Below, piece after piece: positions 1 through 64,000 of a stretch of 64,000 nucleotides of DNA; positions within the stretch are counted from its first letter, which is position 1, and each line of letters begins with the position of its first letter. Location of the stretch: NCBI GenBank assembly GCA_023853785.1, contig JAJIRX010000940.1, positions 1 through 64,000 of the forward strand, read 5' to 3'. Under the pieces are notes generated by a model, which had not been told where the DNA came from, did not search any database, and saw only the letters and a program-made list of their open reading frames with translations. The position numbers were made by a program, and so were the translations under genes. Source of the stretch: Psilocybe azurescens. Its lineage: Eukaryota > Basidiomycota > Agaricomycetes > Agaricales > Agrocybaceae.

Positions 1-42
1 TTCATATCCCATAAAACGAGCGGCGCCTGTTTTCGACTTAGC

Positions 43-1000
43 ATATGCGCTTCTAAACCTCTTCAAAGAACCAGGTCAACAAGCCGATCTGGGGACGCAA
101 TATTACATTACGAAGAGGCTCTCAAACTCAATCCTCCACCACGTTTTCAAATGTCCAAGTGTCTAAACGGCCTAGCAGTTGGATTTCCCATCCGATTGAA
201 AAGACTGGCCAGAGAGACGACCTGGACAATGCAATCTCACTGCACCAGGGAGGCTCTCAGGCCATGCCCCTTCCTTGTTGAAGCCATTCGATTTTATAAA
301 CAGGCTTTCGAGTGCCTGCCCTTTTCTCATCCCATGCGAGCCAACTATCTCTTTGGCATAACGGGCAACCTTCACACCCCTTCATAGAGACAAGTCAACC
401 AGACGGGCTCGAAGAAGCCATATCGCTCTACAAACATGCACTCGAATTACTGCCTTAGCTCCACGTTGATCGAGCGGACACTTTGTTTGGCCTGGCAGCG
501 TCTCTTCCATAAATATCGCATCTCAGCACCTCAGCAGAGCGATTTCAAGGAGACAAATCAACAAGACAGGTTGGATGGAGCCATGCCTTTGCACAGCGAA
601 CCACTCGAAGGCTCCCCCTTGCCCCATGCTGATCGAGCGAATTCTCTGAACGCCCTAACAGCTATCTATCAGAGCTTCCACAGACAACGCCTATCAACAA
701 CTCAGCGGAGCCTCCCCTTTAACGGCCTTGGTCTAACAGGGACATTCCAGACCCTCGAAAAAGAAGACACCAAACACGCCTGGTGAAGCCATGTCATTGT
801 GCAGAGAGTCGCTTAAATTACCCACTTCGCAGCAAGCTGAGCGAACTGGAACACTCTCCGGCACAGCGACTCTTCCGAGCATTCCAAAAGACCGCGTATC
901 GGTACTCCAGGGCATCAATGATGTCCACAAAGGCAGCTCGTGTCAAGATCCTGGAAAGTTCGCCGTCCGAGTCAACGATTAGTTTGACAGGGAAGACGGT
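43..1000 (+). pseudogene. Decayed TPR-repeat gene fragment
   Basis: Pieces of the tetratricopeptide-type repeat seen intact at 4878-6416 lie here in several frames. The unit FYKQAFECLPFSHPMRAN (about 292-345) matches FYRQALECLPFPHPRRAN near 5987. DGLEEAISLYKHALELLP (about 393-450) and the ADTLFGLA and RANSLNAL segments are also typical of the family. Stops and frame changes fall every 50-100 bp, so no protein can be read through. I infer the 3' end of a second DUF2235-TPR type gene, or a tandem relic of the one downstream. TPR arrays in such proteins are presumed protein-binding platforms. I see nothing useful from about 1000 to 2087. Confidence 0.7.
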
Positions 1001-2087
1001 TGGCACACAAAAATGTATGATTTCGGGACACACAGTGGAACTTTTGAAAAGGTTCAACCTGTAATTTTGGGCGCCACCTTCAGGATTCTCGACAATATGA
1101 GATGACACACATGGTGTAAATGATACACACACTTCCTTTCTTCGCCTACCAGATTCCTTCTCATCTCTAAGTAGGCTTCTCGAGCAGCAGCCAAACATGC
1201 CGCCCCTGGTCTACATTCCTTCGATCGACTTCTCTTTATTCTTGTAGGTCTTGTTCTGTCTTTCGCAAAGGGGTGACTTTCACGTGTCTTATGGGCTGTT
1301 ATTAATGTATATTGTTTCTAAAATATAAGATATGCGGTTGTCCAGTCAGTAAAAGACGGAAGGGACAGTGCAACTTGAAGGATATGCTAAACTGCAGTCT
1401 GGCTAGTTCAATTGGTATACAGTCGAATACTAAGCGAATCGTTAATTTCGAGTGGGTCGCGCTCCAGAATCTGAACTTCCACTGCTCTGAACATCAGAAC
1501 TTGTCGATCCCTGGCTAATCACTGGGCTTGTTTTGAGTTTGATTGGAACTCAACATTGAGATATATTTATACCTTCAGCATAACGGCCTACATGAGTTCG
1601 CGGAGATGAGACCATGATGGGTCGCAACAAGGTTTCATGGCGGCAAGCAAATAACCAATCGAAGAGCCAAAATGGAATCGTCACCCCCTGGCGTGACTCA
1701 TGTTTGGCAGGGATGCGTCATGTCACACGTGACATTTCTCCATGTGTACTCCCGACTTGAACTTGCTCTGTTTGCTCGCCGTTCATGTTATTCTTCCTTC
1801 TTCTAGCATAACACCCATCACACTTTACCGGCCACGTTTGACCAATCCTCGTAGGCACACTATGAGTTCCCATGTTGTTTGCAATACTGTTGGCGACCCT
1901 CAGTAATGCTATTGGCGTTGATTCATTGGTTCCATTCTGCCAGTAGCCCTCTAGCATATTTTTAACGGGACTCAAGATTAATCCTCGTTTCAACCTCGTG
2001 TACAATGTCGTCGGACATCTGGGAATCACTCTCGTAGTGCCTTCGCTAATACTATATCTTGTCTTTTCGTTGAAAGAGTCACGACGA
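1001..2087. other. Intergenic, nothing recognised
   Basis: Only short ORFs without family resemblance. The last few hundred bases presumably hold the promoter of the DUF2235 gene, but no specific motif stands out. Confidence 0.4.
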
Positions 2088-4842
2088 ATGGATAGCAAAA
2101 GAGAACATCCTCTTGCAATGGACAATACTCTCACAGCAACACATACGAGCAGCGACGATGAAACAACATTGAAGAATTCCGAGAACAGCACCATGTCGTG
2201 CCTTTGCGAGCCTCTTGCCAATGGACAGTTCGGAAGAAACCTTGTGGTGTCCATTGACGGGACTGCGAATCAATTCGGCCTAAAGGTAAGCATCTTGGGT
2301 AACTGTACGCGATCCATGATCCGCTAATTGTTACTCGAAGAACACCAATATTGTCGAGCTTTACAGTCGACTAATCAGGGACGAAACACAGCTCACCTAC
2401 TACAACAGTGGGATTGGCACATACGTCGCGGATTCGAAATCATGGTTCTCGCTGAATGCATGGAACCAGTTTATCTCTCATGAGTGGGACAAGGCCTTCG
2501 CCACGTATATATCTTACGTCCTCGCTATGGAATTCTTCTGACATTGTTTATCATCCAGGAATTTCAAATCCAAGGTACTCGATGCCTATGAATGGCTGTC
2601 AGAGAACTACAAACGAGGAGACAGGATCTTTCTATTTGGTCTGTGATATTGGCGGTTCATCGAAGACGCTTACTCATATCGATAATAGGATTCTCTCGTG
2701 GTGCTTACCAGGTGCGAGTCATTGCTGGTATGATAGAAAAGGTCTGTTTGTTGTTCGTTTTAGGGGAATTTAGGCTGAGATCACGGGGACACAGGTGGGG
2801 CTTCTTCACAAAGGCAACAGACAGCAAATTCCGTTGTAAGTAGGTTTTTCCATACGATTGAGTGATTTTCACCTGATTAGTATTCTTAGTGCGTATGATC
2901 TTTATTACGCGACTTTGGCGAAAAGAACACGGAAAGGGCCCCAAGAAACCGCTGTGCGAAATGCCACAACGCAGGTCGCTTCTAACGCCGCAGGTGAATT
3001 CGGCAACGGTCAGAATTCGAAAAAACTCGGTTTTCGTCATATGTGTAGTCTCTTTGGTCGAGGAACCAACATCACCAAAGTACAGCATGGAATACGAGAG
3101 ATATCTAACGAGGACCATATGACAGACAATGTGGATGCAGAGACAAACCATACTGTCACAAATGACCATGAATCCAGAGCCACTGTCAATATTGAAAAGA
3201 ATGAGCCCTTTTTAACGACGACGTCCAAGGTGGCTTGGAAGAGAGTCCTGAGGCCCTATGTAAACATTTCAAGGAGTCTCTCTCAAATAGTGAAGTCAAA
3301 GTTCATTTCGTCGGCTCGTGGTAATTGATTTTATCCGCCTCCTCCATGTGCTATACCTGAACAAAGTATATTAGGGACACTGTGTCATCAGTCGGTATTT
3401 TACGAGCCGAATGCCTACCAGAAACAACGACTGGTATGACTCATGTCTGCTGTTTTCGGCACGCACTTGCGCTCGACGAGTTGAGAGTGAAGTTTCTACC
3501 GGAATATGCCAACGGGGGCTCAGGTCCGCTCCCAAAGGATGATTTATCAGCTCATTCTTCCAAGAAACCCTTCGGCGTCAAGACGGAAAGCTTCGCTGGC
3601 ACAAAACCGCATAGCAGACAAAATAAATCTGCGAATGTTCGCAACAAAAAGGAGGCGATGTCAAGAAGTGTGGTTCGCTGGCTCTCACTCGGACATGTAA
3701 GTAGTATAATGACATTTCTTCCACATTCTCATCTGTTTTACTTTCATAATAGTGGCGGCGGGAACGTCAAAAATTTGAAGAACAATCAATTTGGCCCCTC
3801 CCTTCGTTGGATGACATATGAGGCTCTCATATGGGGATTAAAAATGACAGCCTTTGATCAAAGATGGGCACCACTCGCACCGAAATCGTCCATGAATTGG
3901 AAGTGGAATATTCTTGAAAACCTTCCTATTTTGCGACTTTCATATACAAGTCCGAATGCCGTCACAAGGAGGTGGGTGTACTTAAATATTTCAACCTGTG
4001 CCAGATAAAATCTAATGCAATGCCATATTTCATTAGGCCTCACCGGAAAAGTCCACGTCTAATTGTACCTGGGCAACTAGTTCATGAATCAGTATATGAA
4101 CTAATGAAGACAACTTCCAAATCGCAACCTCCAGAGAAGCCGTATCTTCCGATTGCTTTACTTCCAGACCGAAAGAAGTGGCACGAGGTCCAGTCACCCG
4201 AGGATCGTATAGTCGAGAGGGACCCGTACCTACAACCCGACCGGATTTTGGACGCCATTGAAGACAACAGGCAGATACCAGCAGACTATAATGTGCTTCT
4301 TACATTGTCATCGACCGGTATTTATCTATTTCTAGTAATATTTAAATACTCTACAATACTAATAGAGCCGTTCCAGCCATCGGCCTACGGTCTATTCGAG
4401 AGCGTCGTAATGCAGAAGAAACTTTGGTCTCTGTTCTGAAGTTCGAATCTGTGGAGAGCCAGTTGGATGAAAAGAAAAATCGTGTTGCTATCATAGCAAC
4501 AATACTGGATAGATGCTTCGACATGATTCCAGTTGAGTTTGATTCGGAGGCCAACACTCCAAGTTCATATCCTTCAACCTGGGAACTTTTGAACAAATTA
4601 TACCCCGAAGGATCATCTGCGCGATCGAAATTCTTGCATCGTTTTGGTAAGTAAATTTCAGCCCTTTATCACTCCTTTTAATGTACAGCCTCACTTAAAA
4701 CACCATTGTAGCTGATGAAATAACCAGAATGCGTCTAGTCAAGGAGGAGATCCAACTACACACAGAGGCTATGGCGAATCGCCCTCAACCACCCCGACAT
4801 ATTCGCCTGGATTCCATCAAAATCTGGCAATCGCACTGCTGA
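2088..4842 (+). CDS. DUF2235 alpha/beta-hydrolase-like protein, N-terminal part of a DUF2235-TPR fusion
   Basis: Eleven exons can be placed: 2088-2285, 2341-2504, 2559-2638, 2689-2741, 2795-2835, 2890-3320, 3375-3696, 3753-3971, 4037-4317, 4368-4646 and 4712 onward. The introns are 50-65 bp with GT-AG ends. Family hallmarks in order are RNLVVSIDGTANQFG, NTNIVELYSRL, the nucleophile elbow FGFSRGAYQVRVIAGMI (GxSxG type), KVHFVGSWDTVSSVGI, EVWFAGSHSDIGGGN and IVERDPYL. DUF2235 resembles the catalytic domain of Tle1-like phospholipases; the substrate in fungi is not established. Start at 2088 is preferred over the upstream in-frame ATG at 1998 because it avoids a hydrophobic leader atypical of the family. 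Three frame breaks interrupt it: the T5 run at 3209-3213, one between about 3500 and 3650 (candidate A5 run 3646-3650), and the A4 run at 4819-4822, beyond which the TPR region continues. Confidence 0.8.
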
Positions 4843-6674
4843 ATTCGCTCATTCTCACAACTCCACAAGATGCTGGGTTGTACCATAGACTATGGCTACG
4901 TGGCATGTACAAGGAAGCTCTTCGATTCTCTGATCTATCCTACACCAGGCGGATGACGCTCATCGAATGCCTGGCGAGCGAGATTAATGAGCGGTTTGAG
5001 ATCGGGCAAGAAAGCTATCTGGACGAGAGGATTTTGATGTTCAAGGACATTTTCGAGCTCACTCCTCCAGGGCATGTTGGTCGAGAAGACTACTTACTTG
5101 GCTTACTGCCCATTTTATATCAGCGATTTATGGAGACATCCCGAAGAGAAGACATCCACGAGATAATTGAATTCAGCCCCGAGATTCTGGATCTACTCTC
5201 TTCTCCAAATCCCTATCCAGCAGCCAGCACTCTCGCCGCTGTTCTGGCGTCATCTTTCCTAGCTCGGTTCAAACTGACAAGTCAGCTTCATTATATCAAC
5301 GAAGCAACTATGCTCTTACAGGAGAGTATCTTCAATTCGTCCCTAACCGATTCCAATCGAGTGGATCTTTTCGATATTTTAGGATATTCGTTCCATCTTC
5401 GGTTCCAGGAAACAGGCCACCGTCCATATCTTGAACAAGCGGAACGGTATTATCATCATACTTTGAGTATCCGCCGTTCATCCGAACCAGCAGGAACGTA
5501 TCCTATCCATGGAAAGGCAGCGGCGCTCTGCGATCATTTCAAACTGTCGCACCAGCGACGTTATCTTGACGAGGCCATTAAACTCCACCGAGATGCTCTC
5601 CCAATATTTTCTTCACGTCCTCGAGAACGGGATGGGCCCGTTTTTCTTTTAGCGGATGCCCTCATTTTCCTTTTCCAGGAGTTAGACCGACAAGCTGATC
5701 TGGACGAAGCGATTTCCTTGTACGAAGAGGCTCTCGCATTGAGTGACCCTCCGCGTTTCCAAAGAGCCAGACGCCTTAATGGTCTTGGTGTTGCGCTTCG
5801 GAAGCGCTTTGAAAAGAATGGTCGGCAAGATGACCTTGCTAAAGTCATTGCACTGCACCAGGAAGCTCTCGAGCTATGCCCTCCTCCTTATCTTGAACGA
5901 GACAATTCCCTCAGCGGATTAGCAGCCGCGCTGGCGAGTCGTTTCACGATTTCAGGCCAGCAGTCGGATCTCCTCGAAGCCATCAATTTTTACCGACAGG
6001 CTCTTGAGTGCCTCCCCTTTCCTCATCCTAGGCGAGCAAACACTCTCTTTGGTCTAGCAGGAACACTCCATAGTCTCTTCGAGGCTACAGGCCAACTAGA
6101 CAAGCTCAACGAAGCTCTTGACTTGCATAGACAGGCACTTATACTACGCCCTTCTCCGCATGTCGACCGAGCCGACTCGCTCTTTGGCCTAGCAATTGCC
6201 CTTCGAAGTCTCTATAAACACCAGCTATCGGGACCTCATAACGACTTTGGGGAGACGGTCCAACGTGATGAGCTTGATGGAGTAATTTCATTGCTGAAAG
6301 GATCTCTTGAGCTGCGGCCTTCGCCCCATTCCGCACGGGCCAAGTCTTTCAATACTTTGTTCGATGCACTTCTTACCCGGTTTGGAAGCGCAGATCGTCC
6401 AGAGGATCTGATTGAGGTACTCGTTTATCGCAAAAATTGCTCAATCTCCGATCTCCCAAATCTCCACTTAACACAACAGCACTCTCCGATTCGGTTTCAA
6501 AACCTGCTTAGTGTAGAGCATGTAATGACTTTTCCCTCGAATATCCCATTGACATTCCTCCGACCCTCACAGGGTAGATATCTATGTTCATATGGTGTGA
6601 TGTTTGTTGTACAGCCAGTCGTTGATGCATTTTGGACTTCGGATGACGATTCAAAGGTACATCCTACTAAGTAA
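4821..6674 (+). CDS. TPR-repeat array, C-terminal part of the DUF2235-TPR gene
   Basis: About 600 codons open in one frame. Repeats follow the pattern L-x-E-A-I-x-L-(H/Y)-x-x-A-L-E-L-x-P-x-P-H-x-x-R-A-x-S-L-x-x-L-A, roughly 40-50 residues each, with at least ten copies between 4900 and 6416. The frame opens at 4821 with NLAIALLNSL. This is what the DUF2235 exon ending in RLDSIK would read into if the A run at 4819-4822 had one more base, so the two parts are most likely one gene. A likely 63-bp intron (6417-6479, GT...AG, length divisible by three) lies near the end. The tail after 6480 has no repeat character. The role is inferred as protein-protein interaction in a signalling or self/non-self context, without direct evidence. 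Confidence 0.75.
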   Translation, partial: NLAIALLNSLILTTPQDAGLYHRLWLRGMYKEALRFSDLSYTRRMTLIECLASEINERFEIGQESYLDERILMFKDIFELTPPGHVGREDYLLGLLPILYQRFMETSRREDIHEIIEFSPEILDLLSSPNPYPAASTLAAVLASSFLARFKLTSQLHYINEATMLLQESIFNSSLTDSNRVDLFDILGYSFHLRFQETGHRPYLEQAERYYHHTLSIRRSSEPAGTYPIHGKAAALCDHFKLSHQRRYLDEAIKLHRDALPIFSSRPRERDGPVFLLADALIFLFQELDRQADLDEAISLYEEALALSDPPRFQRARRLNGLGVALRKRFEKNGRQDDLAKVIALHQEALELCPPPYLERDNSLSGLAAALASRFTISGQQSDLLEAINFYRQALECLPFPHPRRANTLFGLAGTLHSLFEATGQLDKLNEALDLHRQALILRPSPHVDRADSLFGLAIALRSLYKHQLSGPHNDFGETVQRDELDGVISLLKGSLELRPSPHSARAKSFNTLFDALLTRFGSADRPEDLIEVLVYRKNCSISDLPNLHLTQQHSPIRFQNLLSVEHVMTFPSNIPLTFLRPSQGRYLCSYGVMFVVQPVVDAFWTSDDDSKVHPTK

Positions 6675-7157
6675 CAGCCTGGTTTCCGCAGCAATATATA
6701 TATACTCATACAGTATTATGTAGTAGACATTGGCTTAGACCCATAGGTGTGCAACTTCATATTGATACATGGGCCCTTGGCGTTCAATGTTCAATCCGTC
6801 CAAACTCGTAGATCGCAGTTTATCATCATGCTATTCTCAGTGTCCCAGGCTCCAGCGACCCAACCTCTACGTTGCAAGTTAGAGTGTGAAAAATATTTTC
6901 TAATCAAACTTGAAGAAAACGCTCTAGACGGACCGGTCCAAAAAAAAAAAGGTGTAAACTACATAGAGAATTATACGCATATGTATACATAGTACACTGA
7001 AAACTAAACGAAGAGCCAGAAACACGGAAATCCGACCGCCGTTAATCGCAGATAAGCTCGTCGAGATCGTAAATGACTTCAGCAGGACTCATAACAAACG
7101 CTCAGCTAACAATTCAAATCGCCAATTGGCTTACAAAACTTACCGTTGTTCGATGCC
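6675..7157. other. Intergenic between convergent genes
   Basis: Holds the 3' ends of the + strand TPR gene and the - strand Hsp70-like gene. An A10 run lies at about 6941-6950. No gene was recognised. Confidence 0.4.
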
Positions 7158-9498
7158 CTAAATGACAGTGATAGTATCAGCGAAAGTTGAAGCGGAGATA
7201 CGCACGTTACTATCCTTCCAGGCAATCTGGGCCTTCAATTCTGTCAGCCCAAATGATAATATTATATCATACAACACTTGGTAGTACAGACTCAGAATTG
7301 CCCCTGAAGTGAGTGCGCATAGGAAGCTTCGACGTATCGGCTGTCACGAGGCAAAGAGTAGAGTACATGTCTAGAGTCTATATTCAGCAGTCATGATGAA
7401 AAGGTGGCGTGAGTTCTCACCTGGATCCTCATCTACCCAGCGGGGGTTACTTTTAGTTCCACGATAACATCGTATTTTTGAAGTCACGGATTGAAGCTTT
7501 GACGGATCATCTGATTGACGACAATAGGAGTCTCTGTATTCCTCGACCTCAGAAACCTTGGTATTCTTAAATTGCGATGATCGTCGTTCATTGTCAAAAA
7601 TGTGATCCTCGATTACGTGCAATTACATACTTACCTTTGGAAGAATGACATTGAACGCTCCAGAAATCAGAGTACCGCCATCCAGCTGGATAAATTTTTG
7701 GGCCGAGCGTGCGATATGTTCAGGATCCTTAGGATTAAATAAAGGACACAAATTGGTACCGTAGGCATATTTTGAGACCCTTGTCCCTACAAAATGGTCC
7801 AGATAGAAGGAAACAGCGCCATCTGCCGCAGCCTTGTTGCTTTCATGACAGTTAGCACACAAACACCATGATCGATATACGACAGATACGCACACATGGC
7901 GGTCAGGGCGGCATATATCCAGGGTATCATCAGAGAGCCTGGCTTTTAGGTTCACGAATAGCCAGTCGCTGGCCGCAAAGCCGTCGACAAGAAAGACCGA
8001 CTGAACCATCATAGGGTTTTATCATTCAATCTATCCATCTCAGCGATGATCGATGGAATTTAACTCACCGCAATTTGAGTCTCTGATTCAGCACGCTGTT
8101 TCTTGATCGATTCCACTATACATTGAATGGATGGTTCAAAGAAGGAAGCCACATCGGAGCTAGATCAGATAACTGTCGCTCAGCGAAAAGATGAGCTCAT
8201 AAACTTGTAGCACTCACCCAATTAATTTGAGTTGTCCACATCGAATATTCAGTAAAGGGTCTCTGTCCCCACGCCTTCCGAATTTGATGTACTGCGCGTC
8301 GTCGTCGTTGTGGAATCGGAGCTTGGTACCCTTGTCAGAACATTCAGCGATGTTCGGGATATCATCAATAAAGCGAGAATTTTCCAAAAGGTCTGTGACA
8401 TTGAAAAAATACGGTTAAGCACATAATAGCAAGGAATGTTTAAGCCACTGACTCTCGAGGTAATTCCTCGCACTGCTGGTCACGAAGACTGACCCTTGAA
8501 AATGGCCTGCAGAAAAAGATACAGATCGTAAGGAAGTTGGGTTGTGAACATAGTTTCAGAAGCCATACAGTTTGGGGCAACCAATTCTTCGAACGATTGT
8601 GTGTCCTGGGATGTTTGTTTATATGCGGTGACATCGATGGTGCCTCCGCCAGCATCAACAATGAGGACGCCCTTTCCTTGCTACGAATAATCAGAAGTCT
8701 TAGACGGCGGGTCCATTGTGCGATGACGGATGAAGCTCACCTCTATAGCGTGGGTCGTCAATCCCTCCTGAATACAGAAGTGCAAGCTGGCCTCGCCCTC
8801 TGTAGGCGCCGTTGGGGTGTGTTTCCTTGATATACGTCCGCGCACATTGATGGAGGTAGCGCAGAAAGTCGACGAAAGACGTCTATGACCGTCTTCCCTT
8901 CGGGAAGAGGTGGCATGGCGTGGCTGGCAATCAACGCAGAGCTGGGGCTTTGGGGGTGCAGGTGAAGTTTGAACCTGAAAAATTAACGCCCAAGGGTAAA
9001 ACTGTGCACAATCTTTAGGAAGAACAAAGAGAACTTGCCATTCTGCCATTGTCCATTCTTTGTCTTCAGCATCGGCTTCGATGCCCTCTCGCTTCGCTTC
9101 TGCACTCACAGCGCGCACTTCTTCGTGTTTATCGTAATAGATAACTGTGGATATCTTGAAGTCACCACCAACGCGGTCCCGAGCGGGGAACCTGCGTTTC
9201 AGTGCATCGTGAATGGACCTGACATGAAAGGGAAAATCGTAACAAAACATACACACCTTGTTACCCTGTAATCTCAGCGACTTCTCCCGAGCAGAACCCA
9301 CAGTTCAGATGAAAGATGCAGGAGTAGATGTCGCACTAACCTGTATGAAATGCCGCTGAAAGTAGTCCCAACGTCAAAGGCGAGTACAAGCTTACGCTGG
9401 GTGCCACTGTAAGGCTGCCTGGTTGGCACGGCTTGACGAAGAGATGGGTTTACAGGTATTTGTGTATCTGTGCGGTTTATATGTCCGCGGTGAGACAT
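7158..9498 (-). pseudogene. HSPA12-type Hsp70-like ATPase, probably broken
   Basis: The multi-exon reading on the minus strand gives the phosphate-1 loop LAFDVGTTFSGISYR (exon 9341-9498), RFPARDRVGGDFKISTVIYYD, TEGEASLHFCIQEGLTTHAIE, and the phosphate-2 motif GVLIVDAGGGTIDVTAY (about 8640-8681). These are followed by FIDDIPNIAECSDKGTKLRF, VFLVDGFAASDWLF, NKAAADGAVSFYLDHFV, and GLTELKAQIAWK near the stop at about 7158. This order is that of fungal Hsp70-family proteins related to HSPA12, which bind ATP in an actin-like fold. Two oddities stand out. Near 8872 the frame shifts by one base. Between ETH and TEGEAS (about 8810-8830) some 60-70 residues that I remember as present in the family seem to be missing. 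Start at 9498 is the in-frame ATG closest to the ATPase core; an upstream exon is possible. Confidence 0.75.
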
Positions 9499-10519
9499 AG
9501 CTCGCCATTCAGAAACCCTGGATCTGCGGTTTCCATGAATTTGCAAGCACGATCGGCTACGATGATATCATTGTACATACCTGCAACATGTACGCGTTAG
9601 CAGCTTTCTTCCAAAGACCAGTGCATACAGCTTTCATTCTCTCCTTCAGAATCCCCGTCCTCATTTCAAGTCTCAGTATCGTATCTTTGCATGATGCATG
9701 TGTAGTATACAATCAAAATTCAAAGTGAAAGGAGGATGCAGGAAACAACGGAGAAGATGCAAGAACGTGCGACGCGACAAGTCGGCGCGTACGTTGCTTG
9801 TTTGGTTTCCGATTTTATATTATATACCCTTGCAGCATCGCAATCGCCTCGGCAGGTAATAGCGGACCAAAGTCCGCTCTTTTGAGTCGAATATTTTTGT
9901 GCCAAAAAGTTGCTAACGTGTTTTATCTCTAATCACCTTCTTCAAAAACTATGTCTCTGAAAGTCCCAAAATCCAACAATCTGCAAGCGTTCAAGGATGG
10001 ATAGGTAAAATACTTAGCTCTATCTCATGTACTAACTGATCACAAAAACCAGCCACTTTCAGGCTTGGATGAGGCCGTATTATGCAACATTCAGGCGGTG
10101 AACAAGCATCCAATATCATCACCCTCTCGACGTCAGGTTAGCAAACCATTCATAACGGGCAGCGTTAGGTTATGCAAGGAGACCTACATCCATCACTACA
10201 GAATACATGTGAGGGAAAAATTACGCAACACGTCGTGTTGACAGCAACTCTTGTCCAAGAATGCTCAGGCCATCCTAGATCCACTTCACTCTGATCTTGC
10301 TTTGCTTCTGTTGAATTAATGGAAGCTGATGCCGATTTGATAGCAGGCGAATCACTGCGAATTATGTTTGCTTTTAGTTCGCTTTGAATGCAAGTGGGGT
10401 ATGTCGATTTCCTCGGGAAATCATCATATTATAACCCTCACAAGGTTGACACTCGTTTCTCTCAACAAGAATAGAAAATGAACAAAACAATGTAAATACT
10501 CCGCATCCACCTCATTGAA
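9499..10519. other. Intergenic upstream of the Hsp70-like gene
   Basis: A TATA-like AT stretch occurs near 9815-9825. No ORF shows family resemblance. Confidence 0.35.
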
Positions 10520-11880
10520 CTCAAGCCCATCCAACATCCGCCATCTCAATACCTCGAGTAGTCTGATATGCACTATCGTCACTATCCACGGGATCGTCCA
10601 AAACCGAGCTCAACGCGACTTTGGGTTTCAGGAGCACATTCATACGAGGATCTAGTCGCTCTCCCTTATTTGTCACGGGCTTCCTCAGGCCCATTCCGAC
10701 TGTACAAGTACGTGGCTTCTTTTCCCGTCGTCGCACTCCACAGAATTGCTGATGCTATTGCCATAGCTGTCGCCCATGGCGTCGCCGTTAAATAAATCTC
10801 TCGGATTATGAATGAAAATTTCCGTATCAGCGGTCGTTATTCCTTCATGGATCGCCTTCTTCAAGTGGGTCCTCTGCTTTACGATGGCAAATAACATATT
10901 TCTATAACTGTCATCGACTCATGCGACTGTGCGCCCGAAGAGGACCAGCCACAATGGTATAACATAGACCGGATGGTTTTTGCTATGGCCTTGACATCCC
11001 TTTTGCTGTCGGGATCTTGTATCTGGGCACATGTTATGGCTCTCCGTCTTCCAGACACTGCTTGAACATCTACATTTACCATAAGAATATCAAAGACGCA
11101 CCAGCATATATTTGGCGACATACCGAATGATTTTATCCTCTTGTATATGTTGTCAAGGACTGACTTCTGTAGTTCTGCGGGAAATACACACATAATGTGT
11201 GTGCACCAATTCGTCAAATAACCTTGGATTGCTAGCTGCAGCAGCAGAGGATCTTCTGTTCATACTTGAGTGAGTTTGTTGGCAAGATGTGTGCATAATT
11301 CTATCCCGATTGTCTCAGAAATCGTTTTCAAAGGGTGCTGACTGGTTTTCAGATTCCGGACACGCTCTTCACAGCTGGCCGACATCGTCTCATCCTCAAT
11401 CAGCCTGGCCACAAAAGCAGCAAGCTGGAAAATGTTGGTATTCAACGCTTCGACCATTTGGATGATATCGGCGCCAGAGTACAGGTCGGCTGTGGTCAAG
11501 AACGTGTGGACTCCCTTTAGCTCGGCATTTCGTTCCTGCAGCAACCTCGCCATCGCGTCGACTTCGGATTCAGGTGCGCGTGGTTTTCCTTTGAAGAAGG
11601 CATTCTCTTGGTCCTTTATGTGGATATGTTCTTTGTATTCCTGTGTCTGCTGTTGCGCGGCTTCTATCTGACGACGTGCTTCTTTTATGTTTCTGTGCAA
11701 GTGGCTGTTATTATTCTTGAGTGCCTCGTTTGTGCTTTTAAATTTCCCTTTTGTTCGTTCCTTGTCGAGTATAACGACCCTTTCAATCGCTTGAGCCAAT
11801 TCACGGGACTTTTCTACTTTGTCTTTCCGCCTCAAATTTGTATTGTTTATTTCTATAGCCACCAGCGTGCCATTATCGCT
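10520..11880 (-). CDS. Coiled-coil fungal hypothetical protein, multi-exon
   Basis: The main exon (11260 to about 11877) reads 200 codons rich in E, K, Q and A with heptad character, including DKERTKGKFKSTNEALK and RRQIEAAQQQTQEYK. It continues with EVDAMARLLQERNAELKGV, TTADLYSGADIIQMVEALN and IFQLAAFVARLIED, phrases I associate with an unnamed Agaricomycete protein family. Downstream pieces (10879-11217, with CAQIQDPDSKRDVKAIAKT, and 10520-10790, with NVLLKPKVALSSVLDDPVDSD) continue the same family at least two breaks later. There is no ATG at the front of the main exon. A plausible 3' splice site (CTAG at about 11880-11885) suggests an upstream exon, perhaps within 11927-12160. Function is unknown. 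Confidence 0.55.
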
Positions 11881-12159
11881 TGACTAGCCACATTTGAGAA
11901 GGGTGTGTGCTATGTTTGTGTTTGGCTCAGGATCTCGGGATTTGTCGTGTTGACCAAACATCCTGCCCTGGTCCAGTCGGTTGTACGTCACTGGGTTCCT
12001 GGCTGCTAGCCTCCAAAATCGAGGTAACTTTATTCACCATTGACGAGATCATCGAGCCGTCAATGTTGTTCGTAGTATGTTTCGGGATTTTGTCTGAGTT
12101 GTGTAGGTTATTTTGGTGTCTCAATATTTGTCGTACCCGATCACAAAAACTGCGATAAT

Positions 12160-12950
12160 AGTTTTGAATCTTTTCGAATCCAGACGTACTTTTCCGGCTA
12201 TTCGCTCAGGATTTCGGGAAGCTCACAAACCAACTATTTGACTACTAATACCTCGAACGCCAATCCGAGAGCGGCGTCCAGAAACAGACGAGTTAGCAGT
12301 CACGACTTCGATATCGAGTGAATTGTGTGGGAAATCACGTTATGTATCGGAGCCAGCCAAACACTACACTGTAAAGTTGCTCATAATTTGTTCTGGGTAG
12401 AACTCGACAATAATATAAAGATCAAACGACATTGAATACATATAAGGCAGACGTTGGTCCATGCCCATGACTCTTCCTGAGTCCCGAATTTCCCACCGGT
12501 TATGAAAACCTGGGATCAAGGTGATCTGCAACGAAGGTGATGAAAAAAGACAAACAAGTAATGTCGAGAAGTGTTCCTACTGCTAATGTCCACATGTAAA
12601 CGGGCGAAGGTAGCGGGAGAGGGTTGTGTGCAAGGTGTACTAGGTGCTACCCGCAAATTTTGTCCTATATGCGGTGATAGGGCAAGTACGAAAATAATAA
12701 GAAAACAAAGGCATGTTGCGCACACTGAGGTGGATGTACGGCGGTGGTAAGGACATTGTAGGCGCTTAAGCCATCGGCAACATATTTTGCTATTTTTTGG
12801 GCACGATGAGAAACTCCTACATCGTGAGTTTCGTGATCGACGACAGTAGATCCTAAGTCGGAGCCATGAACATTCAATGCGGTCTCGTGGGGCCTAAATC
12901 AATACGCCAACAGGTAGGTGTTGGAAGGAAGTGTAGGATTCACGCAATTT
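12160..12950. other. Nothing recognised
   Basis: Short ORFs on both strands without family features. Confidence 0.3.
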
Positions 12951-12952
12951 GA

Positions 12953-14310
12953 TTATCGAGCCCAAAAGGCGCGAACTATTCGGTGACTGATAATCCGTCC
13001 AATCGGCGATCCTTCCAAGATATTGATGCAAGATCCTTTTGTGCACATTTCACGCTCCAGATGTTGTCCTCCGATAGCGGCTCTGCGATTTGTCTTTGTG
13101 GAGGGACTAAATTTCTGGAGAAATTTGATCAAGCGTGCCGATGATATGAAATGTCGACGTAATCGCGAGGACAAAGGAAAAGTAGCATTTACATCTTGTT
13201 GCCGCTGGTATTTGAGTGGAAGGGAAGTTGATGTGGCAAATGGAACGAATGAATAAAAACCGTCGCCACCGGCTAGGTCGGTATAGAGTTCTAATAACGT
13301 CTTCGCCCTCCAGAAGCTGGTAGACATAATGGACGTAGGGACAGAGCCTAGGCAGATGCCATTGAATGTACGAAAGTACAAAAATCAGAAGAGAGACCCA
13401 CTTCGCCTAAATAACATCTGCGTGGCGCCTGTCTCTATTCTCCGACGATATCTGAGAACATTTATCGACCTGCAGCGCGCAGCATCTAATACCGATAGGA
13501 TGCGACATCCCAGAACTCAACGATCGTAAATTATGCTCGACCAATATGTTGTCGAAATTGGCGCCAGAGTTCCTGCGGCCAATTCCACCGGCGAGCTCCT
13601 TGGCGGCATCATTCACGCGGCCATGGGTCATTTCAGGCTGGCCAGTCGTTTGCTTATGCAACTTGAAAAGTTGTAAGTAAGCCGCGATCTGGATGTGGTG
13701 AGAAGAAAGGATCCGACAGCGGGCATGTGGTCGTGTACTGTGTTGGTAGGTTGATGATGGTTGATGATGAGTTTGCGATGACTCTTAAGACGACATTCGA
13801 AGTCGATGAGCTTCAAGTTCCAACGTTCGGAAGTGAGGTCACGTGTCGTCATTTTAGTAGCGCGAAAAAGCGCACTGAGTCAAGCTCGCTCAAGCTCTTC
13901 TTCGTCTGATCATAGATTCCATCGGAATTGTGCGGGGTATGTCATCGAAAATCGAGAGTCTTCCTCTTTGTTCTAGGTCGGGTGCTAATATTCTCCTGCT
14001 CGAGGTCTCCTTCAAGTTCCAAACGATGTGAATAACATTGCCGAACTAATGACAGTCTGAGAGATCTTCTGTGAGCGTTGAATTTCTTTCCCACAAGTAG
14101 ATTAGCGATATTCTCTGGATGAATGGCAGGAGCATGCTTGAAACATAACCAGCGATTTCTTCGCTGGTGGACTAGCACGTCGAACAAGAGGTGTGACGAC
14201 GACCGCTTCCATAACGGTGGCTCTACGTCCATCGTCATCGATTTGGAGGTTGGGACAATTGCCGTGGTTCTGTTACCAGACGCATAAATAACTGTCTTCG
14301 TCAATATATT
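12953..14310 (-). other. Unrecognised minus-strand ORFs
   Basis: Open stretches of 74-142 codons on the minus strand (12953-13381, 13407-13661, 13628-13852, 13942-14304) with mixed composition. I recognise no domain and could not join them convincingly with splice sites. They could be exons of an unknown gene or chance. Confidence 0.2.
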
Positions 14311-14829
14311 GTATGTATGCTATCTAGGTTGATCATTGAATACAATCATTTTAACCAATAGGATGGGATATACAACAAGAGAACGCACCTGATAGAGAAG
14401 CAAATTCTGAGCAAACGAAGATGCTTGATACCCATGAGGTACGGCCTTCCTGGTGACGCGTTTACTGCTTATGCTAACGAGGAATGTGAACGGCGTTGAC
14501 GCTGGCGACGCAGCAAACCATCATACTGGTTGCATAATACGACAAATCGCTCGCGGAAAAATCGAATACAATTGCATCATGGCGGTCAACAGAGACGATG
14601 ATCAGGCTGGACACCGTGTGGAATGCAGCTAACAGGCCACCTTTCAGAAGGGTACAACACCCACAAGTCAATTTGGATATTAAACGTCCAGTTCCAAGGG
14701 AAGGGCACAGAGAAGGCGACGAATTGAATAGATGGGGCGTGCTAATGTCAAACAGAGCACCATGACCTGGACACCACTGAATACAATGCGATAAGTGTCT
14801 TATTGCCTATGCTTGTGGTGGTAGCATTG

Positions 14830-15186
14830 CTAAAGTGATATCGATAGGAGCCCATTCACAAGAAAGCGATATCTACGTGCTGGAGTGGTGACAAGTTCTT
14901 TCCTGAATATTGGGTTGTGATCGGGCATTAAAGGTATTCTCGAATGATGATGAGACGGCCAGGGAATTTCGGCCGTCTGACGGATGGCTTCATGGGTTTC
15001 ACCGAAGTCTGCCAGAAAGACGAATTTAGTACCCTTTTCCAAAACATGCATAAAATGGTTAGTTACTAGAGCCTTTGATACATTTCCACCATCCGGATGA
15101 CTAGGAAGCTGCCGATAGTCAACTGGGTTGACGAGAATATCGAACGTCAATGGTATAAGAGCATCAAAGAAGTTCGCATTATTCAC
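14830..15186 (-). CDS. Hypothetical protein fragment (118 codons)
   Basis: Opens with MNNANFFDALIPLTFDILV and continues with NPVDYRQLPSHPDGGN, KFVFLADFGETHEAIRQTAE and a basic tail. The composition looks protein-like, but I do not recognise a family and see no ribosomal or splice context that would fix the start. It may be one exon of a larger minus-strand gene that includes 14474-14671. Confidence 0.25.
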   Translation of the reverse strand: MNNANFFDALIPLTFDILVNPVDYRQLPSHPDGGNVSKALVTNHFMHVLEKGTKFVFLADFGETHEAIRQTAEIPWPSHHHSRIPLMPDHNPIFRKELVTTPARRYRFLVNGLLSISL

Positions 15187-16013
15187 TTAAGAGGCCTCAG
15201 AGACCGTGAAGACGCAGTGGGCGAAGTCGACAACATGACGATGGAGATGGCATAGCTGCTTTTTAGAAATGTCATTGGAACAGTCATGAAAAAGATTCAA
15301 CAAACTATGGTATCCGAGTTCTTCCAGGACCTATCGACATGGTGTTGTCCAGCTCCAGCCTTGTTGCACGATGCTTCAGCTCAGCGCTTGCATTCAAACG
15401 TTCAACGTTCAACAACTACGTCATTGGAATTGCGTCTATGATCGTTCAGTATGTGCATTGTTAAGTTTATTAGTTTTCAGCTCAAGGACCTTGTCGTACC
15501 GTGAATTGTTTGCGTGACTGCGACGTTTGGGACGTTTGGGACATTCTGTCGATAGCAAGTTGGTAGTGGACGTTGAACGTTGCGGTTGAGATTCTGCCCA
15601 AGTATGGTAGAGTCACAATCATGTCACGGACGATTCCGACATATCAACGTGCAGCCACAGTGTGCAACGTGATCACCGCTAAGTACATCCTGGGGATTCT
15701 TGTGTTCATTCTTGTAGAGCAGCAGCCCAGAACTTCATATTGGGCCGCCTTAACTTCAGTCACTCAATCGTCCTTCAAGGTCTGGCCGCCGTTCATATAG
15801 ATAGCAACAGGCCGTTCTTATTTAAGAACGGCAATCAGCTCCCCAATCTCTTTCATTTGCAGCGACCAGAGGCCGACCAATCATTGAGGCACTAATTTTA
15901 TGACTTGGACACGATGCTGGGCTCGAGGCAGTGACACAGAACATTCCCACATCGTGGTATCGGATTCAACGTTGCTCCCCCCCTTCCCTGCGTCACCCAC
16001 GTAGTCTTCAACC
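15187..16013. other. Intergenic upstream of the NLR gene
   Basis: No gene recognised. It presumably contains the promoter for the + strand gene that starts at 16014. Confidence 0.35.
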
Positions 16014-19000
16014 ATGTCGCCCGATAATCCACTCAATCCACTCAGTGCCACCTTAGGGAGTAAGCACGCTATTCTTATGTCGGTGTTATGCACTTACCTG
16101 TTGTAGATGTCGAAGTAGAAGGCTCTTTGAAAGGGCGGAAGAGATCTCGATTCTATGTCCAGCTCGATATCGATGACCAAAAGGCAGTGATATCTGCAAA
16201 GATCAAGCGTTCTGCTTCAGGCCTCAGATGGGAATGGACTTCAGGAAATGAAATGTGAGTACTGCTTGTATGGATATCGACTTCGATCGATGCTCACTTC
16301 TGGACTCTATCAGCTTGTTTGCGCCGTCGTCAAAGATTGAAATCACGATCTACCAATACCATAAGTTCATATCCGACAAATGCGTAGGCAGGCTTGGCCG
16401 GACTCAAGTCGTGGATATGATAGCAAATGGTGCGTCAAATATTCGCCTTTCTCTGTCTGATTGGTATTGAAAATGATTTATAAATTATCTAGATGCCTGC
16501 TTTGATCTGACGAATGAAAATGGGCTCGTTGTACCTCTCAGAATGAAGATAGCCCTGTCCCCGCTCCCAAATCAGACGACGATATCGAGAACCTGCTGAA
16601 GGAGGTTGATAACAGCGCTTCAAAGCTCAAAAAAGGGAAGGTGTTCTAAGCACTGCTTCGTCAATCGGGCAAGCGTTGCGGTCGATCAAGGCCATTATGG
16701 ATAACTTTTCTCAGGTTCGACATTGAATAATATATGTAGGATAACGGCTGACCGTATCGATTAGGTACATCCAGTACTCAACGCTTCCTGGGTTGTTGTT
16801 TCCGGTGTTTATAAGGTCAATACTCTACTATACATCAAGTGAATTGATACAAACTGTAGATTTTGAACAGATACTGCAAGATATGGATGTGCAGGATGAA
16901 GTGATACGAGAGCTGGCCAACACACTGCGTGAGATGTTGGGGACTGCGGCCGCTGTTCCTGATCTTCCCCAGATTCCAAAGTACAGACAGTGTTATAGAC
17001 GAGATCAGTCGACAATCACTACAGGTTGCTTCGCTCATTCATGAGTATACAAAATTATCCTTCTTGAGTAATTAAATTCTACTCCTCTCCAGTTTGTATG
17101 ACATCTAAAGACTGCTTGTTTGCAGAGCGGACAGTCAAGATACAAGTATCTGATGATCTGAAATCACGCATTTTGCAATGTCAAACCAAATGCATCTCTC
17201 TTCCAGACAGGCTTGCTCTTAGGATTGGCATCAATACACATGCTCAAACTAAACAAATTGGTATAATTCTGCTGATATGATTAATGTATTCTTTTGAACT
17301 GACTTTTGCTGGATATAGGTCAAAATGTGGGCATTATCATTCAGACACTAAATATAATCAAGGATGATGTATTAGGTAATTTCCACTTCTTGTTTATCTA
17401 AAAATTAACTTACCCAATGACTTAGTAACTAAGATTTGCAAATGGTTGTCTGCATCTGACAGCTCCAGGAATTTAAATGAAGCAGATGAGAATCATCAAG
17501 ATGGCACCTGTCTCTGGTTTTTGAAGGAGAGCAATTTTTAAGATGGCAAGATACCTCAGGGCTTCGTGGATTAAGGGAAAGCGTAAGGTTTTATATGATC
17601 CATTTCAACTAGTTGCTGACAACTTCAATAGCTGGAAGTGGTAAAACTATTTTATGGTAAGTCTGCTTGCAGCTTGACTATAGACAGTAAATATTTATGG
17701 CTTCACGGATTGATGAATTGCTTTTGTAGCTCTTCAGTCACTAAAACACTTTCTGAGAAGGAACCACATCTTGTGGTTGTCTACTTTTTTTTGATGGAAG
17801 GGATTCTCAAAATGCATTACAACTTCATGAGAATTTTATACGATCTCTTATCATACAGTTCTCTCACCACTATGGTGGCTTACCTGGAACTTTGGAAAAT
17901 CTGTACAAACACTGTGGTGATCATCATCAGCCTTCAGTTAGTCAGCTTCAGAAAATTCTTCAAGATATTCTTGATCAGTTTTCTCATGCTTATATCATCA
18001 CGCCTTGATGAATGCACTGATCGTGCAAAACCTTGGATTGGATTTCTAAACTTGTTGAAAATGCTAATCAATCAGTGACAAATATTCACATTTTAGTAAC
18101 TAGTCGACCAGAACAAGACATTGAAAACAAATTCAATCAATTGTCTCTTGCTGTGATTGATATTGCAGAGGCAACACGACAGGATATTGCTGATGTTCTG
18201 AATGTCCAAATGGATTTAAAGTTTAGAAAGTATAGTCAAGAGAGTCAAAGTGAAATCAAAACTCAATTGAATGAAAGAGCAGATGGATCGTATGTTTTAT
18301 TTTGTGTATAGATTTGCATATTACAATTGACAACTGATGCTATGTTTTTGGATACTAGTTTTCGATGGATGGCTTTTACAACTCCAGGAGCTGGCAAAAT
18401 GTTATAGTGAAGATGCTGTGATGAAGCAATTAGCAAGGCTGCCAGATGGTCTAAATGAGATTTATGACCAAATCTTGAAGGCAATCGACAAGAAATATCT
18501 TGCTGAAACTTTGACATTCCTTCCAATTGGTTGGCTTTTTCAATACGTCCAATGAATATTGTGGAGCTTGCTGAAACCGTGACAGTGGATTTTGATGTTC
18601 AAGATGGTCCTGTTTTTAACTCTAAAAAACGGTACAACAATCCACATGACTTGTTAACAAGGTGTTCAAGTCTTGTTATTGAATCAAATGGTCAGTAATA
18701 AATATTTCATAATATTAGATTTATATATGTACTGACAAATTAAACAGGTATTGTCAAGCTCTCACATTTTTCTGTTAAAGAACATCTTCTGTCTATGACT
18801 GTCAGTGAAGCTTTCAAGATAAATAAAGAAATTTCACATTCAAAGATTGCAGAAATTTGTGTGATCTATCTTCTGCAATTCAATTATGTGGAGTCTTTGA
18901 CGGAGAATATACTTCAATCTGTTCCACTTGCACAATACGCAGCTCAGCATTGGATTAATCATGTGAGATTAGGAAAAATGAATTCTGTGCTCTACAAGCT

Positions 19001-19090
19001 GGTATTTAGCCTGTTCACATTTGAAAGTGTATTTATCAAATGAGTACAAATCCACAATATTGATGCATTCTGGGAAAGGCCTAAACAAGA
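16014..19090 (+). pseudogene. C2-like plus NACHT head of a fungal NOD-like receptor, frame-broken
   Basis: Exon 1 (16014-16059) and exon 2 (from 16107) join to MSPDNPLNPLSATLG-N-VEVEGSLKGRKRSRFYV, a C2-like N-terminus common in Agaricomycete NLRs. Following segments are LKEVDNSASKLKKGK (about 16600), RELANTLREMLGTAAAVPDLP (about 16905), WIKGKAGSGKT with the P-loop at about 17633-17647 (an intron interrupts it), and LVVVYFFFDGRDSQNALQLH. Then come a Walker B-like LDECTDRAK (about 18006), VTSRPEQDIENKF (about 18097), LPDGLNEIYDQILKAIDKKY, and VKLSHFSVKEHLL (about 18757). NACHT ATPases act as oligomerising switches in NLR signalling. The reading frame changes at least ten times (for example near 16540, 16645, 16978, 17510, 17795, 18005, 18035, 18365 and 18530), so the head cannot be translated as it stands. 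Confidence 0.8.
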
Positions 19091-19189
19091 CTTGTGTGTA
19101 AAAAAATGAAATTCAAATTCCCTCTGTATTATGCATCATTATCTGGAATGGAGCAAGTTTTAAAAGATTTGTTAAAGCAAACAAAAGAT

Positions 19190-22100
19190 GTGAATACACA
19201 AGGAGGGGAGTATGGCAATGCACTCCAGGCATGTCATAAAGGCCATGAGGCAATTGTCAAGCTGCTGCTGGAAAACGGGCAGACATAAATACACAAGGAG
19301 GATATTTTGGCAATGCACTCCAGGCTGCATGTTATAAAGGCCATGAAGCAATTGTCAAGCTGCTGCTGGAAAATAAAGCAGACATAAATGCACAAGGAGG
19401 ACGGTATGGCAATGCACTCCAGGCTGCATGTTATGATGGCCATGAAGCAATTGTCAAGCTGCTGCTGGAAAATAAAGCAGACATAAATACACAAGGAGGA
19501 TATTTTGGCAATGCACTCCAGGCTGCATGTTATAAAGGCCATGAAGCAATTGTCAAGCTGCTGCTGGAAAATAAAGCAGACATAAATGCACAAGGAGGAC
19601 GGTATGGCAATGCACTCCAGGCTGCATGTTATGATGGCCATGAAGCAATTGTCAAGCTGCTGCTGGAAAATAAAGCAGACACAAGTGCACAAGGAGGATT
19701 GTATGGCAATGCACTCCAGACTGCATGTTGTTATGGCCATGAAGCAATTGTCAAGCTGCTGCTGGAAAATAAAGCAGACATAAATACACAAGGAGGATGG
19801 TATGGCAATGCACTCCAGGCTGCATGTTATGATGGCCATGAAGCAATTGTCAAGCTGCTGCTGGAAAATAAAGCAGACATAAATGCACAAGGAGGACAGT
19901 ATGGCAATGCACTCCAGGCTGCATGTTATGATGGCCATGAAGCAATTGTCAAGCTGCTGCTGGAAAATAAAGCAGACATAAATGCACAAGGAGAAGAGTA
20001 TAGTAATGTACTCCAGGCTGCATGTTGTTATGGCTATGAAGCAATTGTCAAGCTGCTGCTGGAAAATGAAGCAGATATAAATGCACAAGGAGGAGAGTAT
20101 GGCAATGCACTCCAGGCTGCATGTTGTGATGGCCATGAAGCAATTGTCAAGCTGCTGCTAGAAAATAAAGCAGATATAAATGCACAAGGAGGAAAGTATG
20201 GCAATGCACTCCAGGCTGCATGTTATTATGGCCATGAAGCAATTGTCAAGCTGCTGCTAGAAAATAAAGCAGATATAAATGCACAAGGAGGAGAGTATAG
20301 CAATGCACTCCAGGCTGCATGTTATAAAGGCCATGAAGCAATTGTCAAGCTGCTGCTGGAAAATAAAGCAGACACAAGTGCACAAGGAGGATTGTATGGC
20401 AATGCACTCCAGACTGCATGTTGTTATGGCCATGAAGCAATTGTCAAGCTGCTGCTGGAAAATGAAGCAGACATAAATACACAAGGAGGAGAGTATGGCA
20501 ATGCACTCCAGGCTGCATGTTATAAAGGCCATGAAGCAATTGTCAAGCTGCTGCTAGAAAATAAAGCAGATATAAATGCACAAGGAGGATGGTATGGCAA
20601 TGCACTCCAGGCTGCATGTTATAAAGGCCATGAAGCAATTGTCAAGCTGCTGCTAGAAAATAAAGCAGATATAAATGCACAAGGAGGAGAGTATAGCAAT
20701 GCACTCCAGGCTGCATGTTATAAAGGCCATGAAGCAATTGTCAAGCTGCTGCTGGAAAATAAAGCAGACATAAATACACAAGAAGGATGGTATGGCAATG
20801 CACTCCAGGCTGCATGTTATAAAGGCCATGAAGCAATTGTCAAGCTGCTGCTGGAAAATAAAGCAGACATAAACGCACAAGGAGGATTGTATGGCAATGC
20901 ACTCCAGACTGCATGTTATGATGGCCATGAAGAAATTGTCAAGCTGCTGCTGGAAAATAAAGCAGATATAAATGCACAAGGAGGATGGTATGGCAATGCA
21001 CTCCAGGCTGCATGTTGTTATGGCTATGAAGCAATTGTCAAGCTGCTGCTAGAAAATGAAGCAGACATAAATGCACAAGGAGGAGAGTATGGCAATGCAC
21101 TCCAGGCTGCATGTTATTATGGCCATAAAGCAATTGTCAAGCTGCTGCTGGAAAATAAAGCAGACATAAATGCACAAGGAGGATTGTATGGCAATGCACT
21201 CCAGGCTGCATGTTATAAAGGCCATAAAGCAATTGTCAAGCTGCTGCTGGAAAATGAAGCAGACATAAATGCACAAGGAGGAGAGTATGGCAATGCACTC
21301 CAGGCTGCATGTTATGATGGCCATAAAGAAATTGTCAAGCTGCTGCTGAAAAATAAAGCAGACATAAATGCACAAGGAGAAGAGTATAGCAATGTACTCC
21401 AGGCTGCATGTCATTATGGCTATGAAGCAATTGTCAAGCTGCTGCTGGAAAATGAAGCAGATATAAATGCACAAGGAGGAGAGTATGGCAATGCACTCCA
21501 GGCTGCATGTTATGATGGCCATAAAGAAATTGTCAAGCTGCTGCTGGAAAATAAAGCAGACATAAATGCACAAGGAGAAGAGTATAGCAATGTACTCCAG
21601 GCTGCATATCGTTATGGCTATGAAGCAATTGTCAAGCTGCTGCTGGAAAATAATGCAGACATAAATGCACAAGGAGGATTGTATGGCAATGCACTCCAGG
21701 CTGCATGTTATTATGGCCATGAAGCAATTGTCAAGCTGCTGCTGGAAAATGAAGCAGACATAAATGCACAAGGAGGAGAGTATGGCAATGCACTCCAGGC
21801 TGCATGTTATGATGGCCATGAAGCAATTGTCAAGCTGCTGCTGGAAAATGAAGCAGATATAAATGCACAAGGAGGAGAGTATGGCAATGCACTCCAGGCT
21901 GCATGTTATAAAGGCCATGAGGCAATTGTCAAGCTGCTGCTGGAAAATAAAGCAGACATAAATACACAAGGAGGATATTTTGGCAATGCACTCCAGGCTG
22001 CATGTTATGATGGCCATGAAGCAATTGTCAAGCTGCTGCTGGAAAATAAAGCAGACATAAATACACAAGGAGGATATTTTGGCAATGCACTCCTGGCTGC

Positions 22101-24070
22101 ATGTTATGATGGCCATGAAGCAATTGTCAAGCTGCTGCTGGAAAATAAAGCAGACATAAATGCACAAGGAGGATTGTATGGCAATGCAGTCCAGGCTGCA
22201 TGTTATTATGGCCATGAAGCAATTGTCAAGCTGCTGCTGGAAAATGAAGCAGACATAAATGCACAAGGAGGAGAGTATGGCAATGCACTCCAGGCTGCAA
22301 GTTATTATGGCCATGAAGCAATTGTCAAGCTGCTGCTGGAAAATGAAGCAGACATAAATGCACAAGGAGGACAGTATGGCAATGCACTCCTGGCTGCATG
22401 TTATGATGGCCATGAAGCAATTGTCAAGCTGCTGCTGGAAAATGAAGCAGATATAAATGCACAAGGAGGAGAGTATGGCAATGCACTCCAGGCTGCATGT
22501 TGTTATGGCCAAGAAGCAATTGTCAAGCTGCTGCTGGAATATAAAGCAGACATAAATGCACAAGAAGGAGAGTATGGCAATGCACTCCAGGCTGCATGTT
22601 ATAAAGGCCATGAAGCAATTGTCAAGCTGCTGCTGGAAAATGAAGCAGATATAAATGCACAAGGAGGAGAGTATGGCAATGCACTCCAGGCTGCATGTTG
22701 TGATGGCCATGAAGCAATTGTCAAGCTGCTGCTAGAAAATAAAGCAGATATAAATGCACAAGGAGGAGAGTATGGCAATGCACTCCAGGCTGCATGTTAT
22801 TATGGCCATGAAGCAATTGTCAAGCTGCTGCTGGAAAATGAAGCAGACATAAATGCACAAGGAGGAGAGTATGGCAATGCACTCCAGGCTGCATGTTATG
22901 ATGGCCATGAAGCAATTGTCAAGCTGCTGCTGGAAAATGAAGCAGATATAAATGCACAAGGAGGAGAGTATAGCAATGCACTCCAGGCTGCATGTTATAA
23001 AGGCCATGAAGCAATTGTCAAGCTGCTGCTGGAAAATAAAGCAGACATAAATACACAAGGAGGATATTTTGGCAATGCACTCCTGGCTGCATGTTATGAT
23101 GGCCATGAAGCAATTGTCAAGCTGCTGCTGGAAAATAAAGCAGACATAAATGCACAAGGAGGATTGTATGGCAATGCACTCCAGGCTGCATGTTATTATG
23201 GCCATGAAGCAATTGTCAAGCTGCTGCTGGAAAATGAAGCAGACATAAATGCACAAGGAGGAGAGTATGGCAATGCACTCCAGGCTGCAAGTTATTATGG
23301 CCATGAAGCAATTGTCAAGCTGCTGCTGGAAAATGAAGCAGACATAAATGCACAAGGAGGACAGTATGGCAATGCACTCCTGGCTGCATGTTATGATGGC
23401 CATGAAGCAATTGTCAAGCTGCTGCTGGAAAATGAAGCAGATATAAATGCACAAGGAGGAGAGTATGGCAATGCACTCCAGGCTGCATGTTGTGATGGCC
23501 ATGAAGCAATTGTCAAGCTGCTGCTAGAAAATAAAGCAGATATAAATGCACAAGGAGGATGGTATGGCAATGCACTCCAGGCTGCATGTTGTTATGGCTA
23601 TGAAGCAATTGTCAAGCTGCTGCTGGAAAATGAAGCGGACATAAATGCACAAGGAGGAAAGTATGGCAATGCACTCCAGGCTGCATGTTATGATGGCCAT
23701 GAAGAAATTGTCAAGCTGCTGCTGGAATATAAAGCAGACATAAATGCACAAGGAGGAGAGTATGGCAATGCACTCCAGGCTGCATGTTGTGATGGCCATG
23801 AAGCAATTGTCAAGCTGCTGCTGGAATATAAAGCAGACATAAATACACAAGGAGGACAGTATGGCAATGCACTCCTGGCTGCATGTTGTGATGGCCATGA
23901 AGCAATTGTCAAGCTGCTGCTGGAAAATAAAGCAGACATAAATGCACCAGGAGGAGAGTATGGCAATGCACTCCAGGCTGCATCTACTGGAGGTTGTAAA
24001 ACAATTGTCATGCTTTTACAAGAGAATTTGGTACAGCTAAATGCAGACATAAACGGTGTTGTATCAGATT
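19190..24070 (+). repeat. 99-bp coding minisatellite with higher-order duplication
   Basis: The unit length of 99 bp keeps frame. A block of about 430 bp at 22050-22480 recurs 990 bp (ten units) later at 23040-23470 with very few differences. The preceding unit is displaced by 1089 bp (eleven units), so one unit was gained or lost inside the duplicated block. A rarer variant (ACAAGTGCAC) occurs at 19681 and again exactly 693 bp (seven units) later at 20374. Confidence 0.9.
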
Positions 24071-24093
24071 CTGGTATCCAAAACTCATCTTGA
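19190..24093 (+). CDS. Ankyrin-repeat array, C-terminal sensor of the NLR
   Basis: About 49 tandem 99-bp units. The 33-residue consensus, in pieces, is GGEYGNALQAACYDGHEA followed by IVKLLLENKADINAQ. From 19699 to the stop at 24093 there are 1464 uninterrupted codons. The same frame is open back to about 19279, where one base is missing after LLLEN relative to later units. The array ends with a degenerate cap (TGGCKTIVMLLQEN) and SDSGIQNSS. No start codon belongs to it; it is the 3' part of the NLR gene beginning at 16014. Units are nearly identical in DNA. Variation sits at the residue before Y in the hairpin (E, W, L, Q, K, R), at the CY/CC and D/K/Y pair before GH, and at N/Y and K/E near the end of helix 2. 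In fungal NLRs such repeats are thought to recognise ligands. Confidence 0.9.
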
Positions 24094-25395
24094 CATGCTA
24101 ATAAATGTAAGTTAATCCATAACATTCTCACAATCTCTCTTTAGCTTGTCGCACTCATTACATTATTTCTATTTAATCACAGCTCATGTGTGCCAAAGCT
24201 ATCTAATCACAAAAACAATTGTCTTGTGATGACATTCACATTATACAAAACATGAATCATGTAATAGTTTTGTATGTACTGAGTCAAGTTTATAACAAAC
24301 ATATCCAACATAAAAATGGTGATTTGATTTTCATCCAAATTGTGTTAAGCTGTGCATAGCAGTCACAAGCAACTGCTTTTATTTCACCAATGGTAGGTGT
24401 TTATTTTTAGGCCAGATATAAACCCAAAAGACTGTTGCATAAGTTGATATTTGCAGGGATGATGATATAATTATCATAGATAGATGTATCATCTGTTGAC
24501 AAGGTACATTTAACTACATTTTTGTGCTTTAATATATGAAAAATACAAACACATAAAACCAGAGATAAATAATTTATGCTAGATAAAGACAATTTTATCT
24601 CTATTGAGTATGTAATTGTTAATATTGTTGCCAAGTTGCAAAGCAAGAAAGATATGTAGAACATAGATTTGCTTTGAATTCCAAGAAATGAATTATCAGG
24701 TAGAGATGCAAGTTGAAAAGTTTACTGTGAGCATACAGTGAGGAATAATATTGGTACAATATTTTATAAATTTCAAGTAAACAAACAATATCTTGGGACC
24801 TCAATATGCTATAACTTTGAAATTTTAAATTTAGACATCCCTATATATCATCTACCTAAAATTATATAAATGATTATGTCAACATACTTTATTCCCATAT
24901 TATAAATTATTTAAAAGTATATATACAGTGAGGGACAACACTGTACCAATATTTCAAGTATTTCTAATATATAAATCATAAATACCTTGGGAACTATGTA
25001 TATTGTCTCAAAAATCTGTCTAAGTATTTTTACAATTACACTAAAATTGACTATAATGTCATTTAATCTTAATAAAATTACATGATTTAAATATATTAGA
25101 AAGCCCTGGATTACAGCCTTCAGAAGATATAATACATTTATATTTTTTTGATTTATTTAATATTATTAAATACTTTATAAAAATAACATATATAGACAGT
25201 TGCTATGTAGTTTGTTAAAATTAACAAAATAAAGTTTTGTTTAATTGTAAACATGTAAACACAATATTAAATAAATAAAAGTATGTCTAAGATATATAAA
25301 TAAGACTAAAACTGTACATTTTCCCAAAGTTTATAGCCCACTATACTGCACAGTTGTTCATTTTTTTCTTTTCTGGACTGCACTCTAACATCATT
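24094..25395. other. AT-rich intergenic, two TACAGTGAGG motifs
   Basis: Strongly AT-rich with no coding signal. Two related segments starting with TACAGTGAGG (about 24735 and 24946), each followed by GTACAATATT- or GTACCAATATT-like sequence, might be old terminal repeats of the Tc1/mariner remnant downstream. No matching opposite end was found. Confidence 0.3.
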
Positions 25396-25890
25396 TTCAT
25401 GCTATAGATTGATGATTCTATTTGTAAAATTGTTGCTAAAATTGGTGTTGGAAAGTCTACTATTAGGAGATACACTCTGGGATGGAGTTATCTATGAAGG
25501 AAAAATATGGAGGCCACCCTTTTAAGCCCACTCTCTATAACCACCATTATCTGCTTCAACTTGTTACCACTGGAAAGACTGATACTGCCACACAACTCTG
25601 CCACCAGTTTCTCACTATCACCAACACATCTATCTCTTTCCATACCATTCAAAATTCTCTCAAGAAAGAGGATCTTGTGGCATGAGTCAAGGTCAAATAG
25701 CCATTCCTCTTTAAGAACTATAGAAAGGCTTGTTTGGAATTTGCCCTAAAGTATAAGTACTGGACAGAAAAGACTGAAAACATGTCATGTTCACAGATAA
25801 GACCAAGATTAATCACATTTTATCAGATAGAAGACAGTGGGTGTGGAAAAAGACTGGCATCAGGAAAAAGGGATTTGCCCTGAGAATGTC
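25395..25890 (+). pseudogene. Tc1/mariner-type transposase remnant
   Basis: Reading across frames gives a helix-turn-helix-like segment (SICKIVAKIGVGKSTIRR, about 25412-25468), LVTTGKTDTATQLCHQFL and SFHTIQNSLKKEDLVA. These are followed by KNYRKACLEFALKYKYWT, a TDKTKINHILSDRRQWVWKK-like stretch that needs frame changes, and IRKKGFALRMS. The first catalytic Asp region (normally DE[ST]) and the W-K-K segment are in the expected order for Tc1/mariner transposases, which cut and paste DNA at TA sites. Several frame breaks and no visible complete ends show that it is dead. Confidence 0.65.
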
Positions 25891-26099
25891 TTAGGTAATT
25901 ACAACCTTTATAAAGCACATTTGTCACTCCAGGCTGCTTTGGGACATCTTTGTGGTCTTTGGAAATAGTCTGATTCCTCAAAGCTTTCTGCAGTCTTTGC
26001 AAGATTTCAAATTTCTCTGAAGCTCTCTATGAGTCTTTTAAAAATTCTAAATTACCACAAAGCATTCTTGAAATTTCTGAGCATAGTATTATTAAATCT

Positions 26100-26433
26100 T
26101 AGATAAGTATAGGGAATGGCATGGGTAACCCATGGGAATCTCGCACTATACCTGTACCCATACCCTTGGCAAGCCCTACCCACAATCTAGCGGATTTACC
26201 TGTCAAAACGGGCCCAAAAACAACCTGAACGGTTGAGAAATGAGAGAGATAGATCAGAAATAGTGAATTTCACTACTTTCTTTCTATCTCACTCAATTCT
26301 CAACCGTTTGGGATGTTCTAGAGCTCGTTTCAAATCTCACACGTACACAAATCATTACCCATACCTATAACCATGCGTACCATTACCCATAACCCACATG
26401 GGCTCAAAACCCATGCCATTCCTTAGATAAGTA
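26100..26433. mobile_element. MITE-like element with 10-bp target duplication
   Basis: The 10-bp direct repeat TAGATAAGTA lies at 26100-26109 and 26424-26433. It encloses 26110-26423, whose ends are inverted copies of AGG(G)AATGGCATGGGT. An inner imperfect palindrome (about 26229-26312) is built on AACGGTTGAGAA...TTCTCAACCGTT. There is no coding capacity. TSD length suggests a Mutator-like relative, but this is inference. Confidence 0.7.
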
Positions 26434-27687
26434 CATAGCTAATTTAATAAACTACATCTACAACATGATATTTAAAAGATAATGGAATGAGATAGGGGCA
26501 TAGGGCCTTGTGATTGCAGGAAAATAGTAGCTGCATGGTAAGAAAAGATATGCAAAAAGGTACAGTCAATTTGAACCTAGACAATGGCACAGGTTCGGGT
26601 ATTCTGTACGGGTTAATAGCCGAATATAATACGGATACAATTACGGATAAAAAATTCTGTTTGTCCCCTTCAAAACGAGCCTAAAAACATAATTTTTGAA
26701 CCAAAACTGAGTAAGTTACAGCCAATTTTGTGCAATGTATTAAAATAGGCCATATCTCAGTCATTTCTGGCCCGATTTGGCTGTTTTTGAACTCTTTTTG
26801 ATCGGTAAACATGCGCAGATCACGGGTATGGTATTACATGGGTTGGATACGGATAATAGGGCCAATACACACAGGAATACACATGCTGTTGCCCTTGAAA
26901 GCAAATAAATAATGTAAATCACATGACATTCTCTATTTGTGCTTGTGTTTACTTATGCCATTTCTGGTGAAGTGAACCACCTAATATTCCCACTATTCGG
27001 AGCTTCTTAGCTGGCAGGATCCAGTACCCACGTGCCACTCATTTAGCCTGCTTTTTCCTGATTTCTCTTGCTCGCCAATAATGTCTGCCAATATCTCTGA
27101 CTTCATCCAGCATCATCTACTATTATCAGCCAGATAATCTGTGAGTTGTTATCTGTCTTATCAGCACTGCTATCCTTATCTTATCAGCACCTAGCCTGTC
27201 TGAATCTTATCACTAACATTCCCACCATCATTCCTGCTGCTGCCCAGCACCTAATGCCATCCTACACCATTGCCCACCCACTGTGTTGTTGCATGTCACC
27301 TCCTTCCTTTTTCAGTTGTTGCCCCAACAGTCAGGTATATTTGCTGACCACTACCACCCATATATCCAAGCACCATGTGCAGTGCTGATATCTGTCATCA
27401 ATGGTGTTCCCACCACAATGAGGCCTTGTTCATCACTGTTCCCATCATTGCAGACAATGTAGCAACCCCTCCACTTGCTGCTCTCCGTTGCCTCCCACCC
27501 ATATAGCTCCCCACCCTTGAGAAGATTTATCTCTGAGAACTGACTCTCCCATGCTGTTCTATTAATATTGTTGTTTAATTCTTTCAAGTTTTGCATCACT
27601 GAAACTCTTCTTTAGGAATTATTCTCTTATACAAACAACTTCTCATCCGTCTTGCCTCAGGCTGCTCTTCTCTTCTCTACTCTCCCT
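26434..27687. other. Non-coding, possible second short element
   Basis: About 26575-26900 contains GGGTATTCTG, CGGGTTAATA, ATACGGATACAATTACGGAT and, near the other end, GGTTGGATACGGATAATAGGG and AGGAATACACATG. This suggests a degenerate inverted pair, but I could not define a target duplication. 26900-27687 is a pyrimidine-rich leader to the KDZ gene. Confidence 0.35.
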
Positions 27688-28913
27688 ATGGGTCTTTCTA
27701 ACGGTGTGAAGCTTACTTATGGTGGTAGTCAAAATCGAAAATCACAGGTTCAGAAGCTTAACAAGAGTGGCAGTCAACTAGCAGACAAAGCTCAGCATAG
27801 ACAGTGGATTTTTGCAGGTAAAGTTGCATACCCTGCAGTGTATATTCAGAGGCTCATTTCTTTGCTCCCAGCTCTTGGCTACTCTCAGAGAGAGCAGTTT
27901 CTTTCCAGTACTTGCAAAGACTCAGGGCTGTCAATTACTACAGCAGTAAATTCATTGGATGACAATGACACAGATACCGATATGGATGTTGCAATGATGT
28001 TCCAAACACTTCCACCTGAAGAAGGGTATTTCCATAGCCACAGCAGAGACAAGGAGCTATTTGACAAGATAATAAGCAATTCTCAGAGAAAGTGTGTTCT
28101 TTATCCCTATATCCAGTGGTACATTAAATTTATTTTAATATCTATTGCAGAGCTATTGACCTCAGGCAATGTAAAACTTGTGTACAGTGTGCAGTAGATG
28201 CATGGCAGCAACAAATCCCATCCCTCACAGATGCTTACCTTACATGGCAAATAGAAGATGCACCTTCCAATGTAATGGACCTCTTCTGGCAGATAGAAAT
28301 CCACACAATGACTGGTATGTGCTTAAAACCATGTTAAATGTGCTTTAACTTTTGCCAGCACAGCAGGTAGAGAGATTTTAACATCCTCCAGAATTGAACT
28401 CTGTTAATGAAACCCAATATCTTGGAGCCACACCAGAACAACCTGCTATCGCATTTTTGTTATCACTACTCGAGATATATTGTCAGCTCCATTGTGTCTG
28501 CCTGTGTCTAAGTATTATGGCCATGACAAAAGCACTCAGCCACCTTCATAGTGTGCATGTTCAATGAATAATTACTGCTTGCAAACTGAGGTTGTTTCAG
28601 GTCTCACACTGGAATCACTACGCCAAACAGCTCTCAGGTGCCTTTGATTGCTACCTCAAGATTCTACATGAAGTCCATTGACATTGCAATACTGCTCTTG
28701 GTTGTAACGGTGATTGGGAGATGAAAATGTCTGCCCACCCTGTCTTTACAGTATTCAGGGAGAACCAAAGTTACACTTTTTGATGCTCACTGCGATGGAT
28801 GGTAACAACTCCCTCAAACTTGTTGACTCTATGTTCAGGGCAGGAAAGGCCAGAGAGGATAACCATGTCATTACCTCGGGTAGGTGGCTCAGCCCCAAAG
28901 ATGTTGACATCTT
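27688..28913 (+). pseudogene. KDZ-family transposase, 5' portion
   Basis: Starts MGLSNGVKLTYGGSQNRKS at 27688. An intron (GTGTGTTC...TTGCAG, about 28091-28149) leads into CKTCVQCAVDAWQQQIPSL. Further segments are LGATPEQPAIAFLLSLLEIY (about 28420), QVSHWNHYAKQLSGAFDCYL, and then LHFLMLTAMDGNNSLKLVDS (about 28769-28828), which corresponds to the conserved DGNxSLKR-type motif of Kyakuja-Dileera-Zisupton transposases. In-frame stops occur after HSVHVQ and after LHEVH. The gene is cut at VDIF by the Copia element and resumes at 37663. The start is the first ATG in the open frame; N-terminal exons could lie further upstream. Confidence 0.7.
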
Positions 28914-29126
28914 TGTTGGGAATGTGCTCGGACATTCCACAGTCCATCCTGTAGATATTATTTTATCTTATTAATTGTCTTACTAATAATCTCTCGGCCT
29001 CGGCTATGCCATACATAGAAATATTTAGACGCTGGTAGATTATTCTAGTTACAGTAGATACATGTATATAAGTAGCTGCAAAGTCTACACAATAAAATTA
29101 AGAATTACAAACATAAATTGTCAATA
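28914..29126 (+). repeat. Copia 5' LTR
   Basis: Direct repeat of 37447-37657. Contains TGTATATAAG (about 29062-29071), a possible core promoter. Confidence 0.92.
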
Positions 29127-29138
29127 GGTTATGGGCCC
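29127..29138 (+). promoter_or_regulatory. Putative primer-binding site (half-tRNA iMet type)
   Basis: GGTTATGGGCCC directly follows the 5' LTR. It is complementary, with one mismatch, to the anticodon arm of initiator tRNA-Met (GGGCTCATAACC), as in copia/Ty5-type elements primed by a half tRNA rather than the usual 3' end complement TGGTATCAGAGC. Confidence 0.5.
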
Positions 29139-32100
29139 CGTGCCTGTACATTAAAAACTTCGTACTTGAATTCTCAACAGCCACACTCATCCTCATTTAT
29201 TTTTAACTCGCAATCAAGATGTCGGACGAATATAGCATGTCTGGAACCTACCGGATTCCCATGCTGAAGGCAGATAATTGGATGCCATGGAAGCGAAGAA
29301 TGCTTGCAGTATTCACTGACCTTGGACTGGAAGACCATATTGCAATTGATGCAAAGGCACCAGAATCAGCTGAACCCGGAAAACCAACTGCACTGGAGCT
29401 TGAGGCTCAGAAGAAATGGAGAGAACAGGATGCAAAGATTCGGAAATAATACACATCAGTGGTGCAGTCACAGCACGCCAAATGTGGGAACAACTTACCA
29501 CAGTGAAGGAATCCAAAGGCCGACTTGGAATTTTGGCTACACAAAGGGCATTGTACAGAGCAACAGCAGAAGAAGGATTCAATATGGTGGAACATATATC
29601 AAAATTGCGCCAGCTACAGGAGGGACTGCATATTATGGGCAGCAAAGTACCAGATGAAGATTTTGTAATGATTTTAATCACATCACTTCCCGAGTCATGG
29701 GACACTTATACAACATCTTATCTTGGGTCAAGTGGGAATAAACCTCAATTATCCTCTCATGAACTTGTGGCTATTCTCATGGAAGAAGATAGACGTTGCA
29801 AGTCTAGGTCTGGTGACTCAACACAGACATCCTTACAGGCTAGACAATCTGGCAACTCAAGGAACAATGGAAAATTCAATAAATCATCAGATTCATCGGA
29901 CAAAGAATGTTACAACTGCCACAAAAAGGTCACATATCAAAGGAATGTTGGGCTAAAGGTGGTGGAAGGGAAGGTCAAGGACCTAAAGGCCAAAGAGGAC
30001 CAAATAGGGCAGGGCGCACAAATCAAGCACAGGAGTCAATCACATCAAATCTTAATGATGCATCATACATGGCATTTGCGCCTGCAGAACAACACAGAGA
30101 ATTTTCGAAATATGATTGGATATTAGACTCAGGAACAACCTCACATATCTGTACCATGAAGGAGGCATTTATTGATTATACATCACTCAAAGATTCAACC
30201 ATACAGGGCCTCGGATTAAGCTCTGTCATTGCACAAGGCCATGGAACAGTCATTGTTAAATTCTCTGTGGATGGAAAAACATTCCGACACCAACTCCGCA
30301 ATGTCCTACATGTCCCTGATGCTCCAAACTGCCTACTATCAATCAGCAGAATTGATGATGTGAATGGGCATGTTAAATTTACCAAAGGTGGATGCTCCAT
30401 ATTGGATTCCAAGGATAAAATAATTGGAAAAGGAATCAAGTCTAATAGGCTTTACTTATTATTAGCCCATGCACAACTACCTGGAAAAGAGAAGACAAAC
30501 TATGCTTCATCGCAGAAGCTTACCTGGGACCAATGGCACCGAAAATTTGGACACATATCCATGTCATCTTTGCAACAAATCAGCCGGGAGGAGCTTGTAA
30601 ATGGAATGGAGATTGATCACACATCTATTCCTTCCCCAACATGTGAGGCTTGTATCCAAGCAAAACAGGCTCACAAACCATTCCCAAAGGAGGCAGACAA
30701 TCGCTCAGAGATTCCTGGAGAAGGATTTATGAGTGATGTTTGGGGACCAGCAGGAGTTCAGTCTATTGGAGGCTTCAAATATTACATCTCATTCACAGAT
30801 GATGCAGTCCGCTTCAGTGGAGTAAAATTTATGAAGGATAAAACGGAGGCCTCAGCTCGGATAAAGGACCATGCCACCCTACTGGAAAGGAAATTTGGAA
30901 AACACCCAAAGTGGATGCGCTTTGACAATGGGAAGGAGTTAGTCAACAAAGAAATAAAGACATGGGCAGAAGAAAGAGGCATTGAAGTACAAACCACTGC
31001 ACCTTATTCTCAATCACAAAATGGAGTAGCAGAGCGATTTAACCGTACACACCTGGAGCTTGCAAGAGCCATGCGAATTTCGAAGAAGCTACCTGATTTT
31101 TTATGGGATGAAGCAGTTTCCCATGCCAATTACCTTCGAAACAGGGGGCGCCTACCAGGGCGCTTAAAGGCTTGACACCTTATGAAGCTTGGAATGGCTC
31201 CAAACCTGATGTTTCACACCTCAGAGAGTTTGGATGCGATGTATGGGTCCTAGATGAGTCCCAGAACCGATCCAAACTGCACCCAAAATCGCACAAGATG
31301 GTCTTTGTAGGATTTAATGATGGATCCAAATCAATTCGCTATTATGACAGCAAACATAGAAGCATCAAGACATCCCGGAATTTCGCTTTTAATGAAAATG
31401 ATGAACCTAGGGAACTTGAAATAATTACTACAGTACCTGGTTTGGCATCTGAGGGGGAGCCAGGACCAGTTCCAGACGCACAAACCAACGAAATACAATC
31501 AGAAAAAATTGTTCAACCAGTCATAACTTCCAGTGATTCAAATAATCGCCAACTACGCACCAGAACAATGCAAATTGACTACAAGAAGTCTCACAACCCT
31601 CAGGCGCGAACTCCGTCATCAAGATTCAATACACCCACTCCTATTCCACTCCCTACACCAGATATCACTCGTCCAACAGAATCTTCAAAGGCTAAGCAAA
31701 CAGAACGAACCAATGTTGCTTCAGAACCTGAAATTGCAATGCTAGCTTCAAGAAATTCAGAAAGCAGCTTGCCTTTAACAATTGAAGAAGCACTTGCAGG
31801 AAGCAAATCTGAAGCATGGCAGGAAGCTATAGACGAAGAATTAAACACTCTGGAGAAGATGGGGACTTGGGAACTACAAAAATTACCAAGGGATCGAGAA
31901 CCTATAGGCTGCAAATGGCTATTTACCAAGAAACATGACGCTGAAGGGAATATAATTAAATACAAGGCAAGACTTGTTGCGCAGGGCTTCTCACAGAAGC
32001 CAGGAATAGACTACAGCAATGATGGGACATTTGCACCAGTTATGCGCTTGAAACTTTGCGCACTTTACTCGCACTCTCAGCAGTCCATGGATGGAGTCTT

Positions 32101-33059
32101 CGACAGCTTAACATCAAGGGTGCTTATTTAAATGGATACATTGAAGAGGAATTATATATGCGACAACCACCTGGATATAATGATGGATCAGGACGTGTCT
32201 GTCGACTTAGGCGCTCGTTGTATGGACTCAAACAAGCTGGAAATGTTTGGAACAAGGAATTTGATACAGCCATGAAGGACTTGGGATTCACTAGACTCAA
32301 ATCTGATTACTGCTGCTACAAACGACAAGAGGGTGAAGATTTTGAGATCCTACTTGTCTGGGTAGATGACATCCTATCTATTGCAAACTCAGATGCTCGG
32401 AACAATTTATTGGAGCAACAATTACGCCAGAAATTCGATATTAAATCGCTGGGACAACCCTCACTACTTCTAGGAATGAATGTTATACAGGATCATCATT
32501 CCAAAGTCATTTCCATTTCACAAACTGCCTACATTAATCAACTACTCAAGAAATTTGGTCTTGAGGATGTAAACCCAGTAACTACACCCATGGATCCAAA
32601 TGTGAAGCTCAACAATACAGACTTACTTCAAGGGAAATTGGACGAGCAGGGGGAGCAGCTAGAACAAGCCAGTGCTAGCTATGCAACACTTATAGGATCG
32701 CTTATGTATTTGGCAATTGGAACCCGGCCAGACATCGCATTTTCTGTCCAGAAACTCGCACAGTTCACCAAGAACCCTCAGAAACAGCATTGGACAGCTG
32801 TTAAACGAATATTTCGCTACCTTAAAGGTACTCGAGACTACAAACTCACCTATGGTCATGAAACCGAGGAAATTGACCAAGAATTAAATATTTACTGTGA
32901 TGCGGATTGGGCATCAGATAGAGACAGGAAATCTATCAGTGGATACATTATCAAGCTAGCTGGAGGTGCTGTCGCTTGGAGTGCAAAGAAACAGAGCACA
33001 ATAGCTCTTTCAACTGCAGAAGCAGAGTACACTGCTGGAGGTCTTTACACGGCCCCCCA

Positions 33060-33345
33060 TTTTTTGGTCGGACTCCGGTCGGACTCCGTCGGACTTTCTA
33101 TATTCAGAATGACAATTTTTCTGGTCTAGGACAGCTGAAATTTTCCGGTGAGATTCCGGTGAGATTCCGGTGAGATTCCGGTGAATGTCCAACGGACTGT
33201 CCAGAAGGACTGTCCACTGGAATAATGCCAAACCAGCAGTCAAAGTCCAATGGAAATGACCAGACAGGACCAACGGAAGTCCATCGGAATCCCACCGGAC
33301 ATGACCAACAGAAGTCCAATGGAAGTCCAATGGAAGTCCAACGGA
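33060..33345. repeat. Subterminal palindromic array of element A (left)
   Basis: Runs of GGACTCCGGTCGGACTCC, GAGATTCCGGT, AGTCCAATGGA and AGTCCAACGGA units with 9-11 bp spacing. Chance reading frames here are not genes. Confidence 0.85.
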
Positions 33346-33604
33346 CAGCAAGCAGAGGGTTATTCATATTAGTATTAATAAAAGAAAATATTAATGGAAA
33401 AATAAAACTTAGATCAATTAAAGAGTTATCACACATAGAACACAGTAGAGATTGTAGAGTCAATAGACTGATATATTTTTCTGAGTGTATGTGGTCCTTA
33501 TCAACAGAATTCTGTATTTTGTTCAGTCCGCAGGGTGAGCGGTCCGATGTGACACATTCAAAGTCACATGACTCAAATGTAACAACAACGTCGCAGCGTG
33601 ACAT

Positions 33605-33884
33605 GTTGATGCCACGTCGGTCCGTTGTTGATTCCGACACCCACTCTTTTTCCTTCCACCACCACCACTGCCTTGTCGGTCGGAGCCAGGCGAAAGCCAA
33701 CCCGACAGCGACAGAGGGCGAAACGACCGTGGCGGCCACACCGACAAGGAGCGACTGCGACAGCGACAACGAGGGCAGCGGACGAGGACCACGACGAGGA
33801 GCGGCAAGGGCAAGGGCAAGGACGGCAAGGGCAAGGGCAAGGGCGAGGGCGAGGGCGAGGCGGCGAGGCGAGGGTGAGGGCTAG
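33605..33884 (+). CDS. Low-complexity ORF of element A with HHHH-LVGRSQA motif
   Basis: Begins MLMPRRSVVDSDTHSFSF and carries HHHHCLVGRSQAKANPT. It then runs into an Asp/Arg/Gly/Ala-rich tail encoded by a GC-rich minisatellite that continues to about 34520. The motif and its DNA context (upstream TATTTTGTTCAGTCCGC at 33518) recur in element B on the opposite strand, so the beginning is probably a real conserved coding start. Beyond about 33800 any frame is open because of the repeat, so the true end is unknown. The function is unknown; a disordered, charged protein is likely. Confidence 0.4.
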
Positions 33885-34520
33885 GACGAGGACCGGCGAG
33901 AGCGAGGGCTGCGACGGCGGCGAGGATGGCCAGGGCGAGGGGCGAGAACGAGGACCACGAGAGCGAGGACCGCGAGAACGAGGACCAGCGACAGCGACAG
34001 CGAGGAGCGGCCAGGGCGAGGGCGAGGACTGTGACCGCTGACAGCGAGGACGGCCAGGGCGAGGGCGAGGACCGCTGACAGTGACAGCGAGGACGGCCAG
34101 GGTGAGGACGAGGACGCGACAGCGACAGTGAGGAACAGCCAGGGGCGAGGGATGAGGACCACGACCGCTGACGAGGACGGCCAGGGCGAGGACCGCGACA
34201 GCGACAGCGAGGACAGCCAGGGGCGAGGACAAGGACCGCGACCAGCGAGAGCGAGGGCAGCGACCGCGGCGGCGAGGATGGCCAGGGCGAGGGCAGGGAC
34301 GAGGACGGCGAGAACGAGGGCCAGCGACAGCAAGGGTGAGGACCCGCGACAGCAAGGGCAAGGACTTCGACAGCAAGGGCAAGGACCAGCGACAGCAAGG
34401 GCAAGGACCACGACTGCGACGGCAAGGACCACCAGGGCGAGGACGGCCAGGGCGAGGGCGAGGACGCGACGGCGAGGAGCGTGGGCGATGGACGGCAAGG
34501 GCAAGGGCGAGGACAACCCA
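33800..34520 (+). repeat. GC-rich minisatellite, purine-rich on + strand
   Basis: Repeats of GGCGAGGACGGCCAGGGCGA and GACAGCGACAGCGAGGAC type. The long Arg/Ala- and Pro/Ser-rich ORFs on both strands are products of the repeat. Confidence 0.85.
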
Positions 34521-34555
34521 CGTTGATAACACGGACAACGACACCACCAATGTAC

Positions 34556-36403
34556 CCTCCGCCCAGTACTTTACCATCCCCCACACAGTCCATATGGACT
34601 CCAGTGGACTCCAGTGGACTCCAGTGGACTCCAGTGGACTCCAGTGGACTCCACTGGACTTGCCTATATACTGAGTGTAAAAGGTAAACAGAGTCCAGTG
34701 GACTCCAGTGGATTCCACTGCACTTTAGTAGATCTTATACTATACATTGAATATGGACTAAAATAACTGTAGTCCACTGGAGTCCACTGGACTTGACACA
34801 GTAAATAAATTCAATCTTAACATAAATTCAGATTAGTGGAATAAAGTATATTAATAACTATTTAATACATTACTACATATCTACATGCGAGGGCCAAGAC
34901 AAAAGGAAGAAAAAAAGATAATAAAATAAAAAATAAAAAGGGGGAGCAGGAGCAGTACTTTACCATCGTACGTGTCGTCCATCGGGTCATCGGTACCGCG
35001 TCCGTATCCATCGCTGTCGCAGCCGCCGTACCCGTCCTTGTCGCTGTTGCAGCCGCCGTCCAGCGTCCTCGTCCTCGTCCTCGTCCCTGCCGTCCGCGTC
35101 GGTCCTCGTCCCTGCCGTCCGCGTCGGTCCTCGTCCCTGCCGTCCAGCGTCGGTCCTCGTCCCTGTCGCAGCAGCCGTCCGGCGTCCGCATCCCTCGTCC
35201 CTGTCGCAGCAGCCGTCCGGCGTCCATCCTCGTCCTCGTCCCTGCCGTCCCCGTCCCTGTCGTCCCCGTCCGTCCCCGTCCATGTCGTCGTCCTCGTCGC
35301 TGTCGTCCCCGTCCGTCCCTACGTCGCTGTCGCGTCCAGCGTCGTCGTCCCTGTCGCGTCCGCGTCGTCGTCCTGTCGCGTCCACGTCCTCGTCCCTGTC
35401 GCGTCCACGTCCGCGTCGTTGTCCCTGCCGTCCGCGTCGGTCCTCGTCCCTGTCGCAGCCGCCGTCTGCGTCCGCGTCGTCGTCCCTGTCGTCCCCCGTC
35501 CCTGCTCGCATCCACGTCGTCGTCCCTGTCGCGTCCACGTCCACATCGTTGTCGTCGTCGCTGTCAGCGTCCCTCGTCCCTGTCGCGTCCACGTCCGCGT
35601 CATCGTCTCGTCCTCGTCCTCGTCCCTGCCGTCCGCTGTCGGTCCTCGTCCCTGTCGCAGCCGCCGTCCGGCGTCCACGTCTACGTCCCTCGTCCTCGTC
35701 CTCAGTCGTCAACCTCTGTCGCGTCGGGTTGGCTGTCGCCTGGCTCCGACCGACGAGGTGGTGGTGGTGGTAGTCGGAAGAAAGGTTGGGGTCGTCCATT
35801 TGATGGTTGTCGTGCCGATCGGCCGATGCCGGGCACGTGTGAGTGTCACATGTTCTTGTGAAATTTGACCCCGCGGACTGAACAAAATACAAAATTGTAT
35901 CCATAGGGAGGCATTGCTCCTAGTGTATTTAACTATTGTTTCATTTGACTGTCATTTCATAGAGTTTATTTCCATTGATTTTAGTCTTTTATTTTTGCAA
36001 TTAATATTAATAACTAATGATCATACTTTGGATATTGTGTTAATTATTGCATCCAGTGGACTCCAGTGGATTCAACTGGACTCCACTGGACTCCACTGGA
36101 CTGTGCTAATAAATATATTATTTGTTGTTGTTCAGTGAATATTTAAGCCCCAGTCCAGTGGACTCCAGTGGACTCCAGTGGACTTGACTGGACTCATAAT
36201 CCACTGGACTGAGACTGGACTGAAAATTTGGCAGGAGTCCAGTGCGAGTCCAGTGGACTCCAGTGGACTGCAGTCCAGTTCCAGTCCAGTGGACTGGACA
36301 ATCTGTCAGCCAGTTTGGCTGGACAGAGAGTCCAGTGGAGTCCAGTGGAGTCCACTGGAGTCCACTGGAGTCCATATGGATTGTGTGGGGGAAAGGAAAG
36401 ACC
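34556..36403 (-). mobile_element. Element B: nested in A, 8-bp TSD
   Basis: Target duplication CCTCCGCC at 34556-34563 and 36396-36403; element 34564-36395 (1832 bp). Its + strand left end is CAGTACTTTAC and its right end read inward is GAGGTCTTTCC. Thereafter both ends match for about 30 bp (CCCCCACACA..TCCATATGGACTCC). Subterminal arrays use the variant TCCAGTGGACTCCAGTGGA (34600-34720 and 36055-36375). By the family polarity the element points to the minus strand, as does its internal ORF. Confidence 0.92.
34987..35904 (-). CDS. Low-complexity ORF of element B with HHHH-LVGRSQA motif
   Basis: About 300 codons open on the minus strand. The informative part is MDDPNLSSDYHHHHLVGRSQ followed by ATANPTRQR, matching element A. 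After this come several hundred residues of Asp, Arg, Gly, Thr and Glu encoded by a GGACGCGACAGGGACGAGGA-type minisatellite. The upstream TATTTTGTTCAGTCCGC motif (minus strand, starting near 35895) is shared with A. The start could be the internal ATG of MDDPNLSS. The role is unknown. Confidence 0.35.
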   Translation of the reverse strand: MDTILYFVQSAGSNFTRTCDTHTCPASADRHDNHQMDDPNLSSDYHHHHLVGRSQATANPTRQRLTTEDEDEGRRRGRRTAAATGTRTDSGRQGRGRGRDDDADVDATGTRDADSDDDNDVDVDATGTTTWMRAGTGDDRDDDADADGGCDRDEDRRGRQGQRRGRGRDRDEDVDATGRRRGRDRDDDAGRDSDVGTDGDDSDEDDDMDGDGRGRQGRGRQGRGRGWTPDGCCDRDEGCGRRTAAATGTRTDAGRQGRGPTRTAGTRTDADGRDEDEDEDAGRRLQQRQGRVRRLRQRWIRTRYR

Positions 36404-36486
36404 TCCCTCCGCCCCCCCTTTTTCTGTTCTTTCTATTTTTTTGTTTCTTTTTTATTATGTTTTTTTTTTTACCTGTATATAATCAT

Positions 36487-36700
36487 GTAGTATATAGTTT
36501 TTAATATATTATATTACATTGTCACATAAATTTAAGCCAAGATTAAAGTATTCCAGTTGGAATCCAATTGGATTCCATTCCATGTGAATTTAAAGTTGGA
36601 CTTAGTGAAATTCACAAAGTCAGATAATAATGTAGTATATAGTTTTCAATATATTATATTACATTGTTACATGAATTAAAGATAAGATTGAAGTATTATC
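36487..36700. repeat. Short direct duplication inside element A
   Basis: Two copies of about 60 bp (around 36487-36550 and 36632-36695) share GTAGTATATAGTTTT and ATATATTATATTACATTGT. They are separated by a palindromic-array remnant (TCCAGTTGGAATCCAATTGG). Confidence 0.65.
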
Positions 36701-36721
36701 CTAGTGACCTAGCTTCCTTAA

Positions 36722-36800
36722 TATGGCTCCCAAAGCTTCCAAGAACACTGCTACTGTCTCTAACTCCCCTCCCAAGTCTGCAATTAAACCAGTGACAGTC
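36722..36800 (+). pseudogene. Captured 5' end of the MAPKASK gene in element A
   Basis: Reads MAPKASKNTATVSNSPPK, then SAIKPVT, and runs into the palindromic array. The same start (MAPKASKNTATVPNSPPK), with the same 20-odd bp upstream, is at 49562 on the minus strand. The SAIKP segment matches 42600-42625 (minus). It is therefore an internally deleted copy of the gene carried by element F. Confidence 0.6.
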
Positions 36801-37095
36801 CACTGGACATCCACTGGACATCCACTGGACTCCACTGGACAGAGCACTCTTGGATCTGGTCTAATTAAGTGCTGAGAGTCCGGTGGAAGTCCACTGGAAG
36901 TCCAACGGAAGTCCAACGGACTGGACAGTCCGGCCAGTCCACCTGTTTTCTGTCTTGAAGTGACTTGACCGGACTTTGACCGGAATTTGGCCAGACTCTG
37001 ACTGGACTGGTACCGAATTTTGTCAAGTCCAATGGACTGTCCATTGGAATTGGCTGGGTCCGGTGAAAGTCCGTTGGAGTCCAACGGAAAATGGG
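36790..37095. repeat. Subterminal palindromic array of element A (right)
   Basis: AGTCCACTGGA and AGTCCAACGGA units. Homologous to 42285-42600 (element F) on the opposite strand; A keeps CpG at several places where F has TpG or CpA. Confidence 0.85.
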
Positions 37096-37446
37096 GGCAC
37101 TGTAAAGTACACCACTGCTGCTACTCACTGTGCAAAACAGGTACTCTGGCACAGAACATTATTCACAGAATTAGGAATTGATATTCCTACTACCTCAACC
37201 ATATTCTCAGACAACCAAGCAGCTGTCTCAATCGCTCACCACCCAGAATGTTATTCCAAAACCAAACACATTGACATCTCCCTCCACTTTCTTCGTGATC
37301 TTGTCCAGAATGGCACCCTCAATTTAGTTTATATCAATACCAGAGAAAATATAGCAGATCTATTCACCAAGGGACTACCTAGGACATTACACCAGGACCT
37401 CACATTCGAAATTGGAGTATTTTAGAGATGCCCGAGCAAGGGGGAG

Positions 37447-37657
37447 TGTTGGGAATGTGCTCGGACATTCCACAGTCCATCCTGTAGATATTATTTTATC
37501 TTATTAATTGTCTTACTAATGATCTCGGCCTTGGCTATGCCATACATAGAAATATTTAGACGCTGGTAGATTATTCTAGTTACAGTAGATACATGTATAT
37601 AAGTAGCTGCAAAGTCTACACAATAAAATTAAGAATTCCAAACATAAATTGTCAATA
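37447..37657 (+). repeat. Copia 3' LTR
   Basis: 211 bp, matching 28914-29126. Preceded by a polypurine tract and followed by the ATCTT target duplication. Confidence 0.92.
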
Positions 37658-37662
37658 ATCTT

Positions 37663-38285
37663 CAAGGACAAGGTCAAGAAATCATCCAGCCAAGTAAGTG
37701 CTTTGGTAACTGTATATTAATTCAATCCCATTCTTATGAGATTTCAAGAAATCTGTTCCTGTTACTACCCAGCCTATTTCCAATCAAAATGATTCGGCCC
37801 ACCTTCACATGTCTGGTAGAAATTTGACATCCAATATCTCTGATAAGTCAATACCCCAACCAATCTCTGATCCACCAGTATTGTCAACAGGAGATTCCGA
37901 TGTTGTGGATGATGATGCAGACATTGCTTGGCTCAATGCTGCTAAAAACAGCGAAGTTGTTTAGGCACTCAATGTCTGCATAGAATGCTGGAAGAGTGCA
38001 CGACCAGAAGCACACAAAAGATGTTTGCCTTTTTGCTATTGCTGGCATTTTCCTTTCCATTTGCCGCCATGGCCATGTTCTGGTGATCTGCTATATGATT
38101 CGTAGTGGTGAGCTGTAAGTCCACTTTTCTACACCTTAATTTATAACTTACACATTTTTGTAGTATGAAGTACCTGATCACAGTCATTAGCAAGCTTTTA
38201 GATTCCTATGGAACCAATATTGCTTTGGGCTATGATATCATGTGTGCCTTTGTAAAAATTTTGGCTAGTAGCTCTCTCAAGCAAC
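37663..38285 (+). pseudogene. KDZ transposase, central portion
   Basis: Continues the gene cut at 28913: VDIF joins KDKVKKSSSQ. Further on are RPEAHKRMFAFFAIAGIF (frame change needed), FLSICRHGHVLVICYMIRSG, and an intron (GTAAGTCC...TTGTAG, 38114-38163). Then come MKYLITVISKLLDSYGTN, IALGYDIMCAFVKILASSS and LKQ at 38284. The CRHG and GYDI(M/G)CAF motifs are diagnostic of the KDZ catalytic core. At CAAGCAAC (38278-38285) the gene is cut by element F. The frame resumes on the opposite strand at 42248. Confidence 0.85.
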
Positions 38286-38300
38286 AAGGTCTTTACACAG
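38278..38300 (+). mobile_element. Element F, GGTCTT end with its target duplication
   Basis: CAAGCAAC (38278-38285) followed by AAGGTCTTTACACAG, the GGTCTT-type terminus. It is cut after 15 bp by the 1045-bp LTR. The partner end is at 42257-42267 on the other side of the inversion. Confidence 0.8.
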
Positions 38301-39345
38301 TGTCATACACCAATTTTAATTGGATATGAGATTTATCTATAAGCTTAGAGCATCTGTCTTGACTCCCCATTGCATACAGAAGCTAGGGTTATTATTTCAC
38401 ATTTTTATCTGAAGCACATCCCTCAATATTCAACGTTGAAGCCCATTCACAGTCCACTTCAATCTCCATTACAACTTTCAATCTCCACTTCAACTATTTG
38501 ATCAGCTACATCCCCTATCAGTGATTCAATTGTCTATCTATTTCAAACCTCAAGGCTATACGTAGCTTATTCCTGGACATCATTCCTATCCATCCTAGTA
38601 CGCACAGCACTGCACAGCATCATATATCACCATTGTCATCAGCATTTGGTCATCTATAACTATTTGGTCCTTAACTGGATTCCACATATGCAGCAAATCT
38701 TTGTCTCACTCAGCAGTCTTGGTAATGGATGACTGAGCTGTGCCATGAATAGACTGGTTCTATTCATTAGCATGGTACTTGTTCGCTATTTTGGCTCCTT
38801 TTCTATTGTCTGACACTTTCATATGATTGATCCTTCCTTCCTTTTGTCATTCTTGCTTATTGTAATTACTCAGCTTCGCTTCTTTCTTGCTCATCTCACT
38901 TCGCTTTTCATAATCCTGCTTATACTTCTTACTCATCCTATGTTACTTACTTACTCATCCTTCTATTTTTCACTCCTAAACTCCGTCAGCCTTCAATCTA
39001 TTGTATGTAGTTGACAGATGGGACTACTGGGTGTCGTTCTACAGAAAGATTAGTATAGTTTGGACGCTTGATCTCTTTTAAATATTTTTCTATGTTTTCT
39101 GGTATATAAACCATGTAGTAGTATCGCTTGGAATGCAAGGAAGTTACAAGCTGCAACTTTCTTCACAGCAAAGATTTCAAGTTATCAAGTACTCAGTCCA
39201 GCACTCCAAGCACGCATTCAATCAATCTCTATCAGTATTCAGCACGAAATTCAACAATCACTCCAGTTATTCAAGACGTTCATCAGTGGCTAGACCAGCC
39301 TATCCAACCACCCACATTCTCTCATCACAGATAAATTTATCCTGT
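38301..39345 (+). repeat. LTR copy 1 of the Gypsy element (inverted partner of 49857-50901)
   Basis: 1045 bp starting TGTCATACACC and ending TTTATCCTGT. It is the same length as, and differs at only around ten sites from, the LTR at 49857-50901, which lies in reverse orientation next to Gypsy pol. No internal Gypsy sequence was recognised beside this copy, so it behaves as a solo LTR within element F. Confidence 0.88.
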
Positions 39346-40070
39346 TAATTTAGATTCTATTATCCTCCAGACCCTTCATTCTTCCTCTACATCCAGATCT
39401 TCAACTCCCCATCGCTTCTGCTGCTCCAGAATATTTTATTCAGCAGTTTTGGTCTTGTTGTCATCTTCATCCATCGCTCCAGACACCCTTTATCCGCTTC
39501 CCTGCGTTGTTTGATTTTTTGGCTGAAGAATATCGCTTAGGTCGTCACCTTCGATTGCCCTAGTCATCCCTCATTCACCTCACTGTTCTGTTTGAGGTTT
39601 GGATCAAAAACATCGCACAATCCTTTATCATTTATCACTCCAGGCCGCTCAAGTCATTATTCCATCAGCAGGCTTTACTTCTAGCTTTGCAGACACTGCA
39701 GACTCGATTGAAGCGCACTAGGATCAAGACTACATTCTCACTCCTGCCCCTGTATCAATCCCTGCAAATTATCTAGTCATTTGGCCCCTCCACAGTCATC
39801 ACACCTCATTCACACTGTTCTACCCCAATCAAGTTGGGTTGCTTCTTCCCAGTAAATACTCAAGGGCATTTTATATTCCCTCATCCATTCCTCCTTCTTC
39901 ATATGTCCCTGCCCTCATCAGACCACATATATCTTCACAACCTAGTGGCCAAGCCAGCCCTCACTTTAACTCAACAGAGAGAGAGTTGTCTTATCTAGTC
40001 TAGACCATTCCTCTCTGGTTTGTGTTTTGGTTTTTGATTTATATATCAAATCACACACTACGTAGTTCAG
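39346..40070. other. Non-coding spacer, originally next to the Gypsy element
   Basis: Pyrimidine-rich with no recognised protein. By the inversion model it lay between the KDZ 3' end and the 3' LTR of the Gypsy element. Confidence 0.4.
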
Positions 40071-40452
40071 CAACCAATTTTGTCTCGAAGACAGTAACCT
40101 ACAAAAGAGTTAACAACTTAAAAATGAAAAGACATGGATACATACTGACACTGTTCATCCCAAGCTTGGTCAACTCAAACAACTGCTGAACCACAAGCTG
40201 TTCTAACTTCGTCAACTGCACGACGGTATTTTTGCTCACTCATAATGATCAAAGCATCCTTGTACTCTTGTATATCAGGTATCCATTGTGTAACAATTCT
40301 GTGCTCTTCTTCAAAATGACACACAAGTGCGTGACATGCTTCCCGGCAAGCATATGTTGTCCGGTATCATGTTTGTATGTTCTTGATGTCATTCTTCATG
40401 ATTCCACAATGAATGATATAATAATTGAGTTTTTATACTCACCATCAGCAAC
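40070..40452 (-). pseudogene. KDZ transposase, C-terminal end
   Basis: Minus-strand reading gives KLEQLVVQQLFELTKLGMNS (about 40147-40210), which fits the LxxLVVxRLFELTKxxxxG segment late in KDZ proteins. A possible intron is followed by YCLRDKIGC. The part is separated from the upstream portion (41654-42248) by element E. Confidence 0.55.
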
Positions 40453-41661
40453 GAGGTCTTTACTCTCACCCATATATTCCAGGTGGAGTCCACCAACTCC
40501 GGCATGGAGTTGGTGGACTCCACATGGAGTTTGGTGACCTTTTTGGCAGGTATCCCAGCCATTTAGGGTGGAGGCTCCACATGGAGTCCAGCCGGAATTG
40601 ACCCATCCTCCATGTGGACCAATGTGGAGGATGTGGAAACTCCATCTGGACTCCATGTGGAACTTCATTTGGAGTTCATGTGGAGTCCATATGGAGTTCC
40701 ACATCCTCTACATGGATTCTATTTGGATTTAACCTCAACTGAATAATCTTGGCCATCCCATATTTGTATTGATAAAGGTTGCCAAGTCCTTTGAACAAGT
40801 ATTGTAAAAAAACTTGGCAAACTTGGCAAAAACTAGTCAATTTATTGTTGATTCATATCATTATATCAACCATCAAACAAGTGATTATCTATGCCATAAA
40901 TGGTGTAATCTAGCTCCATTAAATGGTTCTGCTCCTAATCTTGTGGTTCTAGCAAAGACTAAAGATGGAACAGAATATTTTCAACAAGCATTTAATATAC
41001 AAGCATATGAACAATTAAATTCATTGTTAGATGGCTTTGATTCAATTCTAAAGCACATGAAATCTGGGAATTTTGATTGGTTTTTACATTCAATGCTGTT
41101 CTATCACACTCAAAATGTCATTCAAAAGCAGAAAAAAGAGAAAAGCCTCATCAAATTGATGATACTGAAGATGATGAAGAAGAAGAAAAGAATGAAAACT
41201 GTATTAAAAGACACTGGGATATAGAAGATGATGAGGCATAAGAGTGTAGAAAAAGAAGTGTATTCTAGTGTACCACTATAAATTATTTGATTTAATTTGA
41301 AGACTTTAAGAGCTTCATATAGACTTCTTACAAATAATCTATTTATAAGCTTGTAAGTCTACTACTCACTTAGATATAAAAGCTCCTTGACTATACTAAT
41401 AAAAAATAAAGAATATTAAGACCTATGTGGAGTTTATACAGAGTCCATGTGGAGTCCATGCAGAGTCTATATGGAGTCCAGGTGGACTCCATCTGGCCTC
41501 AAGTGGAATTGTATGGAGTCCAAGTGGACTCCACTTATCAAAGATGACTTTTGAACATTTACATATGTTCCAGGTGGACTCCATGTGGAGTCCACCACTT
41601 TGTATGGAGTTGGTGGACTCCATATGGAGTATATGGGTGGAGGTAAAGTACACTCAGCAAC
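40445..41661 (+). mobile_element. Element E: 1.2-kb member with a captured gene piece
   Basis: Target duplication TCAGCAAC at 40445-40452 and 41654-41661; element 40453-41653. Ends are GAGGTCTTTAC on the left and, read inward, GTGTACTTTAC on the right. The inverted match continues (CACCCATATA.TCCA..TGGAGTCCACCAACTCC) to about 48 bp. Subterminal arrays (40480-40740, 41420-41640) use the variant TCCATGTGGAGTCCACC. The interior carries a piece of the Cys-cluster gene type found in element G. It sits in the KDZ gene. Confidence 0.93.
40752..41225 (+). pseudogene. Piece of a KDZ-associated Cys-cluster (CxC) protein gene inside element E
   Basis: TSQFIVDSYHYINHQTSDYL, CHKWCNLAPLNGSAPNLVVL and FNIQAYEQLNSLLDGFDSIL, then KHMKSGNFDWFLHSMLFYHT, align residue for residue with the last exon of the gene at 43451-45734. 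A Lys-rich tail like that of the parent follows. There are stops upstream (about 40800), so it is a non-functional 3' fragment. It runs from the GGTCTT end toward the GTACTT end, as in element G. Confidence 0.75.
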
Positions 41662-42248
41662 CTCCGACTCATGGCTGGAAGGATGTTAGTTTCCACAAAA
41701 TGTTTATTCAGCAGGTATACATACCAAAGCTCTTTCAATTTTGTGAGTAATTCCATATACTCAACAGTAAAAAGTACTGCCTCGGGTTCTGTGCAAAGGT
41801 CCTTGAGATACTGTTTCTCCTCTTGTAGGTATTGTTTGTAATCAGCATTGGTAGTCTTGAGGCAAGCTGAGAGAGCAGCAAGGCTGTCTCCATCAATTCG
41901 TATCTTCTCAAGTGCTTGACAATAGTTCTGATATATGAAGTTTCCTGTTAATAGAATAAGTCCAAACTTGCAAGAAAGGGGGACTACATTACACACCTGA
42001 TGAAGCATGTTTATCGTCGTCATGAAATCAGAAGTGTTTATCAATCTGCTGGTGTCTGTGGTATGGAGTAGCAAGTCAAGTGACAGCTGCAAGCTCATTG
42101 GACTTGGCAAATGTTTGCTCGCATTCTTCAAAATCTTCAAGCCCTACACTGTCCATATACATGGGGTGCCAATGGCATTGACATGTCCAGTTATGTGCAT
42201 GACCATGAAAGGCTGGAACAATGCCCTGGAGGCACATACTAATTACAT
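41662..42248 (-). pseudogene. KDZ transposase, 3' half in inverted orientation
   Basis: From 42248 downward: HVISMCLQGIVPAFHGHAHN, WTCQCHWHPMYMDS, GLEDFEECEQTFAKSNELAA, an intron-containing stretch, and NFIYQNYCQALEKIRIDGDS. Then come LAALSACLKTTNADYKQYL, QEEKQYLKDLCTEPEAVLF and VEYMELLTKLKELW. The AFHGHAHNxxCQ and GLEDFExCE blocks are core KDZ motifs that normally follow GYDIxCAF. Their place directly after a CAAGCAAC duplication, on the other strand from the 5' half, is explained by an inversion between 38301 and 50901. Confidence 0.88.
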
Positions 42249-42610
42249 GTTGCTTGGTGTACTTTACAGTGCCCCCATATTCCATTGGACTCCAACAGAC
42301 TTTCACCAGACCCAGCCAATTCCAATGAACCTAGCTGGACAGTCCATTGGACATCCAATGAATTCCATTGGACTTGAAAAATTCTGCTACTAGTCCAGTC
42401 AGAGTCCAGCCAAATTCTGGTCAAAGTCCGGTCAAGTCATTTCAAGACAGAAAACAGGTGGACTGGCTGGACTGTCCAGTCCATTGGACTTCCAATGGAC
42501 TTCCAATGGACTTCCACTGGAATCTCAGAACTTAATTAGACCAGATCCAAGAGTGCTCTGTCCAGTGGAGTCCAGTGGATATCCAGTGGACTGTTATTGG
42601 TTTAATTGCA
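42249..42610 (-). mobile_element. Element F, GTACTT end with target duplication
   Basis: On the minus strand the element ends ...GGGGGCACTGTAAAGTACAC (to 42257) and is followed by CAAGCAAC (42256-42249), identical to 38278-38285. The array 42285-42600 has TCCAATGGACTT and TCCACTGGA units and is homologous to the right end of element A. The F interior (minus strand 49856 to 42257) contains the MAPKASK gene and, nested, element G. Confidence 0.85.
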
Positions 42611-42744
42611 GACTTTATTGAAGAAATCCAATTACCATATCCAGAGAGGTTTTCAACTGCTATCTACCATAGTCTACATATACATGTGCCATTTATTTAG
42701 CCTAGTCATCAACCAGTTGAAAAATCAGTACTTTACTGTCCCCC

Positions 42745-43240
42745 ATTGATTCCAGGTGGAATCCATCTTCATTCAGAATGTAGATGGATTCCAATGGATT
42801 CCATTTGGAATCCAACCGGTCCTGTTCAAGTCCAGCCAACATACATGGATTCCAGCTACATTCCAGTTCAGTTATATATTGATTCCAGGTTGATTCCAAT
42901 TAGTTAACTTCAACTGGAATGGATTAAAGTAACAAGAAAATGGAATCCAATTGGATTCTAGTTGGATTACAGATAGAGTAGAACTTTATTAAAATTGACA
43001 CTAGTCCTTGGATACAGATTCCACTTGGATTCCAACTATTCCAACTCTATTCCACATAAGTTGAACTTGATGAAATTAAATATAAAAGAACTGTTGGAAT
43101 GGATTCCAACTATATTCCAGTCATTCCATGTACATTCCATGAAAGTTGGACTTGATAAAATCATATGTGAATGAGTGTTGGAATGGAATCCAACTATATT
43201 CCAGCTATTCCACCTTCATTCCAAAAGGTTGAACTTGTTA
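42745..43240. repeat. Subterminal palindromic array of element G (GTACTT side)
   Basis: TGGATTCCAATGGATTCCA, GGAATCCAACTATATTCCAG and related units, thinning out toward 43240. Confidence 0.8.
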
Positions 43241-43450
43241 AAAATTAAATTAAACTACTATTTATATAGGTTCCACCTTTATTTCAGCCATTCCAATGAA
43301 ACTCTATAGCTGATTATGCTTAGTACAAAAATATAAATTAGACTTACCTAATAAGGGTTAGTATAAATCAATGCAAATAATATATAAATATTTTATTTGT
43401 ACACTAATATACACTTTTGTATATTTTCACTTATCAATCATCATTTCCAT

Positions 43451-45734
43451 CTACATTACAGTGCCTAATGGATTCTTCTTGTTCATTATCATCATCATTT
43501 TCTTCTTCTTCTTCCTCTCTTTTTTGTCAAGTTTTTCTTGTTGTTTTTTTCTTTTTCTTTTGTCTTTTGTATAATATGTTGAGTATGATAAAACAACATT
43601 GAATGCAAAAACCAGTTAAAGTTTCCAGATTTCATACGTTTAAGAATTGATTCAAAGCCACCAAGCCAAGAGTTTAATTGTTCACATGCTTGTGTATTAT
43701 AAGCTTGCTTATAATATATTTGCCCACGCTTATCAATGTCTACTATGACAAAATTTGGGGCTGAACCATTCAAGAGAGCAGGATTACAATATTTGCGACA
43801 CAAATAATCAGTTGTTCGATGGTTGATATAATGATAAGAATCCACAATAAATTGACTGGTTTTTTTCTATATTGCCCAACTTCCATTGCTAATACAAGTT
43901 TGAAGAACTTTGCAAGCTTTATCAATGCAAATATAAGCTGGTCAAGATGCTTCAGTTGGATACACTTTTGATAACCAGTTTAAGATTTTTGTTGGAGATT
44001 CAGATTTGTCAAACTTTGTCCATGCAATTACAACACCACATGGTGCACACATTGTTTCTACACAATAAAATCGACCAGGACTAAAGTAATGCAATTGTGG
44101 AACTTCAACATCATCATCATCATCATCATCATGTGGTCGCTGAACTCTTTCAACAGATGGTTGCCAAGGTGCATTTTCATTTGGTCTTTGTAGCATTCTT
44201 CGAACACCTGCCAAACCTGCTTGGCTATGGTTTAACTTGTATTTTTCCATTCATGTTAATGAGTGGTACAAGCTTCTGTATCTCTTACTTTTTCATTCTG
44301 GCAGCCATATACTCAGCAGCGAGCACCATAAGCATGTTGGTGGACTGCACAAAATACTCCACCTCTTGCATTTGTCAAATCAGCAGTACAGTTTTCATAA
44401 GCACAATGCTAAGCAAAAATTAATGTTATTCAACTTATTAGAGCACTATAAAGTTCACTTACAGTAGGTCCCATAACAATACCATCTAAAAAACCATTTT
44501 AATTGGTGCATAATTTGAGGTATCATTTGAATTGGCTTCATTATTTCTGTTTCTTATTGCTTGACGAGCTTCAGCTGTATCATTTGCTGATTGTATAGCA
44601 TTTTCACCTGTTAAAACAGGAACCTGTTCATGTTCATCCATAACAACAACAGCTGCTGGATCCTCATTTGCAAGAGGAACAGTATCAGCTGCATGTTTGT
44701 ACTTTTGGGTGCATTCTGAACATGAGTGTTGCATACCTGCATTGAGTATTTCTTCATTTCCAACAGCTTTAAAGGCTGCAGTTGTAACATCTTCAATATC
44801 AAGGCCATCAGACAATTCTAGGTTTATATTTGATCCACTTGCAACTGTTCGAATTGATTCCTGAATAAATGCATGCCATACCAATCGCCTTGTCATTGAT
44901 ATATTGGAATTGAGGTCAGAAATACAATCATTATAAAACTGTGTATAAGCTGCTGCAGAAGCATGAAATTGTACATTCCATTTAATACAGCCTTAGAAAA
45001 GCTGCAGTCCACCCATATTGATTGGCCAATTTTAAGAAAACATGCTGAATTTAAATAGCATTGTTTCCACTCTTGATCATCTTTAAAGTGTTCATGGTCT
45101 GCATAGTAACTTGTTTCACATTTTGGACACTTTCCAGCAAGTACAGGAATCTCTTCATAGATTGTATTGTCTTTTATCAATGTGACTAGAGGAACATCCT
45201 GTGGTTTACTTGTTTGAAGTAAAGCTCGCTTTTGACAATTGACATCCATACATACAGCAGTAATTGGGCAAATTATATGGATAGCTTTGATAGACTCATA
45301 AGAAATAGGCAATAGCTTTTGTTTAGACTTTCTTGTCTTTGAATATGGAGTAAACCCCAATAGCTTTGCAAACTCATCAAGCTTGTTGGATATTTCAAGT
45401 ACTTGCTGATTTTGTTGAGATGGAAAATCTCTTTCCTTGAACAAAGTTTTGGTACTATCTTTGAATCTTTGTAGCACTGCTCTAGATAAAGATTTCATCC
45501 ATCCAGTTGCTATAACTCTTCTTTCATCTGAAAAACAGGATTTTGCTGCCGAGCATGAAGAGTAAGTAATTCTGGATTTTCAGTCAATGTAAACAGTAGA
45601 GTGAGTACTGTAGCAAGTGATATATTTGGACCAAATGTCTGGCCAATAAATTCACTGAAAACATTGAAATTTATATCTGGAAATTGTGCAGATTGTGGAA
45701 TAGCAACTGCACCAGGGATAAAAGTGCTCCACAT
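43451..45734 (-). pseudogene. KDZ-associated Cys-cluster (CxC5/CxC6-like) protein
   Basis: Minus-strand pieces in order: MWSTFIPGAVAIPQSAQFPD, then FSEFIGQTFGPNISLATVLT, VCMDVNCQKRALL, and a CPKC pair in VPVLAGKCPKCETSYYADHE (read IPVLAGK here). Next are TRRLVWHAFIQESIRTVASG, QHSCSECTQKYK, CTADLTNARGGVFCAVHQHA, CQNEKV..TEACTTH and LHYFSPGRFYCVETMCAPCG. These are followed by YICIDKACKVLQTC, SQFIVDSYHYINHRTTDYLC and a Lys/Arg-rich C-terminus. The Cys pairs suggest zinc-binding clusters; such proteins are known as partners encoded near KDZ transposases. In-frame stops at 44313-44315 (TGA, context suggests CGA) and 44256-44258 (TAA, from CAA) look like C-to-T changes. Start 45734 is chosen over 45851 because the upstream part is an uncharacteristic hydrophobic stretch. 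Confidence 0.75.
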
Positions 45735-45999
45735 TAAAATCCAGAAAATAAAGTGAAATTGGCCAAAACAATAAAGTGGCAAAATAAGCAACCAGATCAA
45801 CAATGAGGCACAGAATAGTCCAAGTTTATAAGTTTCATATACAGGATTCATAGGTAAGAAGATTGAGTCATAACTAAAAGTACAAGAGTTATTCAGAGTG
45901 GTCAGTTTGAGTACAAAAAATAAATAAATAAATAAACAAAATAACTACTTTGTTTTCTTGTGACTTTGCTTCAAGACAGCCTTTGCTTTTCCTTTTCCC

Positions 46000-48670
46000 T
46001 TTTTCTGTGATTCTTCCTCTACTACTAAATGATCTCCATTTTCCAACCACTCTTGAAGATCTGATAAATAATATTGAGCCTTTTTACACCCCAGACTTTA
46101 ACATCATCTACTTCATCATCATCATTGTCAGAATTGACATTGTCGCTATTGTCCTTTGTATCAATATTGTGTTCTAGCCATTTGACCATCTCAGGATAGT
46201 TTGCAATCTTTTCAAAAGCAGCCTTGTAGCCTTTATGGAATGTTGACTTTCCAAAATAGAGGCTGACAACAGGGGTGTGCTTGGCAGTGAGGTCTTTTGG
46301 CCAAGTGCTATTAGCGATTTTGCTTTCAAGAAGTGCAAGAGCTCTAAGATAGTCTATATACTTTGCATAGGCTATACAGAGACCAGGCTTTTGATGCAAA
46401 CCATCAAACCTGGTTCAACTTTCAAAAGCTCTGCAAGTTGAGTATCTTCACTAGAGTTGTGTGAAGTCGAAGCAACAGGAACAGACACACTAGACTGAGT
46501 ATCGTGGCAAGAACTGGTTGACACAGAATGATGACCAGACTTAAGAGCGGATAAAGATGCCAGGACAGGGAGTCAGATAGAGGTCACTGTCTTCAAAGCT
46601 TGTCTTAATATCGCAATAATGAGTCAGAACTATATCTATTATTATTATTAGCTTGAACTTACCGCCAAAACATGGGTAACATGGTTATCGTTGTTGTCTT
46701 TCTGCCAAGTAAAGGCATCATTGAGTTCACTTAAAACCTTATAACGGCCTTGAGCAGACCAATCTCTGTCATCCAAGAGAAAGTAATGGTACTTGGGAAC
46801 TAAATAAACGTAAGAGGATTTTATTTGCAATCAGAGTTTCACTTACGACATGTAGGAGACAAACGCTCGGTGACCTTTTTAACCAATGATGATACACCAG
46901 TAATTTTGTCAATGTTCAGCACAGTAACAACATTTGTAGCCTTGGTAGTAACAATGTCGATATCGGCTGAGTTCTTGGTGGATACATAGAAGAAGATCTT
47001 GCCCCCAATGACTGGTATGTCAGGATGTGTATCCATGTCATTCCATACATCCTTTGCATCAGCAATGTTGAATGTATTGCCTTGTGCACGTCCCCGCAAG
47101 ATCCCACCTTTCTCACGTGAAGCCCCTTGGGCCTTGATTGGGGTGTCAGGACTGTTGTTTGCACTTTGCATAATAACATCTAATTAAATTTAATTGTATG
47201 TAAATATAATATAACAATAACAATAACAATAAATAATAATTTAAAATACCATCATCATGAGATGAGGTCTTCCCTTGACAACCTCTAGAGGGTGTACATG
47301 GGGCCTGAGTAAGGGTAGGAGACCCATGCTGGCCACGAGGATCACAAGAAACAGTGGGCTCCCTGTTTCCCTGATGTTGTGGGGCTGCAGTTGCATGAGA
47401 TGATAATAAGTTAGTCATGGTATCCTCAGACATACCTGATCTACCTATTTCCTTGTTTAGGGGGAGCAGTTACGTTCACAGCAGTGGTAGCAGCAGCAGC
47501 AGGGCCTTGGCTTTCATACCAGCCTTGGAGGTACTGGCACTGGCCTTGGTGCCATCGCCAGTGGTTGCGTTGGCGTTGGCGTCTTCACCATCCCTCGCTT
47601 TTGTTGCCGTCCTCATCTTTGTTGCTATTGTTGCCTTTGTCATCCTCGCCGTCGTGGTCCTCGTCCCCAGCGTTGTCACCCTGGCTGCTGTTGTTCTCAT
47701 CGTTGCCGCTTGTTGTTGTCCTCACTGTCCTTGTCCAGGTTGGTTTGGTTGTTGTCGTCTTGGTTGTTGTCGTCTTGGTTGTTGTCGTCAGCTTCGTCTG
47801 CCGTGCTGTCCATGTCTTCTTCTTGTCATCGGCGACCAACGGTGGACAGAGGGGGTGCCCCCTCAGTAGCTGGGGCCAGAGTGGTAAGGCGAGGGGTGGT
47901 GCTACAGACACGCGGTCCACCTCAAGCTTTTGTACAGTCCTGTAAATATAAATTAGAAATAGAATATAAAAAGAAGAAAGAAAGAAAAGAAAAGAAAAAA
48001 CAGAATAAAAAGAAAAGAAAAGAAAAAGAAAAAAAGAAAAGAAAAAAAGGAAAAAAAAGGAAAAGAAAAAAAAGGGGGGGGGGGAGGGTATGTACTTCAA
48101 CCGCTTCATGGGCATGCCTTTCGTGGTCGGGCGGCTGCATCCTCAGCTGCCTTTGCGGTGCTGGTTTTCCTATAGAGCAGTGTGAGCGGGGGTGAGTGTG
48201 AGTGGGGAGAAACATACCTGGGGGCCTTCCCCCCCTTTTCGTGCTCCTTTCCCCTCCCTGCGTTGCCTCCCTGCGGCTGCTTCTCCTCCTCCTCCTCCTC
48301 CTCCTTCTCCTCTTCTCCTGGGTCTGCCTGTTGTCGTTTGCACTTAGCTGGCTGCTGTGCAGTGGATGCGGCGTTCAATTCCTTCTGCTTGCGTTGTTCC
48401 CCAGCTGTGGAAACAGGGGGGAGACACACAGCGGTGCCCGGATCTTGTTGTCGACGCAGTAGAGCAGGTACCGTTGGGCATTGAGAGGGGAGGGTCAGTG
48501 TTGTTGATAGAGGCGGTGATGGTGGTTATGGATGGCGGCGGGGAGCAGAGAGGTGGTGGTGGTGGAAGGAAAGGGTGCGATGTGGCATCCAAACAGCATG
48601 CGAATGGTCTCGCTAGGCTCATGCTGAGAGAAGCCAGTACAATCAGTATGTATAATGCTAAATGTTATCG
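46000..48670 (-). CDS. Second gene region of element G, unknown product, multi-exon
   Basis: No family recognised. Protein-like pieces on the minus strand are MSEDTMTNLLSSHATAAPQH (47433), SANNSPDTPIKAQGASREKG (47165), NTFNIADAKDVWNDMDTHPD, IPVIGGKIFFYVSTKNSADI, VPKYHYFLLDDRDWSAQGRY (about 46800), and VVSLYFGKSTFHKGYKAAFE with KIANYPEMVKWLEHNID (about 46200). Upstream (47450-48670) low-complexity segments encode acidic Asn/Asp/Gln runs, a KEEEEEEEK-type run and AGEQRKQKELNAASTAQQ. Introns and the true start are not resolved. The orientation agrees with the element polarity, so it is probably element-encoded rather than host. Confidence 0.4.
47968..48087 (+). repeat. Polypurine tract (GAAA)n ending in a G run
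   Basis: About 120 bases almost entirely A and G, ending in a run of about a dozen G residues. Capable in principle of triplex (H-DNA) formation and a frequent assembly trouble spot. Confidence 0.85.
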
Positions 48671-48799
48671 TATATAAATGCCTATGTGGCTCAAGTGGTT
48701 GATTGTGTTGAATTTGGTGTACTTGGATGCTTGGGTTCAATTCTTGATCATGTGCTTTTTTCTATTATAAATAAAATAATATAAAATCAAATAAAAATA

Positions 48800-49225
48800 A
48801 TTTGATTGAATTCCAGTTGGATTCTGCATTATTCCGTGAGAATAGACCTATATTAGGCTATGTTTCATGGTATATATGACTATTCCAAGTGGATTCCAGC
48901 CAAATTGGCTGCTATATATGGTGTTCCAATTGGATTCCAGCTACATTGGCTGCTAGATGTTGGATTCCAACTGGATTCCATCTAACTTGGCTGCTAAATG
49001 TTGGATTCCAACTGGATTCCAACTGGATTACCTCAGTTCCATTGGACTGTAAATGGAATATTCCACTTGGAATGGGTAATTTAATGGATTCCAGTTAGAT
49101 TTCAATTGGAATCCATTGTGGCTCCTCCATATAAAATAGCACCAATATATGGTATGGAATTCCACATTGGAATCCATTGGAATCCATCTACATTCCAGAA
49201 TAAAGATGGATTCCACCTGGAATAG
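48800..49225. repeat. Subterminal palindromic array of element G (GGTCTT side)
   Basis: TTCCAACTGGATTCCAACTG, TTCCAGCTACATTGGCTGCT and related units. Confidence 0.8.
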
Positions 49226-49316
49226 GTGGGGGACAGTCAAGACCTCTGAAAAATACATACACATTCCCTCTTTTTGCTGCACGTTTCCTGTCAACAAATT
49301 TATTTTAGCAGCAAAT

Positions 49317-49562
49317 TCAGGAATATTTGATTTTTCTTACATGTTTTTGCTTGACTGGCTTGCCCTTGATACCAACAGATTCACCTTCACCAATCTCACC
49401 ATCAGCCTCCTCTTCTTCATCCCCAACAGCAACCTTCTTGGCAGGTGGTGCAGCAGAGGCATCAACAGCAGATGCAGCCCTGGCCTGCTTTCTGGTGCTT
49501 CTACAAGTCTTGGGAGGGGAGTTAGGGACAGTAGCAGTGTTCTTGGAAGCTTTGGGAGCCAT
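49317..49562 (-). CDS. MAPKASK protein, first exon of a gene carried by element F
   Basis: Reads MAPKASKNTATVPNSPPK, TCRSTRKQARAASAVDASAA, PPAKKVAVGDEEEEADGEIG and a basic end KPVKQKHV. The composition (basic, Ala/Pro-rich, acidic patch) resembles a nuclear or DNA-binding tail. It is followed by GTAAGA, a good splice donor. The rest of the gene is interrupted by element G; an SAIKP segment about 6.9 kb downstream (42600-42625) may be a later exon. A shortened copy lies in element A (36722). The family is unknown. Confidence 0.45.
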   Translation of the reverse strand: MAPKASKNTATVPNSPPKTCRSTRKQARAASAVDASAAPPAKKVAVGDEEEEADGEIGEGESVGIKGKPVKQKHVRKIKYS

Positions 49563-49856
49563 AGTAAGGAAGCTAGGTCACTAGGATGAGCTTAGATGGT
49601 GGTGGATGAAGGAAGAGATAACAGATCATGCAACTTGTCAAGTTGGGCAGACATTACATAAGCCCTTTCTCACTGGAAACTGCTGTTCTCAAAAATATTC
49701 CAAGTCCAACCTGACGGAAATTTCTGTTTTATGCTAACCCAGACATTCCAAGAGCTTGGAAATAGTAGATAACAAAGCTAACTACAACATGTATGTATAG
49801 GAAAGTAACTACACTACAAAATTGGACAGGGTGGGTGTGAAACAGAGGGCAATGGC

Positions 49857-50901
49857 ACAGGATAAATTTATCTGTGATGAGAGAATGTGGGTGGTTGGAT
49901 AGGCTGGTCTAGCCACTGATGAACGTTTTGAATAACTGGAGTGATTGTTGAATTTCGTGCTGAATACTGATAGAGATTGATTGAATGCGTGCTTGGAGTG
50001 CTGGACTGAGTACTTGATAACTTGAAATCTTTGCTGTGAAGAAAGTTGCAGCTTGTAACTTCCTTGCATTCCAAGCGATACTACTACATGGTTTATATAC
50101 CAGAAAACATAGAAAAATATTTAAAAGAGATCAAGCGTCCAAACTATACTAATCTTTCTGTAGAACGACACCCAGTAGTCCCATCTGTCAACTACATACA
50201 ATAGATTGAAGGCTGACGGAGTTTAGGAGTGAAAAATAGAAGGATGAGTAAGTAAGTAACATAGGATGAGTAAGAAGTATAAGCAGGATTATGAAAAGCG
50301 AAGTGAGATGAGCAAGAAAGAAGCGAAGCTGAGTAATTACAATAAGCAAGAATGACAAAAGGAAGGAAGGATCAATCATATGAAAGTGTCAGACAATAGA
50401 AAAGGAGCCAAAATAGCGAACAAGTACCATGCTAATGAATAGAACCAGTCTATTCATGGCACAGCTCAGTCATCCATTACCAAGACTGCTGAGTGAGACA
50501 AAGATTTGCTGCATATGTGGAATCCAGTTAAGGACCAAATAGTTATAGATGACCAAATGCTGATGACAATGGTGATATATGATGCTGTGCAGTGCTGTGC
50601 ATACTAGGATGGATAGGAATGATGTCCAGGAATAAGCTATGTATAGCCTTGAGGTTTGAAATAGATAGACAATTGAATCACTGATAGGGAATGTAGCTGA
50701 TCAAATAGTTGAAGTGGAGATTGAAAGTTGTAATGGAGATTGAAGTGGACTGTGAATGGGCTTTGACGTTGAATATTGAGGGATGTGCTTCAGATAATAA
50801 TGCAAAATAATAACCCTGGCTTCTGCATGCAATGGGGAGTCAAGACAGACGCTCTAAGCTTATAGATAAATCTCATATCCAATCAAAATTGGTGTATGAC
50901 A
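49857..50901 (-). repeat. Gypsy 3' LTR (LTR copy 2)
   Basis: 1045 bp in reverse orientation relative to 38301-39345, starting TGTCATACACC at 50901. It is preceded on the minus strand by TTTTGGGTGGA, a weak polypurine tract, and by the end of Gypsy pol. Confidence 0.9.
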
Positions 50902-50994
50902 TCCACCCAAAACTTGAGAAAAGAACCGTCCTCGGTTGATAGGCAACATGCGGAAATGAAGAGGAGGTTACTTTAGGTCTCGGGCAAACAATTT

Positions 50995-51401
50995 ACTGAT
51001 CGTCGTCCAAGGTATCGTCCATATCTTCATTGTTGTTCTGAGTGTATTCAAGATTTTCCACTATATTGTCCAGTTCAGCTCTAGGAATGACTGATCCATC
51101 TCGAGGGAAGTAGCGTAGAAGTCGGAAGGCAGCAACACCTTGAACCATTGGAGTACCATCAAGTTCCTTTAGCACATAAGAACCACCACGAGTTTGTCGA
51201 ATAACCTCATAAGGACCAAGATATCTGGGCTTGTGTTTGCGATTCATCTCTTTCTCTGACGTGAGTGTTGCGGACAAGGACTAGAGTTCTGGGCTGAAAT
51301 GCTGTCTGACGAATACGATGCACAAAGCGTTGTTCAAATATGGCCTTTGATTGCAGACGGGATTGTCGCAGGACTTCAGCAATATTAGCTAGGTCTTCAT
51401 C
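50995..51401 (-). pseudogene. Gypsy integrase C-terminal end
   Basis: Continues the integrase cut at 56381: QLMKR joins DEDLANIAEVLRQSRLQSKA. Then come FEQRFVHRIRQTAFQPRTLV, LVRNTHVRERD, a frame change near 51260, MNRKHKPRYLGPYEVIRQT, GGSYVLKELDGTPMVQGVAA and FRLLRYFPRDGSVI. The GPYEV..GGSYVLxELDG block is the usual C-terminal domain of fungal Gypsy integrases. Confidence 0.88.
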
Positions 51402-52524
51402 GCGCTGAAAGGGTGTAAACCATTCTGAGCTTACAATTCGTAGTGAGATACAGAGGCCCTTATTTTTGCGATTGTTATCTATAATAAACTAGTACATTAT
51501 ACTAGTGAAGGGTAGGAGATACGCCAGACTATTAGGCTTTGCGGCTTTACTTCCTAGTGGGCCAACAAGAGTAATAGACCTTACAAACTAACTAAGGTGT
51601 AGTGTGGCCTATTAATCAGTGCTACGAATCAAAGACTACCTTTAGTTTCCTACACAGCTATCAAAGGAGGTCTTTACACTCCCCACAGGTACTGATCGGA
51701 ATTTTATTTGGCAGTGTCCCTGCCAAATTAGCAGTAAAATGTCCAAATTTTTCCCGACCGATTCCGACTGGATTCCGATCGGAACCACCAGTACCGACCG
51801 GTTCCACTGTTAACAAGTCCAACCAAAATCCGATCGGAATCCGACCAGAATCCAACTGGAATCCAAGTGGAATTCATCAAATTTGAAACCCACTAGACCC
51901 AATTCCGAGTGGAATCCGAGTGGTACCAAGCGAACTATATTATGTCAGCATACTATTTACAGCTCACCAAGTAATAACACAAAAAGTATACATAGATCTC
52001 AACAGTTTGTGACAAATTTGGTATTGTTAGAATTGTAAAATTGAGGAGAATATGTTTATGTAATAGTTATATAAAATTAAAAATTTTCTAATAAAGAAAT
52101 ACCTATTTTCATATAAATCTGTGCTTATATAATCTAAATGTCTTGAATAAAATTAATCTTTGTATTCCATTAATTTCTATTATTGTAAAACTATTAATAT
52201 ATAGCTAACAGAGTGCTATTTTGTTGCAAAATGTAGTTTACAATATCTATATATATATAAATTTACAGTATTTTGTATATTGAACATGCTGACATAATAT
52301 TCTGATGATGGTGTAATTACAGATGCATTGCCCTCAATTTTCTGATCATTTTGATATATAATATGTGGGTATAGCTTCAGAGGAAGTGCCAGAATATATT
52401 ATTGGGTGTTGTAAAGAATGGTATATAATTCATAAAATGTTGGTAATACCACAAGCAATAATAGTGTAGTTGGTAATGTGTGTATAGAATTAATATATAC
52501 GGCTTTATGACCGCTGCTACGCTG

Positions 52525-52835
52525 TTGGGGGATTCGCTTCGCTCACCCCCTGTGCTTCATGGCAGGGTCAGCTTATGGGGGCTGCACCCCCAGACCTCGC
52601 TTTGTCGGCGCCCTGCGCCTCCTCATTGAAAGATAAATAATACCAATTACAATTATTATATCTTGGGGGAATGAGCTTCGCTCATCCCCCTTTTATTGTC
52701 ACTCCATGTCTCATGAAAATAATAATAATAGCAGTCACTCTTGGGGATGAGCTGCACTCATCCCCCTTGCTTCACACCTCCTAATATAATGTGTTGGAGG
52801 GGATGAGCACAGCTCACCCTCCCCTACTTCACAGC
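52525..52835. repeat. Series of GGGGATGAGC...GCTCATCCCC hairpins
   Basis: Four short inverted repeats: GGGGGATTCGCTTCGCTCA with CCCCC, GGGGGAATGAGCTTCGCTCA with TCCCCC, GGGGATGAGCTGCACTCATC with CCC, and GGGGATGAGCACAGCTCACC with CTCCCC. Each has a stem of about 9-11 bp and a 3-5 nt loop, embedded in AT-rich DNA. Confidence 0.85.
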
Positions 52836-52919
52836 CTGCCCTACAGCTTGTTGGGGTTGCACTCTTCCATCCCACTATGGAGCCACACAGCATCTTCATA
52901 GTCAGATTATATATACTCA

Positions 52920-54500
52920 GTCAATAACAGTGAACAAATACACAAATATTTATACACAGCACTCTATATTCTGTGTCCATTAAATTTCTTTTGCTTCAAC
53001 AATCTCAAACAAAATTTTTAAACCATATTAAACCCATTCCAACTAATCCACAGTACCTTTGCCACCATGTCTGTTTTAATATTCACACCCATATCCACTC
53101 CCAATCAATTATTATTCTACTTTGTATTTTATGCAATACTGCACTACTCATTTACTATCTATCACTCACCTCATAAGCACAGCACCATAGGTGCCATGCT
53201 ATGTTAAATTTCATAGCTTACACTTTCTCTTCACAACCAAAATATCTGTCTCTACACCCCACTACTTTAATTCTACAAAATTTAATCACATCAATCTACA
53301 CCCTATAGTACATTACAATCTAAAATCAATTTTCATAACATATCACAGAGCATTCACCCCACTCACCACTTCTGCTTCATCCTCAGGCCTACATCTTATC
53401 ACTGCTCCATCTCTCTATCTCACTATAGACATTTGTAGCACCTCCATACTCACTTTTTTTTTACTGACTGTCAATAACAGTGAACATTTCTGTCTCTATC
53501 TAACAATCTCACAAATCTCCAACCAAAATTTAAAACCATATTACACCCACTCCAACTAATCCACCACAACTTCACCCCTGTACTCAGTCAATCTACATCC
53601 CTGCCTATCACCACTCCCAATTATTTGCCAATTATTGCCTCTATTACTTATAATACTTGACTGCCCTTTCATTACCCACCAATATCTTGATATGCACAGC
53701 ACCTGCAGCGCTGTGCCATTTTAAATTTTATAACTTACACTTTTTTCTTCAAAATCCAAATAGCTATTCCCAGCCCCCACCACTTTGGTCCTGTAAATGA
53801 ATTAATCACAACAATCTATATCCTATAGTACATTAAAATTCAAATGTGAATTCCCACTCCTATTAGTTAACACACTCTTTAATTTTACCCACTACATGGG
53901 CAAAGCATACTCCAGCTTTATTCTCAAAAATTAATTTTACTACCTATACAGCACTGTATATCACCTATTTTCAATTACAAAGGCATGTCTCAGTTCTATC
54001 TTTCTATCCAAATCTTTATTTAAATAGCACCCACATATCCACAAATCCCCTGCTGCTATGTGTCAGTCATAAAGCTAAACAGCACAGTGCATCTGGGATT
54101 TGCTAAGTTGGTGCTCTACATCTCCATACCAAATATAATATCAATATTTCATCACTTCACCCTTTCTATGTCTAATGAAACACATTTGGGTATTTCTCTA
54201 CAAAAGCATGCCACCTTTAGCGCTATGTCCATGCTACTATACATTTCCACAATATTTCCCCACCCACACTTGAACAATTATTGTGTAGATTACTTGTAAT
54301 AACATTCTTTTGCATAGAGAACTGGAATATTCTACTATGCACAGCACCTGCAGCACTGTATCATTTTAAAATTTACAGATTACACTCTTCACAATTAAAA
54401 TTTAAAATAGCTGTCCCCTAACCTTTCCCATTGTAAAATTGTGTCCCAGTGCTATCTTTCTGTCTACACCTTTATTTAAACAGTTCCAACTATAGTTCAT
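52920..54500. repeat. Diverged long tandem repeats inside element H
   Basis: A palindromic GCACAGCACC..GGTGC/GCTGTGC segment followed by TTAAATTT..TAGCTTACAC-like sequence recurs at about 53177, 53694 and 54338. GTCAATAACAGTGAACA with downstream CCAACTAATCCAC recurs at about 52920 and 53466. Spacing is about 520-640 bp. Confidence 0.6.
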
Positions 54501-56380
54501 TTCATACTAACTTTTCCACTGTCCACAATGCCCCTGTTTTGATATTTATTTAGTTGTATTTATTACAGCCTTTTTAACTCTTTTATCCAATACATAGTCT
54601 CCATTACAAAGGTGTCAACCAACCACAATATCTGCAGGCAGAAATGTCCCATTCAAATAGTCTTTGATACAGATTTATTGATCCACTTGCTCATAGTGCA
54701 CTGTGCACTATGCATGCAAGAGTGTGCATATTTTTTTGTTTTCAGAGCCACCCAAAGCAGCTTCAATACAGCTGGGTATGGCTAATAGACACATTGAGGG
54801 TTCATTATTTAAGCACAGAATGTTTCCAGGCTTTGTGGCACCCATTTTGTTGTTTGCCATCAGCCACTGGTTGTTTGTTTCCAAAGGCCCGCGAGCGGCG
54901 GCCCCAAAACACAGCGGTCTGCTTAATAATAATTAGTCATGCTTTAGGTAAAATTAAATCTCCTTTTCGGAATTGCTTAGTCATTGAGCTCTCTTATATT
55001 ATAGATGAAGCTGTTGGTTCAATTCCTGTTGAGTGCATTTTATAATTTCGCATTTATTACAAATATCATGTGATCTAAATGATTACTTAAGAGCTTATAT
55101 AAGAAATATTATGTAATACCTGACTAAGCGAGACTATATCATGTGATTTCAATATATTATTTATAAGCTTATGTAAGCAACTATTATGTAATGCTGACTA
55201 AGCATTGTATTATACACTGATTAAGTACATTATGAGAAATTCTGACCAGATTCCGACCGGTTCGAGTGGGTCCGAGTGGATTCCGATCAGATTCTGACCG
55301 GTTCGACCAGATTCCGACCAGTTCTGATCGGATTCCGATCGATTCCAACCGGTTCCGATCAGTTCCGACTGGGTCCAAGTGGTTCCGACCGGTACCCGTG
55401 GGGCACTGTAAAGTACTGTATCAAAGCAACCCTAACCGAAGCTCCAAAGCGATTGCCTGCTCCATTGATCATACTATTAGTCCCATGCAAAGAAGAAACT
55501 CTTAAGAAATGACCTTGGCTCTTACAAGGGGTAACACCCACCAGTGTCTTACCAAGCGATCGCCAAGTGATGAAAACCTTATTAATTAGCAAAGCGATCA
55601 CTGTGTCCAGGCCTCACAAAGGCTGTTCACTAAATTAGGCAATCAACCGCTCGGGGATCAGGCATCGCTGTGCCACACAGGTGATCGCCCCTCAGACCGA
55701 ATGTATTGGCAATTGAAATCTTGTGTACAACTCAGCATATGGCGGTCTACTAGATCCGACTATAAAACTTGTAATTTGCAATGCAGCCAACGTGAGTGAG
55801 TGATCGCCCAGCCAGCAATCGCCACACAATACTAGAGGTAACTTGCCTCATGATAAGGGCACCTGCTGTTCCAGGGGTCCTAAACCAATAGCAACTGTGG
55901 TAACTAGGGACGACTGTCAGAGAAATCTGACTGTTTTCAGGACGTTGCCTATAGTAAACTAAGGACTGTGGACTAGTGTGCCCAGTTGCTTATAGGAACC
56001 AAGGATCTACTACATGTTAATACGGGTGATCGCTTATAGTGTTTGACAAAGTTTGAGTTTGGGTTTTTTAAAAAGAGAAACTGTTAAGTGTCCCGTGTAC
56101 ACTCGCCCCCCAAAAGCGATCCCCCCTGATATTGGTGATCACCCTCATATAAGAGAGATCACCCTTACTATTCAAGTGCCTTGTGTGTACTAGCCTGTAA
56201 AAGTGTTCTCTAGCTACTAGTGATCACCCCAGAGCGATCGTCTAAGTCTGTACTCTGCTAAACTAGTTATTGTAATAAGCCTTACGAGCTTACCCTCCCA
56301 GATCGAACTGATCAATATAAATATTTGATTGGGTGTTGTGTATTGGGCAATTACAAAGTGACCCCGCACTAAACATCTCA

Positions 56381-57424
56381 GCGCTTCATAAGTTGTCGGA
56401 TTCGTTGGGCCAGCAAATCTTCGGATGTCATTCCACTAGTGAAGCCATCAACTAGAAAGGTCGCTTCCATAAGGTCAAAGGGAAGAACAGGATGAAGGCC
56501 ATGCATGACGTAGAAAGGGGAATGTCCAGTAGATCGTCGAGTGATACATTTATCGGCAAAGATAGTATGATGAATGTACAGTGGCCAGTCTTGAGATCGG
56601 TCTCCACAGGCTTTGAGGATAGATTCCCTGAAGTCAATATGTCCTTGTTCGACTGATCCATTGGCTTTGGAATTGTAAGGCGAGATGTGAACATGAGGGA
56701 TGCCATACTTCTCCATGAGATATGCAAAAGCTCCAGCGACTTCAGATCCGTTATCTGTTCGAACTTGTCCTATGGCTCCATAGCGACATATAATCTCTTC
56801 CCAGAAAAAGTTAGCCATCTCTTTAGACTTGATGGTCTTGAGAGCGCGTCCTTCCGGTGCACGTGATAGATCGTCTTGTGCTATAACTATGTATCAGAAT
56901 TTACCAGATCTAGGCATGAAGAGAACATCGACATTGATGATGGTGAAGATGGACGGTGTGGCTGAAATGGAAATGGGGACTTCAGACTTCTTGGTGGATC
57001 GAACTTGACATTGGTGGCAGGTAGCGAGATGATGTTTAATATCCTGGAACATGAAAGGCCAATAGAAACAAAGGCGTATAACTCCAAAGACTCCATATAG
57101 ACCACAATGACCTAGTTCTTCATGTGCTTGAGTTAACACTAGAAGGTGTTTGTTGGCATCAAGAATGACTTGGAGTGGGGATCGTCCAAATTGTTGTTTA
57201 TACATGAGGTTGTCCTTGAGATAAAATTGAGAGGCACGTGCGAGGAATCGTTGTTGAGCTTGAATGGTGTTGAAGGCAGGCATAATTTGGTCTTGAAGGA
57301 ATTGATAAATTTTGTGAAGGCTTTCGTCTTGATGATTCAGCGGTCGAAATAAATGAAGGAAGTGAGGAAGGATGATAAGAAGGAAGTGAAGCGGGACGTC
57401 TAAAGAAAACAGGAAAAAGGGCAT
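56381..57424 (-). pseudogene. Gypsy integrase, zinc-binding and catalytic core
   Basis: H2C2 zinc region: HEELGHCGLYGVFGVIRLCF, YWPFMFQDIKHHLATCHQCQ. Core: first Asp in AQDDLSRAPEGRAL (about 56850), second in GQVRTDNGSEV, and Glu in NGSVEQGHIDFRESILK, i.e. a D,D,E set that is intact. A frame change lies between MPRSGKF and the core (about 56890). The product would splice cDNA into the genome. The core ends at QLMKR (56381) because of the TG...CA insertion. Confidence 0.88.
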
Positions 57425-57503
57425 AGGTGGTTAAGAGAGCAATATTGTCAAGCCAATCATCTTCTTCTTGTGGCTCATTGAGTTCGTCTTCAGTAGGCTC
57501 TCG

Positions 57504-58290
57504 TCAGGAAAGACCGTCAGGTCCACGATGACTGCCTGCTTTAACATGAATGAGAGTGAAGTCAAAGAGTAGAATGCCTTGGATCCAGCGGTTCATAGAA
57601 GCGTTAGGTTGAAGGTCAGGTTCGTTAAGCATGCCTTTGATGTATTTGGCGTCTATTTCAACGTGAAGATTCTTGACTCCAATAAGATGCAAACGGTAGT
57701 GACGTGAGAGCACGGAAAAGACCATAGAGCTCCAACTTGGGTTGACTATAACGAGCTTCTCGGGGATTCATGGGTATGGAACCATAGCGAGCAGGATGAC
57801 GGCGTCCAGAGGGGGCAATTTGAGATAAAATAAATCCAACGGCAATTTGAGAAGTGTTGACAGAAAGGATAACTGGGAGTTCAGAAGTATAATCAATGGA
57901 GCGGAGAATAGGGGGATCAATAACAATTTCTTTGAGTGTTAGGAAGGCAAGTTCGCGAATATCAGTCCAAATAAAAGGTTCGTCCTTGCGATAGAGTTCG
58001 GTGAGAGGTCGGATGAGTGTGGAATAATTCTTGATCCAAATGCGGACTGTTCCGCAAAGTCCTAGGAAAGCACAGACATCACAAATATTCTTGGGTCTAG
58101 GCCAATTGATGATCTTCTCGACTTTGGAATCGTCAGGCAGGCAACCTTCTGGTGTACATTTTTGCCCAAGAATAAGTACTTCAGGCTGAGCGAGCTGAGT
58201 TTTAGACCCAGAAAACGTGGCTCCAGCACATCCCATACGATGCATGATTCGGTGAACGTCCTGAGCATGTTCCCAGACAAAGCGTCAGAT
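57504..58290 (-). pseudogene. Gypsy RT thumb/connection and RNase H
   Basis: HAQDVHRIMHRMGCAGATFS, VLILGQKCTPEGCLPDDSKV, NICDVCAFLGLCGTVRIWIK, YRKDEPFIWTDIRELAFLTL, then the RNase H-like LPVILSVNTSQIAVGFILSQ, YSQPKLELYGLFRAL, LHVEIDAKYIKGMLNEPDLQ and KAGSHRGPDGLS. An in-frame TGA at 58285-58287 separates it from the RT. Another TGA at 57504-57506 ends it just before CGA. Both fit CGA to TGA changes. A frame change lies near 57665. Confidence 0.85.
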
Positions 58291-59157
58291 CCCTGGATTT
58301 TCTGGAATGGTTTCTGGATTTCCTGAGGCGTCCAGGTACTGCGTGAGAGGGCCTTTGATAGGTACATCATTGATGAAGACGTTGGCAACATGAGGAATTT
58401 CATCGTGTAGAATGAAGGTGGTACAGGCTTGAAATTCAGCAACTGCATTGGTATATCCCATAAGCATAGAGGTGAGTCGTAATGGACCAATAGGTGACTG
58501 AAAGGTGGTAAGATCACAGCTGTCTGGATGAATTTTATGCGCATCATATCCCCAATATAAGTCAAAGACTGTGTAGATGGAATGACCAGCGAAAGGAACA
58601 ACGAAGTCATCAAGAACAGGAGGTACACCAGAATCACGATAAGAAATGGAGTTGAGGAGTTGAAGGTCATGGACAAGACGGATAGCACCAGTCACTTTCT
58701 TCTTGACCCAGAAAATAGGTGATCGATAAGGAGCTTGACTTGGTTCGTACACACCGGCTGTGACTTTTTCACGTAAGAGCTTTGTGACGACTTCTTGAAG
58801 GCCTGGAGGAATAGGAATATTGTGTACAACCCATGGTTCATGATCTTCAACAGGTAGAATATAAGGGGAAAAATAGTCTTCGGAAAATGTGCCACGTTCT
58901 GATTGGTGAAAGGCTAAGGAACGTTCATTGAGCTGAAGGATGTGGAGAAATTTTTTTTCTTCTTTGGGCCATAGGAATTGGTTGGTGTTGATTTTCATGG
59001 ATTGAATACGTTCAGGTGTTAATTTTGCGGTATAGGTGAAGTCTGAAGGACGGGTAGGCAGTAAAGGAAGTGATAGGAGGGGGTCGACGGGAATACATTG
59101 AGTAAATTTGGCATACACCAGAGTGACTTTGTTGATAGGTTTAACTTTGCGATCCAC
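58285..59157 (-). pseudogene. Gypsy reverse transcriptase with altered catalytic box
   Basis: 290 codons open: KINTNQFLWPKEEKKFLHIL, YEPSQAPYRSPIFWVKKKVT, GAIRLVHDLQLLNSISYRDS, YTVFDLYWGYDAHKIHPDS, FQSPIGPLRLTSMLMGYTNA, VAEFQACTTFILHDEIPHVA. The catalytic box reads FINDVPIKGP where the family has FIDDVPIKGP. The first Asp of the DD pair is Asn (AAT, complement of 58369-58371), a G-to-A change expected to abolish polymerisation. Confidence 0.92.
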
Positions 59158-61321
59158 TCGCTACGCAGTGTAGGAAATGGATGATGGGATTTCAGAGATA
59201 AAGGTAGATATGGAAGTGGGGAAGGAATATATGTACAAATAAGGATGATTTGAATAATCGGACATTCCAATTGTCTTTGGCTGTGGTTTGCTGTGTGGCT
59301 GTTGTTCGGAGGATCCACCCATTCTTTGAAAGTAAGCTGAGGATTCAGGTATCGAGGTTGATGATAGACACAGATAGATTTCATCTTTCCGCATTAGTGG
59401 GAAAGGTGACACTCTGGACATATCGAGCCAGCGATGATGTTATGGATTCCGTTTCCAGTAATACCATCAACGAACTCTTTAACCGCAAGCAAACAGAGGA
59501 TATGTGCGAGGGAAGCTGTTGATGAGGAGGAGGTCCTGCGTGTGACCAATGTAATTCTGATCTGATAGCAAAAGTGGGTTGAGACGAGAGGGATAGCAAT
59601 TTTCTTCCATAGACTTGAGCAATGGAAGGACTTGAACTGCAGAGGGGGAAGAAATGGAAGAGGAAAAAGATAATGCAGAAGGAGAAGGAAAAAGAAGTTG
59701 AAAGTGTAAAACAAAAGACCTGAAAGAAACTGGACAATGGAAGCAATGAGATAAATGAACGAGAAGAGTAGGGAGTCAGAATGAAAATAAAACAGCGATA
59801 AAATAAAAAAGAAGTTGATGAATAAATAAACGTTAGTTTAGCGACATTTTGGTCGATGAAACCAACTATATATACAAAGGGAACATTAAGAAAAAACATG
59901 GAGAATAAATAAACGTTAGTTTAATGACATTTTGGTCGATGAAACCAACTATATATACAAAGGGAACATTAAGAAAAAATATGAAGAATAAAAAACGTTA
60001 GTTTAATGACATTTCGGTCGATAGAATAATGTACATAAGTGTCCGTGATGTAAACCAAAAAGAACGATATGGAAAAACAATTAACTAACCCATGCAGTCA
60101 ATACACACCCATTCCATGGTAAGAGTCGTCCTCAGAGTTGTCTGGATCTGCTGGAGAATCCACATTGCTAGTGTTGAGAATAAGCTCTTCTGTGTGAAAA
60201 CTTGGAGATTCCATATCACTATCTTCGTCCTGAGGATGAAGCGATTCTCCACGGTCGTTCAAAACAGCTGTCGCCGAGAAATCTTCTTCTACACGGCCCA
60301 GATTAAGAAGAAGGACACGAACAACCTCCATAACGTCCAAGATGTTGACGTCATCCGTAGAGGAAGTGCATGTGCCAGAGGCAAAGGGACAGCATTCCCG
60401 ATCTGTCGATCTGCATCGTTGAGGGAATCGGTGGGGAAGTAGGACAGTCTCAGACTTGGAGTGCGTAAGAGCGAGAATTCCTCTGTGATGGCAGGCAAAT
60501 TGATTGACTGACGCACACCCAACTCTTCTATCTGCTGGTCGTTTTCAGAAGCGTCCAGACTAATTGTGTCGGCAGAGTCGGCAGTGGTCGTTGTTTGAGT
60601 TGTGACGGAAATTGAGATAGGAGGGGGAGGGAGCAGAGGCTGCAGGCGTTGAGAATCTTTGACCCATTGGCTTCTCAGTGGAAGTGACGATGAGGGGGGA
60701 TGTTGGGTCTGCAGGAGCATGAATGATTTCAGGGGGAGCAGGACTGGCGTTATATGAGGCAGGAGAGTTGTCCATGTTACCATAAATAAAATGCACAAAA
60801 GCCGTCCCTTGTTCGAATGTATAAGTTTCATTGATGCAGGCTCATCGAGTGGTGTCCCTGAGAGTCCAGTCTTCAAAACGGGCGACCGTCGTCAAGTCCT
60901 GTGGCGGTAATGTGAGCATTAGGGGAATAGAATGTTGTTTGGTGATTAATATATCCATTTGGGGATTGTAAGGGAGGAGGCTCGTCCAGGTCTTCTTTGT
61001 CTTCTTGTTGTTTGCTCCGGCTCCAAGTAGTGATCTTCGGCTGAGTATTCAGTATCATCATGTGTGCGGACATACGTGGGTTCAGGCCAGGGCGATCTCC
61101 ATCCACGATCAGCTTCTGTGAGTCCTGGCCAATCATGTTCAATTGGGGTGCGCTGTCCAGGGATTGACGTCATTTCCTTCTTGGGCGGTTTCATTGTTCT
61201 GCGAAGCATCATGGGATTCCCCCTGAATCTGGCGGGGATAGTGTTTCGTGTGAATTATGTGAAGGTACCGCAAGTGAGTCATGCGAGTCATAGAAGTCAG
61301 TGGCGTTTTCTGAGTCAGAGG
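59158..61321 (-). pseudogene. Gypsy linker between protease and RT
   Basis: Disordered Pro/Ser/Thr-rich coding sequence with several frame changes. Recognisable phrases are YINHQTTFYSPNAHITATGL with DDGRPF (about 60876-60960), HFIYGNMDNSPASYNASPAP (about 60735-60795), and INLPAITEEFSLLRTPSLRL. I see no enzyme domain in it. It is interrupted by the tandem repeat at 59818-60030, which has no coding sense. Confidence 0.55.
59818..60030 (-). repeat. Three tandem copies of an 81-86 bp unit
   Basis: Copies begin GAATAAATAAACGTTAGTTTA near 59819 and 59903 and AACGTTAGTTTAATGACATT near 59994. Each includes GTCGATGAAACCAACTATAT or a truncated form. Confidence 0.85.
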
Positions 61322-61957
61322 TCATGGGAACGTCAGGGGATGAGTCATGGGATGAGTCATGGACAGGATTAGGATGTGTGAGAAGAATAGATGGCTGGGT
61401 AGACTGGGGGTCTCTTCTGGATATTGTAAATCATCGAGCTCTTCGCCGTCTTCCAAATTGAGGTCTTCGGCAATTTCCCCTTCTTCCAGATCAGGGTGCT
61501 CATTAAAAATGTCAATGCCATAAGTGGCGAGAAACAAGGTGGAAGGGGTTTCTTCTGTGATGAACGCCATAGAGTTTGGATGAGAGTCAGGGAGGGCAAG
61601 GAATTTGCAAACATGAGTTTCATCTCCAGGGTCATAAAAGGATAGGAATGTCCCTTCAGGTCGCTCCAAAACATCAACAAAGTTGTCACGGGTCCAGGGT
61701 CGTCCAACCAGAACATCGAATTTAACCCTATCGGATACAAAACAATTAGCCCAAGTTTGGACACTTCCTACATTCAATGGGATCTGTTCAACAAAGCCAA
61801 GCATCCTAGATTGGCCACCATGAATGTCGTACATCATGATGGTCTTCTTATTGTCCATAGGGAGATTCGCAACTTCTTTCCATACACGTTCACTGATAAT
61901 ATTCTGTGTAGCACCTGAATCAAGGAGGCCTTCCAGAAGCTTGCCATTGCAGGTCAT
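61322..61957 (-). pseudogene. Gypsy aspartic protease
   Basis: MTCNGKLLEGLLDSGATQNI carries the D-S-G-A active site. It continues ISERVWKEVANLPMDNKKTI, VEQIPLNVGSVQTWANCFV and VKFDVLVGRPWTRDNFVDVL, then ERPEGTFLSFYDP, as in basidiomycete Gypsy proteases. An acidic EGEIAEDLNLEDGEE tail follows. Retropepsins cleave Gag-Pol. This domain itself is uninterrupted. Confidence 0.9.
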
Positions 61958-61959
61958 GC

Positions 61960-64000
61960 TGATCCGAATAAGAGGTGCATGTGCCCGGAGAAGGTGTCCA
62001 AAATAAACAGCATCAGGGCGGTAATTCAGGTTTGATATTTGTAAAGGCCGTATAGATATTGATATTGGGATCGTAAGAAGCGAATTTGGAGCGGAATTCT
62101 TCCACGGAAATAGTTTTTGCCTTGATTAGGGACCCAATACAGTTCTTGACATCTTTGGAGACACCCATGAGTTCGCCAAGCGTGACATCTGCAGACCGAT
62201 TAAGGCAACGCTGAGCTATGGCCATAGGATCAACTCCATGTGAAACTTTGGCAATCCGCTTTTGGGCAGGAACACATGGCTTGGCAGGTGATTTATTCTT
62301 GTTGGGTTTAATGGTGGCGTCTTCCATGATTTGATCATCGTCAGAAGGGTCAAAGGAAACGTGGGGTCTAGAAGTCTGGGGTAACGCCCGGAACAATAGG
62401 ATTATTGACAGGTGGTGCAATAGGTTGTTTGACAGATGGAGTTTCTTTGACAGTGACAGGCTGATTGACAGTTTGATTGACAGGAGGGGCAACAGGAGGG
62501 TTAATGAGGACAGGAGTGGACGAGTTAGGAATTTCCGGCTTCTCAGGTGCAGTGGGGCGTTTCAAAATGGAAATGGATGGAACCGTGTTTTCCTTTTCCT
62601 TCATCTTCCCTTTGGCCTCAAGGCGTTTGGCTTTGATGTAGGCTGGCTTGGGAACGATGACACCGTCAAAAACTTGCTTCCTGGCTGTGCGAATTTTCCT
62701 TTCTGGGACAATGCGGTTACTCGGACCTGCAAGAATATAATCAGAGTCGCCAAGATAGGAACCAATATCATCCTCATCATCTTCCCTCGAATATGTTTGC
62801 GTTGTACTTCTCTTCCATGTAGTAGGGGTCACAAATGGCAAGGTTCGAAGTGGCTATAGGTGCTGGAGCAGGACGCTGATGTTGTACTGCCTGAATTATA
62901 GATTCTCCCATAACACAAAAGATACATGATCCGTCTGCAAAGACTATGCGGTTGCTGCTGTCCCGAGTGATGACCTTCTTGCTAGCGAGATCTGCGAGTC
63001 CTGGACAAGTGTTCATGCCATGACCTTGCTGATTACATCCATAACAAGTCATATCAGCAAGAGAGGTACATGCAGCGCTGCATATATTGGGTTTGCTGAG
63101 GTGGAGGAGGTGCAAAACTAGAGGGTTGCTTAGGTTGTTGTGGTACAGTTGCATTCATGATAGCAGGTGCGACAAGCATTCCGGCCAGAGAAGGTTCCAG
63201 TTTTACGGCTTGAAAATAATAGACAGCGTAGTTGGGTTCGGAAATGGTGAGCTTGGTCATCTCTTTGATAAGATTCTCCACTTCGTCAGCCTGATGCACT
63301 TTGATCTCTTTCTTTTCCAGGTCCTTGAATATTCTGCAAGTCTCTTCCGGTGGCCTAACAGCATGATCATCTGATACATTGTGGGCTCCATTGCTGGGAA
63401 TAATGGCCTGGATGTAGCGCTTGATTTTGTTGAGCAAAGAGGAGTTCTCTTCCTTGATGTCGTTAGATGGAAGGAGTGATGCATAGGGTTGGGCAGAAGG
63501 ATTATCGAAGACTCCCATGTCAAAGCGATCGCGTTTGTAGATGAGTTCTGTAGCTTTAATAACATCGGCCATTAGGAATGGTACTGAAGGATCTGCATCT
63601 CTGTTAAGAATAAGAAGTTTGGCCTCCAGCTGTGGGCGCAAATTCAGACTGATTCCAAGCCAGAAATATTGATTGTATTCGTCCCCAGAGATCTTGTTGT
63701 TATTGCGAAGCCAACCAGCAATCCGAGTGTATTGTCTTTGATATTCCCTGAACTCATCAAGAGATCGGAGGGGCTGCTGAGAGTGTTGAAAGGTATAAGC
63801 TCGTAAAGCACTGAGGGTGAATTTCTGGGTGTTGCGATCATGATCAAAGATAGCTAGCATCTGGGCTTTGAGTCCATTCCATTCCTTGGTGTGGTAGTCG
63901 CTAAGGCCTTCAACAATTTCGCAGCTTTGACGATTGCAGCAAAGATACATGTAGCGGACCTTCTCATCGTCTGTGGTGACACTGTACTGAAGGAATAGAC
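61960..64000 (-). pseudogene. Gypsy Gag with zinc knuckle, truncated by the window end
   Basis: Open from the window end (QYSVTTDDEKVRYMYLCCNR) to about 63054: RSLDEFREYQRQYTRIAGWL, ISGDEYNQYFWLGISLNLRP, KLTISEPNYAVYYFQAVKLE. After a frame change comes the CCHC knuckle CYGCNQQGHGMNTC (about 63010-63052), then RDSSNRIVFADGSCIFCVMG, a low-complexity Pro/Val linker (62400-62560) and VTLGELMGVSKDVKNCIGSL. Gag packages element RNA. At least two further frame changes (about 62800 and 62390) are present. Confidence 0.88.

Follow-up and report, generated by a model that had tools for sequence, protein, structure and literature searches.

The fungal KDZ (Kyakuja–Dileera–Zisupton) transposons and a mushroom insert that carries a CxC5/CxC6 zinc-cluster gene are the described systems closest to the elements reported here. 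Zisupton and Dileera generate 8-bp target site duplications (TSDs), whereas Kyakuja has 7-bp TSDs and CA..TG ends without terminal inverted repeats (TIRs) (PMC12730594). In Cryptococcus, KDZ1–3 have TIRs of 139–241 bp and CxC1 (PMC12810828). The mushroom example is a 6,792-bp CxC5/CxC6 insert in poMSH4 of Pleurotus ostreatus, which encodes a 739-aa open reading frame (ORF) with the CxC5/CxC6 cluster, occurs in several copies and has no KDZ gene nearby. Its authors linked the insert to Copia retrotransposons, and their main text uses neither 'inverted repeat' nor 'target site duplication' as a term (PMC7641404).

Here we analyse a stretch of 64,000 nucleotides from Psilocybe azurescens (contig JAJIRX010000940.1; the window) that holds elements with two distinct ends. 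These elements are very probably DNA transposons of one lineage, in which the protein of the second gene (ORF2), a CxC5/CxC6 protein, would be a DDE transposase acting on both ends.

Elements with one L and one R end

The ends are of two kinds, L (GAGGTCTT-type) and R (GTACTT-type), and the elements of the window carry one of each (Table 1). Exact 8-bp duplications surround A, B, E, G and H, all five of which are L/R pairs; no TSD-flanked L/R pair arose in any of 100 first-order Markov simulations, which gave on average 0.25 L and 0.11 R motif matches compared with six and seven in the window. F is a sixth element, divided by an inversion, and with it the six elements of the earlier note, each with one L and one R end, are all accounted for, as are the 8-bp duplications that it described. 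The seventh R-type motif, at 34953 within B, resembles the R end of B over its first 15 bases only (29/60). A C run is absent at the L end of F, which starts AAGG, and E has ACCC.

Table 1 Elements and genes in the window (positions in the 64,000-nucleotide stretch)
Feature	Position	Strand	Details
Element A (L to R)	33038..37112	+	4075 bp; TSD CACTGCTG at 33030 and 37113; host, Copia-like reading frame
Element B, nested in A (R at 34564, L at 36405)	34564..36405	-	1842 bp; TSD CCTCCGCC
Element F, L end (AAGGTCTTTAC)	38286..38296	+	TSD CAAGCAAC at 38278
Element E (L to R)	40453..41653	+	1201 bp; TSD TCAGCAAC; derivative
CxC5/CxC6 protein, C-terminal fragment within E	40829..41182	+	67% identity to the copy in G
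KDZ gene part, host of the F insertion, outside the element; E in same locus	42019..42234	-	Sequence and empty site
Element F, R end, now inverted	42257..42267	+	Preceded by reverse complement of TSD CAAGCAAC, at 42249
Element G (R at 42726, L at 49246)	42726..49246	-	6521 bp; TSD TGAAAAAT; two-gene element, broken reading frames
G, ORF2 piece with VDSYHY and CEQLN motifs	43495..43866	-	Sequence; CEQLN holds the conserved E
G, ORF2 piece, start of catalytic half (CVET...AW)	43942..44250	-	Sequence
G, ORF2 piece with CxC5 domain (PF18718)	44893..45579	-	E 5.4e-23
G, ORF1 piece b	46025..46414	-	blastp to L061, L127, L063 pieces
G, ORF1 piece a	46839..47183	-	blastp to L061, L127, L063 pieces
Element H (L to R)	51667..55418	+	3752 bp; TSD TATCAAAG; flanks abut in L006

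Empty sites provide DNA-level confirmation of E, F and H, and A is confirmed by its reading frame. For F, the join returned the right flank to its original orientation and kept a single copy of the TSD. This join is collinear and gap-free with the KDZ paralogue L015 over 432 bp and with L016 over 431 bp, and aligns to L025 over 433 columns with 5 gaps; a full KDZ domain, scoring 155.8 bits, is regained in it. The join of E aligned to L015, L016 and L025 over 396–403 columns with 2–6 gaps, and both flanks of H abut in L006 with a 7-bp overlap. Joining the flanks of A restored a reading frame (STAEAEYTAATHCAKQ) that, by eye, we take to be Copia RNase H.

The polarised ends are real and extend past the window. 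Among facing neighbouring ends no more than 8 kb apart in a sample of the assembly, L faced R in 68/69 cases and an end of the same class in one; shuffling the labels of the same sample gave a mean of 33.6 L/R pairs and a maximum of 50. This is the behaviour of one group of elements with fixed left and right ends, as first suspected, and same-class copies, many of which would have spoken against that idea, were confined to the single pair in this sample. The L sample comprised the first 100 of 542 GAGGTCTTTAC places and the R sample those of the first 100 of each pattern that lie on contigs up to C199 (52 of 374 GTGTACTTTAC and 88 of 527 CAGTACTTTAC); because the searches used exact motifs, conservation of the tips within the sample is by selection. 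Duplications were read for 30 of the 40 genome pairs listed. Sixteen of the 30 had exact 8-bp duplications, compared with 0/870 mismatched pairings, 10 had no recognizable TSD and one further pair was ambiguous. TSDs are mostly 8 bp, with a few of 9 bp, and the elements have the fixed-length duplications and precise boundaries of DDE DNA transposons.

The CxC5/CxC6 gene and its predicted fold

Four full-length units consist of an L end, ORF1, the CxC5/CxC6 gene (ORF2) and an R end, with both genes running from L to R, and complete elements measure about 6.4–7.3 kb. The window's own two-gene copy, G, is decayed, and of the CxC5/CxC6 gene in E only a 3′ fragment was found. Of the ten matches that score best against the C-terminal piece of CxC5/CxC6, nine come with 1.5 kb of downstream sequence, and an R end lies there in 9/9, G being one of the nine; the count leaves out L052, for which only 222 bp downstream are covered. 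In three (L051, L053 and L059) a second end follows the R end. Ten loci centred on CxC5, reaching only 1.5 kb, showed no ends (10/10). For the copy on contig C793, the roughly 7.3 kb upstream of the R end yielded no L end, and neither did the parts read of the copies on C220 and C236.

The unannotated C-terminal half of ORF2 has conserved D, D and E residues; the alignment retained 86 of 107 proteins with the E motif (of 221), so the E is present in 86/86 by selection. This half is predicted to adopt an RNase-H/DDE fold (pLDDT 84), and the RNase-H fold with D, D and E that marks DDE DNA transposons is present as a predicted fold plus conserved residues. Nearest to it are retroviral integrases, Tn5 and ISCth4, an IS256 member. 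These share the fold predicted for ORF2 but only 9–14% identity, and in ORF2 a CxC6 zinc cluster separates the first D from the strand that follows. With Foldseek alone, no hit reached E ≤ 0.001, the best being Mos1 (E 0.031), and VIA-align re-scored Foldseek candidates only. The Pfam DDE families gave no match in 37 ORF2 members, and ORF2 proteins have a hydrophobic N-terminus, which is unusual for a transposase.

The three conserved residues and the predicted DDE fold make the CxC5/CxC6 protein, which the earlier note had treated as cargo, most likely the transposase. Short elements, E among them, are then most likely deletion derivatives. ORF2 would bring one L and one R end together, excise the element or copy it, and carry out insertion with a stagger of 8 bp or sometimes 9 bp; elements of only 1–2.5 kb, E included, would be moved in trans. 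We infer both the catalysis by ORF2 and the L-plus-R rule. Counting against this reading are the Foldseek and Pfam results, the hydrophobic N-terminus, the copies in which no L end was found, the sampled pairs that lack a TSD and the decay of G. One left and one right end are also needed by elements of unequal ends such as Ac/Ds, and the elements described here would be alike in this requirement, with a different transposase. We rate them as a new lineage of DDE transposons with putative mobility.

Shared ancestry, KDZ and hAT

The L and R tips agree at position 3 (G) and positions 6–8 (CTT) and so form short, imperfect TIRs, a feature of DDE DNA transposons, to which B, E and G add subterminal likeness: positions 12–50 of L and R are a close inverted repeat in B (36/39 columns), E (33/40) and G (34/39), with lower likeness in A (29/42) and H (27/41). 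The earlier argument that simple inverted repetition would let the two ends lose their difference is half right: the insides of B, E and G are such a repeat, yet positions 4–5 read GT (L) or TA (R) in all five elements. Related copies inherit their ends, and the polarity could reflect shared ancestry only, the ends differing by descent without a functional role. The subterminal regions of A and H would fit, being no more alike than same-class ends of different families (19–30 matches per 40–47 columns); however, B, E and G exceed that range and still keep the GT/TA difference between L and R, which makes descent alone improbable. Because this dinucleotide is conserved in otherwise similar ends, the proposed end-pairing rule is directly testable.

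Both E and F inserted into a KDZ locus, and no KDZ gene was found within the elements examined. The KDZ-associated cargo earlier reported in G and E is present in so far as both hold sequence that is KDZ-'associated' by name. KDZ had also been favoured as the source of transposase, which the data do not support: neither L nor R ends occurred at any of 30 KDZ loci (2.6–3.8 kb) or in any of three KDZ stretches (10–14 kb). These absences, together with the DDE-type fold predicted for ORF2 itself and the report that intact Pleurotus KDZ genes occur with CxC2, never with CxC5/CxC6 (PMC7641404), make it quite unlikely that a KDZ transposase moves the elements as non-autonomous passengers with CxC5/CxC6 as accessory cargo, even though the Pfam domain names derive from KDZ, the genome has at least 170 KDZ matches (ORF2 and KDZ match counts are lower bounds, with 150 candidates scored) and Cryptococcus KDZ elements have 8-bp or 4–8 bp TSDs (PMC12810828). 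A likeness in protein sequence bears both on that idea and on another, to which we give somewhat less than an even chance, that ORF2 belongs to the KDZ superfamily as a divergent branch and does not form a superfamily of its own, which would be compatible with ORF2 as the transposase. By eye, the motifs D-x2-C, H-x3-H and E follow one another in this order in both ORF2 and KDZ. The top hhalign alignment pairs the first two of them, although it is not significant (P 0.18, probability 0.3%; a comparison by sequence). Both groups occur in fungi and have zinc-cluster domains in the (putative) transposase, and the 8-bp TSD is that of Zisupton and Dileera (PMC12730594), whereas Kyakuja differs from the 8-bp TSDs and GAGG/GTAC-type ends found here. 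Against a KDZ affiliation, none of the 37 ORF2 members matched the KDZ transposase domain PF18758 at E ≤ 1. The same TSD length and short, imperfect inverted repeats would suit hAT elements, an assignment we consider very improbable, as no hAT domain occurred among the Pfam matches of the 37 ORF2 members or of the subset of window and locus ORFs that was scanned.

Implications for the Pleurotus insert

With ORF2 as the probable transposase, a likely transposase role falls to the large set of fungal proteins known in databases only as 'associated with KDZ'. The poMSH4 insert is alike in size (about 6.8 kb) and content, and the elements offer a testable explanation for this insertion in a meiosis gene of Pleurotus ostreatus. 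The chances fall just short of even that three propositions hold jointly: that mushroom CxC5/CxC6 proteins are a DDE transposase superfamily of their own and not KDZ accessories, that an enforced L-plus-R rule is read from GT/TA at positions 4–5, and that the sporeless mutation on which Pleurotus growers rely arose from an element of this kind. Ends and target duplications are now available for annotating the many copies of CxC5/CxC6 elements.

Polarised termini in the window and across the genome

Re-reading of the window bore out the six transposable elements (A, B, E, F, G and H), their coordinates and their 8-bp target duplications (TSDs), which are perfect in five elements, each pairing one L end (GGTCTT-type) with one R end (GTACTT-type). 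The L tip consensus is (G/A)AGGTCTT(T/G)(A/C)C and the R tips read GTGTACTTTAC or CAGTACTTTAC. The two tips are similar inverted repeats with GT at positions 4–5 in one and TA in the other, and in most elements they are followed internally by a run rich in C and by short repeats that are specific to the family, for example CCATATGG. The window holds 6 L matches, 7 R matches and 5 duplication pairs; in 100 simulations using its first-order base statistics, the L motif matched 0.25 times and the R motif 0.11 times on average, and no duplication pair arose.

The assembly (70.4 Mb, 937 contigs) was searched with both end motifs, as the earlier note had proposed. Exact GAGGTCTTTAC gave 542 genome matches (62 for the reversed pattern), GTGTACTTTAC 374 (47 reversed) and CAGTACTTTAC 527 (68 reversed). 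In a sample of the listed places on contigs C8–C199 (100 L and 140 R), facing adjacent ends at most 8 kb apart were L+R in 68 of 69 cases, whereas shuffling the labels 2,000 times gave a mean of 33.6 and a maximum of 50; same-class pairs, which would have counted against polarity, came to one R+R pair. With the first R variant alone, the sample yielded 40/40 L+R pairs.

L and R subterminal regions match in B (36/39 columns), G (34/39) and E (33/40), more closely than same-class ends of different families (19–30 of 40–47 columns); those of A (29/42) and H (27/41) show no good match. The tip difference is retained in all five elements, whether or not these regions match, and its persistence in otherwise matching ends is as expected if the tips have different jobs. 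CAGTACTTTAC ends are frequently doubled on one strand at a spacing of about 350 bp (the 88 genome places used gave 15 neighbours no more than 1.5 kb away); the inner copy in the window agrees with the outer over only about 15 bases.

Target duplications and empty sites

Both ends of 30 of the 40 L+R genome pairs were read for duplications. Exact 8-bp copies flank 16 of the 30, and copies with a single mismatch flank two; of the rest, one pair shows a 9-bp duplication, another is ambiguous and 10 lack a clear duplication; among 870 control pairings across different elements, none came within one mismatch and four had two. Three of the 10 duplication-less pairs join ends from different subfamilies, two in each case, which makes it unlikely that they are single elements. 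Two further pairs outside the 30, in loci L001 and L006, have exact duplications. Some elements (L061, L101 and L125+L063) show 9-bp rather than 8-bp duplications.

Empty-site comparison took in A, E, F and H. F lies inside a KDZ (Kyakuja–Dileera–Zisupton) gene, with E in the same locus. With the inverted right flank turned back and a single TSD copy retained, the joined flanks of F gave a 432-bp gap-free alignment to paralogue L015 and restored a complete KDZ domain, which supports the proposed splitting of F by an inversion and its 8-bp duplication. The boundaries of the others were checked likewise: the E join aligned to paralogues L015, L016 and L025 with 2–6 gaps, the flanks of H adjoin in L006 with a 7-bp overlap, and excision of A in silico restored an open reading frame, which we take, by eye, to be Copia RNase H. 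Both flanks of G match locus L064, which suggests that F is related to the L064 element and has lost internal sequence.

Locations of full-length units (gene between L and R) and other features
Feature	Location	Remarks
Full-length unit G	window 42726-49246	
Full-length unit L127	C8:64584-70956	TSD CATCACCC
Full-length unit L061	C552	9-bp duplication CCTCCACAT
Full-length unit L125+L063	C699:143505-150766	four bases of left duplication within fetched stretch
ORF1	window 46025-47183; L127:2107-3313	conserved second gene
Nested insertions and inversion	window 32023-55426	A in Copia-like frame; B in A; F, E in KDZ locus; G in right part of F
Matches to flanks of G	L064, 4822-5140 and 1-126	G with flanks: window 42257-49546
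Doubled CAGTACTTTAC ends	window 34564 (outer), 34953 (inner)	

Genes between the ends

The CxC5 domain (PF18718; 98 matches in the genome) is present in G, and the C-terminal piece of G's CxC5 protein has at least 169 genome matches. Nine of the ten best of these, one of them G, have 1.5 kb downstream, and in 9/9 an R end lies 586–777 bp past the matched stretch. A listed match to this piece lies inside 5 of the 40 L+R pairs, running from L to R in all five. The earlier note had sought a full-length, transposase-coding copy with a GGTCTT and a GTACTT end; four full-length units were found with the CxC5/CxC6 gene, ORF2, between L and R, and the ORF2 protein has a predicted DDE fold.

From L to R, all four units carry ORF1, then ORF2. 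Their ORF1 pieces are mutually similar (G versus L061, 6e-75; G versus L127 and L063, 1e-6 to 5e-25); one further relative was found, in Psilocybe cyanescens (89% identical across 74% of the query). The reading frames of G are interrupted at several points, and E, at 1.2 kb, is a derivative; the C-terminal (3′) piece is all of ORF2 that was found in it.

Relation to KDZ transposons and a model of integration

KDZ elements had been favoured as the transposase source. Zisupton and Dileera share an 8-bp TSD with the window elements, according to PMC12730594, which gives Kyakuja a 7-bp TSD without TIR; Cryptococcus KDZ1-3 are described, in PMC12810828, with TIRs of 139–241 bp, CxC1 and TSDs of 4–8 bp. 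The motif order of ORF2 is similar to that of KDZ, but the defining KDZ domain was not detected in ORF2; membership in KDZ is possible at most, and we keep it apart from the view that the elements act in the manner of DDE transposons. Profile comparison of ORF2 with KDZ gave no significant match. The KDZ transposase domain (PF18758) has at least 170 genome matches, and no L or R ends were found near KDZ genes in 30 short loci or three longer stretches.

In Pleurotus ostreatus, PMC7641404 describes a 6,792-bp insert that interrupts the meiosis gene poMSH4 and carries a 739-amino-acid CxC5/CxC6 ORF; its authors tied the insert to Copia and noted that intact KDZ genes were never paired with CxC5/CxC6. 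Our data suggest that the insert may belong to the lineage of the window elements. In the open-access literature, as far as its accessible text goes, we found no paper naming CxC5/CxC6 proteins transposases or giving the L and R ends.

We strongly favour the view that the elements work like a DDE transposon. From the observed ends, pairing, duplications and gene order, and the predicted fold, we infer that the ORF2 protein would bind both tips, require one L and one R, and integrate the element with an 8-bp stagger, by cut-out or copy-out. Relatives of ORF2 bear the names of Laccaria, Amanita, Flammula, Galerina, Pluteus, Cyathus and other mushrooms. The CxC5/CxC6 proteins inspected by eye, P0014 and P0076 among them, repeatedly show an N-terminal stretch that is hydrophobic and resembles a signal or membrane segment, which is odd for a nuclear enzyme.
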